Assembly (NCBI RefSeq): GCF_001908375.1
Contig: NZ_CP017242.1
Coordinates: forward strand, 248,001 to 312,000
Length of the DNA stretch: 64,000 nucleotides
DNA from: Rhizobium etli 8C-3
GTDB lineage: Bacteria; Pseudomonadota; Alphaproteobacteria; Rhizobiales; Rhizobiaceae
Reading direction: 5' to 3'
Made by a program: the position numbers and the translations under genes. This document shows, piece by piece, positions 1-64,000 of the stretch; positions within the stretch are counted from its first letter, which is position 1; every line of letters starts with the position of its first letter. The notes beneath the pieces are model-generated. The model saw only the letters and a program-made list of their open reading frames with translations. It searched no databases and had not been told where the DNA came from.

Positions 1-2346
1 TTCTCGGGCATCTGGACCCATGAGGAGGGCGCCGCGCAGAGAATTCTCGGACCAGGCCTTTTCCTGAACAGGCAGGCCGTTCCCATCCCCAAGCTCGTGT
101 CCGCACCCCTTGTTCTGGCCGTCTTTTGCGGGACGGCGCTTCTGCTTGGATGGGGTCTGGAAGCTTTGTACCGGCGCTATTGCAGCAGGAAGGAAAACAT
201 CTCTGAAAAATTGATCGTCCATCACTGCCTTTGCATCGCAGCTTGGGCTTCTATCAACGCCTTCTATCTATTCGGCGGGCGCCCGAACATCCTTTTGCTT
301 CCGGATCTTAGCGGGCGCGTCATCGATATGGTGATCGTTGCGCTCACGACGATCTGGTTGCGTCTGGCGCTGCAGCAGAGCCCGACCCGCTACCAGCAGG
401 AAAGCATGGCTTCCAATCTTCTGGGCGAGTTGAAGAAGATGAAGGTGAACGTCAGCAAGTTTCTCGACGGTCGCAAGCTTGAAAGCCTGAAGGCCGAGGA
501 AGTCTACCTCTTGACGAAAGTTCTTCCCGGATTTTCGCAGCAGCAGAAGCTGGACGCATACCGTAATATTCTTGAGGAAGCGGTCGTCAACGGCAGAACC
601 GCAAGCGCTGGTTCGCTGAAGCTTCTGCAAGATTTTCGCGCCCAGATGAACATTTCCGAAGAAGAGCATGAAACGCTACTGGAACAGCTCGGATGCTCAA
701 ATGTTTCCGAGGCCGGCATCCCCTATATGACCGACGAGGAACGGCAGGAATCGATGGGTCACTATCGTATTCTTCTCAACAGTGCGCTGATGACGCGGCT
801 TGAAAAGGGAGCTTCCCTACAGGAGGTCTTCGCCGACGCCAGCTTCCAGGCAACGGTGCAGGTGCTGCGTCAGAGCCTGCAGATAAACGACGAAGACCAC
901 GAGCGTGCGCTCCAGGACCTGTCATCGCAGGTCACAGTTGTTTCTAGAAGCTTGGACCAGACCCTCGAGTCCCTGCTCCGGCAGAAGTCCCTGCGGTTGT
1001 GCATTGAATCGGCTATAATCTCCGACCCTCTCGGAGCGACGCTCCTTGATCTGCTGCATGATGCGATGGATGCGCATGAGCAGGAAATGAGGGTCGAGGC
1101 ACTATCGATCCTGCGCAATTCCAGCGCCGAGTCGGACCAACTCAAATATGCTGAAAACCTAATCTCGCTTTGTGGTCACGAGCTTGCCCTCGTTTTGCGG
1201 CAGTCCGTTCCCGGCAAGCCTGGTAAACGCTGGCGTGAGGCGTTCGACCCCAAGATCGTCGCAATCCTCACGGGTGAAGCGAAAGCCGATCCGGCGGGTA
1301 AGCCGCAATCCGCGGGGCAGCGTTGGACGCATCGAAAGGCCGTTCTTTTAAGCCTCGATACGGCCAGCAACCTTCGGCACATGCTGGAGTTCAAAGATCC
1401 GGTCATCAAGGCGATAGGCCTGATGGTCTTCGGCTACATCGATCAGAAAGTCGCTCGGGACGCAGCAGAGAAAATCCTTGATGGCCTACCCAACCGGGAG
1501 CATCCGCTGCTCGTCGCCGCGTTCGAATACATGGCCGGAATGGCCGGCGTATCGGATGTGACCGCGGACAATATGTCACTGCACGCAACCATCCGTGTCG
1601 CCGGGCAAAGGGACCAGCTTTTCACGTCGGCGAAAAGTCGCATCACGATCGGCCGGTCGCTCGACAACGACATTTCGCCCATTCATCCAGACATATGGGC
1701 TTATCATGCCGCAATCACCTTGCGGCATGGCGAGATTCGCTTGGTTCGCCTCGACGAGGGAAGGATCTACATAAACGGCAAGCAGCTTGTCGAAGAGTCC
1801 GTTGTTTTGAAAAAGAAGAGCATTGTGACATTTGGTGGTGCCACCAACGAAGCCCCTCAGATCGAGATTGATTGCGAAGACAATTTCGGTACGGACAATA
1901 CGCTCGTCGTTCATCCGGTTCTGCGTCTTGCGATGCTGACGCGCAATGCGCATCTCGCCAAATTGCCGCTTGCGGATCTTGCCGGCATCGCTCTGCAATC
2001 TCATGTCGAGCGTCACGTCAAAAGCAGCAAACTAGAGGCCAAAGCCGGTCTGTATTGTCATTTCCTCATACAACGCGGGCAGATCAGGCTTTTTGACCCC
2101 AGGCGCATGGATTTTGTTCCGGAAATCGCATTCGGCACGGGAGACCTCGTGAATGCGGAGCTTACCGATCCGGAATCTCCGCTTGTGCCAGAAGTGACAA
2201 GCGACTTCGCGATAGTCCTACAGGTGCCACCGACGCCGGAGATCATTGCAGCGGCTTCCAGGCAAGGTTTGAACACGACCAGCATACTTGCCCGCATGAG
2301 CGGGAAAGCGCAGGACCAACATGACCGATTGCCGCGCAAGCATTGA
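1..2346 (+). CDS. 5'-partial membrane protein with C-terminal FHA domain
   Basis: The frame is open to the left edge of the window, so the start is probably outside; a GTG at 97 would give 749 residues. The N-terminal 100 residues (counted from that GTG) hold two or three hydrophobic segments. A long helical acidic middle (about 110-480) follows, with two similar stretches that look like TerB-type or coiled-coil repeats. Residues about 495-590 form an FHA-like domain with the GRS..D core (TIGRSLDNDI) and a later YINGKQL strand. FHA domains bind phosphothreonine peptides, so the protein may bring a phosphorylated partner to the inner membrane. The next gene starts 65 bases downstream on the same strand and may be co-transcribed. 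I do not recognise it as a classical vir gene. The FHA call is fairly sure; the rest is description. Confidence 0.65.
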   Translation, partial: FSGIWTHEEGAAQRILGPGLFLNRQAVPIPKLVSAPLVLAVFCGTALLLGWGLEALYRRYCSRKENISEKLIVHHCLCIAAWASINAFYLFGGRPNILLLPDLSGRVIDMVIVALTTIWLRLALQQSPTRYQQESMASNLLGELKKMKVNVSKFLDGRKLESLKAEEVYLLTKVLPGFSQQQKLDAYRNILEEAVVNGRTASAGSLKLLQDFRAQMNISEEEHETLLEQLGCSNVSEAGIPYMTDEERQESMGHYRILLNSALMTRLEKGASLQEVFADASFQATVQVLRQSLQINDEDHERALQDLSSQVTVVSRSLDQTLESLLRQKSLRLCIESAIISDPLGATLLDLLHDAMDAHEQEMRVEALSILRNSSAESDQLKYAENLISLCGHELALVLRQSVPGKPGKRWREAFDPKIVAILTGEAKADPAGKPQSAGQRWTHRKAVLLSLDTASNLRHMLEFKDPVIKAIGLMVFGYIDQKVARDAAEKILDGLPNREHPLLVAAFEYMAGMAGVSDVTADNMSLHATIRVAGQRDQLFTSAKSRITIGRSLDNDISPIHPDIWAYHAAITLRHGEIRLVRLDEGRIYINGKQLVEESVVLKKKSIVTFGGATNEAPQIEIDCEDNFGTDNTLVVHPVLRLAMLTRNAHLAKLPLADLAGIALQSHVERHVKSSKLEAKAGLYCHFLIQRGQIRLFDPRRMDFVPEIAFGTGDLVNAELTDPESPLVPEVTSDFAIVLQVPPTPEIIAAASRQGLNTTSILARMSGKAQDQHDRLPRKH

Positions 2347-2411
2347 TCGTATTTTCTGGGAATGTATTTCAAAATACTGTTTATAATTTGAATCATAGAG
2401 GACTATAGGTC

Positions 2412-4400
2412 ATGAATACATTGGGCAAAATAGAAGTCCCAAATATTAACCATGAGGTTGCGAAAATCGTTTTCTCCATGTTTGTTTATGTGTCGGACGT
2501 GGAAAAGAACATCACAGCGCTCGAAGTGCGCAAGTTCCAGGTTTTGATCAGAGATACCAGCTGGATCGACAATAAGGATCTTCGCAACGCGCTCATAGAA
2601 CTTCTGGACAAGTATTCATCCTTCTGGGGGGACTATGAAGACGAAGTGTTCAAGGTCGATGGCCGGACCATCAACGAAGCCATCGACCGGGCGGAGATGG
2701 TCTTGGGCCCGGAGCGCGGCAGCAATCTCCGCCTGGCGCTGGGCAAGTTCATGGAGCGGCTCGAAAATAGTGCCTTTGGCTTCAAGGTCGCCCAAGGCGA
2801 CCAGAAATTGCGGGCGCAGGCACGCAAGGAACTAACGTTGATCCTCGGTAAGGCTTACCGGCCAGAGATCGCCCAGATGCTTGACCAGCGTCCCGGAGCT
2901 CCGATCGCGCCGGCGACGGCTCGCACTCCGGCGCCTCCGGCGTCGGTCGCTTCTCCCGCGCTGTCAGCCAGCGTATGGCCGGCATCGGCGTTGTCCCCGG
3001 GGCAGACAGGCGTCTGGTCGGTGGGGAAGACAAATGTCCGTTGCGTTTCCGTCACCTGGGAAACGGCCGATACCAAAACCTACAGCTTCGTTTCCGATCC
3101 TCCAACGTTGTTTCATTACAAGCCGGGGCAGTTCGTCGGCATCGAGATCTCCCTGCCGAACGGAGTCCTGCGGCGAAGCTACACGATCTCGTCGTCGCCT
3201 TCACGACCCTACACCCTGTCGATCACCGTCAAGAAAGTTCCGATGGGCTGGATGTCTAACTGGCTGTTCGACAACATGGTCGAGGGGTTTGAATGCGCCA
3301 TCAGCGGTCCGGCGGGCAAGTTTACCTGTTTCGATTATCCCTCGCGTAAGCTGCTTTTCATGGCGGCAGGCAGCGGGATCACTCCAACCATGTCCATGCT
3401 GCGCTGGCTGGCAGACACGGCGTCCGACGCCGATATCGTTTTCATCAACAATGTGCGAACGCCCGATGACATCATTTTTCACCAGGAGCTTCTGCATATG
3501 AGCACTCGCCTGGCTGACAAATTGAAATTGGTGATAGTCCCGGCGGCGGCATCGCCGGCACGGCCGTGGCACGGGCCGATCGGCAAGCTCGACGAGATGC
3601 TTGTAAAGACATACGCACCCGACTTCAGGGAGCGGGAAGCCTTCGTCTGCGGGCCACCCGGCTACATTGCGGTTGCCAAGTCCCTGTTGGCCGACATGGG
3701 ATTACCTTTGGAGAAATATCACGATGAAAGCTTTGGCGGATTACCGGCCGCTCCGCCAGTGCCGGCTGCACGCAAGGCCCTGCCAGCCGCTTCTGCGATC
3801 GCGTCGCCGGCGCCGAAAGCTGGTCCTGTTCCGGGTAAGCCCGCCGAGACCGCCCCCGTCGATCTGGCGCGACAGGCGGCGGGCAGCGGGCTCTTGCCAT
3901 CCCGGTCAAGCGCTGTTGCCAATGCGGCGTCCGCAATGAATGCCGCAGCGAAGGCGCCTGCGAATTCACAGGCCTTGACGATACCTCGCGCCACTCCTCA
4001 CACGCTGATTGCGCCGGCAACAGCGCCCAATGCTACGGCGTCCGCAATGAATGCCGCAGCGAAGGCGCCTGCGAGTTCACAGGCCTTGACGATGCCTCGC
4101 GCCACTCCTCACATGCTGATTGCGCCGGCAACAGCGCCCAAGGCCGAGATCTCCATCGAGGGTACGTCCGATAAGTTCGGCATCGCGCCGGGACAAACGA
4201 TCCTGGAGGCGGCGGATGCCGCAGGCGTTAGCCTGACCCATTCCTGCCGTGCCGGCGTTTGCGGCGCGTGTAAGATACGAAAGGTCTCGGGCGAGGTGCA
4301 GATGGACAACCAGACGGTTCTTTCTCAAAGAGACGTCGATGACGGCTACATCTTGACCTGTATTGGAAAAGCCACCGGCAAGGTTGTGCTCGCGCCATAA
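2412..4400 (+). CDS. FAD/NAD(P)H oxidoreductase with C-terminal 2Fe-2S ferredoxin domain
   Basis: A 662-residue multidomain electron-transfer protein. Residues 1-160 are helical and not recognised. About 165-205 is an Ala/Pro linker. About 205-440 is a ferredoxin-reductase module with an FAD-binding RRSYTISSSP motif, a nucleotide-binding AAGSGITPTMSMLRW motif and a CGPPGY motif near its end. An Ala/Pro-rich linker with a 37-residue tandem repeat follows. The last 85 residues are a plant-type 2Fe-2S domain with CRAGVCGAC and a distal TC. This order resembles Hcr or phenol-hydroxylase reductases, which pass electrons from NAD(P)H through FAD to the iron-sulphur centre and on to an oxygenase or reductase. 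No oxygenase lies beside it, so the acceptor is unknown. It follows the FHA gene by 65 bases. Confidence 0.8.
   Translation: MNTLGKIEVPNINHEVAKIVFSMFVYVSDVEKNITALEVRKFQVLIRDTSWIDNKDLRNALIELLDKYSSFWGDYEDEVFKVDGRTINEAIDRAEMVLGPERGSNLRLALGKFMERLENSAFGFKVAQGDQKLRAQARKELTLILGKAYRPEIAQMLDQRPGAPIAPATARTPAPPASVASPALSASVWPASALSPGQTGVWSVGKTNVRCVSVTWETADTKTYSFVSDPPTLFHYKPGQFVGIEISLPNGVLRRSYTISSSPSRPYTLSITVKKVPMGWMSNWLFDNMVEGFECAISGPAGKFTCFDYPSRKLLFMAAGSGITPTMSMLRWLADTASDADIVFINNVRTPDDIIFHQELLHMSTRLADKLKLVIVPAAASPARPWHGPIGKLDEMLVKTYAPDFREREAFVCGPPGYIAVAKSLLADMGLPLEKYHDESFGGLPAAPPVPAARKALPAASAIASPAPKAGPVPGKPAETAPVDLARQAAGSGLLPSRSSAVANAASAMNAAAKAPANSQALTIPRATPHTLIAPATAPNATASAMNAAAKAPASSQALTMPRATPHMLIAPATAPKAEISIEGTSDKFGIAPGQTILEAADAAGVSLTHSCRAGVCGACKIRKVSGEVQMDNQTVLSQRDVDDGYILTCIGKATGKVVLAP
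3924..4141 (+). repeat. Tandem 111-bp repeat inside oxidoreductase linker
   Basis: Two nearly identical copies with a period of 111 bp (37 codons) encode ASAMNAAAKAP...TLIAPATAP twice. The copies differ by only a few bases, so the duplication is recent or kept uniform by recombination. It lengthens the flexible Ala/Pro linker between the flavin and 2Fe-2S domains and keeps the reading frame. Confidence 0.85.
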
Positions 4401-4459
4401 CCGATTTCGCAGTTCCTGTTTAAACGTATGATAGCTGAGATAGGGATTTTTCAAATAAG

Positions 4460-5003
4460 ATGAAATGTGGGACACCTCTAGACGCCCGGGAAGTGTCGCC
4501 TACCACGGTCTTCATGCCGATGATCGGTCTTTCGAACGTCATCACACAGCTTGAAAACGGCGGCGTGGATTTGGCGCTCGGGATCACCGACGATACGCCG
4601 CCCGGATTTTACTGTGACGCCTTGCCGCCCGTGGCAACGGTCTGCATGGCGCGCAAGGGGCATGTGGCGATAACCGGCAAGATCGCCTATGCCGATCTCG
4701 GACGCTTTCTCTCGCTGCGTATCCGCAGCACCTACAATACCGGCTTCGGCGAAGCTTATGATGGACTGGAAATGCTTCGCCCGCGTGGTTGTGAGACGCT
4801 GACCGTGCCGGATATCCATACCGCCGCGCGACTTGTCTGCGAGGTTTCTCGCCGCGCGCTACGGTCTAGCAACGTTCGTTCCGAAAAAAGGTGCGTTGCC
4901 TCCCTATCAGATATCCATGATCTGGCATGAAAGATGGCATCGCAACAGTATCCACGCCGGCGTTCGCAGCATGATCGCCTCTGATATCATAGAGCCGGGA
5001 TGA
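4460..5003 (+). pseudogene. LysR-type regulator remnant (effector-binding domain only)
   Basis: The translation contains LENGGVDLALG, a typical stretch of the LysR substrate-binding domain. The DNA-binding N-terminus is missing. The frame shifts near 4865: the original frame ends at 4930, while the second frame continues with TFVPKKGALPPYQISMIWHE, a LysR-like C-terminus, to a TGA at 5001-5003. The gene is therefore both 5'-truncated and frameshifted and is unlikely to work. Confidence 0.7.
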
Positions 5004-5213
5004 GTGAAGTATTGGTAAGAAAAAACCTTACTCACCTGCCTTGTCCGAGTGCTTTTCTCCGCCGTAGATGAAAAGGAAACTGTGGCCCGACTGGATTGTT
5101 ACAGGTGTAGCCGTTCGGTGAAAGCATTGCTGCCTGCATGCTTGTGAATCTGTCCGCGGTACTGAAAGATGCCTGGAGTCAAAAACGCGTCATAGTACAA
5201 GAAAGGTACCGAG

Positions 5214-5639
5214 ATGTTGGAAGAACCACATTGCCGCACTGAAAGGGAAGCTGCCTCGCCGATCGAACTGGCCCTCGGACTGCTTGCGGGGAAGTGGAAG
5301 GGCGTCATCCTTTTCCATCTGCTGGACGGAACCGCCAGGTTCAGCGAGTTGCGACGCCGCGTACCGGCAATCACCCAGAGAACGTTGACCAACCAGTTAC
5401 GCGATCTGGAGCGCGACGGTCTGGTGGTGCGCAAGTTGTATGCGCAGGTGCCGGCGCGTGTCGAGTACTCGATGTCGCCCTTCGGGCAGACGCTCGAGCC
5501 CATCCTGCGCGCGCTGCAGGGCTGGGGACAGCATTACGAAAAACGCCTTTTCGGAAGCAGGGAACCATGTGATCTGAAGGCAACGGCCCCGCTCGGCGAT
5601 GCGCCGCTGCCATCGAGCCCGCTGGATCTTTTTCGATAG
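5214..5639 (+). CDS. HxlR-family winged-helix transcriptional regulator
   Basis: 141 residues, the normal HxlR length. It has the family pattern LLAGKWKGVILFHLLDG, then FSELRRRVPAITQRTLTNQL (recognition helix), then DLERDGLVVRK (wing). ATG at 5214 follows GAAAGG at 5199-5204. Family members usually sense redox state or aldehydes and bind near their own promoter. The upstream stretch at 5010-5030 holds GGTAAG and CCTTAC flanking an A-run, a plausible but unproven operator. No divergent target gene survives next to it, only the LysR remnant. Confidence 0.85.
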   Translation: MLEEPHCRTEREAASPIELALGLLAGKWKGVILFHLLDGTARFSELRRRVPAITQRTLTNQLRDLERDGLVVRKLYAQVPARVEYSMSPFGQTLEPILRALQGWGQHYEKRLFGSREPCDLKATAPLGDAPLPSSPLDLFR

Positions 5640-5696
5640 CCGGCTTGCCGCAACACATCAACGGTACTGTTCGATGCTGAGACGACGTTAATCCGC

Positions 5697-5739
5697 AAAA
5701 GAAAAAAGGCCCCCAAGCGTTTACCGATGGAAGCCTCAT
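5697..5739 (-). terminator. Rho-independent terminator of the repC antisense RNA
   Basis: In minus-strand sense the stem arms AGGCTTCC and GGGGGCCT enclose a 14-nt loop and are followed by TTTTTTCTTTT. The same palindrome on the plus strand may fold in the repC leader, which is how such RNAs attenuate repC. Confidence 0.65.
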
Positions 5740-5754
5740 CTCATTCTCTAACAG
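5698..5754 (-). ncRNA. Antisense counter-transcript RNA upstream of repC
   Basis: On the minus strand a TTGACT box (5784-5789) lies 17 bases before GATTCT (5761-5766), a plausible promoter starting near 5754. The transcript would end at an 8-bp stem (AGGCTTCC with GGGGGCCT, two G-T pairs) followed by a T-run at 5697-5707. repABC-type plasmids carry a small antisense RNA just upstream of repC that limits repC translation and acts as the incompatibility determinant. Position, strand and terminator all fit, although repA and repB are absent here. Confidence 0.7.
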
Positions 5755-5846
5755 GAAATGAGAATCGCACTTCCATCAAGCATAGTCAAGGGTTTGAACG
5801 CCTCCGGGTGAACGATTTCTTTTGCCTTTTTGAAAGGTGAGAAAAG

Positions 5847-7091
5847 ATGGAAGCGGGAGATGTGACGACGCCTTTCGGGCGGCGGGCGGTGACGCTTGCG
5901 CAGGTGAAAGGACAGATCGCGGTAGGAAGCACACTTACGCGCCAACCAGTCGATAAGTGGAAGGTGCTGCGCGATCTCTGCGACGCGCGCGCGGAGCTCG
6001 GGTTGCGTGATCGCGCGATCGCCGTTCTCACCGCGCTTTTGTCTTTTCACCCGGCGATCGAGCTGTCCGCGGACCAAAACCTGATCGTCTTTCCGTCCAA
6101 CGCACAGCTTTCGGCGCGTGCGAACGGCATTGCGGGAACGACGTTGCGCGAAAATCTCAACTTGCTTGTCAAGGCCGGGATCATCCATCGGCGCGATAGT
6201 CCGAATGGCAAGCGCTACGCTCGCAAGGGCGATGACGGGCGGCTGGAGGCGGCCTACGGCTTCAGCCTGGCGCCACTCCTTGCCCGGGCCACGGAGTTTG
6301 CCGTCCTGGCACAGGCAGTTGTCGCGCAGCGCCGGCAGATGCGTATCCTGCGCGAACGCATCACCCTGCTGCGGCGCGATGTCCGCAAGCTGATCTCGGC
6401 GGTGTCGGAAGAAGTTTCCGGTATCGACTGGTCGGATATCGAGGCCGATTTCCGCGCTCTGATCGCAACAGCGTCCCGCGCCAGATGTGCCAAGGTTCTG
6501 TCGGAGGCGGAGCAGGCATTCGCGCGCATGAAGCAGGACATCCTCAACCGCTTGGAAAATTACTGGAAAACAGAAAAAACAGACACCAATGGCAACGAAA
6601 GCCGTTTCCACATACAGAATCAAAAACCCGAATCCATTCATGATTTTGAACGGGCTTTGGAAGGAAAGCCAGGCAACGGGGAGACCGGTTCGGCCTTGCC
6701 CGACATGCCGGTTGCCGAAACACCAGCGGTGGCGAACGAGCCGAATGTTCCACCGCTCGGCATGGTGACGCGATACTGCCCGGATATCGTCGCCTATGGC
6801 CCGCGGGGCCAGGTTTCCAACTGGCGCGAACTGATGGCGGCGGCCGTCGTGGTCCGATCGATGCTGGGCGTCAGTCCCTCTGCCTATCAGGAAGCTTGTG
6901 AGGTCATGGGGCCGGAGCGCGCGGCGACGGTGATAGCCTGCATCCTCGAACGGGCAGGCCAGATCAATTCGGCCGGCGGATATCTCAGGACATTGACGCG
7001 TAAGGCCGTCCGTGGCGAGTTTTCGCTTGTGTCGATGATGATGGCCGCAGCGCAGGAGCGCAAGAACGTTGGCGGTTGCCTTCAAACGTAG
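5847..7091 (+). CDS. repC: Plasmid replication initiator RepC
   Basis: 414 residues, close to the usual 400-440. It begins MEAGDVTTPFGRRAVTL and has the RepC hallmark NLLVKAGIIHRRDSPNGKRY (about 105-125), a winged-helix DNA-binding region. RepC starts replication from an origin inside its own gene, in an AT-rich block. GAAAGGTGAGAAAAG precedes the start. repA and repB, which normally sit upstream, are missing and the upstream neighbour is an HxlR regulator. Either partition is encoded elsewhere or the replicon works as a solo-repC unit. A second, decayed rep locus lies at 39.6-42.5 kb. This copy looks intact. Confidence 0.95.
   Translation: MEAGDVTTPFGRRAVTLAQVKGQIAVGSTLTRQPVDKWKVLRDLCDARAELGLRDRAIAVLTALLSFHPAIELSADQNLIVFPSNAQLSARANGIAGTTLRENLNLLVKAGIIHRRDSPNGKRYARKGDDGRLEAAYGFSLAPLLARATEFAVLAQAVVAQRRQMRILRERITLLRRDVRKLISAVSEEVSGIDWSDIEADFRALIATASRARCAKVLSEAEQAFARMKQDILNRLENYWKTEKTDTNGNESRFHIQNQKPESIHDFERALEGKPGNGETGSALPDMPVAETPAVANEPNVPPLGMVTRYCPDIVAYGPRGQVSNWRELMAAAVVVRSMLGVSPSAYQEACEVMGPERAATVIACILERAGQINSAGGYLRTLTRKAVRGEFSLVSMMMAAAQERKNVGGCLQT
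6550..6650 (+). other. Probable origin of replication (AT-rich block within repC)
   Basis: This stretch is clearly richer in A and T than the rest of repC (runs such as GGAAAACAGAAAAAACAGAC). In repABC and solo-repC plasmids the origin maps to such a segment in the middle of repC. The boundaries are estimated by eye and no iteron repeats are evident. Confidence 0.5.
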
Positions 7092-7164
7092 CCGATTTAG
7101 TGCCGATCAGCGCTTCGCTTTATGTCAGGATGAAACGATAAACGGATGTCAGCGAGGTGTTCAT

Positions 7165-8415
7165 ATGGAAAAATCCGTGATTCACTTAGGCAAGAGGAGG
7201 CGCTCTGACGAAGGCGTCGAGCAAAGCCGGCCTGGTAAACCACGCCGATCGCTGCGCCTTGCCGGAGAGCCGGTCGAGTATAAGGGGCTGGAGACGGATC
7301 GCCTGAAAAGGACGAGGCCGAGCGCCGATGCCGCCGTTATGGACGATGGTGCCGCAAATGGTCCTGCTGTGGACATCGCTCCGCGACCGGAGAAGAAGCT
7401 GAGCGGGGCTGGCATCAACGCGCTAGCGCTCGAAACCTTCGAACTGATGGGGACGTATTCCGCGCTCGGAGATCTCGGGGATGGCACGCGCAACCTGACG
7501 AAGTATCGCTTGTTGTCGAAAGGCTTTTCCGAGGTGGTGGACAAATCTCGGTACCTCGCGAAAATTGAAACAACCCTCCACGCGGTCAGCTTGACGAAGA
7601 CGTTCATCGAGAGCGCTCATGTCAAACGTCGCCTCGATGACAAAAGTAGTTTCCTAGAATACGAGGCTTCGGACGGCGAAGGCAACCCGGCCACCTGGTC
7701 GAAGAAGTATCTCGCCGATCATGTGGACGATATTTATGCGGTAATGAAATTCAGCGGTCGCGAGTATAATGCCTCGTTGCTGAGTGCCGCCTTGCGGGCC
7801 CCCGATGGTATGGAAAAAGGCAGGATGCTGCATCAGTTCGCGCTCAACGCTGCGCAGTTCGATCCCCAGCAGCACAAGTCGATCGCCGACGCCGCGGTGA
7901 ACATCCTGAAAGGCGGAGGAAGCGGCGCCTTTTTGTCTGCAAAGGCTTTCTTGCTTTTGAAAGATCATGCGATAGGCAACGCAGACTTGGGTGGTCATAT
8001 CGAGAGGCATGGACAGGAGCTTGCCGTTCGGCGCGCCGCCGAATCGGACCTGCATCAAATTCTTTCGAAGGCGGAAGATGAGCTTGACCGATTACCCAAC
8101 CCGCTCAACAAAATCGCTAGGGCGGCGTCGGACCTGTCTCTCAAATATGATTGGTGCAAATTCAACAAAAGTGTCGAGATGCGTTACGGGGAAGCGCCTG
8201 ATTTCGACAAGCTTATGGTGCGAGAGCTGTCATCGACGCCGCTGCCTGTCTCGATCTCGGATGTGGCCCTGAAAATTGGTGCGAAGTTCGAGGATGCAAT
8301 GAGTTACAGGCAGGCTGAGACGTTGCTGACGGAAAGGACGAAGGAGGTCTCCTCGCCCAGCGAGAAGCGGGCTGAACTGGCCGGCAGGTCGCAGACAGCC
8401 GCACGCGGAGATTAG
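7165..8415 (+). CDS. Candidate Vir effector with F-box-like segment
   Basis: The frame opens at 7069, but ATG at 7165 has GAGGTG seven bases upstream and is preferred (416 residues). Near the start is a basic stretch, GKRRRSDEG, and later LKRTRP, possible nuclear-localisation signals. Around residues 87-130 the pattern INALALETFELMGTY...LTKYRLLSKGFSEVVD resembles an F-box (helix, spacer, then LSKGF in place of the usual V/CKxF). The remainder is helical and unfamiliar. The C-terminus AGRSQTAARGD is Arg-rich, as expected for VirB/VirD4 substrates. VirF of octopine Ti plasmids is an F-box effector of similar genetic context, but this protein is longer and I see no clear full-length similarity. 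The effector role is inference. Confidence 0.55.
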   Translation: MEKSVIHLGKRRRSDEGVEQSRPGKPRRSLRLAGEPVEYKGLETDRLKRTRPSADAAVMDDGAANGPAVDIAPRPEKKLSGAGINALALETFELMGTYSALGDLGDGTRNLTKYRLLSKGFSEVVDKSRYLAKIETTLHAVSLTKTFIESAHVKRRLDDKSSFLEYEASDGEGNPATWSKKYLADHVDDIYAVMKFSGREYNASLLSAALRAPDGMEKGRMLHQFALNAAQFDPQQHKSIADAAVNILKGGGSGAFLSAKAFLLLKDHAIGNADLGGHIERHGQELAVRRAAESDLHQILSKAEDELDRLPNPLNKIARAASDLSLKYDWCKFNKSVEMRYGEAPDFDKLMVRELSSTPLPVSISDVALKIGAKFEDAMSYRQAETLLTERTKEVSSPSEKRAELAGRSQTAARGD

Positions 8416-8639
8416 CTTGAGGTCCTCACCTTAGGTGATTGGCTCGCGAAAACTCCACCGTGCCTTCGCATGCAGCGTTGGCAATCATCGTTCCGACCAA
8501 TGTGCCTTCTCCACTCGTGAAGATATAACGGGAACAAGCCAAAACCGTTGGCTATCGTTGTAGTTATTCTCTTTACCGACGAACGACGGGGGCCAGCATG
8601 CGCATCCGCTGACTATCAATCTTTACAGATGGTTTCTTG
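8416..8639. other. Intergenic stretch without recognised gene
   Basis: About 220 bases between the F-box-like gene and the Tn3 remnant. I see no convincing open frame, promoter or repeat. Confidence 0.5.
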
Positions 8640-9125
8640 ACTGCATCGGAAATCATCGTCTCCAGATCGCGCGATATCGGGCAGCCCAATTCCGCTCGAT
8701 GAGAGGTTCCTTTATCGTGTCGGTGATCAATGGACGCAGATTGGCTGGCGCACTTCCCGGATCAAAAACATAAAACCGTTTGGACGGCAGATCCCTGATG
8801 TGCGGGATAAACGCAAAACCAGTGATCGAGCAGGCGGCAAAGACGTGATCCGTAAAGCCGCCCGTATCAGCATATTGCTCGTGTATACATTTTCCAGTCT
8901 CGTTCATCAGGAGACCATAGGAAATATAAGGTGCTTCACTTGCGGTAGCCGGGATCACTTGTGTGGAGAATGGCGCATACTGGTCCGAGACATGGCTGTA
9001 GGCTTTCAAGCCTGGCTCGTTTCCATATTTCGCCTTGATCAGATTTCATTGCCTCCCCCTTTTCGCTGATGCGGAAGAACTGGCCGTCGCTTGAAGCGGT
9101 CGGCCGCCATCGGCAATTTGGCATG
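8640..9125 (-). pseudogene. Tn3-family transposase (tnpA) fragment
   Basis: Minus-strand translation gives KAYSHVSDQYAPFSTQVIP, LLMNETGK, DTGGFTDHVFA and RDLPSKRFYVFDP, signature sequence of the C-terminal half of Tn3-family TnpA. A frameshift near 9010 separates it from an upstream piece (EKGEAMKSDQGEIWK). Only a few hundred of about 3000 coding bases remain, so it cannot transpose. Confidence 0.85.
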
Positions 9126-9300
9126 TGCCTCGACGATCATTGCGAAGGCTCGATTGTAGCAATTATCTTGTCGTGCCGACATTTCTCCACAAGTCGACAA
9201 GCCAAATCCTCGTTGGTGAGTTATTCAGCGATCGTGTTCACTTGTCTGGAGACATCAATCCAGACGTCGATCTTTTGCCAATCGTCCGAAAATTGGCGGT

Positions 9301-9600
9301 TCACAATCGAAATGCCCGCACGTTCAACTCGTCATCGTCCATAGATGCCGAATTATCTGCAACTTGAGTCTCGCGCAGGATAGCCTTGATCTTTTGGGCC
9401 ATTCGGAAGCAGTACCAAGGATTGCAAAATACCGTCTGCTCCGTCAATTGGGGGGCGTCGTCAAGTCTAAAGGTACCCCGTCCAGATTTAGCGCTCTCGA
9501 ACTCGGAGCGGCTGACACCGATTACGAGAAGGACATGATCTTCCCGATACCAGACGGAAACCTCCTTCGCGTCAGTATGATGCAATAGGTACTTGAAAGC
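9301..9600 (-). CDS. Hypothetical protein fragment
   Basis: A minus-strand open stretch reads FKYLLHHTDAKEVSVWYRED and VIGVSRSEFESAKSG and ends at 9301. It is the C-terminal part of a longer frame whose upstream portion overlaps the antitoxin remnant and is probably a shadow. The plus strand is also open from 9364 to 9588, so which strand codes is uncertain. No family recognised. Confidence 0.25.
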   Translation of the reverse strand, partial: AFKYLLHHTDAKEVSVWYREDHVLLVIGVSRSEFESAKSGRGTFRLDDAPQLTEQTVFCNPWYCFRMAQKIKAILRETQVADNSASMDDDELNVRAFRL

Positions 9601-9677
9601 GACAAGGGCCTGCTCGCCGACTCGCCGATGCGGTCGAGGCGCGCGCCAAGACCACGAGCCGCGGCATGGCCTTCTGA
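9590..9677 (+). pseudogene. C-terminal scrap of a VapB/Phd-type antitoxin
   Basis: Allowing one frameshift, the translation ends ...AVEARAKTTSRGMAF with its TGA overlapping the ATG of the PIN-domain toxin frame, the usual antitoxin-toxin coupling. The DNA-binding N-terminus is missing. Confidence 0.45.
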
Positions 9678-10079
9678 TGTATCTGGTTGACACCAATCGT
9701 TTCGGACGCGCGACGGCACGCCACAGGCGGTTTGCCTGGCTGCGTTCGGCCGACCCGCTCAGCATCCATCTGAGCGCGCTGACCCTCGGCGAAATCATGC
9801 GCGGCATTGCGCTGAAACAGAAGTTGGATCCGAAGGCCCGCTCAGCTCACCGAATGGCTGCGCAAGCTTAGCCACGACCATGGTGACCGCATCCTGCCGG
9901 TGACCGACCACATCGCCGTCGAATGGGGCCGCATCGCCACGATCCGGCCGCGTGGTGACATCGACGGGTTGATCGCCGCGATCGCGATCGTCCACGACCT
10001 GATCCTGGTCACAGGCAACTTCAAGGATTTCGAAGACACGGACGCATCGGTGATCAATCCGTGGGAGACACCGGCGTGA
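9677..10079 (+). pseudogene. VapC/FitB-like PIN-domain toxin, frameshifted
   Basis: It begins MYLVDTN (first PIN acidic residue) and continues WLRSADPLSIHLSALTLGEI. The frame breaks near 9840. The second part reads TEWLRKLSHDHGDRILPVTD, then GLIAAIAIVHDLILVTGNFKDFED, which includes the distal PIN acidic residues, and ends at a TGA (10077-10079). The domain is complete across two frames, so one indel disabled an otherwise recognisable toxin. Confidence 0.75.
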
Positions 10080-10205
10080 GCAGTGAAGTCGCGGGCGGCA
10101 ATTTCCGTCAATACTCGCAAGGCCTATGCCGCTGACTGGAAGCATTTTACCGCTCGGTGCCGCCGGCAGAACCTCACCCCCGGATCCGCAGGTGGTCGGT
10201 CTACG
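10080..10205 (+). pseudogene. Tyrosine recombinase/integrase N-terminal fragment
   Basis: The translation contains SVNTRKAYAADWKHF.ARCRRQNLTP, the SAM-like core-binding start of phage-type integrases. No catalytic domain follows; an IS fragment replaces it. Confidence 0.65.
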
Positions 10206-10350
10206 AAAGCATTTCTTATCTTTCTGCGCCCAGCCTATTATACCGCGTCAAACAGCTCCTCAGCAAATATCGAGCGGTACGACCGGTTGAGTGCGGTGGG
10301 TGATCCGCTTGAGAAGCTCTACGAGGCGGAGAGGACGGCAAAACGAAGGA
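10206..10350 (+). mobile_element. IS5-like transposase fragment
   Basis: A short plus-strand frame reads RLSAVGDPLEKLYEAE, like the N-terminal region of IS5-type transposases. It is cut off at both ends and lies directly before an IS110-like piece. Confidence 0.4.
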
Positions 10351-10354
10351 TACG

Positions 10355-10500
10355 ATGATCGGTGTGGACTTGGCAAAGAACGTCATCCAGATCCACGGTG
10401 CTTCGACGGCAGGGCATTTGAAGTTTCGAAGAAGCTGTCTCGGCTCCAACTCATGCATGTTTGCTTGTTGTCCATCAGCATCTTCAGCTTTATCGCCTGG
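10355..10500 (+). mobile_element. IS110-family transposase N-terminal fragment
   Basis: MIGVDLAKNVIQIHGAS matches the start of IS110-family transposases (the first acidic residue lies in GVDLAKN). A frameshift follows within 30 codons and the rest of the element is missing. It abuts the end of virC2. Confidence 0.6.
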
Positions 10501-10527
10501 ACCGATCGTCTTTGACCGCACGGGACT

Positions 10528-11154
10528 CTACCGCCGCTCCCGTGCGAAAAAGCTTGCCAGTGCGGCTGTTGCCAGCTTGAAGCCGAAGGCCCGTCGACTC
10601 TCCAGGCCCACGGGATCGAAATGCGCCCGCGCAATCGTCAGCAACGATGTCGGCATCATGCGCGACGTCAGCACGAGGGCGTCTGCAGCTTCGCTGCTCT
10701 GATAGTTCGTCGGTTGCTTCTGGAATGTGCCATCGCTCAGCATTTCCTCGTAGTCCTCGAGTGCCTTGCGCAGTATCATCTGAAGCGCCTTCTGCGACGA
10801 ATACTGCCTGATCAGGATGTCGAAGACGGACGATGTTTTCGGCGCTGGAACGAGCGCCGAGACGAAGACCTGCACTTTCTTTACCTCCTTGCGTCTCGTT
10901 GCGGGGGCGGGCGCAGGCGTGGTCTTCTCTGCTTGTCTCAGCCTCTGCGGCGCAACCGGCTCGCGGGCCTGGGCTGCTTCGTCGCCGGCGGCTGCCTTCA
11001 ACTTCGTCGAAGGCGGCGGAACTACGAACGACGTGACGGAATTGTCCGCAGCGCCGTCTCCACCGGACTTTGTCATTTTTTCAGTGGCAGTCGCTCGGAT
11101 GGCGGCAAGGCGTCTTGCCTCCGCCACGGTCAACTCCGGCTTGCGGATCGCCAT
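10528..11154 (-). CDS. virC2: VirC2, T-DNA processing accessory protein
   Basis: 208 residues (VirC2 is about 202) directly downstream of virC1, one base apart. The N-terminal third is disordered and rich in Ala/Lys. The C-terminal half (about 80-205) carries a ribbon-helix-helix-like region, QVFVSALVPAPKTSSVFDIL. VirC2 binds the overdrive element next to right borders and, with VirC1, helps the VirD1/D2 relaxosome form. Here the targets would be the TG-rich stretches beside the right borders at 47401, 56371 and 62883. Transcribed with virC1 from the shared virC/virD region. Confidence 0.85.
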   Translation of the reverse strand: MAIRKPELTVAEARRLAAIRATATEKMTKSGGDGAADNSVTSFVVPPPSTKLKAAAGDEAAQAREPVAPQRLRQAEKTTPAPAPATRRKEVKKVQVFVSALVPAPKTSSVFDILIRQYSSQKALQMILRKALEDYEEMLSDGTFQKQPTNYQSSEAADALVLTSRMMPTSLLTIARAHFDPVGLESRRAFGFKLATAALASFFARERR

Positions 11155-11155
11155 G

Positions 11156-11854
11156 CTACTGTCCCAGTGCCTCGTGCATGAAGCGGGAAAGAAGCCTCAG
11201 GTCTTCCATGGCAGCATCGAGATTTCGCAGCATTAGCCGCATGCCGGGATCGACGCGGGCGTTGCGCAGGCTGAGATGCAGCATGCCCCGGTCTTTCATC
11301 GCGGCAAAGGCGTCGCGCTCAAACATCGGTTGTTTGGTCAAAGGCAGCGCGGTCAGCATGTCGGACACCTTGCGCTGCGACGTCGTCAGCCGGCCGATCG
11401 GCACGCGTTGCTGCAGGATCGCCGTTGGAATGACCAGGTTTTCACTCAGCAGCAACTCGATGATGTAGCGGTAGGTGGCCAGCGCCTCGTCGACATCGAG
11501 CGGCGTCAGCATTGTCGGCACAAGCAGAAAGTTCGAGCTGGCGATAATCGTGTTGTTGAGCTCGCTGGATCCACCGTGCGTGTCGGCGAGGGCATAGTCG
11601 AATTTTCGCGCCTCGGCTTCGTCATAGGCCTTTTCCAGCAGCGGAAGGTCGTCGGCGGTAAAGACCTCGCATCGGCTGTCCCAGGTATTGCGCGTGACCG
11701 CGTTTTCCTTCCATCGCGTCAGCGGGCGGTTCTCGTCGGCCTCGAAAAGAGCAATGGTCTTGCCTTCCATCGCCAGGGCCGAGCACAGCCCCATCAATGC
11801 GGTGGTCTTACCGGCGCCTCCCTTGAAGGAGCAGCACGTGATCAGCTTCATCAA
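11156..11854 (-). CDS. virC1: VirC1, ParA-like ATPase for relaxosome assembly
   Basis: 232 residues, the same size as classical VirC1. A deviant Walker A motif KGGAGKTT is at about 11-18, [15 protein letters not shown] sequence follows (here [11 protein letters not shown]), and the family signature [19 protein letters not shown] is present. VirC1 recruits relaxosome parts to the cell pole and boosts T-strand copy number. The start could be either of two adjacent ATG codons. It is the first gene of the virC operon, divergent from virD1 with about 260 bp between them that holds a vir box. Confidence 0.97.
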
Positions 11855-11977
11855 AAACCTTCCCGCTGCATTTTTGCAGATCGCTAGAATAGAAAAGTAA
11901 ACGTGTAATATTGTTTATTCGTACAGAGCGTATAAGGCCAATTCAATAGCGATAACATGCCTATAGAGATGGAATTG

Positions 11978-11989
11978 GTTTCAGTTGTA
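11978..11989 (-). promoter_or_regulatory. vir box between virC1 and virD1
   Basis: In minus-strand sense the 12-mer TACAACTGAAAC matches the VirG-binding consensus TNCAATTGAAAY at all but one position. It lies about 125 bp upstream of both virC1 (minus) and virD1 (plus), so it could serve both promoters, as in Ti plasmids. Confidence 0.75.
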
Positions 11990-12114
11990 ATTCGAAAGAT
12001 TGGCGATCTTGAATTAGATGTTGACCCAACGCAGATGTTTCCTGCACCTTCATTGCCATTGAGGTGAAAACTTTATTGATCGACTGATTTCACGAAATTT
12101 TATTGGATGCTCTG

Positions 12115-12615
12115 ATGTCATACAAAGAACCGATGCTGCTGCCCGACGAGGTGGCGACCACCCTTGTCCGCGGACGCAAGCAACCGTCGGATCTGCACGG
12201 ATACAAGATAGTCAGCGTTCGACTGCGGGAAGCGGAATTCGATGCTTTCTCCGAGCAGGCAAGTACGCTCGGCCTGACCAACAACATGGCGCTGCGTATC
12301 GCAGCCCGCAGGATCGGGGGCTTTCTCGAGGTCAATGACGGTACGCAGGATTGCCTTGAGGAAATGATCCGCACGATCGGTGACATCTCCCGAAAGATCG
12401 CCGACCTGAACGATTCCTACACAAAGAGCGGCAAGGTCGATATGAAGGAATTCGAGGCGTTGCACGCATCCTTCGGCTACAAGTTTGCGCGATTGGATGC
12501 GACGCTGATGTCGATGCTGAATGTCGCGCGTCGCCGCCTCGATGGCAGGCTTCAACTCACGGACGCAGCGAAAAGCATGATGCCCGAAGCGGACAGGTCC
12601 TTCGGGAAGGTGTGA
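12115..12615 (+). CDS. virD1: VirD1, relaxase accessory protein
   Basis: 166 residues from the ATG at 12115 (an upstream in-frame TTG at 12103 is less likely). VirD1 is about 147 residues; this one is slightly longer. It shows a ribbon-helix-helix-like region (YKIVSVRLREAEFDAFSEQA) typical of VirD1/MobC proteins. VirD1 opens double-stranded border DNA so that VirD2 can nick it. It is followed four bases later by virD2. The assignment rests on position plus this motif. Confidence 0.85.
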   Translation: MSYKEPMLLPDEVATTLVRGRKQPSDLHGYKIVSVRLREAEFDAFSEQASTLGLTNNMALRIAARRIGGFLEVNDGTQDCLEEMIRTIGDISRKIADLNDSYTKSGKVDMKEFEALHASFGYKFARLDATLMSMLNVARRRLDGRLQLTDAAKSMMPEADRSFGKV

Positions 12616-12619
12616 TATC

Positions 12620-14779
12620 ATGGCACACCAGGCGATCATTCATGTGGTGCGTGGCGGTGGCGCGCGCACAGTCTCGCGGATTTGTTCGCAGTGGAAATAT
12701 CTGACCCGCCGTGGACACGTAAGACTTCAGTTTTCCGCGCGCCACGGCAACGCGATCATGCCCTACAGCGAGCTGGAAGAGTGGGCGCGGCTATGGGCCG
12801 GCCAGCATGGCAACTATATAGACGGCCAGCTTGTTTCCGATGGCGACGAGGACATGACGTCACACATCGTGGTGTCCTTCCCCCGGTTCCGTGATTTCGC
12901 GCCGCCCGGCTATGACGTCGAAAACGATCCGGAGAACAGAAGGCAGGCCTATCAGGACGCTGCCTGTCGCGCCGGTCGCGAATGGGCGCGTTCGATGTTC
13001 GGCACCACTCTGGCAGGAACGCTCGAGCACCTCGAGTTTGACTACGTCACCGCTTTCCACACGGACCGTGAGCATCCGCATCTGCATGTCATCGTCAATC
13101 GCCGCGCCTTTGACGAGGACCGTTCGCGGGGAGGGCACCCTTTGTTGTGGGTGGCCCCGGGCAACGAGCTGATGAACTACGACCTCATGCGTAGAGAACT
13201 CGTCACGGTGGCCCGTCATCATGGAATCGATCTTGAAGCCACGTCCCGCGCCAACCGTGGTCTACCGGGACGCTCGACGTCGATCGCGCAGACCTACATA
13301 CGTGCGCGGGAAAGGGATATCAGGAATTACTTCCCGCCAGCCGATCCGACGGCGCAGGTGCCAGAATGGGCGGGAACGGAGGAGGCAGGTCCGTTGACGG
13401 AGGCGGAAACGCACGCCCGGGCGCGAGAAGACATCCTTCTGCGCGAGCATTGGCCCGAGAACGAAATCACCAATTACCTCAATCCCGACGATTCCGATGA
13501 CAGCGGATCGGATAGCAGCGACGACAGCTCGGATAGCGACAGCTCGTCTGGTAAGGGCGGTAACGGGTCCAATTCCAAGGCGGCAAGGGGAGCCCGCCGA
13601 CGCGAACCAATCAATGCCGGCAAGCAGGCAGAAACGACAGGTGGGGCGACGGGCGGCGGCATGGCACCGCAGGGGCAGCAAGCGTCCAACGCGCCGGCCC
13701 AGTCTCAATTCGACGCGGCGACATTGAAAGACGCGACATCTCCGCAGGAGTTGCAGAGAGCCTATCATCTCGCGCAACAGCAGGCCGGTATCCCCGATGA
13801 GGGCGGTCCCGGTCCTGCGACGATTGAGGCCAGGGAGCGCATGTTGCAGCAGATGCGGGCCGCCCAGCAGGCGCCCACCTCCGGAGGCGGATCGGGCAGT
13901 GGCGGCGGCTCCGAGCGCCAGCCGCCGGGCGACACAATTCGCCCGATCGGTTCCGTACCGGTCTTGCCAGCGCCGGGCGGGCCGCCGGATCAGGCGCAAA
14001 CCGGACCTGTACCTGTGGCCGCCACCAGTGGAGCGCCGCCGCACGGCGATGCCATGCGGGTCGATAATCCAGGCCATGGACAATCCGAACAATCGCGGCT
14101 CAACGAGTCGATCCTCAGTGAAGTGGCCGAACAGCAGGCGCGTCAGCGTGACGATGCTCGGAGACAGCGGGAGGCCGATGTTCTCAACAACGACGGCAAT
14201 GGGCGAAAGCGTCGCCGCGGACGGGGCGGACGTAGGGAGGTGGATGACGGGCGCAGGAACGAAGCCGAAACCGCCCGTGCCGCCGCTCGTGGCGCGCGCC
14301 GGCGTCAGGCTGAAACGGACCCCGCAACGCTCGCGGCACACAGCGCCATCGAGACCCGCGCCCAGCGCTCGCGCCGCGAGAATGCCGAGCGGGAGGAGGC
14401 GCGCAGGGTGGCCCGGGCGCGCCGACGGGGAGACGACATCGATCGTGTCGTCAAGACACGTGCCCAGGCTGCCCAGGAGGCGGCGAACGTTCGGCCCCCC
14501 AACGCGACAGGCGCCTTTCCACCTCAACAGCAGCTGCTGTTCACCTTTACTGTGAACCCGCCGCAGGGGGGCGAGCCGATCGAGGATGTAGAGCGACAGG
14601 GGCCAGTAACCCGCGCCCAGCACCGCCGGCGGCAGGAAGAGATCGCTGCTTCAAATCAGGCGCCGGCGCCGGCCAATGCGTCGGGCAACCAGGGCGGCGG
14701 GGGAGATGCGCGCACCGCGGGCGATGATGCGACGAAACGCAAGAACCCTCGAAAACGCGATCACGACAGCACGCGTTGA
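12620..14779 (+). CDS. virD2: VirD2 border endonuclease/relaxase with greatly enlarged tail
   Basis: 719 residues against 424-447 for known VirD2. The relaxase domain (1-230) is intact: QWKYLTRRG holds the probable catalytic Tyr (about Tyr29), HIVVSFP is motif II, and FHTDREHPHLHVIVNRR is the metal-binding His cluster. From about 235 on the protein is low complexity: an Asp/Ser-rich run (about 290-312), Gln/Gly/Pro-rich stretches and several basic clusters (RKRRRGRGGRR). The last 15 residues, KRKNPRKRDHDSTR, look like both the nuclear-localisation signal and the Arg-rich export signal of VirD2. VirD2 nicks borders, stays bound to the 5' end of the T-strand and pilots it into the host nucleus. 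The 270 extra disordered residues are the oddity. Co-transcribed with virD1 and virD4. Confidence 0.95.
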   Translation: MAHQAIIHVVRGGGARTVSRICSQWKYLTRRGHVRLQFSARHGNAIMPYSELEEWARLWAGQHGNYIDGQLVSDGDEDMTSHIVVSFPRFRDFAPPGYDVENDPENRRQAYQDAACRAGREWARSMFGTTLAGTLEHLEFDYVTAFHTDREHPHLHVIVNRRAFDEDRSRGGHPLLWVAPGNELMNYDLMRRELVTVARHHGIDLEATSRANRGLPGRSTSIAQTYIRARERDIRNYFPPADPTAQVPEWAGTEEAGPLTEAETHARAREDILLREHWPENEITNYLNPDDSDDSGSDSSDDSSDSDSSSGKGGNGSNSKAARGARRREPINAGKQAETTGGATGGGMAPQGQQASNAPAQSQFDAATLKDATSPQELQRAYHLAQQQAGIPDEGGPGPATIEARERMLQQMRAAQQAPTSGGGSGSGGGSERQPPGDTIRPIGSVPVLPAPGGPPDQAQTGPVPVAATSGAPPHGDAMRVDNPGHGQSEQSRLNESILSEVAEQQARQRDDARRQREADVLNNDGNGRKRRRGRGGRREVDDGRRNEAETARAAARGARRRQAETDPATLAAHSAIETRAQRSRRENAEREEARRVARARRRGDDIDRVVKTRAQAAQEAANVRPPNATGAFPPQQQLLFTFTVNPPQGGEPIEDVERQGPVTRAQHRRRQEEIAASNQAPAPANASGNQGGGGDARTAGDDATKRKNPRKRDHDSTR

Positions 14780-14818
14780 TCCGCAACCAAGGGATATGAT
14801 AACAGAGGGATCTGAGAG

Positions 14819-16825
14819 ATGGATACGAAGGGAAAATTGCAGACGCTTCTTTTCGGGCTGGTCTTCGGCGTCGTTGTCGGCTTGTTCCTGGCAACACTCT
14901 ACGCCGGCTTCCAGAATGGCGTCAACGCTTCCGTCATCGAGAACTTCGACCTGCTTGCTTACTGGTGGGAGACGCCTCTCTACAAGGGCTATCCTACACA
15001 GGTTTTCATCCGCGGCCTATGGATCATCGGCTTCACGGCTATCCTTGTTCCGATGGTGCTTGCGGTCTTTCTCTTTCGGAATGGTCAGCATCACGGGACG
15101 GCGCGTTGGGCGCGGTTCGGGGAGCTCGTTCCGGGCGGCTACATCAAGAAATATGGCCGCATCAACGGTCCGATATTCGGCAAAACATCCGGACCGCGTG
15201 GTTTCGGACGCTATCTGACCAACGGCGACCAGCCCCATAGTCTGGTGGTCGCACCGACGCGCGCCGGCAAGGGCGTCGGCGTCGTCATTCCAACCTTGCT
15301 GACTTTCGACGGTTCGATCCTGGCGCTTGATGTGAAGGGCGAACTCTTCGAGATGACCTCGCGCTCTCGCCTTGCCCGCGGCGACCGCGTTTACAAGTTT
15401 TCTCCGTTCGATCCGCAAGGGCGCACGCACAGCTACAACCCGGTTCTCGACCTCGTCAATATGCCCGAGGATCGCCGCTTCAGCGAAACCCGCCGCCTTG
15501 CCCACAATTTGATCGAGGCCAAGGGCAAGGGCTCGGAAGGCTTCATCGATGGCGCGCGTGATCTGTTCGTGGCGGGTATCCTTGCCTGCATCGAGCGCGG
15601 CACACCGACTATCGGCGCCGTCTACGACCTGTTCGCGCAGCCCGGCGAGAAGTACAAACTGTTTGCCCAGCTCGCCGAGGAGACGAAGACCGTCGAGGCG
15701 CAGCGCATCTTCGACAACATGGCCGGCAACGATACCAAGATCCTTACGTCCTACACCTCGGTCCTCGGCGACGGCGGCCTCAACCTTTGGGCCGACCCGC
15801 TCATCAAGGCGGCGACGACCACCTCGGATTTCTCGATCTACGATTTGCGCCGCGATCCGACGTCGATCTTTCTGTGTGTGAGCCCGAACGATCTCGAGGT
15901 CATCGCGCCGCTGGTGCGACTATTCTTCCAGCAGATCGTCTCAATCCTGCAGCGCACCATGCCAGGCAAGGACGAAACGTTCGAGGTCCTGTTCCTGCTC
16001 GACGAGTTCAAGCATCTCGGCAAACTGGAACTGATCGAAACTGCGATTACCACGATCGCCGGTTACAAGGGGCGCTTCATGTTCATCATCCAAAGCCTGT
16101 CGGCCCTGACAGGCGCCTACGAGGAATCCGGCAAGCAGAATTTTCTCAGTAACACCGGCTTGCAGGTCTTCATGGCGACGGCCGACGACGAGACGCCGAC
16201 CTATATTTCAAAATCGATCGGTGAATATACCTACAAGGAGAGGTCGACTTCCTTCAGCACGAGCAACATGTTTGACACCAATGTTTCGATTTCGAACCAG
16301 GGCGCGCAGCTGCTGCGACCAGAGCAGGTCCGCATCATCGATGACGCTACGGAGATCGTCCTCATCAAGGGTCAGCCGCCGGTGAAGCTGCACAAGGTCA
16401 AGTATTATTCCGACCGTATTCTAAAAAAGCTGTTCGAGGCGCAGAAGGGACCGCTGCCGGAGCCAGCTCCCATCGATCACAGCCAGTTCGCGCCGCAGCC
16501 CGCTTCGCAGCCGGCTCCCGCCTTGGAGCCTCTGCCATTGCCGAAAATGCCAGTGCAGTCCGGCATGCCGGCCGCGGTCGATCTGCCGATGTATCAAAGC
16601 CAGCCGCAGGACGACCCGCCGGCCGGAGGGGAGGGCGACGGTGGCGCAGGATGGAACTATGGCGAGGAACAAGTCAGCCCTGCCCCCGCCGAGCCCCATT
16701 ACATCGAGCCGGAGCCCCCAGGCCCGAGCGAGGAAGAGCTTCGCGCTCTCGCCGCGCAGCAAGCTTTGCTCGACCGTATCATCTCCCTGCAGGCCCGTGA
16801 AGTTGCGATCTCTCACGAGGTCTGA
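14819..16825 (+). CDS. virD4: VirD4 coupling protein
   Basis: 668 residues, the classical VirD4 length. Two N-terminal membrane helices (about 10-30 and 60-85) are followed by the TraG/VirD4 ATPase with Walker A APTRAGKGVGVVIP (about 142-155) and Walker B LFLLDEF. The C-terminal 110 residues are Pro/Gln/Glu-rich and end in a helical stretch. VirD4 receives the VirD2-T-strand and protein effectors and hands them to the VirB channel. It lies 40 bases after virD2, forming virD1-virD2-virD4. Confidence 0.97.
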   Translation: MDTKGKLQTLLFGLVFGVVVGLFLATLYAGFQNGVNASVIENFDLLAYWWETPLYKGYPTQVFIRGLWIIGFTAILVPMVLAVFLFRNGQHHGTARWARFGELVPGGYIKKYGRINGPIFGKTSGPRGFGRYLTNGDQPHSLVVAPTRAGKGVGVVIPTLLTFDGSILALDVKGELFEMTSRSRLARGDRVYKFSPFDPQGRTHSYNPVLDLVNMPEDRRFSETRRLAHNLIEAKGKGSEGFIDGARDLFVAGILACIERGTPTIGAVYDLFAQPGEKYKLFAQLAEETKTVEAQRIFDNMAGNDTKILTSYTSVLGDGGLNLWADPLIKAATTTSDFSIYDLRRDPTSIFLCVSPNDLEVIAPLVRLFFQQIVSILQRTMPGKDETFEVLFLLDEFKHLGKLELIETAITTIAGYKGRFMFIIQSLSALTGAYEESGKQNFLSNTGLQVFMATADDETPTYISKSIGEYTYKERSTSFSTSNMFDTNVSISNQGAQLLRPEQVRIIDDATEIVLIKGQPPVKLHKVKYYSDRILKKLFEAQKGPLPEPAPIDHSQFAPQPASQPAPALEPLPLPKMPVQSGMPAAVDLPMYQSQPQDDPPAGGEGDGGAGWNYGEEQVSPAPAEPHYIEPEPPGPSEEELRALAAQQALLDRIISLQAREVAISHEV

Positions 16826-16843
16826 GACGCATTTAGGGCAACC

Positions 16844-16867
16844 GTATTACACCTGAAATTGTAATAC
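16844..16867. promoter_or_regulatory. Perfect dyad downstream of virD4, possible operator
   Basis: GTATTACA and TGTAATAC form 8-bp inverted arms around CCTGAAAT. It lies 20 bp after the virD4 stop and about 150 bp before the next start. It lacks a T-run, so an operator for the downstream small genes is more likely than a terminator. Confidence 0.4.
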
Positions 16868-17016
16868 ACTTTACGCGCCTCGGTATCGTTAAGTAGTATT
16901 CTGTGCAAGCGGAGTGAAGAATCCGGACGCTAAACGCCGGTTGGCGACGCATATAACTATTGGGTGAAACAGACGACCGCAGCTTCTGGAGCTGCGTATG
17001 GGAAGGAGTTCAGAGA

Positions 17017-17202
17017 ATGGCAGACCCTTCAACGGAGGCAAATGATGGAGGCGTCGCGCCTGCCAGAGAATCCAACGCTCCCGTCTCGTCGGCGTCATCC
17101 GAAGAACGCAGTCGCCCGAGCCGCGGTGAGCTCCAAGAACAGATGAACGCGACAGCAATGGCACGCGGGCTGAATCTCCGTCCACCGAGTCGTTGCCGTT
17201 GA
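17017..17202 (+). CDS. Small hypothetical protein with basic C-terminus
   Basis: 61 residues from the ATG at 17017, which has GGAAGGAG ten bases upstream; an upstream start at 16960 is less likely. The protein is polar and Ser/Glu-rich and ends RGLNLRPPSRCR, resembling the Arg-rich tail of VirD4 substrates. It lies between virD4 and other possible effectors. No family recognised; it might be a small exported protein or the first gene of a short operon. Confidence 0.45.
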   Translation: MADPSTEANDGGVAPARESNAPVSSASSEERSRPSRGELQEQMNATAMARGLNLRPPSRCR

Positions 17203-17285
17203 GGCGAGGTCGAGATCTCGCATCCCCGATCCCGGGCTGCGGAAGAGCCCGTCAGTATCCAGAAAATCGACGAAAGGAAAACGTC

Positions 17286-17474
17286 ATGACCGATGGGAAA
17301 TCGACGCGGACCGCGACGTCGCAGGCGGCTGAAACGCGGTCACCCGAACTTCCGCGAGGTAGCTGCTTCCTGTCTGACCGGATGAGCGTGACGGAAGAAG
17401 AATGGCAATCGTTGCTCGAACAGGCAAAGGAGCTGGCGCAGCGTGCCGAGCTTGACGACGAAAGCGGCCGATAA
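17286..17474 (+). CDS. Small acidic hypothetical protein
   Basis: 62 residues from the ATG at 17286, with GAAAGG upstream. The N-terminal half is polar; the C-terminal half, MSVTEEEWQSLLEQAKELAQ, is an acidic amphipathic helix of the sort seen in small secretion chaperones. It immediately precedes the Pro/Ser-rich candidate effector, so a chaperone role like VirE1 for VirE2 is possible but unproven. Confidence 0.45.
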   Translation: MTDGKSTRTATSQAAETRSPELPRGSCFLSDRMSVTEEEWQSLLEQAKELAQRAELDDESGR

Positions 17475-17601
17475 CGGTGAAACTTTGAAAAAGCGGCTTG
17501 ATGGCTCAGATATCCGCAATTGGATCGCTGCAGAGGTCGGCAAGCTGCTTGAACAGCGGCGAGAGGAGCTTTTGTGGTGGCCGAAGAGCAAAATGGCTTG
17601 A
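17443..17601 (+). CDS. Small overlapping ORF, possible translational coupler
   Basis: A GTG at 17443 with GGAG upstream opens a 52-residue frame that overlaps the end of the previous small gene and the start of the next. It contains the helix DIRNWIAAEVGKLLEQRREE. The nested overlap resembles a coupled operon, but the frame is short and starts with GTG. Confidence 0.35.
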   Translation: MPSLTTKAADNGETLKKRLDGSDIRNWIAAEVGKLLEQRREELLWWPKSKMA

Positions 17602-18626
17602 GGCGTTTTTTCAGGAAGGTGAAGGACGTCTTCAATCGAAAGGACAAGCCTGAAACAGGACGCGACAGACCTCTGCCGCCGCTGCCTACTGCTCCTCGTC
17701 AGCGTCATCCTGCTGCGAAGGAGATTACCCCTGATCAAATCGGACCACCAAAAGGTGAGATCAGCCGCACCGACTTTCTCAGGCCGATCGATGGCACACC
17801 GCCTCCAAGGCTCCCGACCGCCGCTATCAATAGCCCGCCGGCGTCGCTGACATACGCGTCCGATCTGCCGCGGCCGCTTCACGGAGGGTTGGACGATCCG
17901 TCGCGCGTTTCACCGATTGTGGAAAGTTTTCGTGAGGCGCACGGTTCAGACCGGAGCAGCGATTTCAGTCAATCGGCTTCCGCTCAACAACCCGCTGGGA
18001 ATGAGACATCGCGGTTTTCCGCCTGGTCGACCAATTCCGGGTTGTCGGATGTTGCCACTGCCCACGACGATATGTTCGACGGGCTAGACGAAAACCCTCT
18101 GAAACGGAGGTCGTCGGTTGCGGAACATCGAGATGTTTCGCCTCGATGGGGTGCTTCGTCCTCCACTTTGTCACCCGTAACGGATAGCCTGTCGGGTTCG
18201 ACGCTGGGCACGTCCCCGTCGATCGACGGCCTGCAGACGCCCGATGCGGTCGCGGGAGAAGGTTACTTCGGCGAAATCCCGATTTATCTTGATCCAGCCT
18301 CGCAGGAGCAAGCGCAGGCTGATAGCAGGAAAATTGTAAGATTACGGAAGCCGTCGAGAGAGGAGATAAAGCTAGTTACCGTCAGCGGTTCGGAAAGCGC
18401 GCCGCAGTCTCCTCGCTCTGCTGCATCGACAGGCACACAACCGCTGCGACAAGACGTCTCTCGCGCACCGACGCCGACCGATGAAACGGCGAACCGCGGC
18501 CTCGATATTCTGCTGCCCAGAACCTATTCCCCGCCTTCCCGCTCGCCGAGATCGCGTTCGGATATCGAACAAGATCTCGTCGCCGCGCATACGGGCGATA
18601 GAGACCGCACGAGCCGGGACAGGTAG
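17574..18626 (+). CDS. Disordered Pro/Ser-rich candidate VirB/VirD4 effector
   Basis: 350 residues from a GTG with GAGAGGAG upstream. The N-terminus LRRFFRKVKDVFNRKDK is a basic amphipathic helix. Then come RPLPPLPTAP (an SH3-ligand-like polyproline motif), a long Ser/Thr-rich disordered middle with many SP/TP sites, and near the end a YSPPSRSPRSRS tract like eukaryotic SR-rich segments. The C-terminus TGDRDRTSRDR fits the RxR-type export signal of VirE2, VirE3 and VirF. No enzymatic domain is seen. Context (just after virD4) and tail suggest an exported scaffold-like effector. This is inference; I know no named homologue. Confidence 0.5.
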   Translation: MVAEEQNGLRRFFRKVKDVFNRKDKPETGRDRPLPPLPTAPRQRHPAAKEITPDQIGPPKGEISRTDFLRPIDGTPPPRLPTAAINSPPASLTYASDLPRPLHGGLDDPSRVSPIVESFREAHGSDRSSDFSQSASAQQPAGNETSRFSAWSTNSGLSDVATAHDDMFDGLDENPLKRRSSVAEHRDVSPRWGASSSTLSPVTDSLSGSTLGTSPSIDGLQTPDAVAGEGYFGEIPIYLDPASQEQAQADSRKIVRLRKPSREEIKLVTVSGSESAPQSPRSAASTGTQPLRQDVSRAPTPTDETANRGLDILLPRTYSPPSRSPRSRSDIEQDLVAAHTGDRDRTSRDR

Positions 18627-18762
18627 CAGACATGCCTGCCCGAGGCTTTGCGGCGGTAAAAGGTGACGGCTGGCAACTTCCAGACTTCCGAGGCGCCCGC
18701 ACTGCTGTTCGACATGACATACGTGTTCGCCAATTCGCCAGATGGACGCAAAGATACAGAAA

Positions 18763-20190
18763 TCAGCGATTATTGCCTTCGGCGCGACTGCGAACGTTCA
18801 GCGCAGGTCTTTGCTTACTTCCCTGTGCCGCCCGCGGGACTGCTGGCATGACGCTCTGCGCCGGATATGTGATTGTGGCATCGTTGTTTGGACGTTGACC
18901 GGGACCCGACTGTTGGTCTATGCCACTACGAACGTCTGGCGGTAGTCTCAGTCTTTTTAGCGAAGGTCCCGTTCGGCCCGTTTCGATGCTTCCCTGTGCC
19001 AACTGACCGAAATCGCGTTTTCGTTTGGCGGTCGCTGCGGCTTGGGGACCTTGTCCAAGATATGCGATTCCTGCAGTGCCAGCGTGGCGTTGATCGGCTA
19101 TACCAAACGTGGCGTCACGATATTGCCGAAGCTTCGCATCGAATTCCTTTGACAAATCAAATCTCTTGGCGATCTCGCTGTATCTATTCAGGTCGCCACC
19201 GATGCGCTTTTTCCAGCTATTCAGAACGTCTTTGCTATATTTTCTGTCCTTGTTAAAAATATCGACGCGACTGGCCGGGTTCGCCAAGTATCTGGTGTGC
19301 ATTTGTTGATCGCTCTTCAGGTCGATGTAGGATCCAAAGTGCTTGTTCAAAAGATTGTTCGTCGCGGATTTATTCCACGATTCTATCGATTTCTTCGCGG
19401 CGGTGTCGTCGATTTCTCGGTGACGTTCGAGAAGAAGAGTATCAAGTCCTTGTGTGACCTCTTTCCACTGTGTACTCCCGTCTTGCTGCCGAACGAGTTC
19501 GTTATCATACATGATAATGCCGTCCCGTCGGGTAATAACGATGCGATCATACTGCTTTTTCTGTTCAGCTTCGAAAACGGCGTAAGCCCAACCTCCATAG
19601 CAATCAGCGTGTATGTCACGAGACATGACAACGTTGGTTCCGATATGTCCATTTCTGCGCAGCGCCTCATCGGCCCGAGCCACAACACCAGTCCAGCTTT
19701 GGTAGCTTGGCGTCGCAATGACATGCAATTCGGTCCGATAGCCTTGTTTTTTCCAGTAGTCAGTGGAGGCTGCACTTGAATCTGGCACCGCCCGCTCCGA
19801 GATTACATTCGCCCTCATGCGCGCAGCGCGACTTAACAGCTCGCGTCCAAAACCGGGATCTGCATCTCTGCCCCAAGTCAGTGCTTGATCGGGGAGTACT
19901 TCTGCAAGCTCGATGTAACCCGGGACATAGGCAACAAAGTCATCACCACAGCATTTCTGCGTTGGTCCCGACAATCCCATTTCGGCCTGTTTGATTGCCG
20001 TGGATTTACCGCTGCCGGGCTCCCCGGCCACCGTGATGTGGGTTGGTTGCTTCAAAGCTTGTCCTGTTTGCTCCTTGACGCCGAGATCAGGGATAATCCT
20101 GTTCTCGTAGATCGAAATCGCCATGTCCTTTGACAATGCCATTGGACCGTTGGATTGAAAATTTTTGAAAATCTCGTTCAATTTCTCCAT
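18763..20190 (-). CDS. Zeta-toxin-like kinase, candidate translocated effector
   Basis: 475 residues. A P-loop, AGEPGSGKSTAIKQAE (about 54-69), and the following KCCGDDFVAYVPGY and RANVISERAVPD segments match the zeta-toxin/UDP-N-acetylglucosamine kinase fold; D in GDDF and R in SERA occupy the usual catalytic and phosphate-contact places. The domain ends near 210. The C-terminal 200 residues are not part of normal zeta toxins and contain KRKRDFGQ and SLKRLRLP, possible nuclear-localisation signals, and end NVRSRAEGNNR, an Arg-rich tail like VirD4 substrates. The start overlaps the upstream small gene by 13 bases. A toxin turned into an exported effector, with a neighbouring immunity or chaperone gene, is the best reading. 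Bartonella shows a precedent with Fic toxins. Confidence 0.65.
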   Translation of the reverse strand: MEKLNEIFKNFQSNGPMALSKDMAISIYENRIIPDLGVKEQTGQALKQPTHITVAGEPGSGKSTAIKQAEMGLSGPTQKCCGDDFVAYVPGYIELAEVLPDQALTWGRDADPGFGRELLSRAARMRANVISERAVPDSSAASTDYWKKQGYRTELHVIATPSYQSWTGVVARADEALRRNGHIGTNVVMSRDIHADCYGGWAYAVFEAEQKKQYDRIVITRRDGIIMYDNELVRQQDGSTQWKEVTQGLDTLLLERHREIDDTAAKKSIESWNKSATNNLLNKHFGSYIDLKSDQQMHTRYLANPASRVDIFNKDRKYSKDVLNSWKKRIGGDLNRYSEIAKRFDLSKEFDAKLRQYRDATFGIADQRHAGTAGIAYLGQGPQAAATAKRKRDFGQLAQGSIETGRTGPSLKRLRLPPDVRSGIDQQSGPGQRPNNDATITYPAQSVMPAVPRAAQGSKQRPALNVRSRAEGNNR

Positions 20191-20501
20191 TCCCCGGCAA
20201 GTTTGCTGATGACTTCATTCAAGTGACGGATTTCCTCCGATAGGGCGGCCGCGTAGACCGCGTTGCCTCCGAGCGTCAGGAGTTTCTCCGCAAGAGCTGT
20301 TCGTTTCACGTTTATCTGAGGCCAAGCCGGATGGTTCTTGACGGCTTCTCCAAACGAGCCGTATTCGAGACTGATCAGCCGTCCTGTCAGCAAAAGGAAC
20401 GATTGATGCGCGTCGTTGACGATCTGGAAAGCGGGCCTGTCGGCATACTCGCCGTTCAGGCCGAGTTCCTGCCCTGTCCGGCCGTCGATTCCCCGAGCCA
20501 T
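20178..20501 (-). CDS. Small helical partner of the zeta-like kinase (antitoxin or chaperone)
   Basis: 107 residues, predicted mostly helical and amphipathic, e.g. SFLLLTGRLISLEYGSFGE and LNEVISKLAGEW. It is encoded directly upstream of and overlapping the zeta-like gene, the position of the epsilon antitoxin in epsilon-zeta pairs. Sequence similarity to epsilon is not evident to me. It could neutralise the kinase in the bacterium and stay behind when the kinase is exported. It lies 32 bases after virB11, so the pair may be transcribed with the virB operon. Confidence 0.5.
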   Translation of the reverse strand: MARGIDGRTGQELGLNGEYADRPAFQIVNDAHQSFLLLTGRLISLEYGSFGEAVKNHPAWPQINVKRTALAEKLLTLGGNAVYAAALSEEIRHLNEVISKLAGEWRN

Positions 20502-20533
20502 GGCGGTTCACCTTTTTTACTGTACCGATGCCA

Positions 20534-21619
20534 TTATGGATGATCCTCGTCCTGCGAGGGCAGGTAGATTTCCAGAACGCCGCGTTTGCCGTTGCGGCGG
20601 CCGACCTGGATGACGAGGTCGATCGTTCGTTTGGCGTAGGAGACGATTTCGCCATGCGACAGCCTAACACCCGAGCGCATTACCATCAGCGCCAGTCGGT
20701 CGAAGGCCAGCGCCGGGCTATCGGCATGGATGGTCGTGATTGCCCCGGGATGGCCTGTGTTGATCGCCTCCAAAAAGTCGTAGGCCTCGATGCCGCGGAT
20801 TTCCCCGAGGATGATTCGGTCCGGGCGCATGCGCAGGCAGCTTTCGAGAAGCTTTGAGGGCATACGTGGCGAGTTCGCCTTGCGGTCGGAGATCAGCCCA
20901 ACTTGGTTTCGATGTGGCGGAAAAAGTTCCTGTGCGTCTTCGATGGTGATCAGCCGTTCGTTGACATCCATCATCTCGATCAGGGACCGTGCCACGGTGG
21001 TCTTGCCGGAGGAGGTGCCGCCGGCGATTAGGATGTTGAAGTTCTCGTTAATCGCCCGGCGGAAGAGCTCCTGCAAGTTTCCGGCTTCAGCCAGGGCAAG
21101 AATGTTGCTGTGGCGCTCGCGCCGCTCGTCATCGATGCGGATCTGACCGCCACTGACGAAGCTGATCTGCTGGCTGTCGAGCGCCCGCGTCAGGTACTTG
21201 CGGATCGACAGCGACACGCCATGCTCGACCGCGGGCTCCACCACGACCTGTACCCGCTGTGGTGAGCCCCAGACGTTGACCCGGCCGGAAACGATCGGGT
21301 TCAGCGCGCCGAGCGTGTTGCGCGTCTCGCCGGCCAGCTGCGCGCCGAGGCGCTTGATCGCATGCGCGGACAGTGACACGTCTATCTCGTGCATATGGGA
21401 AGCGCCCGATGTCTCAACGAAGATCGAGCCGTCTGGGTTGATGACGACTTCGTTGATCCTGTCGTTCGTTAGGTAATCCTTCAGCGGGCTCAGATATTGC
21501 TCGACGTAGGAAATCTCCCGCGGGCGGGGGGGCTGGTCGTGATGCCTGGCCCCCACCCCGCTCTTGTGTTCGTCATGATGATGGTTGTTGTTGTGATGGT
21601 GCTGATGATGATGGCTCAT
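20534..21619 (-). CDS. virB11: VirB11 secretion ATPase
   Basis: 361 residues (usual about 343). Walker A is GGTSSGKTTVARSL, followed by the Asp box ITIEDAQELF, the His box region and the GEIRG Walker B-like motif. VirB11 is a hexameric cytoplasmic ATPase that drives pilus assembly and substrate transfer with VirB4 and VirD4. The N-terminus has an unusual addition: the first 18 residues are mostly His and Asn (MSHHHQHHHNNNHHHDEH), probably metal-binding. The ATG overlaps the virB10 stop by four bases. Confidence 0.97.
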   Translation of the reverse strand: MSHHHQHHHNNNHHHDEHKSGVGARHHDQPPRPREISYVEQYLSPLKDYLTNDRINEVVINPDGSIFVETSGASHMHEIDVSLSAHAIKRLGAQLAGETRNTLGALNPIVSGRVNVWGSPQRVQVVVEPAVEHGVSLSIRKYLTRALDSQQISFVSGGQIRIDDERRERHSNILALAEAGNLQELFRRAINENFNILIAGGTSSGKTTVARSLIEMMDVNERLITIEDAQELFPPHRNQVGLISDRKANSPRMPSKLLESCLRMRPDRIILGEIRGIEAYDFLEAINTGHPGAITTIHADSPALAFDRLALMVMRSGVRLSHGEIVSYAKRTIDLVIQVGRRNGKRGVLEIYLPSQDEDHP

Positions 21620-22989
21620 GTGAACAAAAGATCCCGGTTGACGAAAATGCGAATTTCTTCGCCCTGAGGGACGCGGATGATGGGTGGCAGCGACAGGTAC
21701 TCGCCCAGCACCTCGCTGGCCTGACCTCCGATCCCATTGCCGATTTCGCCTGCTGCCTCGGCCCCCGGGTTGATGGTCACGTTCGTGCCGGAACCGTTTT
21801 CGGAATCCGAATCACCACCGCTCGCCTCGAGCAGGGTGGGGACGGCGGTGATCGTGCTGATCAGGGCGGCTGCGCCGAATTTCTTGAAGTAGCGGTTATC
21901 GACATTGCCGAGCGTACCGGAGCGGCCGAGCCGGTCGGTTCCGATCGACCCGAGCGCGATCGACTTGCCCTCCGGCGTCACGGCGCGGTTCCACGCGATC
22001 ATCACGCGCTTTTGCTCGAGTTTCACGTCGTTGTTGAACTCGCCGATCAGGATGGTGCCTTCCGGCATCATGATCCGCGAACCATCAAACGAGTAAACCG
22101 GCTCCGTTATCTGAGCGCGCAGACTGCCGGGCAGGCTCGTGTCGATCGCGGTTTCCAGGACGGCCGAGATGATCGTGCCCTGGACAACCATGCTCGAAGG
22201 TTCGGTCAGATCTTCCGAAACGGACGTTTCGACGACACTGTCCGCATTGGCCTTCAGAAAGCGCTTATTTCTGTCGAGCTCCTCGCTGAGATCGCCGGTT
22301 TCACGATCGTCGTCGAGCGGAACGTCATCTTCGCCTTCATCGACGATGACGGCATCGGATTCGCGCTGCTTCTGGTCCAGGTCCTTCATCTGTTTCAGGG
22401 ATTCCTCCTGCTGCCGCGCAACCTCCTCCGCGCGCCTGCGCAATTCGTTTGCCTGATCGGCTTCCGCCTTGAGACGGGCGTTCTCTTCCGCCATTTCCTT
22501 GCGCTGAGTTTCCAGCTGCCGAGCGACCGAGGCGTTATAGTCGGACAGCATTTTCTTGATCTGCTCGTTGGAGACGCCAGGCTGGCGGTTGCGTTCCATG
22601 AGCGCGATCTGCTCCTGAAGCGCCCTTAGTTTTTCGTTCAGGGCACGGTTGGGGTCCTCTTCCGGCTTCTCGATGACTGGATCGGCCGGAACAACGAAAT
22701 CGAGCTTCACCGGTTCGTTCGCTTCCTTGTCCACCTTGAGGTCGATCTGCGACGTCCTTTGCGTCTCCACCGGCGTGACGCCGAAGATTTGCAGGGCGGC
22801 GGATGGGCCGGCGATGGCGACCACAAGGAGGCCGCCAGTGAGTAGCAGAGCACCGGTCACGATGAGTTTCATGTTCGCGGCCCTGGAGCTGCCGCGCTGG
22901 CGTGCGCGCCTGACAGCCACCTGCTGTTCCCGCTCGGAATTGATCACATTATCGGACTTTGCGTTCTGTTCGTTATCGCGCATCGGCAA
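21616..22989 (-). CDS. virB10: VirB10 inner-to-outer membrane channel protein
   Basis: 457 residues (usual about 377-390). A cytoplasmic basic N-terminus and one membrane helix (about 40-62, KLIVTGALLLTGGLLVVAIA) precede a long charged coiled coil (about 100-200), then a conserved TrbI/VirB10 beta-barrel domain with the family motif GTILIGEFNNDVKLEQKRVMI-like segment. VirB10 forms the outer-membrane pore with VirB7 and VirB9 and couples it to VirB4/VirB11/VirD4. The extra length is in the coiled coil. It overlaps virB9 by 17 bases. Confidence 0.95.
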   Translation of the reverse strand: MPMRDNEQNAKSDNVINSEREQQVAVRRARQRGSSRAANMKLIVTGALLLTGGLLVVAIAGPSAALQIFGVTPVETQRTSQIDLKVDKEANEPVKLDFVVPADPVIEKPEEDPNRALNEKLRALQEQIALMERNRQPGVSNEQIKKMLSDYNASVARQLETQRKEMAEENARLKAEADQANELRRRAEEVARQQEESLKQMKDLDQKQRESDAVIVDEGEDDVPLDDDRETGDLSEELDRNKRFLKANADSVVETSVSEDLTEPSSMVVQGTIISAVLETAIDTSLPGSLRAQITEPVYSFDGSRIMMPEGTILIGEFNNDVKLEQKRVMIAWNRAVTPEGKSIALGSIGTDRLGRSGTLGNVDNRYFKKFGAAALISTITAVPTLLEASGGDSDSENGSGTNVTINPGAEAAGEIGNGIGGQASEVLGEYLSLPPIIRVPQGEEIRIFVNRDLLFT

Positions 22990-23794
22990 TCTCCATGCGG
23001 CTCATGAAACCGCGTTTCTGCCTGACGGCACTCTTTGCGCCGATGCAGACGAACTGGTCGCCGATACGCATCACCCAAAAATCGCTCGTGCCGTCGACGA
23101 TGACCAGGTTCCCGCGTGTACGGGAATTGACGAGCTCTTCCTTCTTGTCGGCACCGACCTTGAAGATTGCCGGACGCTGTGCTCCCGGCGGCAGGAAGAA
23201 CGTCGTCTGTCGGCCGTTGTCCTGAACCCATCCGGGACGAAATTTGGCCGCGCCCGACACCAGGTAGTCGGTGTTGACTGGGGCGATGTCCGGGTCGGCC
23301 TGAACAGGCTTCGGCTTCTTCTCGTCGGGATAGGTAAACACCGTCCGGAACAGCGTCGCGCTCTCGTTCCCAGAAGCGGCTGCTCCGTGCGAGCGCAGGT
23401 CGAACGAGTAGACGCGCTTGTCGGTGTAGATCGTCATATTCGTCGTCGCGGTCGGGATGATCGGCTTGATGCTGACGACATTGCCGCTCTTCAGCTTCAC
23501 CACCTCCCAGGAGGAGCTGTCGCCGATCAGGATCGACTGGACTTCCTCGCCGCTGGCGAACTGCAACGCAGTGACCGACTTCAAGTGAAGGTCGAGCCGA
23601 TACACTTTCTTGTCGTCATAGGCATAGGTCCTGATCCGTGGATCGGCGGCGGCGGCCGGGGCATGCGTGGTCTTGGCGGGGACTGCGGCAGGCGAACGAG
23701 AGGCAGCGGCCGCGGGCGTCGAAACCTCGTCAGCGGCAAGGGCCGGAACTACGACGACGCAGGCCATGAGAATTGTTATAGTTCTTTTCAACAT
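22973..23794 (-). CDS. virB9: VirB9 outer-membrane core-complex protein
   Basis: 273 residues with a signal peptide (ILMACVVVVPALA, cleavage near residue 21). It shows VirB9/CagX features: DPRIRTYAYDDKKVYRL at the start of the N-terminal domain, WEVVKLKSGNVVSIKP, and the C-terminal VDGTSDFWVMRIGDQFVCIG. It pairs with VirB7 and VirB10 in the core complex. An Ala-rich stretch follows the signal peptide. Confidence 0.95.
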   Translation of the reverse strand: MLKRTITILMACVVVVPALAADEVSTPAAAASRSPAAVPAKTTHAPAAAADPRIRTYAYDDKKVYRLDLHLKSVTALQFASGEEVQSILIGDSSSWEVVKLKSGNVVSIKPIIPTATTNMTIYTDKRVYSFDLRSHGAAASGNESATLFRTVFTYPDEKKPKPVQADPDIAPVNTDYLVSGAAKFRPGWVQDNGRQTTFFLPPGAQRPAIFKVGADKKEELVNSRTRGNLVIVDGTSDFWVMRIGDQFVCIGAKSAVRQKRGFMSRMEIADAR

Positions 23795-24042
23795 TCAGAA
23801 GTTCCTTGTGCGCAATTGTTTGCTGGACGCCTCCAGGCGATCCGAAACGACCGGGAAGCCGAGGGCACGGTCCCACCGTGAGGTCTGGACCGTCAGCTTG
23901 TACAAATCGGGAACCGAAGCTGGCTTCGGCTAAACGGCCAGAAAGGATACCGTCGGTTCGCCGGTTCCCGAGAGGATATTGCCGGCGAAGGCCGGAGTGA
24001 AAAAATGCAGAAAACAAAGTAAAAAGTAATTTTACGAATCAT
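23795..24042 (-). pseudogene. Gap between virB8 and virB9 with a possible decayed small secreted protein gene
   Basis: An ATG at 24042 with AAGGATGG upstream gives 49 residues in one frame (MIRKITFYFVFCIFS start). In another frame the stretch reads FLHFFTPAFAGNILSGTGEP, like a signal peptide and cleavage site, then an amber codon, then LYKLTVQTSRWDRALGFPVV to a TGA at 23795. Together this looks like one small exported protein broken by a frameshift and a stop. It may be the remnant of a virB7-type gene; alternatively it is non-coding. Confidence 0.3.
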
Positions 24043-24064
24043 CTAAGCCATCCTTCAATCAGTT

Positions 24065-24793
24065 CTATCCGGAAGTCTCCGCGTCGATGCGGTAGGAGGT
24101 CACCGTGAAGCCGAGCGGATTTTTCCAGATGTCCGCAAGCGTCGCATCCTCCTTCGGCTGGAAGAGATAGCCGACGGTAACGACGAAGCTGCGCTCGGCG
24201 GTTTGCCGGCCTTTTTCCTCGCGATACTTGGTGATCCGTACGCGGGCGACATCGCTGGCGCCGCGTTGGGTTGCGGGATTGATCGAGATGGACTTCACGA
24301 TGACGCGAACGCGCGTGTTGTTGCCGTAGATTGTCGGCGGGTATTGTTGTGACGACGAAGACCACAGCTGCGAGAGGGTCTCAGCGGCGTTTTCCGATGA
24401 GCGCCTCATGACGTCAGGGATACGGACGGGGTTGTCAGCCGGATCGTAGGTCTCCCGGTCAACAACGTAGGACACCAGCTCGGACTGACGCACCGCGTCC
24501 TGCTGGTCCAGAGACGCCGGGCGAACCTGCGCGAGCTTTTCCGCCTCCCCTGTCGTCTTGTCGACCATGACGACGAAGGGGACCGTCTCCCTCAGTGGCA
24601 GGACCATGACGAGGCAACCTATGGCGAGCAGGCATGCGAAGGCCGAACCTACGGCGACCTTTGCCCAGTCGTTACGTTGCTGCCGAAGGGTGAAGAAAAG
24701 TTCGTCCTCGAAAGCGTGGTGAGCATCGGTCTCGGCTGCAGGCCTTTCAACTGGGACCCGCGGAAAGAGTCTTTCCAGAAATTGCGGCTTCAT
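24065..24793 (-). CDS. virB8: VirB8 inner-membrane assembly factor
   Basis: 242 residues (usual about 237). A single membrane helix (about 47-67, VGSAFACLLAIGCLVMVLP) precedes a periplasmic NTF2-like domain with YVVDRETYDPADN and ARVRITKYREEKG motifs. VirB8 nucleates the channel. The ATG overlaps the virB6 stop by four bases, which leaves no room for virB7 at its usual place. Confidence 0.95.
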   Translation of the reverse strand: MKPQFLERLFPRVPVERPAAETDAHHAFEDELFFTLRQQRNDWAKVAVGSAFACLLAIGCLVMVLPLRETVPFVVMVDKTTGEAEKLAQVRPASLDQQDAVRQSELVSYVVDRETYDPADNPVRIPDVMRRSSENAAETLSQLWSSSSQQYPPTIYGNNTRVRVIVKSISINPATQRGASDVARVRITKYREEKGRQTAERSFVVTVGYLFQPKEDATLADIWKNPLGFTVTSYRIDAETSG

Positions 24794-26295
24794 TCGTCGT
24801 CATCCTTGCGCTCTGTCGTGGAGCGTGCCTGTTCATTGACCGCCGAAGTCGGGATTACCCACTTTGCTGCCGAAGCGGCACTTATCGCTCTGTCGTCGAC
24901 CGGGGTGGCGCTGGTTCGCCTATTTGTTGCTGGCGCGAGATTTGTCACCTTGATGGCCGAAGAGGGTGTTTTTGCCAAGGCGTCGTCCGACCTAACTCCT
25001 ATTTTCGCGCCGTCGGTGACGGCGGCGGCCTTATGGGGATTCATTGCACCCTCCTTCGCCGGGCTGCGATGTCCAGCATACGGGTCGGCATGTTGGCTCG
25101 CACCGCCCTGGGCGGGGGCCGGACTTGTCGCCGGGATGGCTGAGAAGGGCGTATTCGCCAAGGGGTCGTTGGACTGAGTTTGTTTTTTCGCGCCGTCGGT
25201 GACGGCGGCGGCCTTGTGGGGATTCATTGCGCCCTTCTTCGCTGGGCTGCGATGTCCAACGTACGGATCGGACGGCCCCGCCTGGCGGCGAGATGCTCTT
25301 TCCTGCGCGCTTTGCTGCATGCCACGACCGTTGTCACGATCGCGATCGCGTTGGCGCGTACGCCGGGATTTGCCCGTCAGTGTTGCCTTAGTGCCCTCGT
25401 AGACTTGACGACCACTTGCCAGGCTCGCACCGACCGTTGCAACTGAAGCGCCTGCCAAGGTGGCGGCCATCGTCGGCACCTGCGATAACATGATGATCGC
25501 TGCGACCATCATGAAAATGAAGTAGAAGTAAGCAGCCTTGTTCTCGCTGCCCGCGTTGGACTGCGTGAGCATTTCACTTGCTATATATAAGACGAGAGCC
25601 ATCAACATCCCGGTTATCAGAGGTATGCAAAGAAAGCCGCAGGCGAACCGCAGCCAGGTCTCGAAGTAGCTTTTGGTCTGATCCATCATGAGGAAAACGA
25701 TGGCGAGCGGGGCCAATCCGACCGCCACCGCAAAACCGATTTTGCTGAATGCCACCAGTATCGCGGAAAGAGCAGTGAAAATTGCTGCGAGCACGAGTAT
25801 CGCCGCACCAATCAGCAAGTGCTTTATCGTTTTTCCTATGTCTAATATTGAAATGTCTCTTATGTAGTCGTACGCAATCCAGACCAGAGCATGTGTGAAT
25901 TCATCCATCGCCGTATACATGTCGCTTATGCGGCTTGGATCAAGTATGTCAGCCCTATGACTTGTTATTCCGCTAATAAAATACCTTAGTATTATTGCAA
26001 CATAATCATCTGGGAGTCCTGTAAGGGCGTCATATATTAATTTGAAGTTTGCCCATATCGTAGCAAATGTATATATCAAGGTGAATCTGAGCGCCCACTG
26101 CATGTATTCTGAATAATTAATATGCCTGAATTGTATAAGCGTGTTCGCGGCAATGAAAATCAGGCCGACCAGGCCCATTGCCTGCAACAGGCTTCGCATC
26201 GGGACGGCGACTGCCGTGAAGACATCTTCGGCGTACTCGATCACCGTCTCATCGATGTGGGTCATGACGTCTACGATAAGGCCCATGACGATCAC
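24790..26295 (-). CDS. virB6: VirB6 polytopic channel protein with long repeat-bearing tail
   Basis: 501 residues against about 295 in Agrobacterium. Residues 1-300 hold six or seven membrane helices typical of VirB6/TrbL (for example AAILVLAAIFTALSAILVAF and AVAVGLAPLAIVFLMMDQT). The C-terminal 200 residues are hydrophilic and contain two copies of a 61-residue repeat with the core DPY.GHRSPAK.GAMNPHK. VirB6 lines the inner-membrane passage for the T-strand. Extended VirB6 proteins with large tails occur in Rickettsiales, but this tail is different. The start is GTG overlapping the virB5 stop; an ATG lies three codons later. Confidence 0.9.
   Translation of the reverse strand: MIVMGLIVDVMTHIDETVIEYAEDVFTAVAVPMRSLLQAMGLVGLIFIAANTLIQFRHINYSEYMQWALRFTLIYTFATIWANFKLIYDALTGLPDDYVAIILRYFISGITSHRADILDPSRISDMYTAMDEFTHALVWIAYDYIRDISILDIGKTIKHLLIGAAILVLAAIFTALSAILVAFSKIGFAVAVGLAPLAIVFLMMDQTKSYFETWLRFACGFLCIPLITGMLMALVLYIASEMLTQSNAGSENKAAYFYFIFMMVAAIIMLSQVPTMAATLAGASVATVGASLASGRQVYEGTKATLTGKSRRTRQRDRDRDNGRGMQQSAQERASRRQAGPSDPYVGHRSPAKKGAMNPHKAAAVTDGAKKQTQSNDPLANTPFSAIPATSPAPAQGGASQHADPYAGHRSPAKEGAMNPHKAAAVTDGAKIGVRSDDALAKTPSSAIKVTNLAPATNRRTSATPVDDRAISAASAAKWVIPTSAVNEQARSTTERKDDDE
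24925..25275 (-). repeat. Tandem 183-bp repeat encoding the VirB6 tail
   Basis: Two copies with a period of 183 bp (61 codons) keep the reading frame and are highly similar. The conserved block at 25008 recurs at 25191. Confidence 0.8.
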
Positions 26296-27095
26296 CTGTT
26301 GAAATTGACAAGGTTAGACCAACCGTCCTTGCCGCCTACCTCGGCGCCGAGGATCATGTAATAGGTCCCGGCGACCGAGGCGATCGCGGCTTGTGTGCGA
26401 AGGCTTTCATTCAGCTGTTGCGTCATTTCGATCATGACGCGCGTGTTGAGATCGACGCTGGTCTTGAGGTCGTTGCTGTTTTCGAGGGTCTCGAGATAGC
26501 CGCTGATGCGCGTCATGCTTTCGTTAGCGCGCTTGTAGCTTTCCTCGGCGGTGGAAGCGGCGATCGCGCCGTGGGCAGATGCGCGTGCCGCAAAGCCGAG
26601 GCTCACGGCTTTATCGTCCTTTAACTCGAACACGTCATCGAGCTTGTAGTTTGTCCTAAACTCGGTCAGCGCCGCCTTGACGCCTTCAGGCGCATCGACG
26701 GCGCCGTCGAGCGCGCTTGTCGCCATTTCCAGCAGACCCGTCCCGCCTTCACGGGCCAACACGTCCTCCTCGGTGTTGTGGAGGGGAATATCCCGTCGCC
26801 CGATGTGAGCGTCGCGAATACTATCAAGAGCAACCGTCTGCTTCATGACCGTTTCGACGAGCTGGGTAATGCCTCCGCCCAGGACCTTGGTCAGCTCGAC
26901 GATCTTCATCAACTGCGTGATCGCACCCTTGTCGTAGGACTCCGTCGCCTCGTCCGGCTTGTTCGGAACTCCGCCGATGATCGGATCCAGCAGAGGATCG
27001 ATAATGCTCTGGGCGTTCGCGGGGCGAGCCGTCCATAGGGCTGCAGTCGTGCAGGCTACGCTGCAAAGCATGGCGATTTTCAAGAAGCGGGTCAT
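26292..27095 (-). CDS. virB5: VirB5 minor pilus protein
   Basis: 267 residues from the ATG at 27095. A clear signal peptide (MTRFLKIAMLCSVACTTAAL, cleavage after ARPANA) is followed by a helical periplasmic protein with ITQLVETVMKQTVALDSIRD and DVLAREGGTGLLEMATSALD, consistent with VirB5/TrbJ. VirB5 sits at the pilus tip. The start codon overlaps the TGA of the upstream lipoprotein gene, indicating coupled translation. A frame beginning at 27224 merely runs through that lipoprotein gene. Confidence 0.9.
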   Translation of the reverse strand: MTRFLKIAMLCSVACTTAALWTARPANAQSIIDPLLDPIIGGVPNKPDEATESYDKGAITQLMKIVELTKVLGGGITQLVETVMKQTVALDSIRDAHIGRRDIPLHNTEEDVLAREGGTGLLEMATSALDGAVDAPEGVKAALTEFRTNYKLDDVFELKDDKAVSLGFAARASAHGAIAASTAEESYKRANESMTRISGYLETLENSNDLKTSVDLNTRVMIEMTQQLNESLRTQAAIASVAGTYYMILGAEVGGKDGWSNLVNFNR

Positions 27096-27235
27096 ACGGC
27101 GGTTCCTTCCAGTACGTTGACGAATGCGGGTTCTTGCCACAGGCAGGCGCAGTTGTTGTTTCGCTCGGCCGGCACGGACTGGCATGAGGCGAGGGCCGTC
27201 AGCATCATCGCGAGCGCGATCCACTTGAGGTTCAT
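27092..27235 (-). CDS. virB7: Small lipoprotein between virB4 and virB5 (VirB7-like)
   Basis: 47 residues from the ATG at 27235 (minus). It starts MNLKWIALAMMLTALASCQS, a lipoprotein signal with lipobox LASC, followed by NNNCACLWQEPAFV. VirB7 is a 45-55-residue outer-membrane lipoprotein that bonds to VirB9 through a cysteine. Here two more cysteines are available. It is at an unusual place, since VirB7 normally lies between virB6 and virB8. An exclusion lipoprotein (EexN type) is the alternative. Four-base overlap with virB5. Confidence 0.6.
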   Translation of the reverse strand: MNLKWIALAMMLTALASCQSVPAERNNNCACLWQEPAFVNVLEGTAV

Positions 27236-29592
27236 TGCAGCATCTCCATCTGAAAATCGGGTCGGTCTCGCCAGCCGGCAGGTGCCTTTTCGCCGCGGCC
27301 GCCGCCCAGAATGCCCAGTCCCTTGCCCAGGGCCCCGAGGTCGAAGTCGAGCACCACGCTGTCGCTGCCGGATTTTAAGAGAACAAGGTGGTTGTCGACG
27401 TTGCTGATCTGCAGGAACGCGCTTTCGGACGGCGTAAGGTTGAGTGGCGCCAGCTCCGCTTCCGTGTTGAAGGAACTCGGATAGACGAGGCGGGTGACGG
27501 CGCTTTCGAGAATGGCGTCGCCGGCACGGCTATTCTTGATGTGCGAGACGCGCTGCGTGAGCAGGATGACCGCGACATTCTTCTTTCGCATCGTCAGCAT
27601 CCAGTCCTTGAGGCGGGACTCGAAATAGGGATCGTCCAGCAGCTTCCACGCCTCGTCGAGGACGATGATCGTCGGTTGTTCGTCCTCGACCAGCCGCTCG
27701 ATGCGGCGGAAGACGTAGCTCAGCCAAGCAGTGCGCACGATGTCGTTGTCGAAGATCTCGGACAGATCGAAAGCGGTGATGTGGCTGTTGAAGGCCAGCG
27801 TGTCCTTGTTTTTTCCGCCGAAAAGCCAGCTGAACTGGCCGGTGTCGTCCCAGCGACCGAGGCGCGTGTAAAGGTCGCCGTCGTCATCGGTGGCGCGCAG
27901 CTGGCTGCGGAATTCCTCGAAGTTCTGTAGGCGTGGGTCTGCCGTGGCGTTGGCCGTGGCCGCATCGCTGAGCGCCTGCAGCTGGATCGGCGTCAGCCTG
28001 GCGCCATCGTTCTGCGCGAGCGCGGAAAGCCAGTCGATCAGCCAAGCGACCCCGCGCGCATCGGATTCGGCCCGCATCGGATTGAAGTGCGTGTCCTCGC
28101 CCATCCGGACCGCTGAATAGTGGCCGCCCATGGCGCGCACGGCCATCTCGAAGCCGTTGTCCTTGTCGAACAGGATGGTGCGTGCATTGAGGCGCTGCGC
28201 CTGGCTGAGCAGGAATGCCGTACCAAGCGTCTTGCCGGAGCCCGTCTGGCCAAGCACGAGGGAATGGCCGACCGTTCTCTGGCCATGGCCGCCGGCGAGA
28301 TGGAAGTTGAAGCGGAAAGTCTCGCCCCGTGCCGTCGGAAGGATCGTCACGGAATCGCCCCACGGGCTTTTCTCGACGGGGTTTCCCTTAGAGACGCCGT
28401 GCATGGCGCAGAACTGCGCAAAGTTCTGCGACGAGATCATCGCCGGACGGGTGCGATAGGCGAAATTGCCCGGGTGCTGGGCGAAGAAGACGGCGCGGGC
28501 CGCGAAATTCTCTCGCACGATCGCGGCGCCCGCGTCCTGCATTGCGCGGTTGACCTGGCTCATCGCGTTCTCTAGTTCCTCGATGCTTTGGCAAAACACG
28601 GCGATGCTGCAATGGTGATCGCCGAAGGTGACTCGGCCGGACGCTACGTCGTCTTCGGCTTCCTCGAGCTGTGCCATCAGCGAAACTGCGGCATCCTCTG
28701 CGGCGCGCATCTGCTTGCGAACGCGCGCGATCTTGCCTTGGGCGGCAATCGGGTCAATCGGCGTGAAGCTCTGGCTGATGACCGTATCGTAGGGGAGGTT
28801 CAGGCGATCGAAGATGCCCGGATATGTTTCACTTGGATAATCCTTGACAGAAATGATCGTGCCGTAGCGTCGGGTTTCACTGGCTGTTCCCTCGTATGTG
28901 AATACGCGACCCTGGAAACCGACGTTCGAGGAGGCGAGGAGATCCGCGACCGGCAGGAATTTGCGCCCGGGAACGACAATCGCGTCGCTTCCGGAAATGA
29001 GTGTCTTCAGAAGGCCGAGCCAACTGCCATCAGAGATTTTCAGGCGTGTCGGCTTGGCCTCGCTCAGACTTACCATGAAGCCTGAGATCATCTGGTCGAG
29101 CCTTGCAGCCCTCAGCGCAAGTTCTTCACGGCTGTGGACGTCCTTGCCGCGAACGAGCGACAGGAACTTGCTGATCTTGCGCGGAGGGCGGACCACAAGC
29201 GTCACCATGGTGATGCGGTTTCGAAGACCGATCGTCTGGAGATAGATCTGCCAGCGCCGGTCGATTTCCGCGCTGAACGGATCTGTTGCGATCGGCGGCA
29301 TGCTCGGGCGGGTCTCAACCGAGATGCGGTGAACATAGTAGGCGACGTCGGCGCGCTGCTGCGCGATGAAGCGCGACACGGTGTTGGACAGGTCCATTGT
29401 ATGGCGGTTGTCGATCGTGTCTGCGTTGATGCCCTCAACGATGAATGAGGCCATCAGATCACCGTCGCGCAGCAGCAGCGTCTTGTCGTCGATGATGCTG
29501 AGATAAGGCAAGCCGCCGACGAGCAGCGCGCTGTTATCCCGCCGTTTGCCCCTGACGCTTTTTGTCGCGCGTGTCGCAGGCGCCTCAAGCAC
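27232..29592 (-). CDS. virB4: VirB4 ATPase
   Basis: About 786 residues (usual 789). I prefer the GTG at 29592, which overlaps the virB3 stop and has GAGGAG upstream; a GTG at 29613 is also in frame. N-terminal CagE/TrbE domain, then Walker A VLGQTGSGKTLGTAFL and Walker B TIIVLDEAWKLLDDP. VirB4 energises pilin extraction and substrate passage. Gene order virB3-virB4 and close overlaps are conserved. Confidence 0.95.
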   Translation of the reverse strand: MLEAPATRATKSVRGKRRDNSALLVGGLPYLSIIDDKTLLLRDGDLMASFIVEGINADTIDNRHTMDLSNTVSRFIAQQRADVAYYVHRISVETRPSMPPIATDPFSAEIDRRWQIYLQTIGLRNRITMVTLVVRPPRKISKFLSLVRGKDVHSREELALRAARLDQMISGFMVSLSEAKPTRLKISDGSWLGLLKTLISGSDAIVVPGRKFLPVADLLASSNVGFQGRVFTYEGTASETRRYGTIISVKDYPSETYPGIFDRLNLPYDTVISQSFTPIDPIAAQGKIARVRKQMRAAEDAAVSLMAQLEEAEDDVASGRVTFGDHHCSIAVFCQSIEELENAMSQVNRAMQDAGAAIVRENFAARAVFFAQHPGNFAYRTRPAMISSQNFAQFCAMHGVSKGNPVEKSPWGDSVTILPTARGETFRFNFHLAGGHGQRTVGHSLVLGQTGSGKTLGTAFLLSQAQRLNARTILFDKDNGFEMAVRAMGGHYSAVRMGEDTHFNPMRAESDARGVAWLIDWLSALAQNDGARLTPIQLQALSDAATANATADPRLQNFEEFRSQLRATDDDGDLYTRLGRWDDTGQFSWLFGGKNKDTLAFNSHITAFDLSEIFDNDIVRTAWLSYVFRRIERLVEDEQPTIIVLDEAWKLLDDPYFESRLKDWMLTMRKKNVAVILLTQRVSHIKNSRAGDAILESAVTRLVYPSSFNTEAELAPLNLTPSESAFLQISNVDNHLVLLKSGSDSVVLDFDLGALGKGLGILGGGRGEKAPAGWRDRPDFQMEMLQ

Positions 29593-29860
29593 GATACACC
29601 ATCTCCTCACCACGCAGGATGCCGGGATTCATGCGCGTCTGCTGCATGGCGCAGATATAGGCTCCGATGAGCTTGGGATCATAGGCTGCAAGTGTCCTCA
29701 GCGCCGTGTATCCGACGCCGGAAGCAACGATGAGATAGGTGAGGGATCCGGTCAGGATGAATCCCAGCATCGAGATCATCATCAAAAGTATGAGATACAT
29801 GACCGGAAGACCGGCGAAGGTGACTTCTCGGGTGAGGCCGATGAAAAGAGGTGTCCTCAT
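29585..29860 (-). CDS. virB3: VirB3 inner-membrane protein
   Basis: 91 residues (usual 108) with two adjacent membrane helices (PVMYLILLMMISMLGFIL and YLIVASGVGYTALRTL) after MRTPLFIGLTREVTFAGLP, a conserved VirB3 start. It works with VirB4. It overlaps the start of virB4. Confidence 0.93.
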   Translation of the reverse strand: MRTPLFIGLTREVTFAGLPVMYLILLMMISMLGFILTGSLTYLIVASGVGYTALRTLAAYDPKLIGAYICAMQQTRMNPGILRGEEMVYRA

Positions 29861-29896
29861 TTTCTTGACTTTCTGATCTATTATGGAATGACAGGA

Positions 29897-30208
29897 TTAA
29901 AGCGTCGTCAGAGTGGAGGTGAATGTTGCGGCGCCGAACACGATGGCGATGCCGAGGATGATGGAGACTGCGAACGTCCAGTCCATTCGGCCCGTCATGA
30001 ACGAGAAGCCGACCGCCATCACCGCGATGGAGGAAATCGCAATGCCGATGGGTCCGGTGATCGCATTGACGATATTGGTCAGGAAGCTTTGGATGCCGGA
30101 GAAGTTTTGTGCATAGCTCGGCTCCGCCGCGGCAATGGAGAAGATGACGGCCGCGAAGAGCAGCTTTGCGTAGTCTAGTTCGCGAAGGTATTTTTGAATC
30201 GATGCCAT
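29897..30208 (-). CDS. virB2: VirB2 pilin precursor
   Basis: 103 residues (usual 121). A long signal region with the cleavage site AEPSYAQ, then the mature pilin with two hydrophobic helices (IVNAITGPIGIAISSIAVMA and FAVSIILGIAIVFGAATF) around the short polar loop GRMDW. VirB2 forms the T-pilus and is cyclised in Agrobacterium. Confidence 0.93.
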   Translation of the reverse strand: MASIQKYLRELDYAKLLFAAVIFSIAAAEPSYAQNFSGIQSFLTNIVNAITGPIGIAISSIAVMAVGFSFMTGRMDWTFAVSIILGIAIVFGAATFTSTLTTL

Positions 30209-30246
30209 TTCCGTTTCCTTCTTGGTGGTGGCAGGTCTAGGTTAGG

Positions 30247-31128
30247 CTATCGGGAGCTGGCCAGTTCCAGAGAACCATTGGCTCGGGTGGCCACGATATT
30301 CCTTGCCGGCATCGATGGCGCATCGGCGGCAAAGCTTGGCTTGCGCCCGATGGCGTGAAAAATGTCGGCGATGTACTGCTGGGTTTCCCGGTATGGAGGG
30401 ACGCCGCCGTACTTCTGTACGGCGCCGGGGCCGGCATTGTAGGCGGCAAGAGCAAGCTCGGCGGAGCCGAACTTGTCCAGCATGGACGTCAGATAGCGAG
30501 CGGCGCCATCTAGGTTCTCACTGGCGGAGAAAGCGTTCTCGACGCCCAGTTCGCGCGCCGTGCCCGGCATGAGCTGGCCCAATCCCTGGGCGCCAACCGG
30601 CGAAACGGCGTTGGGATTGAAATTGCTTTCGCGGTGAATCATCGCTGTGAACAGCGCCGCAAACAGCTTCCTGTCGATCTGTGCGCGTCTGACGCTACCC
30701 GCCCCCGAATAGTTCAGGCCAACCGCGACGGTCATCCGGCGCATATTCTGCTGGCGCGCGTTGAAATTCATGGACATGCGCCGCGGGGCGGTTGCGGCGA
30801 AAGCCTGTCGGCGCGTGAATTGGCCGACTTTATCCTGCCGCTGTGAAGTCGCTGGGTTAGTGTCGAAAAGAACGGAGCTGGACCACTCCGACCGGGCGCG
30901 CGTGGACGTGAGCGCGGCTTCCTGCTGAACAGCCCTGCTATTTGATGATGACGGGGCATCGGCGGATGCCCCGTCATCCATTTTGACGACCTCACCGTTT
31001 GCGAGTTCTTCGAACACCGTCGCGCGCACTGGCTCCGGTTGAATAAAGATGAGGGAAGCAGATGCGAAAATTGATACGCAGCTTAAAAATGATGTTTGCG
31101 CATTTTCATTACTAAAAAATCGGGACAT
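30247..31128 (-). CDS. virB1: VirB1 lytic transglycosylase
   Basis: 293 residues (usual about 240). A signal-like N-terminus and a polar linker precede an SLT domain (about 145-265) with catalytic Glu in [13 protein letters not shown], then [13 protein letters not shown] and [13 protein letters not shown]. It opens peptidoglycan for channel assembly. First gene of the virB operon. The 535 bp upstream, shared with virG, hold the vir box at 31413. Confidence 0.95.
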
Positions 31129-31664
31129 GAAATAAATCCTGAAATACTTTCAATGTATACATAATATAAAGTTCTATGAATATTTTCAGTAACTAGATAA
31201 AAGCCATCCAGAACGATATTCTGTCAACTTTACTTGGGTTGCAGATGTAATTATAGAGACGCGCAAAGGAAGCGCCGTCAAAGAGGTCGCTCTGAAGCTG
31301 CGTTTTAAAAATCGTTGTGAAAACAGTATTTTAGCGAGCGTGACCACAGGCGTTCGTCGGAGTTGCCACTGGCTTGGCTGCGGAAAGTCGGCAAGATCGA
31401 GGCCGTCATTCTTACAATTGAAATCTCATCGCGCCGTGTCCACGGTTTAGGTTGCCCGGGCCGCGCCATCGCCGTTGAACCAGCCACGTCGATCACCTCC
31501 CAAACGGCGCTGGCAATGGCAGCCGGAAGCGCCTGGCGAGAGTTGCGACCATTCGTTTACGTTATTGCGCCATGCGCCATGCGCACGTTGCCGCACATCG
31601 GGTCACTCCATAACCTCCCGGCTGTCTCCCTGCAGTCAAATCTGCGCATGTTTAAGGAGTAGCC
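31129..31664. promoter_or_regulatory. Divergent control region between virB1 and virG
   Basis: About 535 bp without a convincing gene. It is AT-rich next to virB1. It holds one consensus vir box (31413-31424). A weaker candidate in minus sense, TACATTGAAAGT near 31148-31159, lies just upstream of virB1 and could be its own VirG site. Confidence 0.6.
31413..31424 (+). promoter_or_regulatory. Consensus vir box upstream of virG
   Basis: TACAATTGAAAT matches the VirG-binding consensus TNCAATTGAAAY at every position. It lies 240 bp before virG and 285 bp before virB1 (divergent). VirG in Ti plasmids activates its own gene through such boxes. Confidence 0.85.
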
Positions 31665-32390
31665 ATGAAGAACATCCTTGTTGTTGACGATGACAGCTCG
31701 ATGAGAAATTTGCTGGTCGACTATCTCTCGCAGAATGCTTTCCAAGCGAAAGCGGTTGAAAACAGCCGCCAGCTGACGCGGCAGATGTCGGCGGAAGAAG
31801 CCGATCTGGTCATCGTCGATCTGAACCTTGGCCAGGAGGACGGCCTGCAGATCGTGCGTAACCTCAGCAGCAAATCGGATATCCCCATCATCATCATCAG
31901 TGGCGATCGCCTTGACGAAACGGACAAGGTGATCGGTTTCGAGCTCGGTGCCAGCGACTACATCACCAAGCCTTTCGGCCTTACGGAGTTTTTGGCTCGC
32001 GTCAAGGTCGCGATGCGCGAGAAGCCCGAGCGGAAGGGATCCGCACCCAACAAGATCTTCACGTTCGACGGCTGGCGCGTGAACACGCGGCATCGTCGCC
32101 TGACCGATCCGTCCGGCGAAAACATCAAGCTGACGGCCGGCGAATTCAATCTGCTGATGGCATTCCTCAACGCGCCGCGGCAGATCCTCTCGCGCGAGCA
32201 GCTGCTTCTGGCGACGCGCATCTATGACCAGGAGATCTATGATCGGAGCGTCGATGTGTTGATCCTGCGGTTGAGACGCAAGCTGGAACAGAGCGTATCC
32301 AGCCCGAAATACATTCGCACGGAACGCGGCGCCGGTTATATTTTCGATGCCGATGTCAATGTCGAAGGGGCGCGGGTGCGGCTACAATGA
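31665..32390 (+). CDS. virG: VirG response regulator
   Basis: 241 residues, OmpR/PhoB type. The receiver domain has DDDSS (8-12), the phospho-acceptor Asp52 in IVDLNLG, and K in YITKPFG (about 102). The C-terminal winged helix has LTAGEFNLLMAFLNAPRQIL and YDRSVDVLILRLRRKLE. VirG phosphorylated by VirA turns on all vir operons. An AAGGAG box precedes the ATG. Its ATGA end overlaps the next gene, forming an operon with the peroxidase and virA. Confidence 0.97.
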   Translation: MKNILVVDDDSSMRNLLVDYLSQNAFQAKAVENSRQLTRQMSAEEADLVIVDLNLGQEDGLQIVRNLSSKSDIPIIIISGDRLDETDKVIGFELGASDYITKPFGLTEFLARVKVAMREKPERKGSAPNKIFTFDGWRVNTRHRRLTDPSGENIKLTAGEFNLLMAFLNAPRQILSREQLLLATRIYDQEIYDRSVDVLILRLRRKLEQSVSSPKYIRTERGAGYIFDADVNVEGARVRLQ

Positions 32391-33361
32391 AGCCGTCCCG
32401 CCGTTCCCTTGCTGTGGCGATGGGACTGTGTTTTGCTCTGTCTGAACCTTCGCTTGGTTTTGATCGCAACGAACCCGTTGCGCCGTTGCCTGAAATCGAT
32501 CGTCTCGATGCGGGCAAAGTGGCACTTGGACAGAGCCTGTTCTTCGACCCCATACTCTCATCCGACAACCAAATGTCATGCGCCAGCTGCCATGATCCGG
32601 CGGCTGGTGGCACGATGCGGACGCCTCGGCCCACTGGGAAGGTGGACGGCAAACCCCTGTTCAATGTGCCGACAATCTTCAACGTGGCCAACAATCACAT
32701 GTTTGGATGGCGCGGCTCGCTCAGGTCCCTCGTCGAGCAGAACGAGAAGGTCCTTCTTGATCCAAACCTTATGGGCGCGCAATGGGACGATTTGGTATCA
32801 AAGCTGGACGGCTCGAAAGGCTATGGGGACGCTTTTCGGGAAGCTTATGGTTCGCCGCCGACGAGGGAAGCCGTGCTTGATGCGCTTGGCGCCTACGAGA
32901 TTTCGCTGCGTACGCCGGGTGCGCCATTCGACCGGTACATGCGCGGTGATTTGGCCGCCCTGACGCCCCAGCAGATCGAGGGCTACGGGCTCTTCAAGGA
33001 CTACGGCTGCGCATCCTGTCACCAAGGTTCGAACATTGGAGGCAACATGTCTCAAAGGTTGGGAATATTCAACGACAACAACCGTGATTTTCGGGAGAGC
33101 CCGGTGGACGTGGCTACCGATCAGGATGAAGAAAGGAGGCCTTTTCGCGTTCCGAGCCTGCGCAACGTCGCGAAAACGGCGCCGTATTTCCATGACGGCC
33201 GCACGCCGGATTTGACCGAGGCGGTCTCACAGATGGGTCTCCTGCAGCTTGGGCGTTACTTGTCGCCGGGCGATATCGCCGCGTTGAGGGCGTTTCTGGA
33301 GAGCCTGACCGGCAACGTGCCCAATGTGCCTCAACCACGATCAAAACGTCGCGACCGATGA
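32387..33361 (+). CDS. Di-haem cytochrome c peroxidase/MauG-family protein inside the virG-virA operon
   Basis: 324 residues with a signal peptide (LAVAMGLCFALSEPSLGF) and two c-type haem sites, CASCHDP (about 64-68) and CASCHQG (about 213-217). RVPSLRNVAKTAPYFHDG is a conserved peroxidase stretch. The family reduces peroxide or oxidises a partner in the periplasm. It overlaps virG and virA by four bases on each side, so all three are translated together. A peroxidase between the two halves of the host-sensing system may detoxify host peroxide or modify phenolic inducers; the role is inference. Confidence 0.9.
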   Translation: MKPSRRSLAVAMGLCFALSEPSLGFDRNEPVAPLPEIDRLDAGKVALGQSLFFDPILSSDNQMSCASCHDPAAGGTMRTPRPTGKVDGKPLFNVPTIFNVANNHMFGWRGSLRSLVEQNEKVLLDPNLMGAQWDDLVSKLDGSKGYGDAFREAYGSPPTREAVLDALGAYEISLRTPGAPFDRYMRGDLAALTPQQIEGYGLFKDYGCASCHQGSNIGGNMSQRLGIFNDNNRDFRESPVDVATDQDEERRPFRVPSLRNVAKTAPYFHDGRTPDLTEAVSQMGLLQLGRYLSPGDIAALRAFLESLTGNVPNVPQPRSKRRDR

Positions 33362-35865
33362 GGATCGCCATTCTCCTGGTCGCCGGCCTGCTCTCTATGA
33401 TCCTGGCGCTTGGGCGGGGGCCGAACGAGGAAAACCATCGGGCCATTCTGGACGCGCTCAGGAATATCGATATCGCGTACGCGGCGATGCAGCGCGATGT
33501 GCTGCAGGCCCGCTCAGGGCTCTTGAAGAACTATGATTCTCTCGGTGTCGCGATCAACGAGATGCGCGACGAGCTGCAGCATATAAACTCGCTGTCGAGA
33601 TCGTTCTCCCTGCGCAATTTGACGGACCTGCGCTGGAAGCTCGACACGGTCGCCGACGCGATCGACACAAACGCAGCCACGATGGAAACATTCAAGTCCA
33701 GTAATGCGCTGATCCAGAATTCGCTGAGGATTTTCATTCAAGCGCTGAAGGAGATGCGTCTGCGGGAGGAGACTTCAGGTCGCACGCCGTCGGCAGATAT
33801 GCAGCAACTCGGCCAGGAGATGTGGCAGTACCAGATTTCCCAGGATACAGGTCTGGCGCTCGTCATCCACGAGAGGCTGACGGCGTTGCGCGCGGTGCCC
33901 TCTCCCGGCGCCGAGGACCTGAAGAAATCGCTGCTCGACCACGGCTTTCTCGTTCTCAGGCTGCTGCCGACCGTCGATGAGATCGTTGGGCGGACGCAGG
34001 CTACCAATGCACTGGGCGGCACTCACGCGCTGCGCGGGGAATATCTCGCGCAGTTCGGCAGGATCAATTCTTGGGTCTCGGACATCCGGCTGGTGCTGGC
34101 GCTTATATCGCTCGCTTCCTGCGCCTATGCCATCTATCTCGCGATTCATCTCAAGATTAGCGCAGACAATCTTCGCTGGCGCCTCCATGTCGAGCAGACG
34201 GTGAACGACGCTATGACCCGCCTCTCCCTCGAGCCGGAGCGATTTCCGGCGGTGATGGACGATGCCTTGATGCGCATGGCGGAAGTTCTGGGGTTCGGGG
34301 CGGTGTGCCTTGCCAGTCTCGATCCGATCACCTGGTCCATTGATAGCGTCTACGGCGCCAATTCGATCTCACAGGTTCGACATCCGCTTCTCGATGACTT
34401 CATCGCCGATATCCGAACGCATCCATCCACGCCCGCCGATCTAGTGATGTGGCGGCGCAGCATGCCGGCAATGGGGCTTGCGAGGTTGCGCCGTTCCGGC
34501 CAGGGGCCGCTTGCCGTCGCGTCCATGGTCACCCTGCACGCGCGGCGTGCGATCTTGCTGGTTGCGGAGTGTCAACCGGCCAACTGGAACTCCAGGACAG
34601 ACGCGCAGATTCTGCGTATAACAACGGACCTTCTGGCGCTCGCCATCGAGAAGCACGACCGGCTTGCCGAACTCGACGAGCTTGACCGTCGGCTTGAGGA
34701 AACCCAGCGCCTGGAGGCCGTGGGGACGCTTGCCGGCGGGGTCGCGCACGAATTCAACAATATTTTGATGGCAATTATGGGGTATGCGGAGATGGCGGCC
34801 AACAATCTGAAGTCCGGCCTTCAGACACGGCTATATGTCGAGCATATCATAACATCGGGACGGCGGGCCAAGCTGGTGATCGATCAGATGCTGGCCTTCA
34901 GTCGCCTGCGCCGCAACCAGCCGCAGCCGTTCGACGCCGTTCACGCCGCGCGCGAGATGCTGCCGGTCGTCGAAATGTGCGTCAATCCCGCCGTGAAACT
35001 GGAAGCCGCTCTGCCCGCGGCGGGTCTGGCCATCTCGGGCAGCGAGATCGAATTGCAGCAGGTGATCGTTAATCTCTGCAAGAATGCCAGCGAGGCAATT
35101 GCCGGGAAAGGCCGCATCAAGCTGGCGATCGATGAGATCGGCGTCGGCGAAATCTATTCCCTGTCCCACGGCCACCTGCAGCCCGGCCACTACGTCCGCA
35201 TCAGTGTAACGGATACCGGGCCGGGCATCGCGCCGGCCCAGCTGAAGCGTATCTTCGAACCGTTTTTCACGACAAAGAGCGCCCAAGGTGGCACGGGGCT
35301 CGGCCTTTCCGTCGTCCTCGGCACCGTCCAGTCGCTGCATGGCGCCATGCATGTCGCCAGCATCGTCGGCAGGGGTACGCGTTTCGAATTGTATTTCCCC
35401 CGTGTCGATAGTGTCGTCGTGCCGATGAAGGTGCCGGAAAAGATTGCGGAGATCCCGCGAGGCAATGGCGAGCTGGTGGCGATCGTGGACGCTGATGCCG
35501 AGTCGCTGCAGATGTGGGAGGAAAAGCTCGCTGCCCTCGGATATGAACCTCTGGGCGTCACGTCGGTCGCCGAAATGCAGGAGCTTGTGGCGAGCGGAGA
35601 TGTTCCGGACCTCGTCGTCGTCGTGGTCGGCGACGAGGATGAGATGATCCGAAATACGGCCCAACTTTTCCGTGATCTGCCGGTTCTCTATCTTTGCGAA
35701 GGCAAGGCAAGTATCGAGGCAGATTCTACGAAATCGCGCGCCCACCACGTTCTCAAACGGCCGATCAACTCGCGCCGCCTGGCCGGCGCTATCGCCGATG
35801 CGCTGAAACGAGTCCATGCGACCTCGCGTGTGCGACTTTCGAACGCAAGCAGCAGCGCTTGTTAA
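33358..35865 (+). CDS. virA: VirA hybrid sensor kinase
   Basis: 835 residues, close to the 829 of Ti VirA. One N-terminal membrane segment, a periplasmic domain (about 30-245), a second membrane segment (LVLALISLASCAYAIYLAIH), a GAF-like linker (about 280-430), the H box VAHEFNN with His464, the N/G1/G2 boxes (LCKNASEAI, DTGPGIAP, GGTGLGLSVV) and a C-terminal receiver-like domain (about 700-830). The receiver has the sequence VAIVDADAES and VVVVGDEDE; the usual phospho-acceptor position is not a clear D in a D-x-x pattern. VirA senses phenolics, sugars and acidity for VirG in Ti plasmids. The periplasmic and linker parts differ enough that inducers could differ. Confidence 0.95.
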   Translation: MRIAILLVAGLLSMILALGRGPNEENHRAILDALRNIDIAYAAMQRDVLQARSGLLKNYDSLGVAINEMRDELQHINSLSRSFSLRNLTDLRWKLDTVADAIDTNAATMETFKSSNALIQNSLRIFIQALKEMRLREETSGRTPSADMQQLGQEMWQYQISQDTGLALVIHERLTALRAVPSPGAEDLKKSLLDHGFLVLRLLPTVDEIVGRTQATNALGGTHALRGEYLAQFGRINSWVSDIRLVLALISLASCAYAIYLAIHLKISADNLRWRLHVEQTVNDAMTRLSLEPERFPAVMDDALMRMAEVLGFGAVCLASLDPITWSIDSVYGANSISQVRHPLLDDFIADIRTHPSTPADLVMWRRSMPAMGLARLRRSGQGPLAVASMVTLHARRAILLVAECQPANWNSRTDAQILRITTDLLALAIEKHDRLAELDELDRRLEETQRLEAVGTLAGGVAHEFNNILMAIMGYAEMAANNLKSGLQTRLYVEHIITSGRRAKLVIDQMLAFSRLRRNQPQPFDAVHAAREMLPVVEMCVNPAVKLEAALPAAGLAISGSEIELQQVIVNLCKNASEAIAGKGRIKLAIDEIGVGEIYSLSHGHLQPGHYVRISVTDTGPGIAPAQLKRIFEPFFTTKSAQGGTGLGLSVVLGTVQSLHGAMHVASIVGRGTRFELYFPRVDSVVVPMKVPEKIAEIPRGNGELVAIVDADAESLQMWEEKLAALGYEPLGVTSVAEMQELVASGDVPDLVVVVVGDEDEMIRNTAQLFRDLPVLYLCEGKASIEADSTKSRAHHVLKRPINSRRLAGAIADALKRVHATSRVRLSNASSSAC

Positions 35866-35990
35866 GATTAGAGCTTCATTTGTAACAGCGGTGCGTACGA
35901 TGCTTGATATTGGCAAGGTGATCCAAATATAATACGCATTAATACCCGGATCCCACAACAAATTGACAGAAAAGGACAGATAAATTGAAT
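35866..35990. promoter_or_regulatory. Upstream region of the virE operon
   Basis: In minus-strand sense, TACAAATGAAGC at 35873-35884 matches the vir box consensus at all but two positions. The rest is AT-rich and reads into virE1. Confidence 0.4.
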
Positions 35991-36158
35991 ATGAAAGAGA
36001 AAATTTCAATCACTAAAAATCTTAGGGATTTAAAAGACGACAAACAGGAAGCCGTAAGCCCTGAAGAATATTTCGAAGATCACTATGATTACGATGATAT
36101 TGCTCAAGAAGAGATGGAATTCGTCAAAACTCAATATCAAGAAATAATGAATAAATAA
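35991..36158 (+). CDS. virE1: VirE1 chaperone
   Basis: A 55-residue acidic, helical protein: starts MKEKISITKNLRDL, then SPEEYFEDHYDYDDIAQEE, then VKTQYQEIMNK. Its size, acidity and place 31 bases before virE2 match VirE1, the secretion chaperone that keeps VirE2 from aggregating and binding DNA in the bacterium. AAAGGACA lies upstream of the ATG. Base composition is markedly AT-rich compared with neighbours. Confidence 0.85.
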   Translation: MKEKISITKNLRDLKDDKQEAVSPEEYFEDHYDYDDIAQEEMEFVKTQYQEIMNK

Positions 36159-36189
36159 TGGATTTACACATTTAAAAGGATTCTATTCA

Positions 36190-37872
36190 ATGGATGCAAC
36201 AGACGAAATTGGCGAGCGATTTAAATCGATGGCTCTAGGCGGTACTGGGAGGGATGACCAGCCGGTTCAGATCAACGAAAGGCACATGAAAGTCTTCATC
36301 TCGATTCCCTCCGTCGATGGAGAAGACTATATCGGCCGGCGACCGAAAGACTTCGGCCCTGTGTCGAAGAACCAGGCGCGGAACCTGCAAATCGAGCTCC
36401 AGGATAAACATGGCAACCTGATTCCTGCGCCCCTGCTTGACCAGCATATCTGGAACGATGCCGGTACGGCTAAGCTGAGCGGTAAGGATGCAAGCAACGA
36501 GGCAAGGAAAATCCTCCGAGAGCAGAACGTTCCGGTCGATTTATGGCCCAAGAGGGTAGCGCAGGGGAAATTCTCGGACAGTGACGGAAAGGAGAAAAAT
36601 CGCTATCAATTGCGCGGGGAGGAACAGTTTCAGCTGATGCCCGATGGCACCAAGCGCCTGCAGAGCCATGCTTATGAGAACCAGATTGCGACCGGCGCCT
36701 TTAAGGGTGATGCTCAGGCAATCTACGACGATGGCGTCGTGTATCTCTGGCGAAAAAAGGGCGATGGAGTAACCATCGAGTCGCTCAAACGAGTTTACGC
36801 GGTGAGCGACGACGATGGGAATATCGTCGGCGTTCCGCGTATTGCAGTTACCGCAAGCACAAATGTCAGCCACTCCAGCGAGTTTATTGATCTGCATAAA
36901 GAAGAATGGGGCGTCGCAGACAAAAGATTGAAGGGACGAACGAGCGAATCCGTTAGTGACAGAATCCCGGAGGTTCTCGTCACGTTCAAAAACGGTCGAC
37001 AGTTCGACGCCGACCTCGTCCTTCAGCATATGCCAGGCTCTCTCGAAGCAGAAAAATTGCGAACGGGACCGGGACCGGATGAGACCTATAGGAACATTCC
37101 GATCAATGTCCGTAACGTTCATGGCAACAACTGGGATCCTATCGAAACGGTTCATGCGCAATATCCGACTTATCTGCAGGATATCGCACGCAACCACGGC
37201 ATGTATACCGGCTCCTGGGCCTCGCTGGAAGCGGGTGAGAAAGACCGGCTGCAGCTGACGAAGGCAGAGAACACGGCGCGTTTTGATCGCTATCGACACG
37301 AGCCGCCGGCGCGTGCCTGGTTCGCGGGGGCGATGGTACCCTTGGACGACCCGGCTCTGATCGACGCGACAAAGGACCTGACGCCGCAGGAACGCATGAA
37401 AGCCTATCCTCTGTCGTCAATCACCCTGACCGTTATTGGCAAACAGGGCGGCATCGGTGGATCACAGCGTGTTATGTCCTCTTATGGCGGCAAAGAGGCT
37501 ATGCCCGAGTCCGGCTTCGATGCCGTTCGGGCTTTCTATACCGGTGACCATACCAGGGCAACGCCTGCCCGGACGGAGACGTTCCACGCTCTCGCCATGC
37601 CGGGGCACATCCGGAATGCTGGCAGGGGAATCGAGAGCTTCAAAGCAGCTTTAGAGAATAATCGGCAGGCAACGCCCAGTCCGCGCGACAGACGAGGTTC
37701 GACGGCCGGCAGTATCGATATGGGGGACGCCGCCGACGTTTCGCCTGAGCAGGCGGGCATGATGAATTCATTTCCACTGCAACAAAATACACCCGCGCCA
37801 ACGCCCAACCCTCCACGAGTGTACGACAGCCGTGACACGGGCAGCCGCAATAGCGGCCACGATATATCCTGA
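36190..37872 (+). CDS. virE2: VirE2 single-stranded DNA-binding effector
   Basis: 560 residues (usual 533-556). It contains VirE2-type segments such as EDYIGRRPKDFGPVSKNQAR, PVDLWPKRVAQGKFSD, QLMPDGTKRLQSHAYENQ and TGSWASLEAGEKDRLQLTKA. VirE2 is exported separately and coats the T-strand in the host, helping uptake and nuclear entry. The C-terminus has the Arg-containing tail DSRDTGSRNSGHDIS expected for VirD4 recognition. Residues 470-530 are Ser/Pro-rich and variable. Confidence 0.95.
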   Translation: MDATDEIGERFKSMALGGTGRDDQPVQINERHMKVFISIPSVDGEDYIGRRPKDFGPVSKNQARNLQIELQDKHGNLIPAPLLDQHIWNDAGTAKLSGKDASNEARKILREQNVPVDLWPKRVAQGKFSDSDGKEKNRYQLRGEEQFQLMPDGTKRLQSHAYENQIATGAFKGDAQAIYDDGVVYLWRKKGDGVTIESLKRVYAVSDDDGNIVGVPRIAVTASTNVSHSSEFIDLHKEEWGVADKRLKGRTSESVSDRIPEVLVTFKNGRQFDADLVLQHMPGSLEAEKLRTGPGPDETYRNIPINVRNVHGNNWDPIETVHAQYPTYLQDIARNHGMYTGSWASLEAGEKDRLQLTKAENTARFDRYRHEPPARAWFAGAMVPLDDPALIDATKDLTPQERMKAYPLSSITLTVIGKQGGIGGSQRVMSSYGGKEAMPESGFDAVRAFYTGDHTRATPARTETFHALAMPGHIRNAGRGIESFKAALENNRQATPSPRDRRGSTAGSIDMGDAADVSPEQAGMMNSFPLQQNTPAPTPNPPRVYDSRDTGSRNSGHDIS

Positions 37873-37960
37873 AAACCGCTCGTTATTTGCAGCAAAGCCC
37901 GATGCGGTTCCTTTTCGTGCCGCCCGAGCCGCACCGTAAGAACACCAAAAAGGTCTCATC

Positions 37961-39487
37961 ATGCCCCTGAAAAAAACAGGTATGCGCGACAAGCCAATCA
38001 AGCCGTACTTTAGGAAGAAGGCGGCAAACCGTTATGAAGCTAGGCTTGCCATTGCCGCATTTCGGGAAACGCTGCGGGAGCGGGAGGTGTTGGATCATTA
38101 TCAACCTTCGGAGAAAAAGCAGAAGAGCTACGATGCGGAGATGAATATGTTCCGCAGCCTTTCCGAAAAGGAGCGAAAGGAAGAGCTTTTTAGCACCTTT
38201 TGGGGAAATCGGAAGCACTATGGTTCGGCAGTCGACCCGGACATGCTGGTTCGTGTAAAGAGACGGCCCAACGGACGGACCTACAAGGGTATCAAGTTAA
38301 CAACACCGACCGAACCTGGGGAAAAGCCGAGGTCCTATGTCGCACGCCTCACCAAACAGCGAGGCAATAGGCTTATTGTCCGGGAGTTCAACGAAAGCGG
38401 ACAGCTCGTCAAGAAAACGACGCAGCGCGGGTTACACTATCTCGATGTATGGCAAAGGGACACAAAAGGCCGGCTTATTCAAACCGAGTTCCGGTCTCCA
38501 TATGAAACGCGTACGCTTTCCGACGCCGACGAGCATGGCAAGCGGCGACTGGTCGTGCAGCGCGGAAAGAGGATGGATGTATTCGAGCGCGATGAAGAGA
38601 CCGGCGCCATGACGCAACTTGCCAGCACAGGACATCGCCTCCGCAGCGACATTCAGACGACCATGTCGCCTGACCGTAAGTCAGCGACCACAATCGTCAA
38701 GCCACATTTTGGCCGCCGTCTAAAAAAATATCAGTCCGAATTCGATAGCATGGGCGTGGAAGTTGCTCGCCAGAAGCTCGATGGCAAGGGCAGCGGGGCT
38801 TTGCAAGGCAGCCCGAGAATCTTCAGCGGATCCCAGTTGCCCGGGAAGGTCAAGATCCTTGGTGGTGGTCGTTATATGCGCATCGAGAGGCGGGGTTTCG
38901 GCAAGCCGAGGGTGGAAATAAGAGCGCTGACCGAGGAACAGCAGCAAAAGTGGCGCGAAAACCAGCAGCGGCGACAGCTTGAGGAAAAGCCGTTGCCCAA
39001 CCCTCCCGCGCTCGACGTAATCGGCCGTTCACAGGAAGGCGAAAAAAGCTTGCCATCGATGCCCAAAGTTCTGCCGAAAGCACCTGAACAAGGTAGAAGC
39101 CGTGGCGAACCGAAGATGGAACAACCGGATGTCAGCACCTTTCTGGCTTTGGCGGGGCAGTCGCCCGTAAGGCTCTTGTCACAGGAGAAGCCCGCTCCCA
39201 TCACAGATAAGGCGTCTAAGGCGTCCGGCGTCACGGGCTCAGGAACATCGACCACTGGTGGAACGATGCCGATCCAGAACTCACAGCCCTCGTCATTTTT
39301 ACCTCAACAAGGCAAAAGAACGATGAACGACTTGTTGGAGACAATAGGAATGCGGCCGGAGCCGGCTGCAACCATGCCGCCAGAGTCAGCACGCCTTCCG
39401 TCGCTTTTCAGTGGAGCTGGCGTCGCTGCTGCAAGGGATAGATTCCCTGGGCGGGAGGATGGGCGTCAACGTGACAGTCGCGGATAA
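37961..39487 (+). CDS. virE3: VirE3-like effector
   Basis: 508 residues directly after virE2 (88-base gap). Very basic N-terminal third (KPYFRKKAANRYEARLAIAA), beta-rich middle with repeated short strands (RLIVREFNESGQLVKK, RLIQTEFRSPYETR, RLVVQRGKRMDVFERD), then a disordered Pro-rich tail. The C-terminus RFPGREDGRQRDSRG is an Arg-rich export signal. VirE3 in Ti plasmids is an exported nuclear protein encoded at this place. Similarity is by position, basic character and repeats; GALLS- or VirD5-type effectors are alternatives. Confidence 0.65.
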   Translation: MPLKKTGMRDKPIKPYFRKKAANRYEARLAIAAFRETLREREVLDHYQPSEKKQKSYDAEMNMFRSLSEKERKEELFSTFWGNRKHYGSAVDPDMLVRVKRRPNGRTYKGIKLTTPTEPGEKPRSYVARLTKQRGNRLIVREFNESGQLVKKTTQRGLHYLDVWQRDTKGRLIQTEFRSPYETRTLSDADEHGKRRLVVQRGKRMDVFERDEETGAMTQLASTGHRLRSDIQTTMSPDRKSATTIVKPHFGRRLKKYQSEFDSMGVEVARQKLDGKGSGALQGSPRIFSGSQLPGKVKILGGGRYMRIERRGFGKPRVEIRALTEEQQQKWRENQQRRQLEEKPLPNPPALDVIGRSQEGEKSLPSMPKVLPKAPEQGRSRGEPKMEQPDVSTFLALAGQSPVRLLSQEKPAPITDKASKASGVTGSGTSTTGGTMPIQNSQPSSFLPQQGKRTMNDLLETIGMRPEPAATMPPESARLPSLFSGAGVAAARDRFPGREDGRQRDSRG

Positions 39488-39654
39488 TGGGCACGACGAT
39501 CTATACTTTACGGGCGCCGGTGAAGCTGGCGCCTTTTCTTTTTACGCGCCGCCGCTTTTCCCGGCGCCCGTCCGCCGGTAATTTCCTTTTGCGAATTTGT
39601 ATGGCGAGCCCAGCTAGCTGCCGCGCCGCAACCCGGAAGCGGGGAACGGGCTGC

Positions 39655-40130
39655 CGGTCATCTCCCGTCGCCAGCTTCGAGGGCTCCGGCAAGACAACCT
39701 ACGCGGTGCATCTTGCGCAGCACTTGGCCTTGTCCGGCCGCCGGATTCTCGCCATCGATCTCGATCCACTTCCACCGTCGTCGACGATTACGATATCCTG
39801 GTGATCGCCTGCCCACCGCAGCTTGGCTATCTCACCCCGTCGGCGCTCTGCGCTCCGAAGTCGGTGATCGTCACGGTGCATTCGCAGATGCTGGACATAG
39901 CCCCGAAGAACCAGTTTCCTGTTCGTGACGGCGGATCTTCTCTTGGTGGTACGCAATGCCGGCGGCACGCTGAATTTCGATTTGCTACGCTATCTAGTCA
40001 CTCGCTTCGAGCCGGCCGACGGGCCGCAGGCGCATATCGTCGGCTTCATGCGTTCGCTGTCGGCGAGCGCGTCCTGACCTCGCCGATGCTGAATCGACCG
40101 CGGTCTTCGATGCAGGCCTGCGCGGACGTG
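39655..40130 (+). pseudogene. Decayed repA (ParA-type partition ATPase)
   Basis: The translation shows GSGKTTYAVHLAQHLALSGR and ILAIDLDP (Walker A region), then after an internal deletion VIACPPQLGYLTPSALC and, in another frame, RNAGGTLNFDLLRYLVTRFE, all typical of plasmid RepA. Several frameshifts and a missing middle mean it is not functional. It belongs to an old repABC locus together with the repC remnant at 41.9 kb. Confidence 0.75.
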
Positions 40131-40145
40131 CAATTCGAGCGAGCG

Positions 40146-40601
40146 GTGTCGAGCTGGCGTGCCGCACGGCCATTGGAAACACCAACGTTCACCGGCGGGC
40201 TGCGCCTTACGGGAATGACCGCGCCGTTTGTTTACAATGGAGCGATGAACGGCAATGCCTTCCTGGCATATGTTGAACAGGTGTTGCTGCCGACCCTTCA
40301 GATCCGTGACGTTGTCGTCATGGATAATCTGCCCGCCCAGAAAACTGCGGGTGTGCGCGATGTCATAGAGCGCGCCGGCGCCAAGCTCATGTTTCTGCCG
40401 GCCTACAGTCTGGATTCTAATCCCATCGACGCATTCTCCAAATTGAAAGCCATGTTACGGCGCCGGTCAGAGCGGAAGATCGATACTTTATGCGACGCGG
40501 TCAGCGCCCTGATCAACCGATTCACGCCGGCAGATTGCGCAAACTTCAGGGCCGCAGGATATTACCCAGATTTAACAGGATCTGCTCTAGCAGGCCGTTG
40601 A
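40146..40601 (+). mobile_element. IS630-family transposase fragment
   Basis: Plus-strand frame reads TFTGGLRLTGMTAPFVYNGA, then VVVMDNLPAQKTAGVRDVIE (second DDE Asp) and LPAYSLDSNPIDAFSKLK (third acidic position; the usual NPIE is NPID here). The N-terminal half is missing. It is inserted in or beside the repA remnant. Confidence 0.75.
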
Positions 40602-40606
40602 AGAAG

Positions 40607-40951
40607 TTATTCGCGTTCGCAGACGAAGCCTGAATCGTCTCCGTTGTGGACGTAGAAGTGCCCAACAAGGCGTCCGGCGGAGCCGAGAGCAGCCCATCCG
40701 CGGCCACAGGCCGGGTCGCTCTCGTCGTGTCCCTCCCATGAGAACTCCGCACAGACTGATCCGTCACGTGCGCCGTAGCGGACATCGAGAAAGCCCTTGA
40801 GCGCGACGAAGGCGATTTCGCCGTCCGCCGTGCCTTGGAATGTCAGATGTGCCTCTTCGACGAGATCGAGGACCTCGCTGTCCCAGTTGTCCATCTCGAC
40901 GATGCGCCAACGACCGGCGAAGGCCTTGGCGAAGGGAGAAACTCTTGCCAT
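40607..40951 (-). CDS. Small hypothetical protein beside an IS5-type element
   Basis: 114 residues from the ATG at 40951: starts MARVSPFAKAFAGRWRIVEM, then DLVEEAHLTFQGTADGEIAF. It seems intact, a beta-rich soluble protein. The gene directly follows the transposase remnant on the same strand. No function assigned. Confidence 0.6.
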   Translation of the reverse strand: MARVSPFAKAFAGRWRIVEMDNWDSEVLDLVEEAHLTFQGTADGEIAFVALKGFLDVRYGARDGSVCAEFSWEGHDESDPACGRGWAALGSAGRLVGHFYVHNGDDSGFVCERE

Positions 40952-41800
40952 CAGCCTGTCTCCGTCATGAGCTTCGGCAGCCGCACAAGATTGTAGGCGG
41001 CGGCCGCGAAGGTGAAAGCCCATCCGATGCGGTCGCGCCCGCGGAACTTCGTCTTATCTTGCCCCGCGACGGTTTTGATCCAGCCAAATGCCTCCTCGAT
41101 GCGCTTGCGGATGCGCAAGCTGACCCGATAGCCGCAATGGCGTCGTCCGCCCGTCAATGGCCGAGCGGCGACCGTTAATGTTCTGCGCCACATGGGGCGT
41201 CACCTTCATCGACCGCAATCTTGGACGAAGTCCCTTGTGTCATAGGCCTTGTCGGCACCCAGGGTGATCGCTTGTGGCCGGTCGCAGAAGGGTTCGATCA
41301 TGTGAAGAGCTGCGATGCGTTTCGGGCATATCCGGTTGCCTCCGTCAGATAACCATTGACCAGAAGACCATGGAGGTTTTCCATCAACCCATGCCCATGA
41401 AGCACAGCTTAGCCTCCTTGTCTTTTCCCTTCCTATATAGCTTTGCATCCGGATCGGTCGTTGATGCATAGGTCTCATTGGAACGCTTTTCGCCATGGAA
41501 GTCTGCCTCCGCGTTGCGACCGCCGCCATCCGATGGCGGATTGTCCGAGCCGTCAGAAGTCGTTCAGAACGGATCGAATAGAAGGCTTGCAAAGCATGGT
41601 ACGAAGAAGCTTTTCAGGCGCGATCGACAGCCGTCCGATCGGTGAATAAAGCGCTGCAAAATCTCGTTCCAGTGGAGCGCTTCGTTCACGATCTGCCGGA
41701 TGGCCCGTAGAGGATGATCTTTTCGAACACGATCCTCTAGATCGACATAGCCGAAGAGTTCGCCTGTCCTCACATCGCCGCCGCGCATCCATCAGCTCCA
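40952..41800 (-). mobile_element. IS5-family insertion sequence, transposase broken into pieces
   Basis: Minus-strand pieces read GELFGYVDLEDRVRKDHPLR (N-terminus, near 41780-41680), SDGGNRICPKRIAALHMIEP and ITLGADKAYDTRDFV (middle), and RIRKRIEEAFGWIKTVAGQD with FTFAAAAYNLVRLPKLM (C-terminus, near 41120-40960). At least two frameshifts and a stop divide them. It splits the old rep locus. Confidence 0.8.
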
Positions 41801-41879
41801 AATCGCCATAAGTGAGTGAACCACGACCAGAGCCTATGCGCCAGGGCCTTTTTCAACAGCCTGCTAGTCGCGATAATTT

Positions 41880-42430
41880 TCCCGACGCCGCACCATCGAA
41901 CGCGTCAGCCGTAGCTTGCGGCAGATGATGCGCGCGCTGACCGACTCGCGCGCCGCTTACGGCCTTTCGACCGCGCCATAACCGCGCTGGAGGCGCTGGC
42001 GAGCTTCCATAGGAACCGGAACTCGACGGGCGGGCGGCGATCTCGTCTTTCCAACGCCGAGCTTTCGGTCCGCTCGCGCGGTATGTCGCCGACAACGCTC
42101 AGGCGTTATCTGGTGGTGTTGGTGGAGGCCGGCCTGATCCTGAGACGCGACAGCCCGAACGGCAAGCGCTTCTGCCTGCGCGACGATTGCGGCACGGTGC
42201 ATATGCCTTCGGCTTCTATCTCGCGCCGCTGGGGCGGCGGTCGGCGAGATCTTCGCCCGGCCGATACTATACGGGAGGAAGCGCGCGTCGTCGTGGCGCT
42301 GCGCATGGAGATCACCCTCTATCTGCGCGACACTTCCAAGACGATCGCAGCCCAACGGGGGTGGAGCTTTGTAGGCGCTCGCGGCGCGGCTAGCTCGTGC
42401 CTGTGGGTGAGTTGGAGAGGCCCATCTATC
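41880..42430 (+). pseudogene. Second, decayed repC copy
   Basis: SPTTLRRYLVVLVEAGLILR and RRDSPNGKRFCLRDDCG match the RepC winged-helix region also seen at about 6120-6240. Later pieces in shifted frames (ADTIREEARVVVALRMEITL, RDTSKTIAA) are RepC too. Multiple frameshifts make it inactive. It points to a fusion of two replicons or replacement of an older one. Confidence 0.8.
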
Positions 42431-42521
42431 CGTACTTTAGGGAGAAGAAGTGAGCGCCGATGTCTCTCATTTCGGGTTTCGGATTCAGAATTCGAATACG
42501 GAGTTTACTTCTGATTAAGCG

Positions 42522-42780
42522 CTAGGGAGTGCGATAGGAAAATCCCGGCAGGTAATTGCGCCCGAACGGAAAGGGGATCGATGTCAGCTCAGGGATTTCC
42601 TGAAGCGCTGCCCGCAGATTGCTGACGTTGCCCGCAGCGGGGTGCGGGACTGGCCTGACGTCATCGAGCGGCCGGCGGCTACCAGCGCGCTCATACTTAA
42701 AAAGCAAGCCGTGGCCAGTCTCCGTGCATCCGATGCTGAAGGCGCTGGGCACTGGCCATTCAACGGCGACGGCAGGATAT
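42522..42780 (-). CDS. Hypothetical fragment at the left flank of T-DNA-1
   Basis: A minus-strand frame reads AVEWPVPSAFSIGCTETGHG and SRRPLDDVRPVPHPAAGN and ends at 42522. Its 5' part runs into the border and hairpin, so it is probably the 3' end of a chromosomal-type gene cut by the T-DNA. No family recognised. Confidence 0.3.
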
Positions 42781-42794
42781 AGATGACTGTAGTC
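42770..42794 (+). other. Left border-like repeat of T-DNA-1
   Basis: GGCAGGATATA matches the left half of the 25-bp T-DNA border; the right half deviates (GTAGTC in place of GTAAAC). Its right part is also the left arm of the hairpin at 42777. It may be a border altered by a hairpin insertion. Confidence 0.6.
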
Positions 42795-42880
42795 ATCCAT
42801 TTGCTTGACTTCGCCAAGCTTACCTCGCTTCGCTCGGCTTGGCGAAGCCTGTGCGAATGGATGACTACAGTCATCTATAT
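42777..42880. repeat. Nested hairpin at T-DNA-1 left end
   Basis: Perfect 24-bp outer arms (42777-42800 and 42857-42880, core GACTGTAGTC) enclose a perfect 11-bp inner stem (CTTCGCCAAGC at 42809-42819 with GCTTGGCGAAG at 42837-42847). A relative with different but still perfectly paired arms lies at 53323-53443. Confidence 0.9.
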
Positions 42881-42956
42881 TGGTTCACGGCAAGGCTTGG
42901 CTTATATCGAGAACAGGGTCTATTCGTTGACATTGCAGCTAACTGGAAACACAAAC

Positions 42957-43454
42957 TTAAACGCAATCTACTTCAGGTAACCCCTCTTCCCGATATGCTC
43001 TCACTCCGTCATCAACGCTAATGTTTTCAGGCAGGCTCATCAGCAGCCGGATAAAATCGAAACCAGGGGTCCGCAGGCCGTTGTTATACATGTCGGTAAG
43101 GTAGTCGAACTGGGGAGGACAAGCGGGCGACCGGATAAGCTTCACAACTTTGGCCTCCTTGGCCCAGATCGCGTCCTTTGTTATTCTGCGAATGAACGCT
43201 GCCGTGTTTGTGATGCGTCGTCGGCAGATATAACGGTGCTGTCTGCGCTTTTTTCCTGCCGGCAGGTGTTCCTGAGGAGGTTTCAGTTTCGAAAGCTGGC
43301 CAAGGGCTTGCTCCTGCGCACGCAGCGCGATGTCGTGGACGACCCTCTCCGCGTCGCTGTCGTTGAAGTCGGTTTCCAAAATTGAGGGCCCGCACTGCAG
43401 ACAGAACAGCGAACGGTAGACGCTGCCGTCCTCCGCGAAGCCCCTACCGCACAT
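42957..43454 (-). CDS. T-DNA-1 gene A, unknown 165-residue protein with eukaryote-type promoter
   Basis: 165 residues. The ATG context is CACAATG. Upstream in minus sense lie TATATAAG about 80 bases before the start and a CT-rich leader with runs such as CCTCCCC. No Shine-Dalgarno sequence is seen. The protein begins MCGRGFAEDGSVYRSLFCLQ with a CLQC pair, then a basic stretch, AGKKRRQHRYICRRRI, that could bind nucleic acid or act as a nuclear signal, and a C-terminal half with FDFIRLLMSLPENISVDDGV. I recognise no family. The signals suggest expression in the recipient, not in the bacterium. Confidence 0.6.
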   Translation of the reverse strand: MCGRGFAEDGSVYRSLFCLQCGPSILETDFNDSDAERVVHDIALRAQEQALGQLSKLKPPQEHLPAGKKRRQHRYICRRRITNTAAFIRRITKDAIWAKEAKVVKLIRSPACPPQFDYLTDMYNNGLRTPGFDFIRLLMSLPENISVDDGVRAYREEGLPEVDCV

Positions 43455-43534
43455 TGTGAACCGGTATTTCGGGGGGTAATGCTATGGAAAGGTGTGGGAG
43501 GAAAAAGGGGAGGAATGTAAGGGATGAATGGCTG

Positions 43535-43542
43535 CTTATATA
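43535..43542 (-). promoter_or_regulatory. TATA box of T-DNA-1 gene A
   Basis: TATATAAG in minus sense, followed by a pyrimidine-rich leader and CACAATG about 80 bases downstream, an arrangement typical of fungal genes. Confidence 0.55.
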
Positions 43543-44210
43543 GACCTTTCGGGCCGTCGCCGGCGTCCGTGATGACGTGGCCTCTTGCGCTGCTGCCTGA
43601 AATGCCGCGCCGCCTGAAACGGTGGCTGATCCACCCGCCTGCATAAACGAGGCTTGGCTGGTCTTGGCGAGCACTTATGGCCTATGAAAGGTCACCGGAT
43701 AAGGGGCTGTGGGCGTTACGAGCGGCATGACGGTCATGAGAACAGGATGGTGGATCAGGCTGTCAGATAAAGTGCAGAACACCACAGCTGAGGATCCGCA
43801 TCGATCGACGACGTCCGGCGGTTTGCCGAAAACGCATGCTTCAGGCCCATCCCGAGCGATCCTTCCTGACGCGGAGGCTATCATGGCAGTGGAGGCCGGA
43901 ATGGCTGCCATCTTTTCACTGGTCACGGAAAGGCAAGGATATCGTCGGGAACAAGGTCTATTCGTTGACTACGCGGGCAAACGATTGTCCCGAACTAACA
44001 ATGGATTACAGCGCGATGTAACCGGTTTAAAGAGCGCGATCGAAATCAAAACGACAAAGGAAATCCTCCGCGTCCGCCACCTGTATCCCCTGTCTCGATC
44101 CAGTCGGTGCATTCAACACAGGTCTTCTTTAGAGAATGCGGCAAAACTAAACGATAGACAAAGCTCAGTTGCAATTCCTCCGCCAAGACAAGACTTTGAA
44201 CATAAAAAAA
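43543..44210. other. Non-coding region between the two T-DNA-1 genes
   Basis: About 670 bases holding the promoter of gene A and the 3' flank of gene B. Small frames here lack a coding look. The 15-mer GGTCTATTCGTTGAC (near 43948) recurs near 42907, where it follows gene A, within diverged longer matches, so the two genes may share a 3' element. Confidence 0.45.
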
Positions 44211-46841
44211 CTAAGCCTCCTCATGCTCGGGATCTGTGATGGGGATCTTGTTCTTGAACAGCCATGGAGCGAGCCGAAGCACCCTTGGATCCTCGATGTC
44301 GTAGCGCAATCCGCCAAGCATCATGAACAAAGTGACTGAGACGTAGAAAGTCGCGAACTGCGAGCCGCCGACAAGGTTGCGGACGATGGCGCTGTCGCTG
44401 CTATCATAGACCCTGAACCAAAATTGTGTCGTTTCTCTGTGAAGACCCAGGGCCGTTGCCAGAGGGATCCTCACCCTCATCCAGTGCTCCACAGTGCCAA
44501 GATCTTGTCGCATGCGGTTGAGGGCCTTCAATGCGGTGTTGCGGGCTGAGCCTTCCATCTCCAGATGGTCGAACTCCTGACCGAACAGATACCTGTCTGT
44601 GTAATAGCTCAGGGCTGCGGAGCTCCATAGACCGACAACAAGGCGGGCCAGCTCCGATGATAGTCTGGTAGGCACGTTTGCGTCAGATGACACGCCAGGG
44701 ATCAAACCCATTGTGTAGCCGATGATATGGCCTCCAACGGCGGCCTGAGGTAGCTGTTGCGCAAATCGGTATGGGTATTGCAACGGGCGGACACGTTGAA
44801 GTTGTCCTCCAGACGTCATCGCCAGATGATCGACGATCGTATCAAGGGCGGGCATGCACATGGTGAAGAGTAGCACGCCGGCGATTTCAGGTCCGAGATC
44901 GGCAGTACGGCCTCCATCGTTCGAATGAGCGTAGCGGATGCTCTGCCAGAAAACCATGAGGCCCAATCCGATCCTGAGGGGATCGCTGAGCAAAAGCCAG
45001 CACAGAGCCTTGATCTTCTTGGCCTGCGATGGAAAGAGGCGCAGAGCTATGCCCATGGCGCGGTATGCGGCTGCTCGCTGTTCAGGTGAGCCGGTGAGGG
45101 ATGGTTCGACTACGTCATCAAGATTTTCCGTCGAACCTGGCTCAACAATTTCCACAAGCGTTTCCAACCTGGAGACAAAAGCTTCGCCGCCCGACTGCCG
45201 GGACGATCGCTGTGCCTGAGCAACGAGGGCACGGGCAGCTTCCTCTCCGTAGGTCTCAGTGACCTGCTGCGTAACAGCTTCATCCAACGCGCGGAAAATC
45301 TCGTCCCCGGCTTTGAGTATTTCATCGTCGGTCAGCAGAGGCGTCTTCTCCATCTCTCTCAGGGCATTGTCGATCAAATCTGCGATCTCGTGCTTTTCGC
45401 TATCCGGTAGAGATGCAAGCCGGCCGATTTTGAAGGATTTGGTCGGGGCTTCCTGTCGGGGGCTGCTCAGAGGCGGCGCGAAGTCCCGAATGCTAACTGA
45501 AGCCATCATATCCTCCACGGTTTCCAGGTCGTCAGCCATGTTCTCCAGGTGGTGGGTAACGGCCCAGGCGATCTGTACGTAAAAGGCTCGAGCATCCGGG
45601 TCGGGGTGGGATGTCGTGAAGTTATCGTACATGTTCGCCCAGCTCGGCAAGTCCGAGGTAAGCTGTCGGTTCAGGTTTTCATCCGCCCAGATTTTGGTGA
45701 TATGATCGCGAACGAGCTTGGGGGTGACTTGCTCGAACACATCCGCGTCATCATACTCGTTGATGCGCGCGTTGCGCTTCTTGGCGAGGTAGAAGCCGTC
45801 GCCGTTGTCAACGAGCACGTCGATCAATTTCTTGGCGGAAACGAAGCGGTTTTCAGGGGCCTTGAACTTGTCCGGCAGTGCACAGGCAAGCAACCTGACT
45901 GCATTGGTAACGCACGAATGCATGCCCAGATGCGAGCCATAGGAGAGAAGATTTCCACCTTCAATGGACGTTCTCGAAAGCGTTTCAAGCTGCTTGAAGA
46001 CCGACATGGCATAGACATCGCCCTCGTGCGTCGTAATGGCCTCCGTAGGATGGGTGTGGACACCGATCTCGCAGTCGGGTTCGGTGTTCACCGCTTCCAG
46101 CTTGTTGCGCGCGAGGTATTCCGCCAGGGTGGCAGCCCATTTGTCGCGTGGCAGAACCAGCATGACATTGTCCGGGCCGAGTGCACGGGTTCCCGGCGGG
46201 CCGCAGAAGGCTTTCGAGAGATCGCTATCGGGAGCCGGAGGGTCAAGGTTGTCGCAGCCCGTGAGTTGCTGGATGATCGCCCTGGCATTTTTCCATTTTT
46301 CGTCGTTGGGGAGGGTGAGCACAAGAGACAAAGCTAAGGGGGGGCCATCCTCCTCGTTGTCAGGTGTAACGATGACTTCAACATGGGAGCCGGCGACAGA
46401 TCCATCTTTCAGGTGATGAGCCTGGTAAAGGACGGAAATGGTACAGCCGCCCTTGGCTTTGACATTGTCGCGAACTGCAGCAACACCTGCGGGCGTCAAT
46501 ACCGGGGAACTCAGCAATAGCTGCTTGAATGTATCGGTCAAGACCATGGCGGGCGTATGATTGAGCCCGATTTTGATACCCGTGATATCCTTGTACCTGT
46601 CGGAAGCAAACATGACATCAATGGCCTTACCACAGCGCTCGGCGAGGTTCAGCCCCACATTGCTGGCTTCGATGAGGCCGAGCGTAGCGGAACCTGGAGC
46701 GTGCTCGGCGCAGAACGTTATGAGGGCCTTGGGATCGGCCGCGATGTTCTCGATCATGGCGCGGAGCTTTGAAAAATCGACACCCGCATGGATCATCTCG
46801 CCGACGCACTGGGCGGACTGAAGCGGGCGCGTGTCGGCCAT
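44211..46841 (-). CDS. T-DNA-1 gene B, unknown 876-residue membrane protein with HxHP motif
   Basis: 876 residues from the ATG at 46841 (CAAGCATGGCC context); an open frame to 47060 covers only the CT-rich leader. The N-terminal 500 residues are soluble and include GVHTHPTEAITTHEGD: His262, His264 and Asp275 have the spacing of JAMM/MPN+ metalloprotease ligands (HxHP, then D eleven residues after the second His), although the usual Ser is a His. Residues 440-590 are acidic and helical. The C-terminal third has about five hydrophobic segments (LLLSDPLRIGLGLMVFWQ, GPEIAGVLLFTMCMPALDTI, HIIGYTMGLIPGV, ARLVVGLWSSAALSY, FATFYVSVTLFMMLGGLRY). It is far larger than classical T-DNA oncoproteins. Possibly a host-membrane effector; function unknown. 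Confidence 0.6.
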   Translation of the reverse strand: MADTRPLQSAQCVGEMIHAGVDFSKLRAMIENIAADPKALITFCAEHAPGSATLGLIEASNVGLNLAERCGKAIDVMFASDRYKDITGIKIGLNHTPAMVLTDTFKQLLLSSPVLTPAGVAAVRDNVKAKGGCTISVLYQAHHLKDGSVAGSHVEVIVTPDNEEDGPPLALSLVLTLPNDEKWKNARAIIQQLTGCDNLDPPAPDSDLSKAFCGPPGTRALGPDNVMLVLPRDKWAATLAEYLARNKLEAVNTEPDCEIGVHTHPTEAITTHEGDVYAMSVFKQLETLSRTSIEGGNLLSYGSHLGMHSCVTNAVRLLACALPDKFKAPENRFVSAKKLIDVLVDNGDGFYLAKKRNARINEYDDADVFEQVTPKLVRDHITKIWADENLNRQLTSDLPSWANMYDNFTTSHPDPDARAFYVQIAWAVTHHLENMADDLETVEDMMASVSIRDFAPPLSSPRQEAPTKSFKIGRLASLPDSEKHEIADLIDNALREMEKTPLLTDDEILKAGDEIFRALDEAVTQQVTETYGEEAARALVAQAQRSSRQSGGEAFVSRLETLVEIVEPGSTENLDDVVEPSLTGSPEQRAAAYRAMGIALRLFPSQAKKIKALCWLLLSDPLRIGLGLMVFWQSIRYAHSNDGGRTADLGPEIAGVLLFTMCMPALDTIVDHLAMTSGGQLQRVRPLQYPYRFAQQLPQAAVGGHIIGYTMGLIPGVSSDANVPTRLSSELARLVVGLWSSAALSYYTDRYLFGQEFDHLEMEGSARNTALKALNRMRQDLGTVEHWMRVRIPLATALGLHRETTQFWFRVYDSSDSAIVRNLVGGSQFATFYVSVTLFMMLGGLRYDIEDPRVLRLAPWLFKNKIPITDPEHEEA

Positions 46842-47000
46842 GCTTGCGGTAGAAACAAATTGAACTGTCAAGAATATCGGAAAACTGTCTGGTCCTGAAA
46901 GTTGTGTGAACGAGAAAGCTTGGTGTGTTGAGGGAGGAAGAAGAGGGGAGGAGGGTTGGGTACTTATGCTTCTACGGCCCTTTGCAATGCGAAGCTGTCG
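46842..47000 (-). promoter_or_regulatory. Eukaryote-type promoter/leader of T-DNA-1 gene B
   Basis: In minus sense GCATAAGTACCC is followed by a pyrimidine tract (CCTCCTCCCCTCTTCTTCC), CACACAAC and finally CAAGCATGGCC. CT-rich tracts before the transcription start are typical of highly expressed filamentous-fungal genes. No bacterial ribosome-binding site precedes the ATG. Confidence 0.5.
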
Positions 47001-47400
47001 CTCCGGTTTCGGAGATTTTTGGGCATGGGAAGCGATAATCTGTCCGTGCTGACGCGTCACCGTTTTCGTCCTGCGCGGCTGGCGGCCTTCGATTGGTCAT
47101 GAAGTGTTTTCGATTGCTGACGTGGCTTTCGCGTGAGCAGGTTTCTGCGACAAGAGAAATTGGGATCGGCGGTCTGGGCCATGCCTGCGCGCGATCATTC
47201 GTCAATTGCCTCCAAGCCCCGCTTTATGCTGAGACGCCAAGGGCGGCTGAAAGAGGGGTAGGCTCGTATTCGCAAAGAGCGGCAGTCCCATGCGCTTTTG
47301 ATTGGACGCCACCGGCGGCTCCGAAAAATATCGTGATACGCCAAGACTTTTCTGGACGCCGAGAGTTTTTGTCCGGATCGAGTTTAGCCTGAAATAGGGT

Positions 47401-47425
47401 TTGCAGGATATAGGTCGTTGTAAAG
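47401..47425 (+). other. Right border of T-DNA-1
   Basis: The 25-mer begins TTGCAGGATATAGG and ends TTGTAAAG: it matches TGGCAGGATATAT-N6-GTAAAC except at positions 2, 13 and 25. An identical copy is at 56371. Confidence 0.85.
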
Positions 47426-47491
47426 TGCGTTCGTAAAAGTGTCTGTTCGTGCGTGTGTACAAAACTTGGTTTGTAAGAATGTGCGTTCGTG
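47426..47491 (+). promoter_or_regulatory. Overdrive-like TG-rich stretch beside the right border
   Basis: TAAAAGTGTCTGTTCGTGCG and GTGTGTAC, then two GTGCGTTCGT copies. The octopine overdrive is a similar TAA..CTGT..TG-rich element just outside right borders, bound by VirC1/VirC2. The match is loose. Confidence 0.5.
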
Positions 47492-47598
47492 GATCCCCGC
47501 CACCAGCGGCAGGACCGCCATCTGGGTGCCGTGACCTGAGACAGCGGGCCGCGCCGGGCGGCATCTCGCATGGGCCCGAAGGCTTCCCCGAAAACTCG

Positions 47599-48411
47599 CT
47601 ATCCCTTGACGCTTCCGGCGGCCATGCCGCGCACGACCGTGCCCTGGACCAGCATGCCGAGGATGATCATCGGCAGCATGATGAGGGTGGCGGCGGCCGT
47701 CAGCGCGCCCCACTCGATGCCTTGGAAAGTGAGGAAGGAGGTGATGGTGACGGGCAGCGTCTGCGTATTGCGGCCGGAGAGCACGAGCGCGATGAAGAAC
47801 TCGTTCCAGGTGAACAGCACGCACAGGATGAAGGTCGCCACCAGCCCGCCGCGCACGACCGGCAGGACGATGTGCCAGAAGACCCGCAGCTCGCTTGCGC
47901 CATCCATCAGCCCCGCCTCGCGCATTTCCTTCGGTACCTCCTCGAAGAAGGTGACGAGCAGCGAGATGGCGAAGGGGATATTGATGAACGCATAGATCGC
48001 GATCAGTAGCCCATGGGAATTGAGCAAGCCCAGGCGCATCGAGAGATAGTAGGTCGGGATGACGAACAGGATCACCGGTGCGATGCGCAGCGACAAGACG
48101 AAGCCTTCAAGCGAGCGCCGGCGTTCCGGCCCCTGCTGGACGATCCCGTAGGCCGCAAAGGCGGCGATCGCGATCGCCAGCACGCTCGCCGTGATAGAGA
48201 TGATCATGCTATTGGCGAAGCCCTTAATGAAGGCGGGGTTTGTCAGCACCTTGCCGTAATTTTCCAGCGTCGGTGCAAACAGCCAGACCGGCGGCATGGC
48301 GAAGGCGTCGCGCAGCGTCTTCAGCGAGGTCGTGACCACCCAGTAGAGCGGAAACAGCGTCACGAACAGGATCAGCGCGAGGATGAGGTAGAAAAGGATC
48401 TTCTTCAACAT
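47599..48411 (-). CDS. Carbohydrate ABC transporter permease (MalG type)
   Basis: 270 residues from the ATG at 48411, overlapping the upstream permease stop (TGATG); a longer open frame upstream is a shadow of the neighbour. Six membrane helices and the EAA loop (EAGLMDGASELRVFWHIVLP) that contacts the ATPase. With the MalF-type permease and the binding protein it would import a sugar or sugar derivative, perhaps a nutrient made by transformed host cells. No ATPase gene is in this cluster, so a shared one must be encoded elsewhere. Confidence 0.93.
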   Translation of the reverse strand: MLKKILFYLILALILFVTLFPLYWVVTTSLKTLRDAFAMPPVWLFAPTLENYGKVLTNPAFIKGFANSMIISITASVLAIAIAAFAAYGIVQQGPERRRSLEGFVLSLRIAPVILFVIPTYYLSMRLGLLNSHGLLIAIYAFINIPFAISLLVTFFEEVPKEMREAGLMDGASELRVFWHIVLPVVRGGLVATFILCVLFTWNEFFIALVLSGRNTQTLPVTITSFLTFQGIEWGALTAAATLIMLPMIILGMLVQGTVVRGMAAGSVKG

Positions 48412-49298
48412 CACCGCACTCCCTTCGGCATGGCGAAACGATTGAGCAGCATCAGCGCGATATTCGTCACGATGGTGAGGAAGAGCGCGATCGTCATCGC
48501 ATAGGAAATGTCGAAATTGGTGAAGGCGACAGTGTAGCCGTAGAGGTTCTGCGTCTCGGTGGAGAGCGCCGGTCCGCCCTTGGTCATGATGTAGAAGAGG
48601 TCGAAGGCCTTGACGCTGTCGATGGCACGGATGAGCGCGGCGACCGCGAGCGTCCGGCGCAGCATCGGCAGTATGACGTGCCAGATGATGCGCACCTCGC
48701 TGGCGCCATCCATGCGCGCCGCCTCGACCAGGTCCTTCGGGATGGTCTCGAGCGTCGACATGGCGAGCAGCACGACGAAGGGAGTCCACTGCCAGATGTC
48801 GGCGACGAGGACGGCATAAAGCGCCACGTTCGGATTGCCGAGCCAGTCGACCGGCGCGACGCCGATGGTGGACAGCCAGTAGTTGATCATGCCCGACTGG
48901 GCATTGAAGAGGAAGCGCCAGGTCAGGCCGGCGATGACAGGCGTCATGATCATCGGCACGAGGATAACGGCGCGGACGAATTTCTTTCCTCGGAATTCTT
49001 GGTCGAGAAACAGCGCGATCGCGATGCCGAGAATGACTTCGAACGATGTCGCGAGAACGATGAACAGGACCGTGCGCCAAAGAGCCTGGAGACCGCGCCA
49101 GTCAGTTGCGAGGCGCACGAAATTCTGGAAGCCGACGAACTGCGTACCCTTCGTGGTCATCAGCGAAATATTGTGCAGGCAGAGCCAGATCGCATAGCCG
49201 AGCAGCGCGAATGCGGCCAGCGCCAGGAACCCGACGACGGGCTGGTAGAACATGCGTGCGTGATTGCGGGAAATATGGTGCATTCCATGCCTCTTCAT
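48411..49298 (-). CDS. Carbohydrate ABC transporter permease (MalF type)
   Basis: 295 residues with six membrane helices and the EAA loop EAARMDGASEVRIIWHVILP. It is the partner permease of the MalG-type protein and sits between it and the binding protein in the order typical of carbohydrate uptake operons. Confidence 0.93.
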   Translation of the reverse strand: MKRHGMHHISRNHARMFYQPVVGFLALAAFALLGYAIWLCLHNISLMTTKGTQFVGFQNFVRLATDWRGLQALWRTVLFIVLATSFEVILGIAIALFLDQEFRGKKFVRAVILVPMIMTPVIAGLTWRFLFNAQSGMINYWLSTIGVAPVDWLGNPNVALYAVLVADIWQWTPFVVLLAMSTLETIPKDLVEAARMDGASEVRIIWHVILPMLRRTLAVAALIRAIDSVKAFDLFYIMTKGGPALSTETQNLYGYTVAFTNFDISYAMTIALFLTIVTNIALMLLNRFAMPKGVR

Positions 49299-49349
49299 GT
49301 GAAAGCTCCCGCCGCGCCTGGGAGGGTGCGCGACGGGAAGCGCGCGCCC

Positions 49350-50660
49350 CTATCGCGTCAGGGCGGCGTTATTCAGCTCGTTGGCTTCCTTGAGGGCATC
49401 GGCTGCCGATGCGGTTCCTGCAAGCACCTTGGAGACGGCAATACCGGTATTGTTCACGATCTCGTTGGCCCGGGGCACCGTCGGGATGTACTGCGGATTA
49501 CCCCCGGCGAGCGATGCGAGCATCGCTTTCTTGAACGCGCCGTAGCGCTTGTCGAAAGCCGGGCTGTTCATCGCGGCGACCGAGGTTACGCCGGAATTCG
49601 GGTCCGTATCGAGGGAATTGATCTGCTGCTTCTTGGATGTCGCCCATGAGATGAAGAGCCAGGCTGCCTCCTGCTGCTGCGAGGCGGAAGCGATATTGAG
49701 GCCGAAGACTGCCAGTGAGGACGAGCCGCCCTTTGGACTGTCGGTCTGCACCGGAACCGGCGCATAGCCGACCTTGCCGACGACCGTGGAGACGGAGGGA
49801 TCCTCGTTGAAGGCGCCGTTGACGGTCGCGTCGAGCGTCATCGCGGCCTTGCCCTGCTGGAACAGGAGGCGGTTTTCCTCCCAGCCCATGTTGGCGACGC
49901 CGACGGGCCCGTATTCGCGAAGAACATGCGCGAACTTGTCCAGCGCGGTCGCCGCTTCCGGTGTGTCGAGCGCGGATTTTCCGTCATCGGTCAGGAACGA
50001 GCCGCCCATGCCCCAGAGATAGGACGCCCAGATATAGACACCCTGGATACCCTGCTGGCCGCGCATGGTGATGCCGACGATCCGGCCGTTCGACTTCTCC
50101 TTGACCGTCTTCGCGGCGGCCTCAATCTCGTCGAACGTCTTCGGAACGGCAATGCCGTACTGCTCGAACAAGTCCTTGCGGTACATCAGGAACGAGCTTT
50201 CGCCGAACAGCGGCAGGCCGTAGAGCTTGCCATCGACTGTATTGGGCGTCAGGTAGCCGGGAACGAAGTCGGCTTTGTCGTAGAACTCGCCGTATCTGGT
50301 CGCGAGGTCGTCCAGCGGGACGATGTAATCGGCGTCGACGAAGCCCTTGACGTGGATCGAGCTTGCCTCAACGACATCGTAGCGACCGGAGCCGGCCGAG
50401 AATTCCAGCATCATCTTCGGCACGGAATCGGCCTCGGGAACGACCTCGAGATCGACATCGATGCCGGTGGCCGCGGTGAAATCGGGCAGCGCCTTGCGCA
50501 CGGCGTCCGTTGTCGGGTGACCGACCATGAGCACCGACAGCCGAGCGCCGGCAAACGGCTTGTCCTGTCCGACGGCGATATCCGCCCAGGTGGTGACCGT
50601 TGCGAACGCCGCAGCCATGGCGATGCAAATGCTCCTTGATGCAGAGCCTGTCCTTGTCAT
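49350..50660 (-). CDS. Extracellular sugar-binding protein of the ABC transporter
   Basis: 436 residues from the ATG at 50660 (GGAGGAGAAAC upstream); a frame to 50702 is less likely. Signal peptide (ICIAMAAAFATVTTWADIAVG) followed by a family-1 solute-binding fold: ARLSVLMVGHPTTDAVRKAL, then LYGLPLFGESSFLMYRKDLF and QGKAAMTLDATVNGAF. First gene of the transport operon. A shared operator-like motif lies at 50768-50797. It is absent from the duplicated copy at 56-58 kb. Confidence 0.93.
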   Translation of the reverse strand: MTRTGSASRSICIAMAAAFATVTTWADIAVGQDKPFAGARLSVLMVGHPTTDAVRKALPDFTAATGIDVDLEVVPEADSVPKMMLEFSAGSGRYDVVEASSIHVKGFVDADYIVPLDDLATRYGEFYDKADFVPGYLTPNTVDGKLYGLPLFGESSFLMYRKDLFEQYGIAVPKTFDEIEAAAKTVKEKSNGRIVGITMRGQQGIQGVYIWASYLWGMGGSFLTDDGKSALDTPEAATALDKFAHVLREYGPVGVANMGWEENRLLFQQGKAAMTLDATVNGAFNEDPSVSTVVGKVGYAPVPVQTDSPKGGSSSLAVFGLNIASASQQQEAAWLFISWATSKKQQINSLDTDPNSGVTSVAAMNSPAFDKRYGAFKKAMLASLAGGNPQYIPTVPRANEIVNNTGIAVSKVLAGTASAADALKEANELNNAALTR

Positions 50661-50767
50661 TGTTTCTCCTCCGTTTGACCGAGCTTTGGCCGGGCAGATC
50701 ACCCTAAGCTCACAACAACTCTCCTCCGGCCATCCTCGCGGCTATTTGTTCCGGTTCGGAATGGAAT

Positions 50768-50797
50768 GTCAATAAGTAAATCACTCTGAATTAATTT
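50768..50797 (-). promoter_or_regulatory. Putative ROK operator/promoter of the transport operon
   Basis: In minus sense TTAATTCAGAGTGATTTACT then TATTGACA. The same pattern, TTAATTCA..CTG.TTTA.TTATTGAC, occurs before the SGNH gene at 52002-52031. TTGACA could serve as the -35 box, so a bound ROK protein would cover the promoter. Confidence 0.55.
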
Positions 50798-50857
50798 ATC
50801 ATCGCCAAGGCAGCGTCGTTCTCCGTCGCTCGCTGCGGTGGGAAACGGACGGAACCG

Positions 50858-51970
50858 CTACTCGCCGGGATAGTACCGGTCGAGCAGCGGCAGGCAGGCG
50901 GCGCCCATGGCAATGGATTTCCGGGTCATCGATCCCTCGCGTGCGACAATCTCGGCGGCGCCAGGAAAGTCCAGCTTGGCAATGGCTGAACGCAGCTTGG
51001 CCATTACCAGGCGCAGCGTATGTGCAGGTAGGGGCCCATCCACGATCACCGTCTGGCAGGGCATCAACGCTGCGCAGTTGGCGATGGCATAGGCGATGCC
51101 TTCGGCCAGCTGACCGATCGAATTGGCGTCGCCGCTGCTTCCAAGCGCCAAGTTATTCAAGGACGCCGGTCGGGCCTTGCCGCTCGGGACGAGCAGCTTG
51201 CCAAGGTTCGGGCCGGTATCGCCGCGGGAAAAGCGAATGCGCCTGTCCTGCACAAGTCCGCCGCCGACGGTGTCGGCGAGAAACACATAGAGGAAATCCG
51301 GCGTGGTCGGTCCGAGGCCATAGATGAGCTCGGCGCTGCAGGCCGCAAGCGCATCCGTGGAGACGCTCACTGGCAGGTCCAGGGAGCGTCCGACTTCCTG
51401 AAAACATGTTTCTATTTCGTCCCACGTCACCGCTGATCTGTCGCCGCTGAGGCTGCCGCTTGCGATGGAGACGCCGATCGCCTGGAAGCGGGCGCGCTGA
51501 TCGCGATCGCATTCCTCCCGGATACGGCTTGCGGCTTCATGCAAGCATTTCGCGACGTGCTCGCGATCGGGGTCGTCCACCTGCTGGACAGTTTCGGACA
51601 TGACCTCGCCGATGAAATTGACATGCGCCGTGCGGATCTCGTGCTTGTCGACATGAACACCGAGGAACGATGCGCCGGTGGGATTGAGGCTGAGCGGAAC
51701 ATAGGGCTGGCCGACCTTGCCCCTGACCGGGGTGCCGGCAAGAAGCAGGCCAGCGTCGATCAGGCTGCGCGAAATGACAGAGGCGGTCTGGGCGGCGAGC
51801 CCCGACAGTTCCGCAAGCTGCGCCTTGGACAAAGAGCCGTGCGTACGGATGAGCGACAGGACGAGGCGTTCGTTACCGGCGCGCAGCGCCACGTGATTCG
51901 TGCCGGCGCGATTTCTTTCCGTGAACTGCACGCCGCGAAGCACGGTTGTTCCTGGGATATGTCCGGTCAA
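50858..51970 (-). CDS. ROK-family transcriptional regulator
   Basis: 370 residues. N-terminal winged helix (LVLSLIRTHGSLSKAQLAEL, LAAQTASVISRSLIDAGLL) and C-terminal ROK sugar-kinase-like domain; the kinase catalytic motif DTVGGGLV is close to but not the canonical DxGxG pattern and the CxCGxxGC zinc motif is absent, consistent with a sensor rather than a kinase. It lies between the transport operon and the SGNH gene and probably represses both through the shared motif. Confidence 0.9.
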   Translation of the reverse strand: MTGHIPGTTVLRGVQFTERNRAGTNHVALRAGNERLVLSLIRTHGSLSKAQLAELSGLAAQTASVISRSLIDAGLLLAGTPVRGKVGQPYVPLSLNPTGASFLGVHVDKHEIRTAHVNFIGEVMSETVQQVDDPDREHVAKCLHEAASRIREECDRDQRARFQAIGVSIASGSLSGDRSAVTWDEIETCFQEVGRSLDLPVSVSTDALAACSAELIYGLGPTTPDFLYVFLADTVGGGLVQDRRIRFSRGDTGPNLGKLLVPSGKARPASLNNLALGSSGDANSIGQLAEGIAYAIANCAALMPCQTVIVDGPLPAHTLRLVMAKLRSAIAKLDFPGAAEIVAREGSMTRKSIAMGAACLPLLDRYYPGE

Positions 51971-52001
51971 TGTCTGGCAGCCTTCCTGTCGAAGGGGGGC
52001 A

Positions 52002-52031
52002 TATTTAATTCACACTGTTTTATTTATTGAC
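52002..52031 (+). promoter_or_regulatory. Putative ROK operator/promoter of the SGNH hydrolase gene
   Basis: TTTAATTCACACTG then TTTTATTTATTGAC, the counterpart of the motif at 50768-50797 and in the orientation of the downstream gene. About 60 bases before the start of the hydrolase. Confidence 0.55.
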
Positions 52032-52089
52032 GGGGAGAAAGGTCAAGCTTACCCATAGGCGCTTTCGAGGCTTTTGGGGAGGATAATTC

Positions 52090-53256
52090 GTGGATACACG
52101 CTGGATCGCATCGTGGAGTGCCGCTCCGATGAACGCCTGGGGACCCGATGCGCCGCTTTCCGGCTTCTACGGGCAAACGGTGCGCGAAGTGGCCCGCGTG
52201 AGCATCGGCGGATCTGGGATCGTCGTAAGGCTGACCAACGAATATGGCAAGACGCCGATCCGGCTCGACGCGGTGACGCTTGCACACGCGGCGGAGCATG
52301 GCGGCATCCAGCCGCTGACGAGCCGGCCGCTGACCTTCGGCGGCAGCCGGGCCACGGTGATCCATCCCGGCGCCTCGGTCATCAGCGATCCCGTGGACAT
52401 GGAGGTGCGCTCCTTCGCCCGGCTCGCCGTCAGCTATTACAGCGAAGGCCTCGTGCCGGTGGAGACGCACCATTTCGAGGCGCAGCAGACGGCCTTCATC
52501 TCCGTTCCCGGCGATTTCGCTGCGGCCGGCGAGATGATCGTCCAGCAGACGACGACCAGCCATTACCTCCTGTCGGCTATCCACGTTCAGGCGCGCGCCG
52601 ATGCCCGGGCCGTGGCCTGCTTCGGTGATTCCATCATCGACGGCTACGGGTCCACGATCGACACGGACCGGCGCTGGCCCGATGTCTTCGCCGAGCGGCT
52701 TGCGGGACTGGACGGGGGCGGCGAGATCGCCGTCATCAACCAGGGCATCGGCGGCAACCGGCTGCTGCACAGCTGCCGCGGCTCCCGCGCGGTCAGGCGC
52801 TTCGATCGCGACGTGCTCGGCTATGCTGGGGTCAGCCATCTCATCATCCTGATCGGCATCAACGATATAGTCTGGCCCAACACGGTGCTTGCCGGCGGAA
52901 ACGAGGCCGTCGGCGCCGGCGAGATGATCGCCGCCTACCAGCAGCTGATTGCGCGCGCGCGGCTTTCGGGGCTGAAAACGATGCTCTGCACGCTCCTGCC
53001 CTTCGAGGGCACGAACCCGGAATTCCCGAAGGGCGGCTATTACACGAGTGCCAAGGAGCGCATCCGCCAACAGGTCAACCATTATATCCGCAACGACGCC
53101 GATGCCGACGCCACCATGGATTTCGACGCCTTGATGCGCGATCCCGCCCGACCGACACGGCTGAAACCAGACTACGACTGCGGCGACCATATCCACCCGA
53201 ACGACGCCGGCTACCGCGCCATGGCGGAGGCGATCGACCTGTCGTTCCTGGATTAA
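52090..53256 (+). CDS. SGNH/GDSL-family hydrolase
   Basis: 388 residues. Block I GDSIIDGYGS with the nucleophilic Ser, block II NQGIGGNR, block III GINDIVW, and block V CGDHIHPNDAGYR with the Asp-x-x-His dyad. No signal peptide, so it acts in the cytoplasm, possibly deacylating an imported conjugate brought in by the neighbouring transporter. Divergent from the ROK gene. The last 430 bases are duplicated at 58324-58752. Confidence 0.92.
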   Translation: MDTRWIASWSAAPMNAWGPDAPLSGFYGQTVREVARVSIGGSGIVVRLTNEYGKTPIRLDAVTLAHAAEHGGIQPLTSRPLTFGGSRATVIHPGASVISDPVDMEVRSFARLAVSYYSEGLVPVETHHFEAQQTAFISVPGDFAAAGEMIVQQTTTSHYLLSAIHVQARADARAVACFGDSIIDGYGSTIDTDRRWPDVFAERLAGLDGGGEIAVINQGIGGNRLLHSCRGSRAVRRFDRDVLGYAGVSHLIILIGINDIVWPNTVLAGGNEAVGAGEMIAAYQQLIARARLSGLKTMLCTLLPFEGTNPEFPKGGYYTSAKERIRQQVNHYIRNDADADATMDFDALMRDPARPTRLKPDYDCGDHIHPNDAGYRAMAEAIDLSFLD

Positions 53257-53306
53257 CCGGCTTGCCGGTTACGAGGGCGAAACCATCGCTATCGTAACCG
53301 GTCTTC
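52828..53306. repeat. Direct repeat of SGNH 3' end and left flank, copy 1
   Basis: Recurs at 58324-58802 (offset 5496 bp), differing at one base noticed by eye (AACCGG against AATCGG near 53298). It ends 10 bp before the left border of T-DNA-2; the second copy ends 24 bp before the left border of T-DNA-3. Confidence 0.93.
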
Positions 53307-53316
53307 GGCGTTTCGA

Positions 53317-53341
53317 TGGCAGGATAAAGACGACTGTAGTT
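53317..53341 (+). other. Left border-like repeat of T-DNA-2
   Basis: TGGCAGGATAAAG matches the left half of the border except for two bases; the right half is GTAGTT in place of GTAAAC. As in T-DNA-1 its right part forms a hairpin arm. Confidence 0.5.
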
Positions 53342-53443
53342 ATCTTCCAGCTTTTTCGGCTTCGCCTTCCCGTCGCTTCGCTCGAGGGAGTGCAGGCACA
53401 CGGCTTTCCGAAAAAGCTTTCGATAACTACAGTCGTCTTTATC
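53323..53443. repeat. Nested hairpin at T-DNA-2 left end
   Basis: Perfect 22-bp outer arms (53323-53344 with 53422-53443, core GACTGTAGTT) and a perfect 11-bp inner stem (AGCTTTTTCGG at 53349-53359 with CCGAAAAAGCT at 53408-53418). It shares the outer core and CGCTTCGCTCG loop sequence with the hairpin at 42777, but paired positions have changed together. Confidence 0.9.
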
Positions 53444-53473
53444 GGTGCTGAATTAGGTTCGGAACTCGTTAAG

Positions 53474-53572
53474 TCAGAGCCAGAAGATAACGATTGCTGC
53501 GATGCATAAGCTTGAGAAGAAGGCATGAGCGCAGCGGTCGTATCGGGTGTGAATTCGCCGCCAGTCCTTCAG
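53474..53572 (-). mobile_element. IS5-type transposase C-terminal scrap in T-DNA-2
   Basis: Minus-strand reading LKDWRRIHTRYDRCAHAFFS followed by SLCIAAIVIFWL and a stop is the conserved end of IS5-family transposases. It shows bacterial mobile DNA once inserted into the T-DNA unit. Confidence 0.75.
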
Positions 53573-53721
53573 GCCGGAGGAATGGTCCCGAGATCATGCC
53601 GCGGCTGACATGCAACCCCTGGCTTGACTACACGGGTCACTCCCAGGCCGCATGATGCACAGCTTAGCGCCCGTAAGCTGACGTGCTATGTCAGCTGAGC
53701 GATTTATCGGCGGCCACCACT

Positions 53722-53794
53722 ATTAAATGGATACCTCCGCCTCGTCTCGCCGAAATCTTTGCCAGTACATCGCATCGTTTCATCAACTTTCACA
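53722..53794 (+). promoter_or_regulatory. Eukaryote-type promoter/leader of T-DNA-2 gene A
   Basis: TATTAAATGG lies about 70 bases before the ATG, followed by CCTCCGCCTCGTCTCGCC and CATCAACTTTCACAATG. No ribosome-binding site precedes the start. Confidence 0.45.
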
Positions 53795-54439
53795 ATGTCC
53801 GTGGATCGTTACGAAGCCAATACTTCCAGGCCGCGTGATCCGCCTGTCACAATCGAAAACTCTCCAACTGAAGTTAATTCCGCTGAGGATGCGGCAGAGA
53901 CTGTATCCCAACTCAACAGTCCGACCAGGTCGCCAACGCCCTCCATCCGCACGGAGAATGACGATCAAGATAATCCCTTTCATCCTCGCTATACCGGGCC
54001 GCCCCTGTCCGCCTCCCATGCAGCATATCGAGAATGGCACGCTGGACAAGAAACTCGTCATCATCACTATCTCGATCAGTGGCCCGATGCGATGTACACG
54101 GGTTTTCCTGCCGCAGGTTCTCTAATTTCTGAGGCGCCATGCACCTATTGCGTGGCTGCAGGCCTCGGATACTGCCAATTCGCACGAAGGTTGACGGTTC
54201 GTCATCCGCCGCCGCCTTCCAGAGCCGACGAGCAGGATCCGCGTGCGCAGCAAGTGAACGCCCAAATTGCGGTTTACGGCAACAACACGACCATTGTTTA
54301 TGGGGCAGATCGGCCGCCAAACACTACAACGCGACCTAACGCTGACAGGCAGAGGCTGCCTGTGACCAGAGACGACGACGAGGATCTTTGCTACCCGGAG
54401 GAGGATGCCGGGGGACTATTCTCGTGCCTTTTCGGATAG
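53795..54439 (+). CDS. T-DNA-2 gene A, unknown 214-residue protein with CxxC-x7-C motif
   Basis: 214 residues from the ATG at 53795 in CACAATGTC context; an in-frame start at 53759 is less likely. The protein is polar and disordered at first (many Pro/Ser/Thr), then NPFHPRYTGPPLSASHAAYR, then CTYCVAAGLGYC (C-x2-C-x7-C), and an acidic end, DDDEDLCYPEEDAGGLFSCL. The same cysteine spacing recurs in the T-DNA-3 gene at 59398. It may bind zinc. No family recognised. Confidence 0.55.
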   Translation: MSVDRYEANTSRPRDPPVTIENSPTEVNSAEDAAETVSQLNSPTRSPTPSIRTENDDQDNPFHPRYTGPPLSASHAAYREWHAGQETRHHHYLDQWPDAMYTGFPAAGSLISEAPCTYCVAAGLGYCQFARRLTVRHPPPPSRADEQDPRAQQVNAQIAVYGNNTTIVYGADRPPNTTTRPNADRQRLPVTRDDDEDLCYPEEDAGGLFSCLFG

Positions 54440-55035
54440 AAGCATTTGAAATCGTGGTTCAAAGGTCTCAGGCGTATTAAACGCTTCCGTTATGGTAGAT
54501 GGTTGAGCGTATTTAATTCAGTACAGAAGAAGAAGTTAGTTATCCAGTAAAACCCTATTGGGAACCCACCGCAGGACACAGTGATGTTATTCAGCGATTG
54601 CCAAGGACACACGGGTCTCAATGTTTTCGGTTCCATATTTGAATGATCATCTTATCACTGGTGCCCTGAGAGTACCTAGTGCGACCACAGAAGTGTCACA
54701 ATAACGCGCTCACTACGATGGCTCCCGTGCGGACACTATGCACTATGCATAAGTGGATTTCTTCGCAATCGCGGCTGCGAAGATTTGGCTCCTGCAATTC
54801 GCCAACATGACACAGGTGATAGAAGCGCGTGTATTTATTCTATCCTAAACGCACGTTGGTTTTCTTGAAATCAAATAATCAAAAATCCCTGTTGAAGGGT
54901 ATGAACAAAATCCAGCTCGTGAAAACAATAACAGAACAACGTCCCGAGTTGATCGGGCGTTGGAACAATCCAAAAAAATAAATCCTGTCAAACGTGGCTC
55001 TCTCCATAGCCGTTTTGCCTAGTACATTGTACCGG
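54440..55035. other. Non-coding region between the convergent T-DNA-2 genes
   Basis: About 600 bases, AT-richer than the genes, with no convincing frame. It should hold the 3' ends of both genes. I see no clear repeat or structure. Confidence 0.45.
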
Positions 55036-55725
55036 TTAGTCGGTGATGGCTCCCTTGTTGTCTGTGACATATGCCGGCCACCATTGGTGATACCAGTACC
55101 TCAATGTCATCAAAGATAGTAAGTTCTCCGGCAGCCTCTCGCTGGTTACGAGCAGGTCATAGTTGCCCGGATCAATGAGGGGGTCGTTTGGTTTTCCGGC
55201 CTCATCCTGCACAACGATCACAACTCCTTGCATAGCCTTGACTGAGTTGATCAAGGCGGTATCGATACCTTCGAAGCACAGGAGAACAACCAAGTGTTCA
55301 GTGCTACCGTTTGTGAAGCCACGGTTCTTCCACTCTTCCTCCCATTTTTCTTTCGTTGTGCGATTATTTCCGGTGATCGGTTTGCCCTCTTCAAACCAGT
55401 TCGTTGGCATCTCATGGCAACCGATAATGGGAGGTGCGTCTGCGTCAACGATGTTTAGGGGCGTCCCCACAATGTCACAGGCCTCGACAAATACCATGCT
55501 GAAGTTGGGGACGTTTTGGATGGGATAATAGCTCCTTGAACGACGGTACAGTGGCTTGTCTTCTTCTCGAAGTGGCCTGTGATAGTCGGCCATGAGAAAA
55601 AGGTAGGTTGCTGCGGCGAACGCTTTTGCGAGCGAAGGTGGCATGGTCTCGATCCAAAGGCCGTCCACGCCGAGTTCCGCAAGCGCCGCCTTGTATTTTC
55701 CTTCGTTGATAGGGATGACTGGCAT
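55036..55725 (-). CDS. T-DNA-2 gene B, unknown 229-residue protein
   Basis: 229 residues from the ATG at 55725 in CACCCATCATGCC context; a frame to 55842 includes the leader and TATA box. It starts MPVIPINEGKYKAALAELGV, with an acidic-aromatic middle (NWFEEGKPITGNNRTTKEKW) and VVLLCFEGIDTALINSVKAM near the end. It looks like a globular soluble protein. No family recognised. TATAAAA lies about 97 bases upstream in minus sense and a CAT-rich leader follows, so expression in a eukaryote is likely. Confidence 0.55.
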   Translation of the reverse strand: MPVIPINEGKYKAALAELGVDGLWIETMPPSLAKAFAAATYLFLMADYHRPLREEDKPLYRRSRSYYPIQNVPNFSMVFVEACDIVGTPLNIVDADAPPIIGCHEMPTNWFEEGKPITGNNRTTKEKWEEEWKNRGFTNGSTEHLVVLLCFEGIDTALINSVKAMQGVVIVVQDEAGKPNDPLIDPGNYDLLVTSERLPENLLSLMTLRYWYHQWWPAYVTDNKGAITD

Positions 55726-55820
55726 GATGGGTGATGCGATGAGATGTGCTGGACTGAAAACTCTTATTTGCCAGTGGATGAGGGTGTAATGGATCGCGGA
55801 TTGAACTGCTTTTGAACCCA

Positions 55821-55827
55821 TTTTATA
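55821..55827 (-). promoter_or_regulatory. TATA box of T-DNA-2 gene B
   Basis: TATAAAA in minus sense, 97 bases before the ATG; followed by CATCTCATCGCATCACCC just before the start. Confidence 0.55.
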
Positions 55828-56370
55828 CACGGCGAGCACCACTTTATAGCAATTAGCCCACTCCCTTCATCGCTGGCACAGTTTTCTAACAGGCCATCCA
55901 GTTTTGCGTCACGATTACGAAAATCAGGCCACGATGCGAGCCTGGATGCCGTCATATCCGAGAGGGAGGAAGCAAGTGTTACACGCTCTACCAATCAGGG
56001 CATGACAACTGTCGATGCCAATCCGGGCGCTGAAGCGCGGGTTGCACATGGTCCGCAAATTCATATCAATGACGTGGCCCAGCTTGCTGACGTGGCTTTC
56101 GCGTGAGCAGGTTTCTGCGACAAGAGAAATTGGGATCGGCGGTCTGGGCCATGCCTGCGCGCGATCATTCGTCAATTGCCTCCAAGCCCCGCTTTATGCT
56201 GAGACGCCAAGGGCGGCTGAAAGAGGGGTAGGCTCGTATTCGCAAAGAGCGGCAGTCCCATGCGCTTTTGATTGGACGCCACCGGCGGCTCCGAAAAATA
56301 TCGTGATACGCCAAGACTTTTCTGGACGCCGAGAGTTTTTGTCCGGATCGAGTTTAGCCTGAAATAGGGT

Positions 56371-56395
56371 TTGCAGGATATAGGTCGTTGTAAAG
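56371..56395 (+). other. Right border of T-DNA-2
   Basis: Identical to the right border at 47401. It is part of the long duplication and is followed by the same TG-rich overdrive-like stretch (56396-56461). Confidence 0.85.
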
Positions 56396-56461
56396 TGCGT
56401 TCGTAAAAGTGTCTGTTCGTGCGTGTGTACAAAACTTGGTTTGTAAGAATGTGCGTTCGTG
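56396..56461 (+). promoter_or_regulatory. Overdrive-like stretch, second copy
   Basis: Same bases as 47426-47491, just outside the T-DNA-2 right border. Confidence 0.5.
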
Positions 56462-56568
56462 GATCCCCGCCACCAGCGGCAGGACCGCCATCTGGGTGCC
56501 GTGACCTGAGACAGCGGGCCGCGCCGGGCGGCATCTCGCATGGGCCCGAAGGCTTCCCCGAAAACTCG

Positions 56569-57381
56569 CTATCCCTTGACGCTTCCGGCGGCCATGCCGC
56601 GCACGACCGTGCCCTGGACCAGCATGCCGAGGATGATCATCGGCAGCATGATGAGGGTGGCGGCGGCCGTCAGCGCGCCCCACTCGATGCCTTGGAAAGT
56701 GAGGAAGGAGGTGATGGTGACGGGCAGCGTCTGCGTATTGCGGCCGGAGAGCACGAGCGCGATGAAGAACTCGTTCCAGGTGAACAGCACGCACAGGATG
56801 AAGGTCGCCACCAGCCCGCCGCGCACGACCGGCAGGACGATGTGCCAGAAGACCCGCAGCTCGCTTGCGCCATCCATCAGCCCCGCCTCGCGCATTTCCT
56901 TCGGTACCTCCTCGAAGAAGGTGACGAGCAGCGAGATGGCGAAGGGGATATTGATGAACGCATAGATCGCGATCAGTAGCCCATGGGAATTGAGCAAGCC
57001 CAGGCGCATCGAGAGATAGTAGGTCGGGATGACGAACAGGATCACCGGTGCGATGCGCAGCGACAAGACGAAGCCTTCAAGCGAGCGCCGGCGTTCCGGC
57101 CCCTGCTGGACGATCCCGTAGGCCGCAAAGGCGGCGATCGCGATCGCCAGCACGCTCGCCGTGATAGAGATGATCATGCTATTGGCGAAGCCCTTAATGA
57201 AGGCGGGGTTTGTCAGCACCTTGCCGTAATTTTCCAGCGTCGGTGCAAACAGCCAGACCGGCGGCATGGCGAAGGCGTCGCGCAGCGTCTTCAGCGAGGT
57301 CGTGACCACCCAGTAGAGCGGAAACAGCGTCACGAACAGGATCAGCGCGAGGATGAGGTAGAAAAGGATCTTCTTCAACAT
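56569..57381 (-). CDS. MalG-type permease, duplicate
   Basis: 270 residues, same protein as at 47599. Intact, but without its own binding protein or promoter region. It can only be expressed from a chance promoter in the junction. Confidence 0.9.
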   Translation of the reverse strand: MLKKILFYLILALILFVTLFPLYWVVTTSLKTLRDAFAMPPVWLFAPTLENYGKVLTNPAFIKGFANSMIISITASVLAIAIAAFAAYGIVQQGPERRRSLEGFVLSLRIAPVILFVIPTYYLSMRLGLLNSHGLLIAIYAFINIPFAISLLVTFFEEVPKEMREAGLMDGASELRVFWHIVLPVVRGGLVATFILCVLFTWNEFFIALVLSGRNTQTLPVTITSFLTFQGIEWGALTAAATLIMLPMIILGMLVQGTVVRGMAAGSVKG

Positions 57382-58268
57382 CACCGCACTCCCTTCGGCA
57401 TGGCGAAACGATTGAGCAGCATCAGCGCGATATTCGTCACGATGGTGAGGAAGAGCGCGATCGTCATCGCATAGGAAATGTCGAAATTGGTGAAGGCGAC
57501 AGTGTAGCCGTAGAGGTTCTGCGTCTCGGTGGAGAGCGCCGGTCCGCCCTTGGTCATGATGTAGAAGAGGTCGAAGGCCTTGACGCTGTCGATGGCACGG
57601 ATGAGCGCGGCGACCGCGAGCGTCCGGCGCAGCATCGGCAGTATGACGTGCCAGATGATGCGCACCTCGCTGGCGCCATCCATGCGCGCCGCCTCGACCA
57701 GGTCCTTCGGGATGGTCTCGAGCGTCGACATGGCGAGCAGCACGACGAAGGGAGTCCACTGCCAGATGTCGGCGACGAGGACGGCATAAAGCGCCACGTT
57801 CGGATTGCCGAGCCAGTCGACCGGCGCGACGCCGATGGTGGACAGCCAGTAGTTGATCATGCCCGACTGGGCATTGAAGAGGAAGCGCCAGGTCAGGCCG
57901 GCGATGACAGGCGTCATGATCATCGGCACGAGGATAACGGCGCGGACGAATTTCTTTCCTCGGAATTCTTGGTCGAGAAACAGCGCGATCGCGATGCCGA
58001 GAATGACTTCGAACGATGTCGCGAGAACGACGAACAGGACCGTGCGCCAAAGAGCCTGGAGACCGCGCCAGTCAGTTGCGAGGCGCACGAAATTCTGGAA
58101 GCCGACGAACTGCGTACCCTTCGTGGTCATCAGCGAAATATTGTGCAGGCAGAGCCAGATCGCATAGCCGAGCAGCGCGAATGCGGCCAGCGCCAGGAAC
58201 CCGACGACGGGCTGGTAGAACATGCGTGCGTGATTGCGGGAAATATGGTGCATTCCATGCCTCTTCAT
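57381..58268 (-). CDS. MalF-type permease, duplicate
   Basis: 295 residues from the ATG at 58268, identical to the copy at 48411 but for Ile to Val in VLF(I/V)VLATS. The open frame now extends upstream through the fused SGNH fragment to 58379, an artefact of the junction. Confidence 0.9.
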   Translation of the reverse strand: MKRHGMHHISRNHARMFYQPVVGFLALAAFALLGYAIWLCLHNISLMTTKGTQFVGFQNFVRLATDWRGLQALWRTVLFVVLATSFEVILGIAIALFLDQEFRGKKFVRAVILVPMIMTPVIAGLTWRFLFNAQSGMINYWLSTIGVAPVDWLGNPNVALYAVLVADIWQWTPFVVLLAMSTLETIPKDLVEAARMDGASEVRIIWHVILPMLRRTLAVAALIRAIDSVKAFDLFYIMTKGGPALSTETQNLYGYTVAFTNFDISYAMTIALFLTIVTNIALMLLNRFAMPKGVR

Positions 58269-58323
58269 GTGAAAGCTCCCGCCGCGCCTGGGAGGGTGCG
58301 CGACGGGAAGCGCGCTCGGCTCC

Positions 58324-58752
58324 GGGGTCAGCCATCTCATCATCCTGATCGGCATCAACGATATAGTCTGGCCCAACACGGTGCTTGCCGGCGGAAACGA
58401 GGCCGTCGGCGCCGGCGAGATGATCGCCGCCTACCAGCAGCTGATTGCGCGCGCGCGGCTTTCGGGGCTGAAAACGATGCTCTGCACGCTCCTGCCCTTC
58501 GAGGGCACGAACCCGGAATTCCCGAAGGGCGGCTATTACACGAGTGCCAAGGAGCGCATCCGCCAACAGGTCAACCATTATATCCGCAACGACGCCGATG
58601 CCGACGCCACCATGGATTTCGACGCCTTGATGCGCGATCCCGCCCGACCGACACGGCTGAAACCAGACTACGACTGCGGCGACCATATCCACCCGAACGA
58701 CGCCGGCTACCGCGCCATGGCGGAGGCGATCGACCTGTCGTTCCTGGATTAA
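58324..58752 (+). pseudogene. SGNH hydrolase, 3' fragment
   Basis: Carries blocks III to V (GINDIVW, CGDHIHPNDAGYR) but lacks the nucleophile Ser of block I. It is a remnant left by the duplication and deletion. Confidence 0.9.
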
Positions 58753-58801
58753 CCGGCTTGCCGGTTACGAGGGCGAAACCATCGCTATCGTAATCGGTCT
58801 T

Positions 58802-58829
58802 GAGCATTTCGCTGGGAGCATTTCGCTGG
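58802..58829 (+). repeat. Tandem 14-bp repeat abutting the T-DNA-3 left border
   Basis: GAGCATTTCGCTGG occurs twice in direct succession; the second copy supplies the first three bases (TGG) of the border. It is absent from the T-DNA-2 flank, so it arose when this left end was made. Confidence 0.85.
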
Positions 58830-58851
58830 CAGGATATATACCGATGTAAAC
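58827..58851 (+). other. Left border of T-DNA-3 (full consensus)
   Basis: TGGCAGGATATAT, six variable bases, GTAAAC: a perfect match to the 25-bp T-DNA border consensus. The telomeric tract begins four bases after it. Confidence 0.95.
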
Positions 58852-58855
58852 ATCT

Positions 58856-58889
58856 CCTAACCCTAACCCTAACCCTAACCCTAACCCTA
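58856..58889 (+). repeat. Telomere-type (CCCTAA)n tract
   Basis: 34 bp: CCTAA, four full CCCTAA units and CCCTA, with no interruption. On the minus strand this is (TTAGGG)n, the telomere repeat of most filamentous fungi and animals; plants have TTTAGGG. Read inward from the left border it has the orientation of a chromosome left end, and the T-strand (minus) would carry the G-rich strand near its 3' end. Confidence 0.97.
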
Positions 58890-59397
58890 TGTTCATTTTA
58901 CTGATGGAGGATCAGGAGCTTGGTTCACGAAGTGGAAACGGTTGGTGTCAGGAGACGTGAAGCTCTCGCGCAGGACTTAGTGAAGAACAAAAGTGGGGAA
59001 CTTGGCATGCAACCATCACAGCTCGTATATGCACGCAGTTCCAGCAGGACCGGATCGGCATTCTGGAGCTGACACGTCCCATGGCAAAAAATGCCGCATG
59101 ACCTGATGCCAAGATAATCTGCAACGTGGCGTTTTCTGATAGGTGCGTTGATCGGGTGCAACTACCACAAGTGCAGATGACACGTATGTCGGCTTGGCAC
59201 ATCAGCTGCATCTGCCTGAAGATGCCGTCTCATCCGGAATTGCCTCTTAGCGATCCAAGAATATCTACCTGACGCTCCTAAGACTTTCGAACACCTTCAA
59301 GCACCATCCATCTTCACTTTTAACATCCTGACATCATAGCCAACCTACCATTTCAATCAAATTCGCAACTTTACACGCTCACACCCCACTGCCCGTC
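58890..59397. other. Region between telomeric tract and T-DNA-3 gene A
   Basis: About 500 bases with no convincing gene. The last 100 bases are rich in C, A and T (CACGCTCACACCCCACTGCC just before the ATG), like a fungal 5' leader. No clear TATA box was found. Confidence 0.45.
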
Positions 59398-59904
59398 ATG
59401 CAAAGATACGCTGACGCCGAAAACGACTGGTCCGAGAGCCAAGATGAATGTGACTACTGCCTCGCACATGGCCAGAAGGCATGCTATGTCCATGATTTCG
59501 ACCACGTTACCGACATGGAACCGGAGTTCGGAGCCTTCTCCACTCATTCTCCATCCTCGGCGTCTACGCTTCCTCCACGAAAGCGGGGCGAGAGCGGGAT
59601 CAAGCCACCGGTCATCGACTTGACGGCCCAAGATACCAACGACAACGAGCAAGGCGCTCAGAAGAAGCTCGTGGATGCATTGAAGGTCATAGGGCGAGAG
59701 CAGGACCGGAAGCCAATTGCTTTCGAAATCACCCTTGATAATCTCACGACGCAGCAGAAGAAGATCATGGAGAAGATGAAAGTTGATATGGATTATTCGG
59801 GCACACAAAAGATACGGTGTGACTTGAGTGTGATTAGAAGATGTACCGATCTGGGGATCAAGGTGACTGTTCACTCCTGCTCGGGGGGGATGGTTTCTCA
59901 ATAA
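59398..59904 (+). CDS. T-DNA-3 gene A, unknown 168-residue protein with CxxC-x7-C motif
   Basis: 168 residues: MQRYADAENDWSESQDE, then CDYCLAHGQKAC (C-x2-C-x7-C, the same spacing as in T-DNA-2 gene A), a Ser/Pro-rich stretch with PPRKRGESG (possible nuclear signal), VIDLTAQD (like a SUMO-interacting motif), and a helical C-terminal half (LTTQQKKIMEKMKVDMDYSG). No bacterial ribosome-binding site. It could be a small nuclear protein acting in the recipient. No family recognised. Confidence 0.55.
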   Translation: MQRYADAENDWSESQDECDYCLAHGQKACYVHDFDHVTDMEPEFGAFSTHSPSSASTLPPRKRGESGIKPPVIDLTAQDTNDNEQGAQKKLVDALKVIGREQDRKPIAFEITLDNLTTQQKKIMEKMKVDMDYSGTQKIRCDLSVIRRCTDLGIKVTVHSCSGGMVSQ

Positions 59905-60520
59905 GATTTATAAGCTGTTGCGTGTCCAAATTAGTCGATCAGAGGAGAGTTTCGAATTGATTAATTACAATTTTGAAAATTTTACATGAAATGAGGAAAT
60001 TGCATGAAATGCGCTGGCGAAGCAAAGGACAGCCACTTATGCGAGATATGCAGAATAAAGGCGGCCAGTCTATTTGATTAGCTCTTAAGCAAAGCCCATC
60101 TCCCTGACGTCAGATCACTGACCCCGTTCGGGAGCTCTTCTACAGTAACATACCCCGAAATAGAACTGGTTTTTTTGTTTCGGAAATTGTTGTGTGCATG
60201 CTTCTCGGTTGCACTCAAGAAAATGGGCGACAGAAAATGTGTTGACTGAGCAAAAATACTCAGCCGGCCGGAGCCGATTTTTTATTTTCTAGTTTTTTGC
60301 TAATTTCTTGATTTTAAAGCGTCTGGATCGGTCTGAACCAAGTCAATTTAATGTGGGGCTGGTTTCAGCCAAGGCGCTAGAGCCACACTAGTTAGGTACA
60401 AGAGTGCGCCACACGCTTCCCGATAAGCGAGAAGCCACAGGGCGTTTCGAAGAAAACCACTATCTCTCACTCCTTCCATTCCGTCGCGAGGCGCGGGCAT
60501 GGGACATGTCCGAAAGCCGC
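59905..60520. other. Non-coding region between the convergent T-DNA-3 genes
   Basis: About 615 bases, AT-rich, with T-runs (TTTTTTGTTTCGG and TTTTTTATTTTCTAG) and no plausible gene. Likely the 3' flanks of both genes. Confidence 0.45.
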
Positions 60521-62281
60521 TTAGTTCATGTTCATCAGCTCCATGGGGAACTTGATGGGCGGACCCATGAACGCGATCGGGGCCAAGTTGGGGTGGTTGA
60601 CCTTGCCGCCGGTGAAGCGCAGGGAGCGCTCAATGGCCATCTTCGCATTCTGCACGCCGCGCAAAATCCAGGCATCCGCACCCGAGGCGGCTGAACCGAT
60701 CAAGCCGACGCCGTATTCCTCGTGCTCAAGGTTGCGCTGGATCAGGTAGGCGGCATATTCCTCTCCGGCCTGGGGGAAGGTCCATCCACCTCCGAAGTAC
60801 TTCTTGTCCTGCCAAACGGCGGAGTACACCTTGCTGTCGGACACCAGGAGCGTGTGGAAGCCGGTATAGTCGTTGCCGAGAGGGTCCTTGAAGTCGCGAA
60901 GCAGGCTGGCCATCATCCTGATGAGGTTCTTGCGCACGACCTCGTCACCACCCATCGAAGCCAGACGCTCGGCATCGGTATTCCAGGCGTAGAAGTGCAC
61001 CTTGATCTTCTGGGAGCCGTCAGGCTGCTCCTCGATCATGATGTAGCAGGGGCAAAGCGGGCTCTTGCCCTGGATGTTGCGCGCAAGCCCCTTGCCAACC
61101 CAGTTCTGAGCCCTGTCTGCCGGGATCGTCCACTCGTACTTGCTGGTAGGCGTCGTGCTGACCTTGGTGAGCGCCTCAGCGACCTTGGGGTGAATGAGCG
61201 TCTGTCCGGGGGCGGCCAGACCCATGTCGACCATGGCGGGCAAAGTGGGCGTGGCGAAAACATAGTGCGCCTCGAAGACCTTCTCGCCTTCGCTGGTGCC
61301 AGCGCGAACACGGTAGCGGCGACGACCGTCCTTGGCAGCGATCTCCTCGATCTTGGTCACGGTGTGACCGCAGTGAACCTGGACGCCGCGCTCCTGCAAC
61401 TTGGCACTGCGATCCCGGATATAGGCACCCACATCGCCGAGCAGCGGCTTGCCATCCTTCAGAACCGAGAAGTAGCCCTGGTTCACGGTGGAGCCGTTGG
61501 TGTTCCACTTCTGATCCTCGAAAGCGCTGATGTTGTCGTGGAAGACGGTGTGGTCGCCAGTGGGGTAGAGCTTGCTAAGGATATTACACTCGTCCTTGGT
61601 CAAGCGAATGCCACCGGGCGGGGTGTTGTTTTCGTGGAACACCTTGACGAACCATTGGTGAATGGTGAGGCCGGCCTGTTGATAGGCCCACAGCTGCTGA
61701 TGGGCCTGGAGAGCCAGAGGATTGTCGTTCTCACGGAACAGAGTGCGAAGTTCAGCCGGAGCCACGAGGGTGGTGCCATTGACAGTGAGGGGACCCTGGT
61801 CGTAGGCGGCAAAGGCGGCGCGAGGCTTCTTGATGATGTCGGGGATGATGTCCTTCTCGACGTCCATGTAGTGGAGCTGGCCGTCAATGTAGAGAAGGGT
61901 GGGGACCGCGTCCGTGTTCATGAACGGGGTCGAGGTCAGGGTGTAGCCGTCCCGGGCGACGAGGTCCTGGAGTTCCTTCATGCCTTTGCCGAAGCGCATG
62001 GCGGCGAGATGGGTGGGCATGCCATTGTCGTGGGTCTGGGAAGCGAGGCGACCGCCGACCTCGGAGGAGGCCTCAAGGATGGTGACATTGCCACCGCAGT
62101 TGAGAGCCTTCTCACCAGTAGTCACGCCAGTGAAGCCGGCACCGATGATGAGGACCTGGGTGTCGAAGGGATAGGCTCCATGAGCGCCGTCAGGACCACC
62201 GCAGGCTTCAGTCCATTTGTCGGTGCGCATAAGAGGGAAGTCGGCGCTGGCCTGAGAGTACTGATCATCGGCGGTAGCCAT
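60521..62281 (-). CDS. T-DNA-3 gene B, flavin-dependent amine oxidase/monooxygenase (IaaM-like fold)
   Basis: 586 residues, ATG in CACCATGGC context. Rossmann FAD motif VLIIGAGFTGVTTGEKALN (about 48-66), then TILEASSEVGGRL; a C-terminal GGWTFPQAGEEYAAYLIQRN region that should contact FAD. This is the amine-oxidase family, which includes tryptophan 2-monooxygenase (IaaM, 755 residues in Agrobacterium), lysine and phenylalanine monooxygenases and fungal L-amino-acid oxidases. It lacks the long N-terminal extension of plant-T-DNA IaaM and no IaaH amidohydrolase is present, so auxin synthesis is not established. It may make an amino-acid-derived amide or keto acid in the recipient. Confidence 0.7.
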   Translation of the reverse strand: MATADDQYSQASADFPLMRTDKWTEACGGPDGAHGAYPFDTQVLIIGAGFTGVTTGEKALNCGGNVTILEASSEVGGRLASQTHDNGMPTHLAAMRFGKGMKELQDLVARDGYTLTSTPFMNTDAVPTLLYIDGQLHYMDVEKDIIPDIIKKPRAAFAAYDQGPLTVNGTTLVAPAELRTLFRENDNPLALQAHQQLWAYQQAGLTIHQWFVKVFHENNTPPGGIRLTKDECNILSKLYPTGDHTVFHDNISAFEDQKWNTNGSTVNQGYFSVLKDGKPLLGDVGAYIRDRSAKLQERGVQVHCGHTVTKIEEIAAKDGRRRYRVRAGTSEGEKVFEAHYVFATPTLPAMVDMGLAAPGQTLIHPKVAEALTKVSTTPTSKYEWTIPADRAQNWVGKGLARNIQGKSPLCPCYIMIEEQPDGSQKIKVHFYAWNTDAERLASMGGDEVVRKNLIRMMASLLRDFKDPLGNDYTGFHTLLVSDSKVYSAVWQDKKYFGGGWTFPQAGEEYAAYLIQRNLEHEEYGVGLIGSAASGADAWILRGVQNAKMAIERSLRFTGGKVNHPNLAPIAFMGPPIKFPMELMNMN

Positions 62282-62431
62282 GGTGAAGGTTGAAAAAGTG
62301 CTTGGGGGAAACTGAGTTTCAAAAAGTGTGTTTGGGAAGTGAGGTGATGTTGCGAAGTGCGAGTGTGATGAGGATGAGAAAGAGAAAGAGAAAGAAAGGA
62401 AAAGAAGTGGGCGACAGCGCTCCTTTTATAG
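62282..62431 (-). promoter_or_regulatory. Eukaryote-type promoter/leader of the amine-oxidase gene
   Basis: In minus sense: TATAAAAGG (62423-62431), a long pyrimidine tract (TTTCTTTCTCTTTCTC repeats), CATCACCTCACTTCCC and finally TTCACCATGGC. TATA, CT-rich block and CACC-type start context are the classic layout of strong filamentous-fungal promoters. Confidence 0.65.
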
Positions 62432-62882
62432 ACGATGGGCTGGGAGTTTCGGGCTCTTGCAATGTCCGAAGTCCGAGCTGAAAGGGGCAGTGCAAGGCAG
62501 GCATCGGGACGATCACGATAATTCTGACACATGCCAAGCAGGCCGTGTCCTCCTTTACGAAATGGTGTACTCAGCCCCTCCAGGCAGCAGCATTTCGGTG
62601 AACCCAATTGGTCATGGACCCACACACCTGTTGGGATCAGCCCCGGTCCTTCGCGAAATGAAACCGCACTATTGGCTTGGCGACGTCATGCAGAACGTGC
62701 ACTGCCCCCTCCTGCGGTGGATGTCCGTTCATGGGGGTGAGCCATCGCCCACCCCCCTTTCTCTTCATTTCCTTCCAGGAAATTTTGCTCTTTCCAACCT
62801 TCCCCATTTTTCATGATAGCGGCTTGGCATCCATCCTTTCCCTTTTGGGATTAGAGCGGATTTGCCGAGCCGCTAACCTCTT
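62432..62882. other. Upstream flank of the amine-oxidase gene to the right border
   Basis: About 450 bases within T-DNA-3 without a supported gene; probably upstream promoter sequence. Some C-rich runs (CACCCCCCTTTCTC) are present. Confidence 0.4.
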
Positions 62883-62907
62883 TAGCAGGATATATATGTA
62901 TGTAGGC
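62883..62907 (+). other. Right border of T-DNA-3
   Basis: Begins TAGCAGGATATATATG and ends TGTAGGC: matches the border consensus except at position 2 and at two bases of the terminal GTAAAC. Same orientation as the left border. Confidence 0.8.
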
Positions 62908-62910
62908 AGC

Positions 62911-63045
62911 GTATGTTTGTGCATAAATGTGTTTGTCCGCAGAGAGGTGGAACCCTAACCGCGTCGCTATTGGCGTCCAAAAACTGCTGGCACGTGAACC
63001 GCCGCCACGTGCGTGAATTCAGATGTTTGTTTGTTTGTATGTACG
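62911..63045 (+). promoter_or_regulatory. Overdrive/TSS-like ATGTTTGTT repeats outside the T-DNA-3 right border
   Basis: ATGTTTGTG at 62913, ATGTGTTTGT at 62927 and ATGTTTGTTTGTTTGTATG at 63023. Ri plasmids have a transfer-stimulator made of repeated ATGTTTGTT units at this place, and the octopine overdrive ends in TGTTTGTTTG. They would be bound by VirC1/VirC2. Confidence 0.7.
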
Positions 63046-63175
63046 TGCGAAAGCGTTCCAACAGACGTAGTGTTGAGACGAGCACTGGGCCTTGGCGGGC
63101 AATTGCTGTGGGGCACCTCACTGAGCGAAACCGATAACAAACGAGTGCCGCTTCCGGAGCGGCGAGGAGGCCTCC

Positions 63176-64000
63176 ATGTCCGCAAAGACCTATCCAGTCC
63201 TGAAATCCGCAAAAAACCGAGCGCTGATCGACAGCGAAACCTACCAGAACTGGTGTCGCGAAAGCGTCGAGAACCCGGAGCGTTTCTGGGGCAAGCACGG
63301 CAAGCGGATTGACTGGTTCAAGCCCTATACGAAGGTCAAGAACACATCCTTTACCGGTAAGGTCTCGATCAAGTGGTTCGAAGACGGCCAGACGAACGTC
63401 TCCTACAACTGTATCGACCGTCATCTGAAGACGCACGCAATCAGGTCGCCATCATCTTCGAAGGCGACAATCCCTATATCGTAAGTGGTGGTGTTTTCCT
63501 CGCACATTGACCAAGCTCGATTGGCCATTCCAAAAAATGCCGCTACGACATTGATGGCAAGAATGCGCCGATATTGTTGATTTAGTCGCGGATTCAACGT
63601 GTCTGCCGCATGGCGAACGTCTTGAAGAAGCATGGGGTCAAGAAGGGCGACCGTGTCACCATCTATATGCCGATGATCCCCGAAGCGGCCTATGCCATGC
63701 TCGCCTGTGCCCGCATCGGCGCCGTGCATTCTGTCGTCTTCGGCGGCTTCTCGCCGGAAGCGCTTGCCGGCCGTATCGTCGACTGTGGTTCGACGTTCAT
63801 CATCACCAGCGACGAGGGCGTGCGCGGCGGCAAGCAGGTCCCGCTAAAGGATAACGCCGATACCGCAATCCACATCGCGGCCCGCCAACAGGTGACGGTC
63901 AGCAAGGTCCTCGTCGTGCGCCGAACCGGCGGCAAGACCGGCTGGGCGCCGGGTCGCGACCTCTGGTATCACCAGGAAGCGGCAACCGTGAAAGCCGAGT
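63176..64000 (+). pseudogene. acsA: Acetyl-CoA synthetase gene, interrupted and partial
   Basis: Starts [20 protein letters not shown] after GAGGAGGCC and reads [20 protein letters not shown], normal Acs N-terminus. A one-base deletion near 63438 shifts the frame (HLKTHA then [14 protein letters not shown] in another frame). Foreign sequence from about 63480 to 63597 replaces the ITY..LY segment; Acs sequence then resumes with [20 protein letters not shown] and [19 protein letters not shown] to the window edge. Acs activates acetate to acetyl-CoA. The gene is broken here, and being next to a T-DNA end may be the result of past recombination with the chromosome. Confidence 0.85.

Follow-up and report, generated by a model that had tools for sequence, protein, structure and literature searches.

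Telomeric repeats and eukaryote-like expression signals in T-DNAs of a Ti-type plasmid from Rhizobium etli 8C-3 suggest a fungal recipient

Background

For which recipient would a rhizobial plasmid carry T-DNAs whose genes lack bacterial translation signals and one of whose borders adjoins TTAGGG repeats? The question is raised by a plasmid (contig of ~430 kb) of Rhizobium etli 8C-3, from which a stretch of 64,000 nt, hereafter the window, was analyzed (NZ_CP017242.1, positions 248,001 to 312,000, assembly GCF_001908375.1). A 2017 review reported natural T-DNA copies in plants only and asked if fungi receive them in nature; it also listed T-DNA-like genes for Acs, opine enzymes and C protein in fungal genomes, their source unknown (Table 3), and recorded that Agrobacterium transforms fungi in the laboratory (PMC5606197).

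Results

The plasmid that bears the T-DNAs carries Ti-type virA/G, virB, virC and virD genes. Scores above the NCBIfam cut-off (bits/cut-off) were obtained for VirC1 (413/313; virC2, under the cut-off, and virC1 at 10528-11854, minus strand), VirD4 (1034/681; coupling protein, 14819-16825, plus strand), VirB11 (274/250; virB operon, 20534-31128, minus strand) and VirG (360/344; 31665-32390, plus strand). Matches under the equivalog cut-offs were found for VirD1 (just under) and for the N-terminus of a virD2-type relaxase of 719 aa, whose homology lies in the N-terminal third (both at 12103-14779, plus strand), as well as for VirB4, VirB9 and VirB10, while the remaining members of the virB operon were placed by position or reading only. 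The VirA-like sensor kinase (33358-35865, plus strand) scored 640 bits, just under its cut-off of 647. At the place of virE2 lies a gene for a 560 aa protein (36190-37872, plus strand) that has homologues in two related genomes, G047 and G810 (32%), and is a candidate only: it had no significant match to VirE2 in our comparison, and PF07229 (VirE2) was not found in the genome of the window. Other proteins replace VirE2 in some T-DNA systems. The next gene (508 aa, 37961-39487, plus strand) is related to the one adjoining virE2 on pTiCFBP4996 (4e-12).

The border motif CAGGATAWA occurs nine times in the window (0.41 expected). Three occurrences lie within the vir region (30829, 36400, and 37863) and were left out of the border count; the other six, all on the plus strand, pair into three units (42773/47404, 53320/56374, 58830/62886), as had been claimed before. 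T-DNA 1 (42773-47412) extends from a left border (42773-42796) that runs on into a long hairpin (about 42778-42880) to a right border (47404-47427) followed by TG-rich overdrive-like repeats. In T-DNA 2 (53320-56382) the left border (53320-53343) lies inside a long hairpin (about 53324-53443), and the right border (56374-56397) is identical in sequence to that of T-DNA 1 because both lie in a duplicated segment. T-DNA 3 (58830-62894) has a left border core at 58830-58853 and a right border (62886-62909) with TTTGT overdrive-like repeats on its outer side; all six borders are on the plus strand. Of the features of a Ti/Ri-type T-DNA plasmid, the window has VirD1/VirD2/VirD4 with a VirB type IV secretion system, VirA/VirG, and directly repeated border pairs around eukaryote-type genes; a VirE2 was not recognised.

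Each unit holds two genes. T1a (42957-43454, minus strand, 165 aa), T1b (44211-46841, minus strand, 876 aa), T2a (53795-54439, plus strand, 214 aa), T2b (55036-55725, minus strand, 229 aa), and T3a (59398-59904, plus strand, 168 aa) belong to no recognised family. T1b has five homologues (53–82%), including a copy in the T-DNA of AFS080716 (57% identity). The starts of T1b, T2a, and T2b were set at an internal ATG instead of the longest-ORF start, which for T1b is backed by an invariant M1 in the aligned family. T3b (60521-62281, minus strand, 586 aa) encodes a flavin amine oxidase of the type that includes tryptophan monooxygenase and L-amino acid oxidase (PF01593, 1.5e-15; 4iv9, 5e-16). It is a distant homologue of iaaM of pTiC58 (E = 1e-12 when 14 proteins were compared; 23% over 554 aa). 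The other five genes had no match among the 14 pTiC58 T-DNA proteins at E 0.1, and iaaH, ipt, or RolB-type genes were therefore not found; the six genes thus contain no auxin/cytokinin or RolB-type set beyond the distant iaaM homologue. The earlier note's statement that the usual plant T-DNA genes are all missing was too strong with respect to T3b, through which plant-type T-DNA families are at least distantly represented, and stands for iaaH, ipt, and RolB-type genes.

The same note had described the six genes as lacking bacterial ribosome-binding sites, and none of them has an SD match of at least 4 nt (0/6). Such matches were likewise missing from all 20 T-DNA genes counted; in the comparison with ordinary genes of the window and AFS080716, they were present in 0/18 T-DNA genes (window and related T-DNAs) vs. 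25/30 ordinary ones. In T-DNA genes of pTiC58 they were found in 2/14. The TATA boxes and start sequences noted before were all located: TATATAAG upstream of T1a, TATAAAA upstream of T2b, and TATAAAAGG upstream of T3b, with starts of the forms CACAATG, CACCATGG, and CAAGCATGG (CACA-ATG in T1a, TTTCACA-ATGTCC in T2a, and CACC-ATGG in T3b, the last behind a C/T-rich leader). TATA boxes and C/T-rich leaders are found in many T-DNA genes; the CAMM start context was counted in 12 of the 20 vs. 1/14 in pTiC58, whose T-DNA genes also differ in leader composition. C/T-rich leaders together with CAMM-ATG starts are consistent with filamentous-fungal genes. Three T-DNA gene pairs had dN/dS of 0.14–0.27 (0.21 for T1b), i.e., they are under purifying selection. 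Since SD sites are absent and the three tested genes are selectively maintained, the T-DNA genes are probably expressed outside the bacterium, in the recipient.

Between T-DNAs 1 and 2 lie ordinary bacterial genes for two sugar-type ABC permeases, a binding protein (49350-50702), and a ROK-type (NagC/Mlc-like) regulator (50858-51970; whole set 47599-51970, minus strand), followed by a GDSL-family hydrolase (52090-53256, plus strand) with 72% identity to one beside the AFS080716 T-DNA. That T-DNA is flanked by the same ABC/ROK set, and ROK and sugar ABC genes also occur near T-DNAs in G810 and on pAt3 of Agrobacterium fabrum Kin001. The T-DNAs of relatives encode opine-enzyme families, namely octopine/nopaline dehydrogenase (Octopine_DH, 5e-9) and agrocinopine synthase (agrocinopine-synthase-like proteins, 4e-43 and 1e-30), besides a C-protein homologue (1e-66), with transport or degradation genes nearby by homology. 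An opine synthase together with uptake/catabolism was matched by family in G810 and G047; the window has recognised uptake genes only.

A telomeric array (58855-58890, TTAGGG on the minus strand) starts, read as CCCTAA, 25 bp past the first base of the left border core of T-DNA 3 and runs in the direction of the predicted T-strand's 3′ end. The genome (7.3 Mb) contains no other TTAGGGx3 site. T-DNAs 1 and 2 have hairpins at their left borders and no array; telomeres are therefore not universal. Arrays adjoin T-DNA borders in five more genomes or plasmids: AFS080716, G047, G810, G816, and the complete pAt3, of which AFS080716 and pAt3 were reached via protein homology, independently of the repeat. 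The T-DNA contigs of G047, G810, and G816 are fragments, and the vir genes of these genomes may lie on the same plasmid. Overall, 13 of the 23 borders examined carry an array, always outward and with the polarity of a chromosome end (13/13), although two right-border arrays are degenerate. The arrays comprise 1–17 full units and often occupy one end only (T-DNA 3, AFS080716, pAt3), while both ends carry them in G047 (TA and TD) and G810 (right border degenerate). Among 397 genomes of the order, the border-plus-telomere pattern occurred in two (the window's genome and G047) and the control pattern in none. A reversed control pattern was met once in 394 genomes, and G202 has an unrelated intergenic TTAGGG-like run. 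No telomere arrays, whether of TTAGGG or of TTTAGGG, were present in the T-DNA region of pTiC58 or in two stretches of pTiCFBP4996. According to PMC10100673, most of the Pezizomycotina and Basidiomycota studied have TTAGGG, as do vertebrates, and most land plants have TTTAGGG.

Discussion

We consider it likely that this is a Ti-type plasmid that delivers its T-DNAs, telomeres included, to a filamentous fungus rather than to a plant, and that the bacterium imports the products. By homology, VirD1/VirD2 would nick the six borders and VirB/VirD4 would export the T-strands. The left border would become the 3′ end of the T-strand, where T-DNA 3 bears the telomere G-strand (5′-TTAGGG-3′ towards the end), so that the array could be used by telomerase or cap the end as a ready-made telomere; the outward arrays at both ends in some relatives may yield a linear minichromosome or a chromosome-end cap. 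The T-DNA genes would make compounds in the recipient that the bacterium takes up by the ABC transporter beside the T-DNA, an opine-like nutrition scheme extended here from the relatives, since no family is recognised for five of the window's six T-DNA genes. We infer recipient, transfer, and telomere function alike, the recipient being most likely a eukaryote with TTAGGG telomeres, a filamentous fungus. The earlier reading of a non-plant recipient from eukaryotic signals and TTAGGG repeats gains support from the recurrence of the arrays in other genomes and plasmids.

If the recipient is a fungus, the arrays could possibly serve to target integration into telomeres or subtelomeres by homology instead of forming new chromosome ends, a variant that we regard as the less probable one. 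The shortness of the arrays, their frequent restriction to one end, and the two window T-DNAs that have none fit it; the constant chromosome-end polarity and the paired outward arrays, which resemble telomere vectors of filamentous fungi, speak against it. According to PMC7451986, such telomere-ended plasmids (pTEL/pFAC1) replicate in filamentous fungi, and a telomere pair gives rise to a minichromosome after entry. These vectors are man-made and put into protoplasts, whereas the window plasmid is natural and has its telomeres on T-DNA.

A divergent plant-directed Ti/Ri-type plasmid, with arrays and leaders incidental, is unlikely. Its gene families do overlap with those of plant Ti plasmids (T3b/iaaM; acs, nos, and C-protein homologues), which also counts against a fungal recipient; plant T-DNA genes mostly lack SD sites too, as in pTiC58; and pTiCFBP4996 of A. 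leguminum, without hormone genes in its T-DNA, still counts as a putative Ti plasmid (PMC8756689). However, land plants mostly have TTTAGGG, all 13 arrays are of the TTAGGG type and outward, start context and leaders are unlike those of pTiC58, and the T-DNA proteins share just 20–36% with pTiC58 T-DNA proteins, so that the homologues in plant-transforming plasmids are distant ones, not the close ones that the earlier note had named as refuting its reading.

That the recipient is another eukaryote with TTAGGG telomeres (a protist, alga, or small animal) also seems rather improbable to us. Telomeres of TTAGGG also occur outside fungi, in vertebrates and some protists, and the window sequence names no recipient. 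The measured C/T-rich leaders and CAMM-ATG starts nevertheless fit the general rule for filamentous-fungal genes, Acs and C-protein families of these T-DNAs occur in fungal genomes, and Agrobacterium can transform fungi in the laboratory (PMC5606197). Ordinary bacterial genes or dead DNA, with repeats by chance or as recombination debris, are very improbable: G202 and the single reversed control show that such runs arise, but the SD counts, dN/dS values, and border-array association in six genomes or plasmids argue otherwise.

No description of such telomere-bearing T-DNA plasmids was found in the open-licence literature searched. We lean slightly towards a plasmid family, spread over at least two rhizobial genera, that evolved to colonise fungi genetically, with injected opine-making T-DNAs bringing their own telomeres and persisting as linear minichromosomes or new chromosome ends, and that donated the T-DNA-like genes of fungi. 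The plasmids are concrete candidate donors of those genes, and as one belongs to a named, sequenced A. fabrum strain, natural transfer to fungi is directly testable. Telomeres that a bacterial plasmid carries for use in a different kingdom would, if true, amount to a new principle in gene delivery between kingdoms. The plasmids are predicted to do to fungi what Agrobacterium does when it genetically engineers plants.

Known systems share much with these plasmids. With pTiC58-like Ti/Ri plasmids they have in common VirA/G, VirB, VirC, and VirD homologues, borders of the 25-bp type, overdrive-like TTTGT/TGTTCG repeats outside the borders (7/9 right, 1/8 left), T-DNA genes without strong SD sites, uptake genes near the T-DNA and, among the relatives, C protein and families of opine synthases. 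They differ in having left borders with TTAGGG arrays or hairpins, and genes with CAMM-ATG starts and leaders rich in C/T; the window differs further in that no iaaH, ipt, RolB-type gene, or VirE2 was recognised, and in its likely fungal recipient. Fungal genomes, with the common Acs, opine-enzyme, and C-protein families, would represent the recipient side. pTiCFBP4996 has T-DNA genes of opine type, and its vir region has similar neighbours (a zeta-toxin family, 6e-18, and the VirE2-adjacent gene), but it has an annotated RolB-family gene and VirE2, and no telomere repeats at borders. A. fabrum Kin001 pAt3 and 1D132 pAt1D132b, both annotated as pAt, resemble the window in layout. Although pAt3 carries VirE2 and VirE3 and its proteins have no match to the six window T-DNA proteins at E 0.01, the two plasmids have their own vir region, a T-DNA whose left border has a CCCTAA array on its inner side, genes for ROK and sugar ABC proteins ~3 kb past the right border, and a distant homologue (22%) of a 582-aa T-DNA protein of G047.

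Vir genes and borders

The plasmid contig (about 430.6 kb) belongs to a 7.3 Mb genome of four contigs, and its vir set within the window comprises virC2-virC1, virD1-virD2-virD4, the genes of a virB operon, virG and one for a VirA-like kinase. Scores above the NCBIfam cut-offs were obtained for VirD4, VirB11, VirC1 and VirG, while VirD1, VirC2, VirA, VirB4, VirB9 and VirB10 matched below them, the match of VirD2 was confined to its N-terminal third, and the other virB genes were assigned by position or reading. Six borders on the plus strand delimit three units of two genes each (T-DNA 1, 42773–47404; T-DNA 2, 53320–56374; T-DNA 3, 58830–62886), and the motif CAGGATAWA has nine matches in the window vs. 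0.41 expected. Overdrive-like words (TTTGT/TGTTCG) were located outside seven of nine right borders and one of eight left borders of the group of plasmids described below. By its vir genes and borders the window is of the Ti type, VirE2 excepted.

The 560-aa protein encoded in the virE2 position was not called VirE2, because Pfam, BLASTP, hhalign, tblastn against PLSDB and a PDB profile search all failed to support this identity and PF07229 was absent from the window genome in a whole-genome search; its predicted structure had a pLDDT of 36. It also fails as a group marker, since a search of five array-bearing genomes found no homologue in G811 and G816.

Telomeric arrays at T-DNA borders

The window array (58855–58890) is the sole TTAGGGx3 site of its genome and starts 25 bp past the first base of the core of the left border of T-DNA 3 (LB3); on the predicted T-strand its TTAGGG units point towards the 3' end. 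Arrays are missing from T-DNAs 1 and 2, which have long left-border hairpins: LB1 (repeat at 42778–42880) and LB2 (repeat at 53324–53443), like the left border of the related AFS080716 stretch (L009, repeat at 5045–5157), sit within long inverted repeats with the border as one arm. At such borders the 3' end of the predicted T-strand may fold back, possibly priming second-strand synthesis. A border pair lying back to back in opposite orientations, thereby forming an inverted repeat, was also seen in AFS080716 (L009, 1531–1583).

In the family, TTAGGGx3 was found in 3 of 394 genomes (the window genome, G047 and G202; reversed control, 1/394), and the run in G202 was removed from the array count as an unrelated intergenic element. 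A border-plus-array pattern, the only scan in which polarity or border proximity was a selection criterion, was present in two of the order's 397 genomes (the window genome and G047; control, 0). Within the genus of G047, 4 of 57 genomes (G047, G810, G811, G816) had arrays, with the listed sites at borders in all four; G811 was counted as AFS080716 because the contig coordinates are identical. This Rhizobiales bacterium was reached by a scan for the family of T1b, a T-DNA 1 gene (57% identity), and the TTAGGGx3 adjoining the left border of its T-DNA is the sole such site of its genome. The longest arrays of the group, with 9 and 17 units, are those of G816 (contigs C26 and C46), whose T-DNA genes were scanned in part. 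As G047, G810 and G816 were picked by array search, their arrays are non-independent evidence, and in these three genomes the location of T-DNAs and vir genes on one plasmid is putative; AFS080716 and pAt3 were picked through protein homology.

The last of these is a named member of the group: a 582-aa T-DNA protein of G047 led to Agrobacterium fabrum Kin001 pAt3 and 1D132 pAt1D132b (22% identity, 4e-12), both annotated merely as pAt plasmids. pAt3 has its own vir region, including VirE2 (1.2e-39) and VirE3 (8.8e-49), and a T-DNA bounded by a left border at record position 95,894, immediately inside which is a CCCTAA array, and a right border at 100,559. A second, small border pair (86,502/88,307) is array-free. 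The layout in 1D132 is that of pAt3.

Arrays occur at 13 of 23 borders (window 6, AFS080716 2, G047 7, G810 2, G816 2, pAt3 4; 1D132 was left out as a near copy of pAt3, as was a third border-like site of AFS080716 in the opposite orientation), and all 13 have the outward polarity of chromosome ends. Eight are left borders with CCCTAA and five are right borders with TTAGGG, the arrays at the right borders of G047 unit TA and of G810 being degenerate; the inner side was inferred for G816, whose two borders have no partner on their short contigs, and for G047 unit TC, which lacks a clear left border of its own. Stated as a plain rule, reading CAGGATAT, arrays downstream of a border are CCCTAA (8/8) and arrays upstream of one are TTAGGG (5/5). 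A passage in PMC10100673 likewise describes the left end of a chromosome as C-rich and the right end as G-rich. Neither TTAGGG nor TTTAGGG arrays were present in the T-DNA region of pTiC58 (first 30 kb of the record) or in two stretches of pTiCFBP4996.

T-DNA genes and their neighbours

T3b (586 aa, T-DNA 3) is a flavin amine oxidase whose nearest solved structure is tryptophan 2-monooxygenase (4iv9, 5e-16). It aligned with iaaM of pTiC58 at 23% over 554 aa, a relation that surfaced solely in small comparisons with that plasmid, while tblastn against PLSDB gave four non-Ti records at 21–22%. Homologues of T3b and T1b were searched by scoring the approximately 8000 candidates with most words in common, where T3b matched only itself. 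No family was recognised for the other five window T-DNA genes, and against 18 related stretches (E 0.01) no window T-DNA gene had a match beyond T1b with AFS080716 and T3b with pTiC58. The T1b family (876 aa in the window) had a predicted structure with a pLDDT of 36, was unrelated by hhalign to both the C-protein family and the 582-aa family, and gave a weak match in genome G092 (28%, 6e-7). Viral contig scans found no relative.

The T-DNAs of G047 encode an Octopine_DH protein (5e-9, above the cut-off; 24% to the pTiCFBP4996 homologue), an MmgE/PrpD enzyme, a GDPD-like protein that scored under the Pfam cut-off (20.1 vs. 23.6 bits) and gave no alignment with its pTiCFBP4996 homologue, and a 599-aa protein similar (36%, 1e-66) to the pTiC58 T-DNA protein known as C protein on other plasmids. 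In G810, an agrocinopine-synthase-like protein matched a pTiCFBP4996 T-DNA gene (29% over 375 aa, 4e-43) and acs of pTiC58 (1e-30), and its gene neighbours ROK, sugar-binding, GDPD and inositol monophosphatase genes, together with permeases and an ATPase assigned by reading. ROK and sugar ABC genes also flank the T-DNAs of both the window and AFS080716 (binding protein 79%, hydrolase 72% identical) and lie approximately 3 kb past the right border of pAt3, while between or beside the T-DNAs of G047 are ABC transporters along with FAD oxidases resembling sarcosine oxidase and ThiO. The gene content of the group follows the opine pattern, synthesis being coupled to use; the window system itself may provide opine-like nutrition.

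Expression signals and selection

Shine-Dalgarno (SD) matches of at least 4 bases were found in none of 18 T-DNA genes from the window (0/6), AFS080716 and G047 vs. 25 of a control set of 30 ordinary genes (window 26, AFS080716 4), a contrast that may be inflated as we chose the starts of T1b, T2a, T2b, G047 TAb and some control genes. The same sets differed in upstream TATAWA boxes (8/18 vs. 0/30) and in the pyrimidine fraction of the final 50 bases (0.59 vs. 0.47, one-sided p = 1e-5). With two G810 genes added (the counts leave out the G810 copies of two G047 genes and four pAt3 genes), 20 T-DNA genes were compared with 14 of pTiC58, whose annotated start codons are possibly wrong too: CAMM-ATG-like starts (three of four positions) were present in 12/20 vs. 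1/14, TATAWA in 8/20 vs. 1/14 and SD matches of at least 4 nt in 0/20 vs. 2/14, at a pyrimidine content of 0.58 vs. 0.50 (p = 0.002). Thus, a weak or absent SD is common to this group and to plant T-DNAs, and the difference resides in leader and start context. In filamentous fungi, CAMM-ATG start contexts and C/T-rich leaders are the rule.

The three gene pairs tested are under purifying selection, with dN/dS of 0.14 and 0.27 for two genes compared between G047 and G810, and 0.21 for window T1b and its AFS080716 counterpart (dS 1.6, close to saturation).

Likely recipient

Judging from their vir genes and borders (in the window, VirE2 apart), these plasmids appear to operate like Ti plasmids. 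The T-DNA would be transferred to a recipient of another kingdom, probably a fungus, where the arrays could be used as telomeres. The earlier note had proposed a fungal recipient, and a filamentous fungus is indeed likely, because telomere type, start contexts and the T-DNA-like genes of fungi agree. TTAGGG telomeres also occur in some protists. The telomere types given in a passage of PMC10100673 are TTAGGG for most of the Pezizomycotina and Basidiomycota examined, as well as for vertebrates, and TTTAGGG for most land plants. According to section 18 of PMC5606197, fungal genomes contain T-DNA-like genes of the Acs and C-protein kinds, and plasmids with a telomere pair are described, in a part of PMC7451986, as centromere-free minichromosomes that replicate autonomously in filamentous fungi. 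Among the matches listed from the open-licence literature (subscription papers and preprints being outside the scope), no description of a telomere-bearing or fungus-directed natural T-DNA was present.

Other genes of the plasmid

A cytochrome c peroxidase-like gene (32387–33361, assigned by reading) is situated between virG and virA, and its homologues adjoin virA-like genes on two contigs of G047. The zeta-toxin family protein at 18763–20190 is related to one from the vir region of pTiCFBP4996 (6e-18). An FHA-domain protein and a ferredoxin-type oxidoreductase (97–4400) are kept as a neighbour pair on contig C61 of G047 (57–58%) and possibly constitute an accessory module of these plasmids. 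A 448-aa protein without a Pfam match (7069–8415) shares 38% identity (395 aa aligned) with a protein encoded close to the T-DNAs of pAt3 and is a candidate exported effector. Finally, a near-identical duplication (approximately 47100–49340 and 56080–58310) holds a right border and two ABC permeases, and its second copy is joined to a truncated GDSL hydrolase gene.
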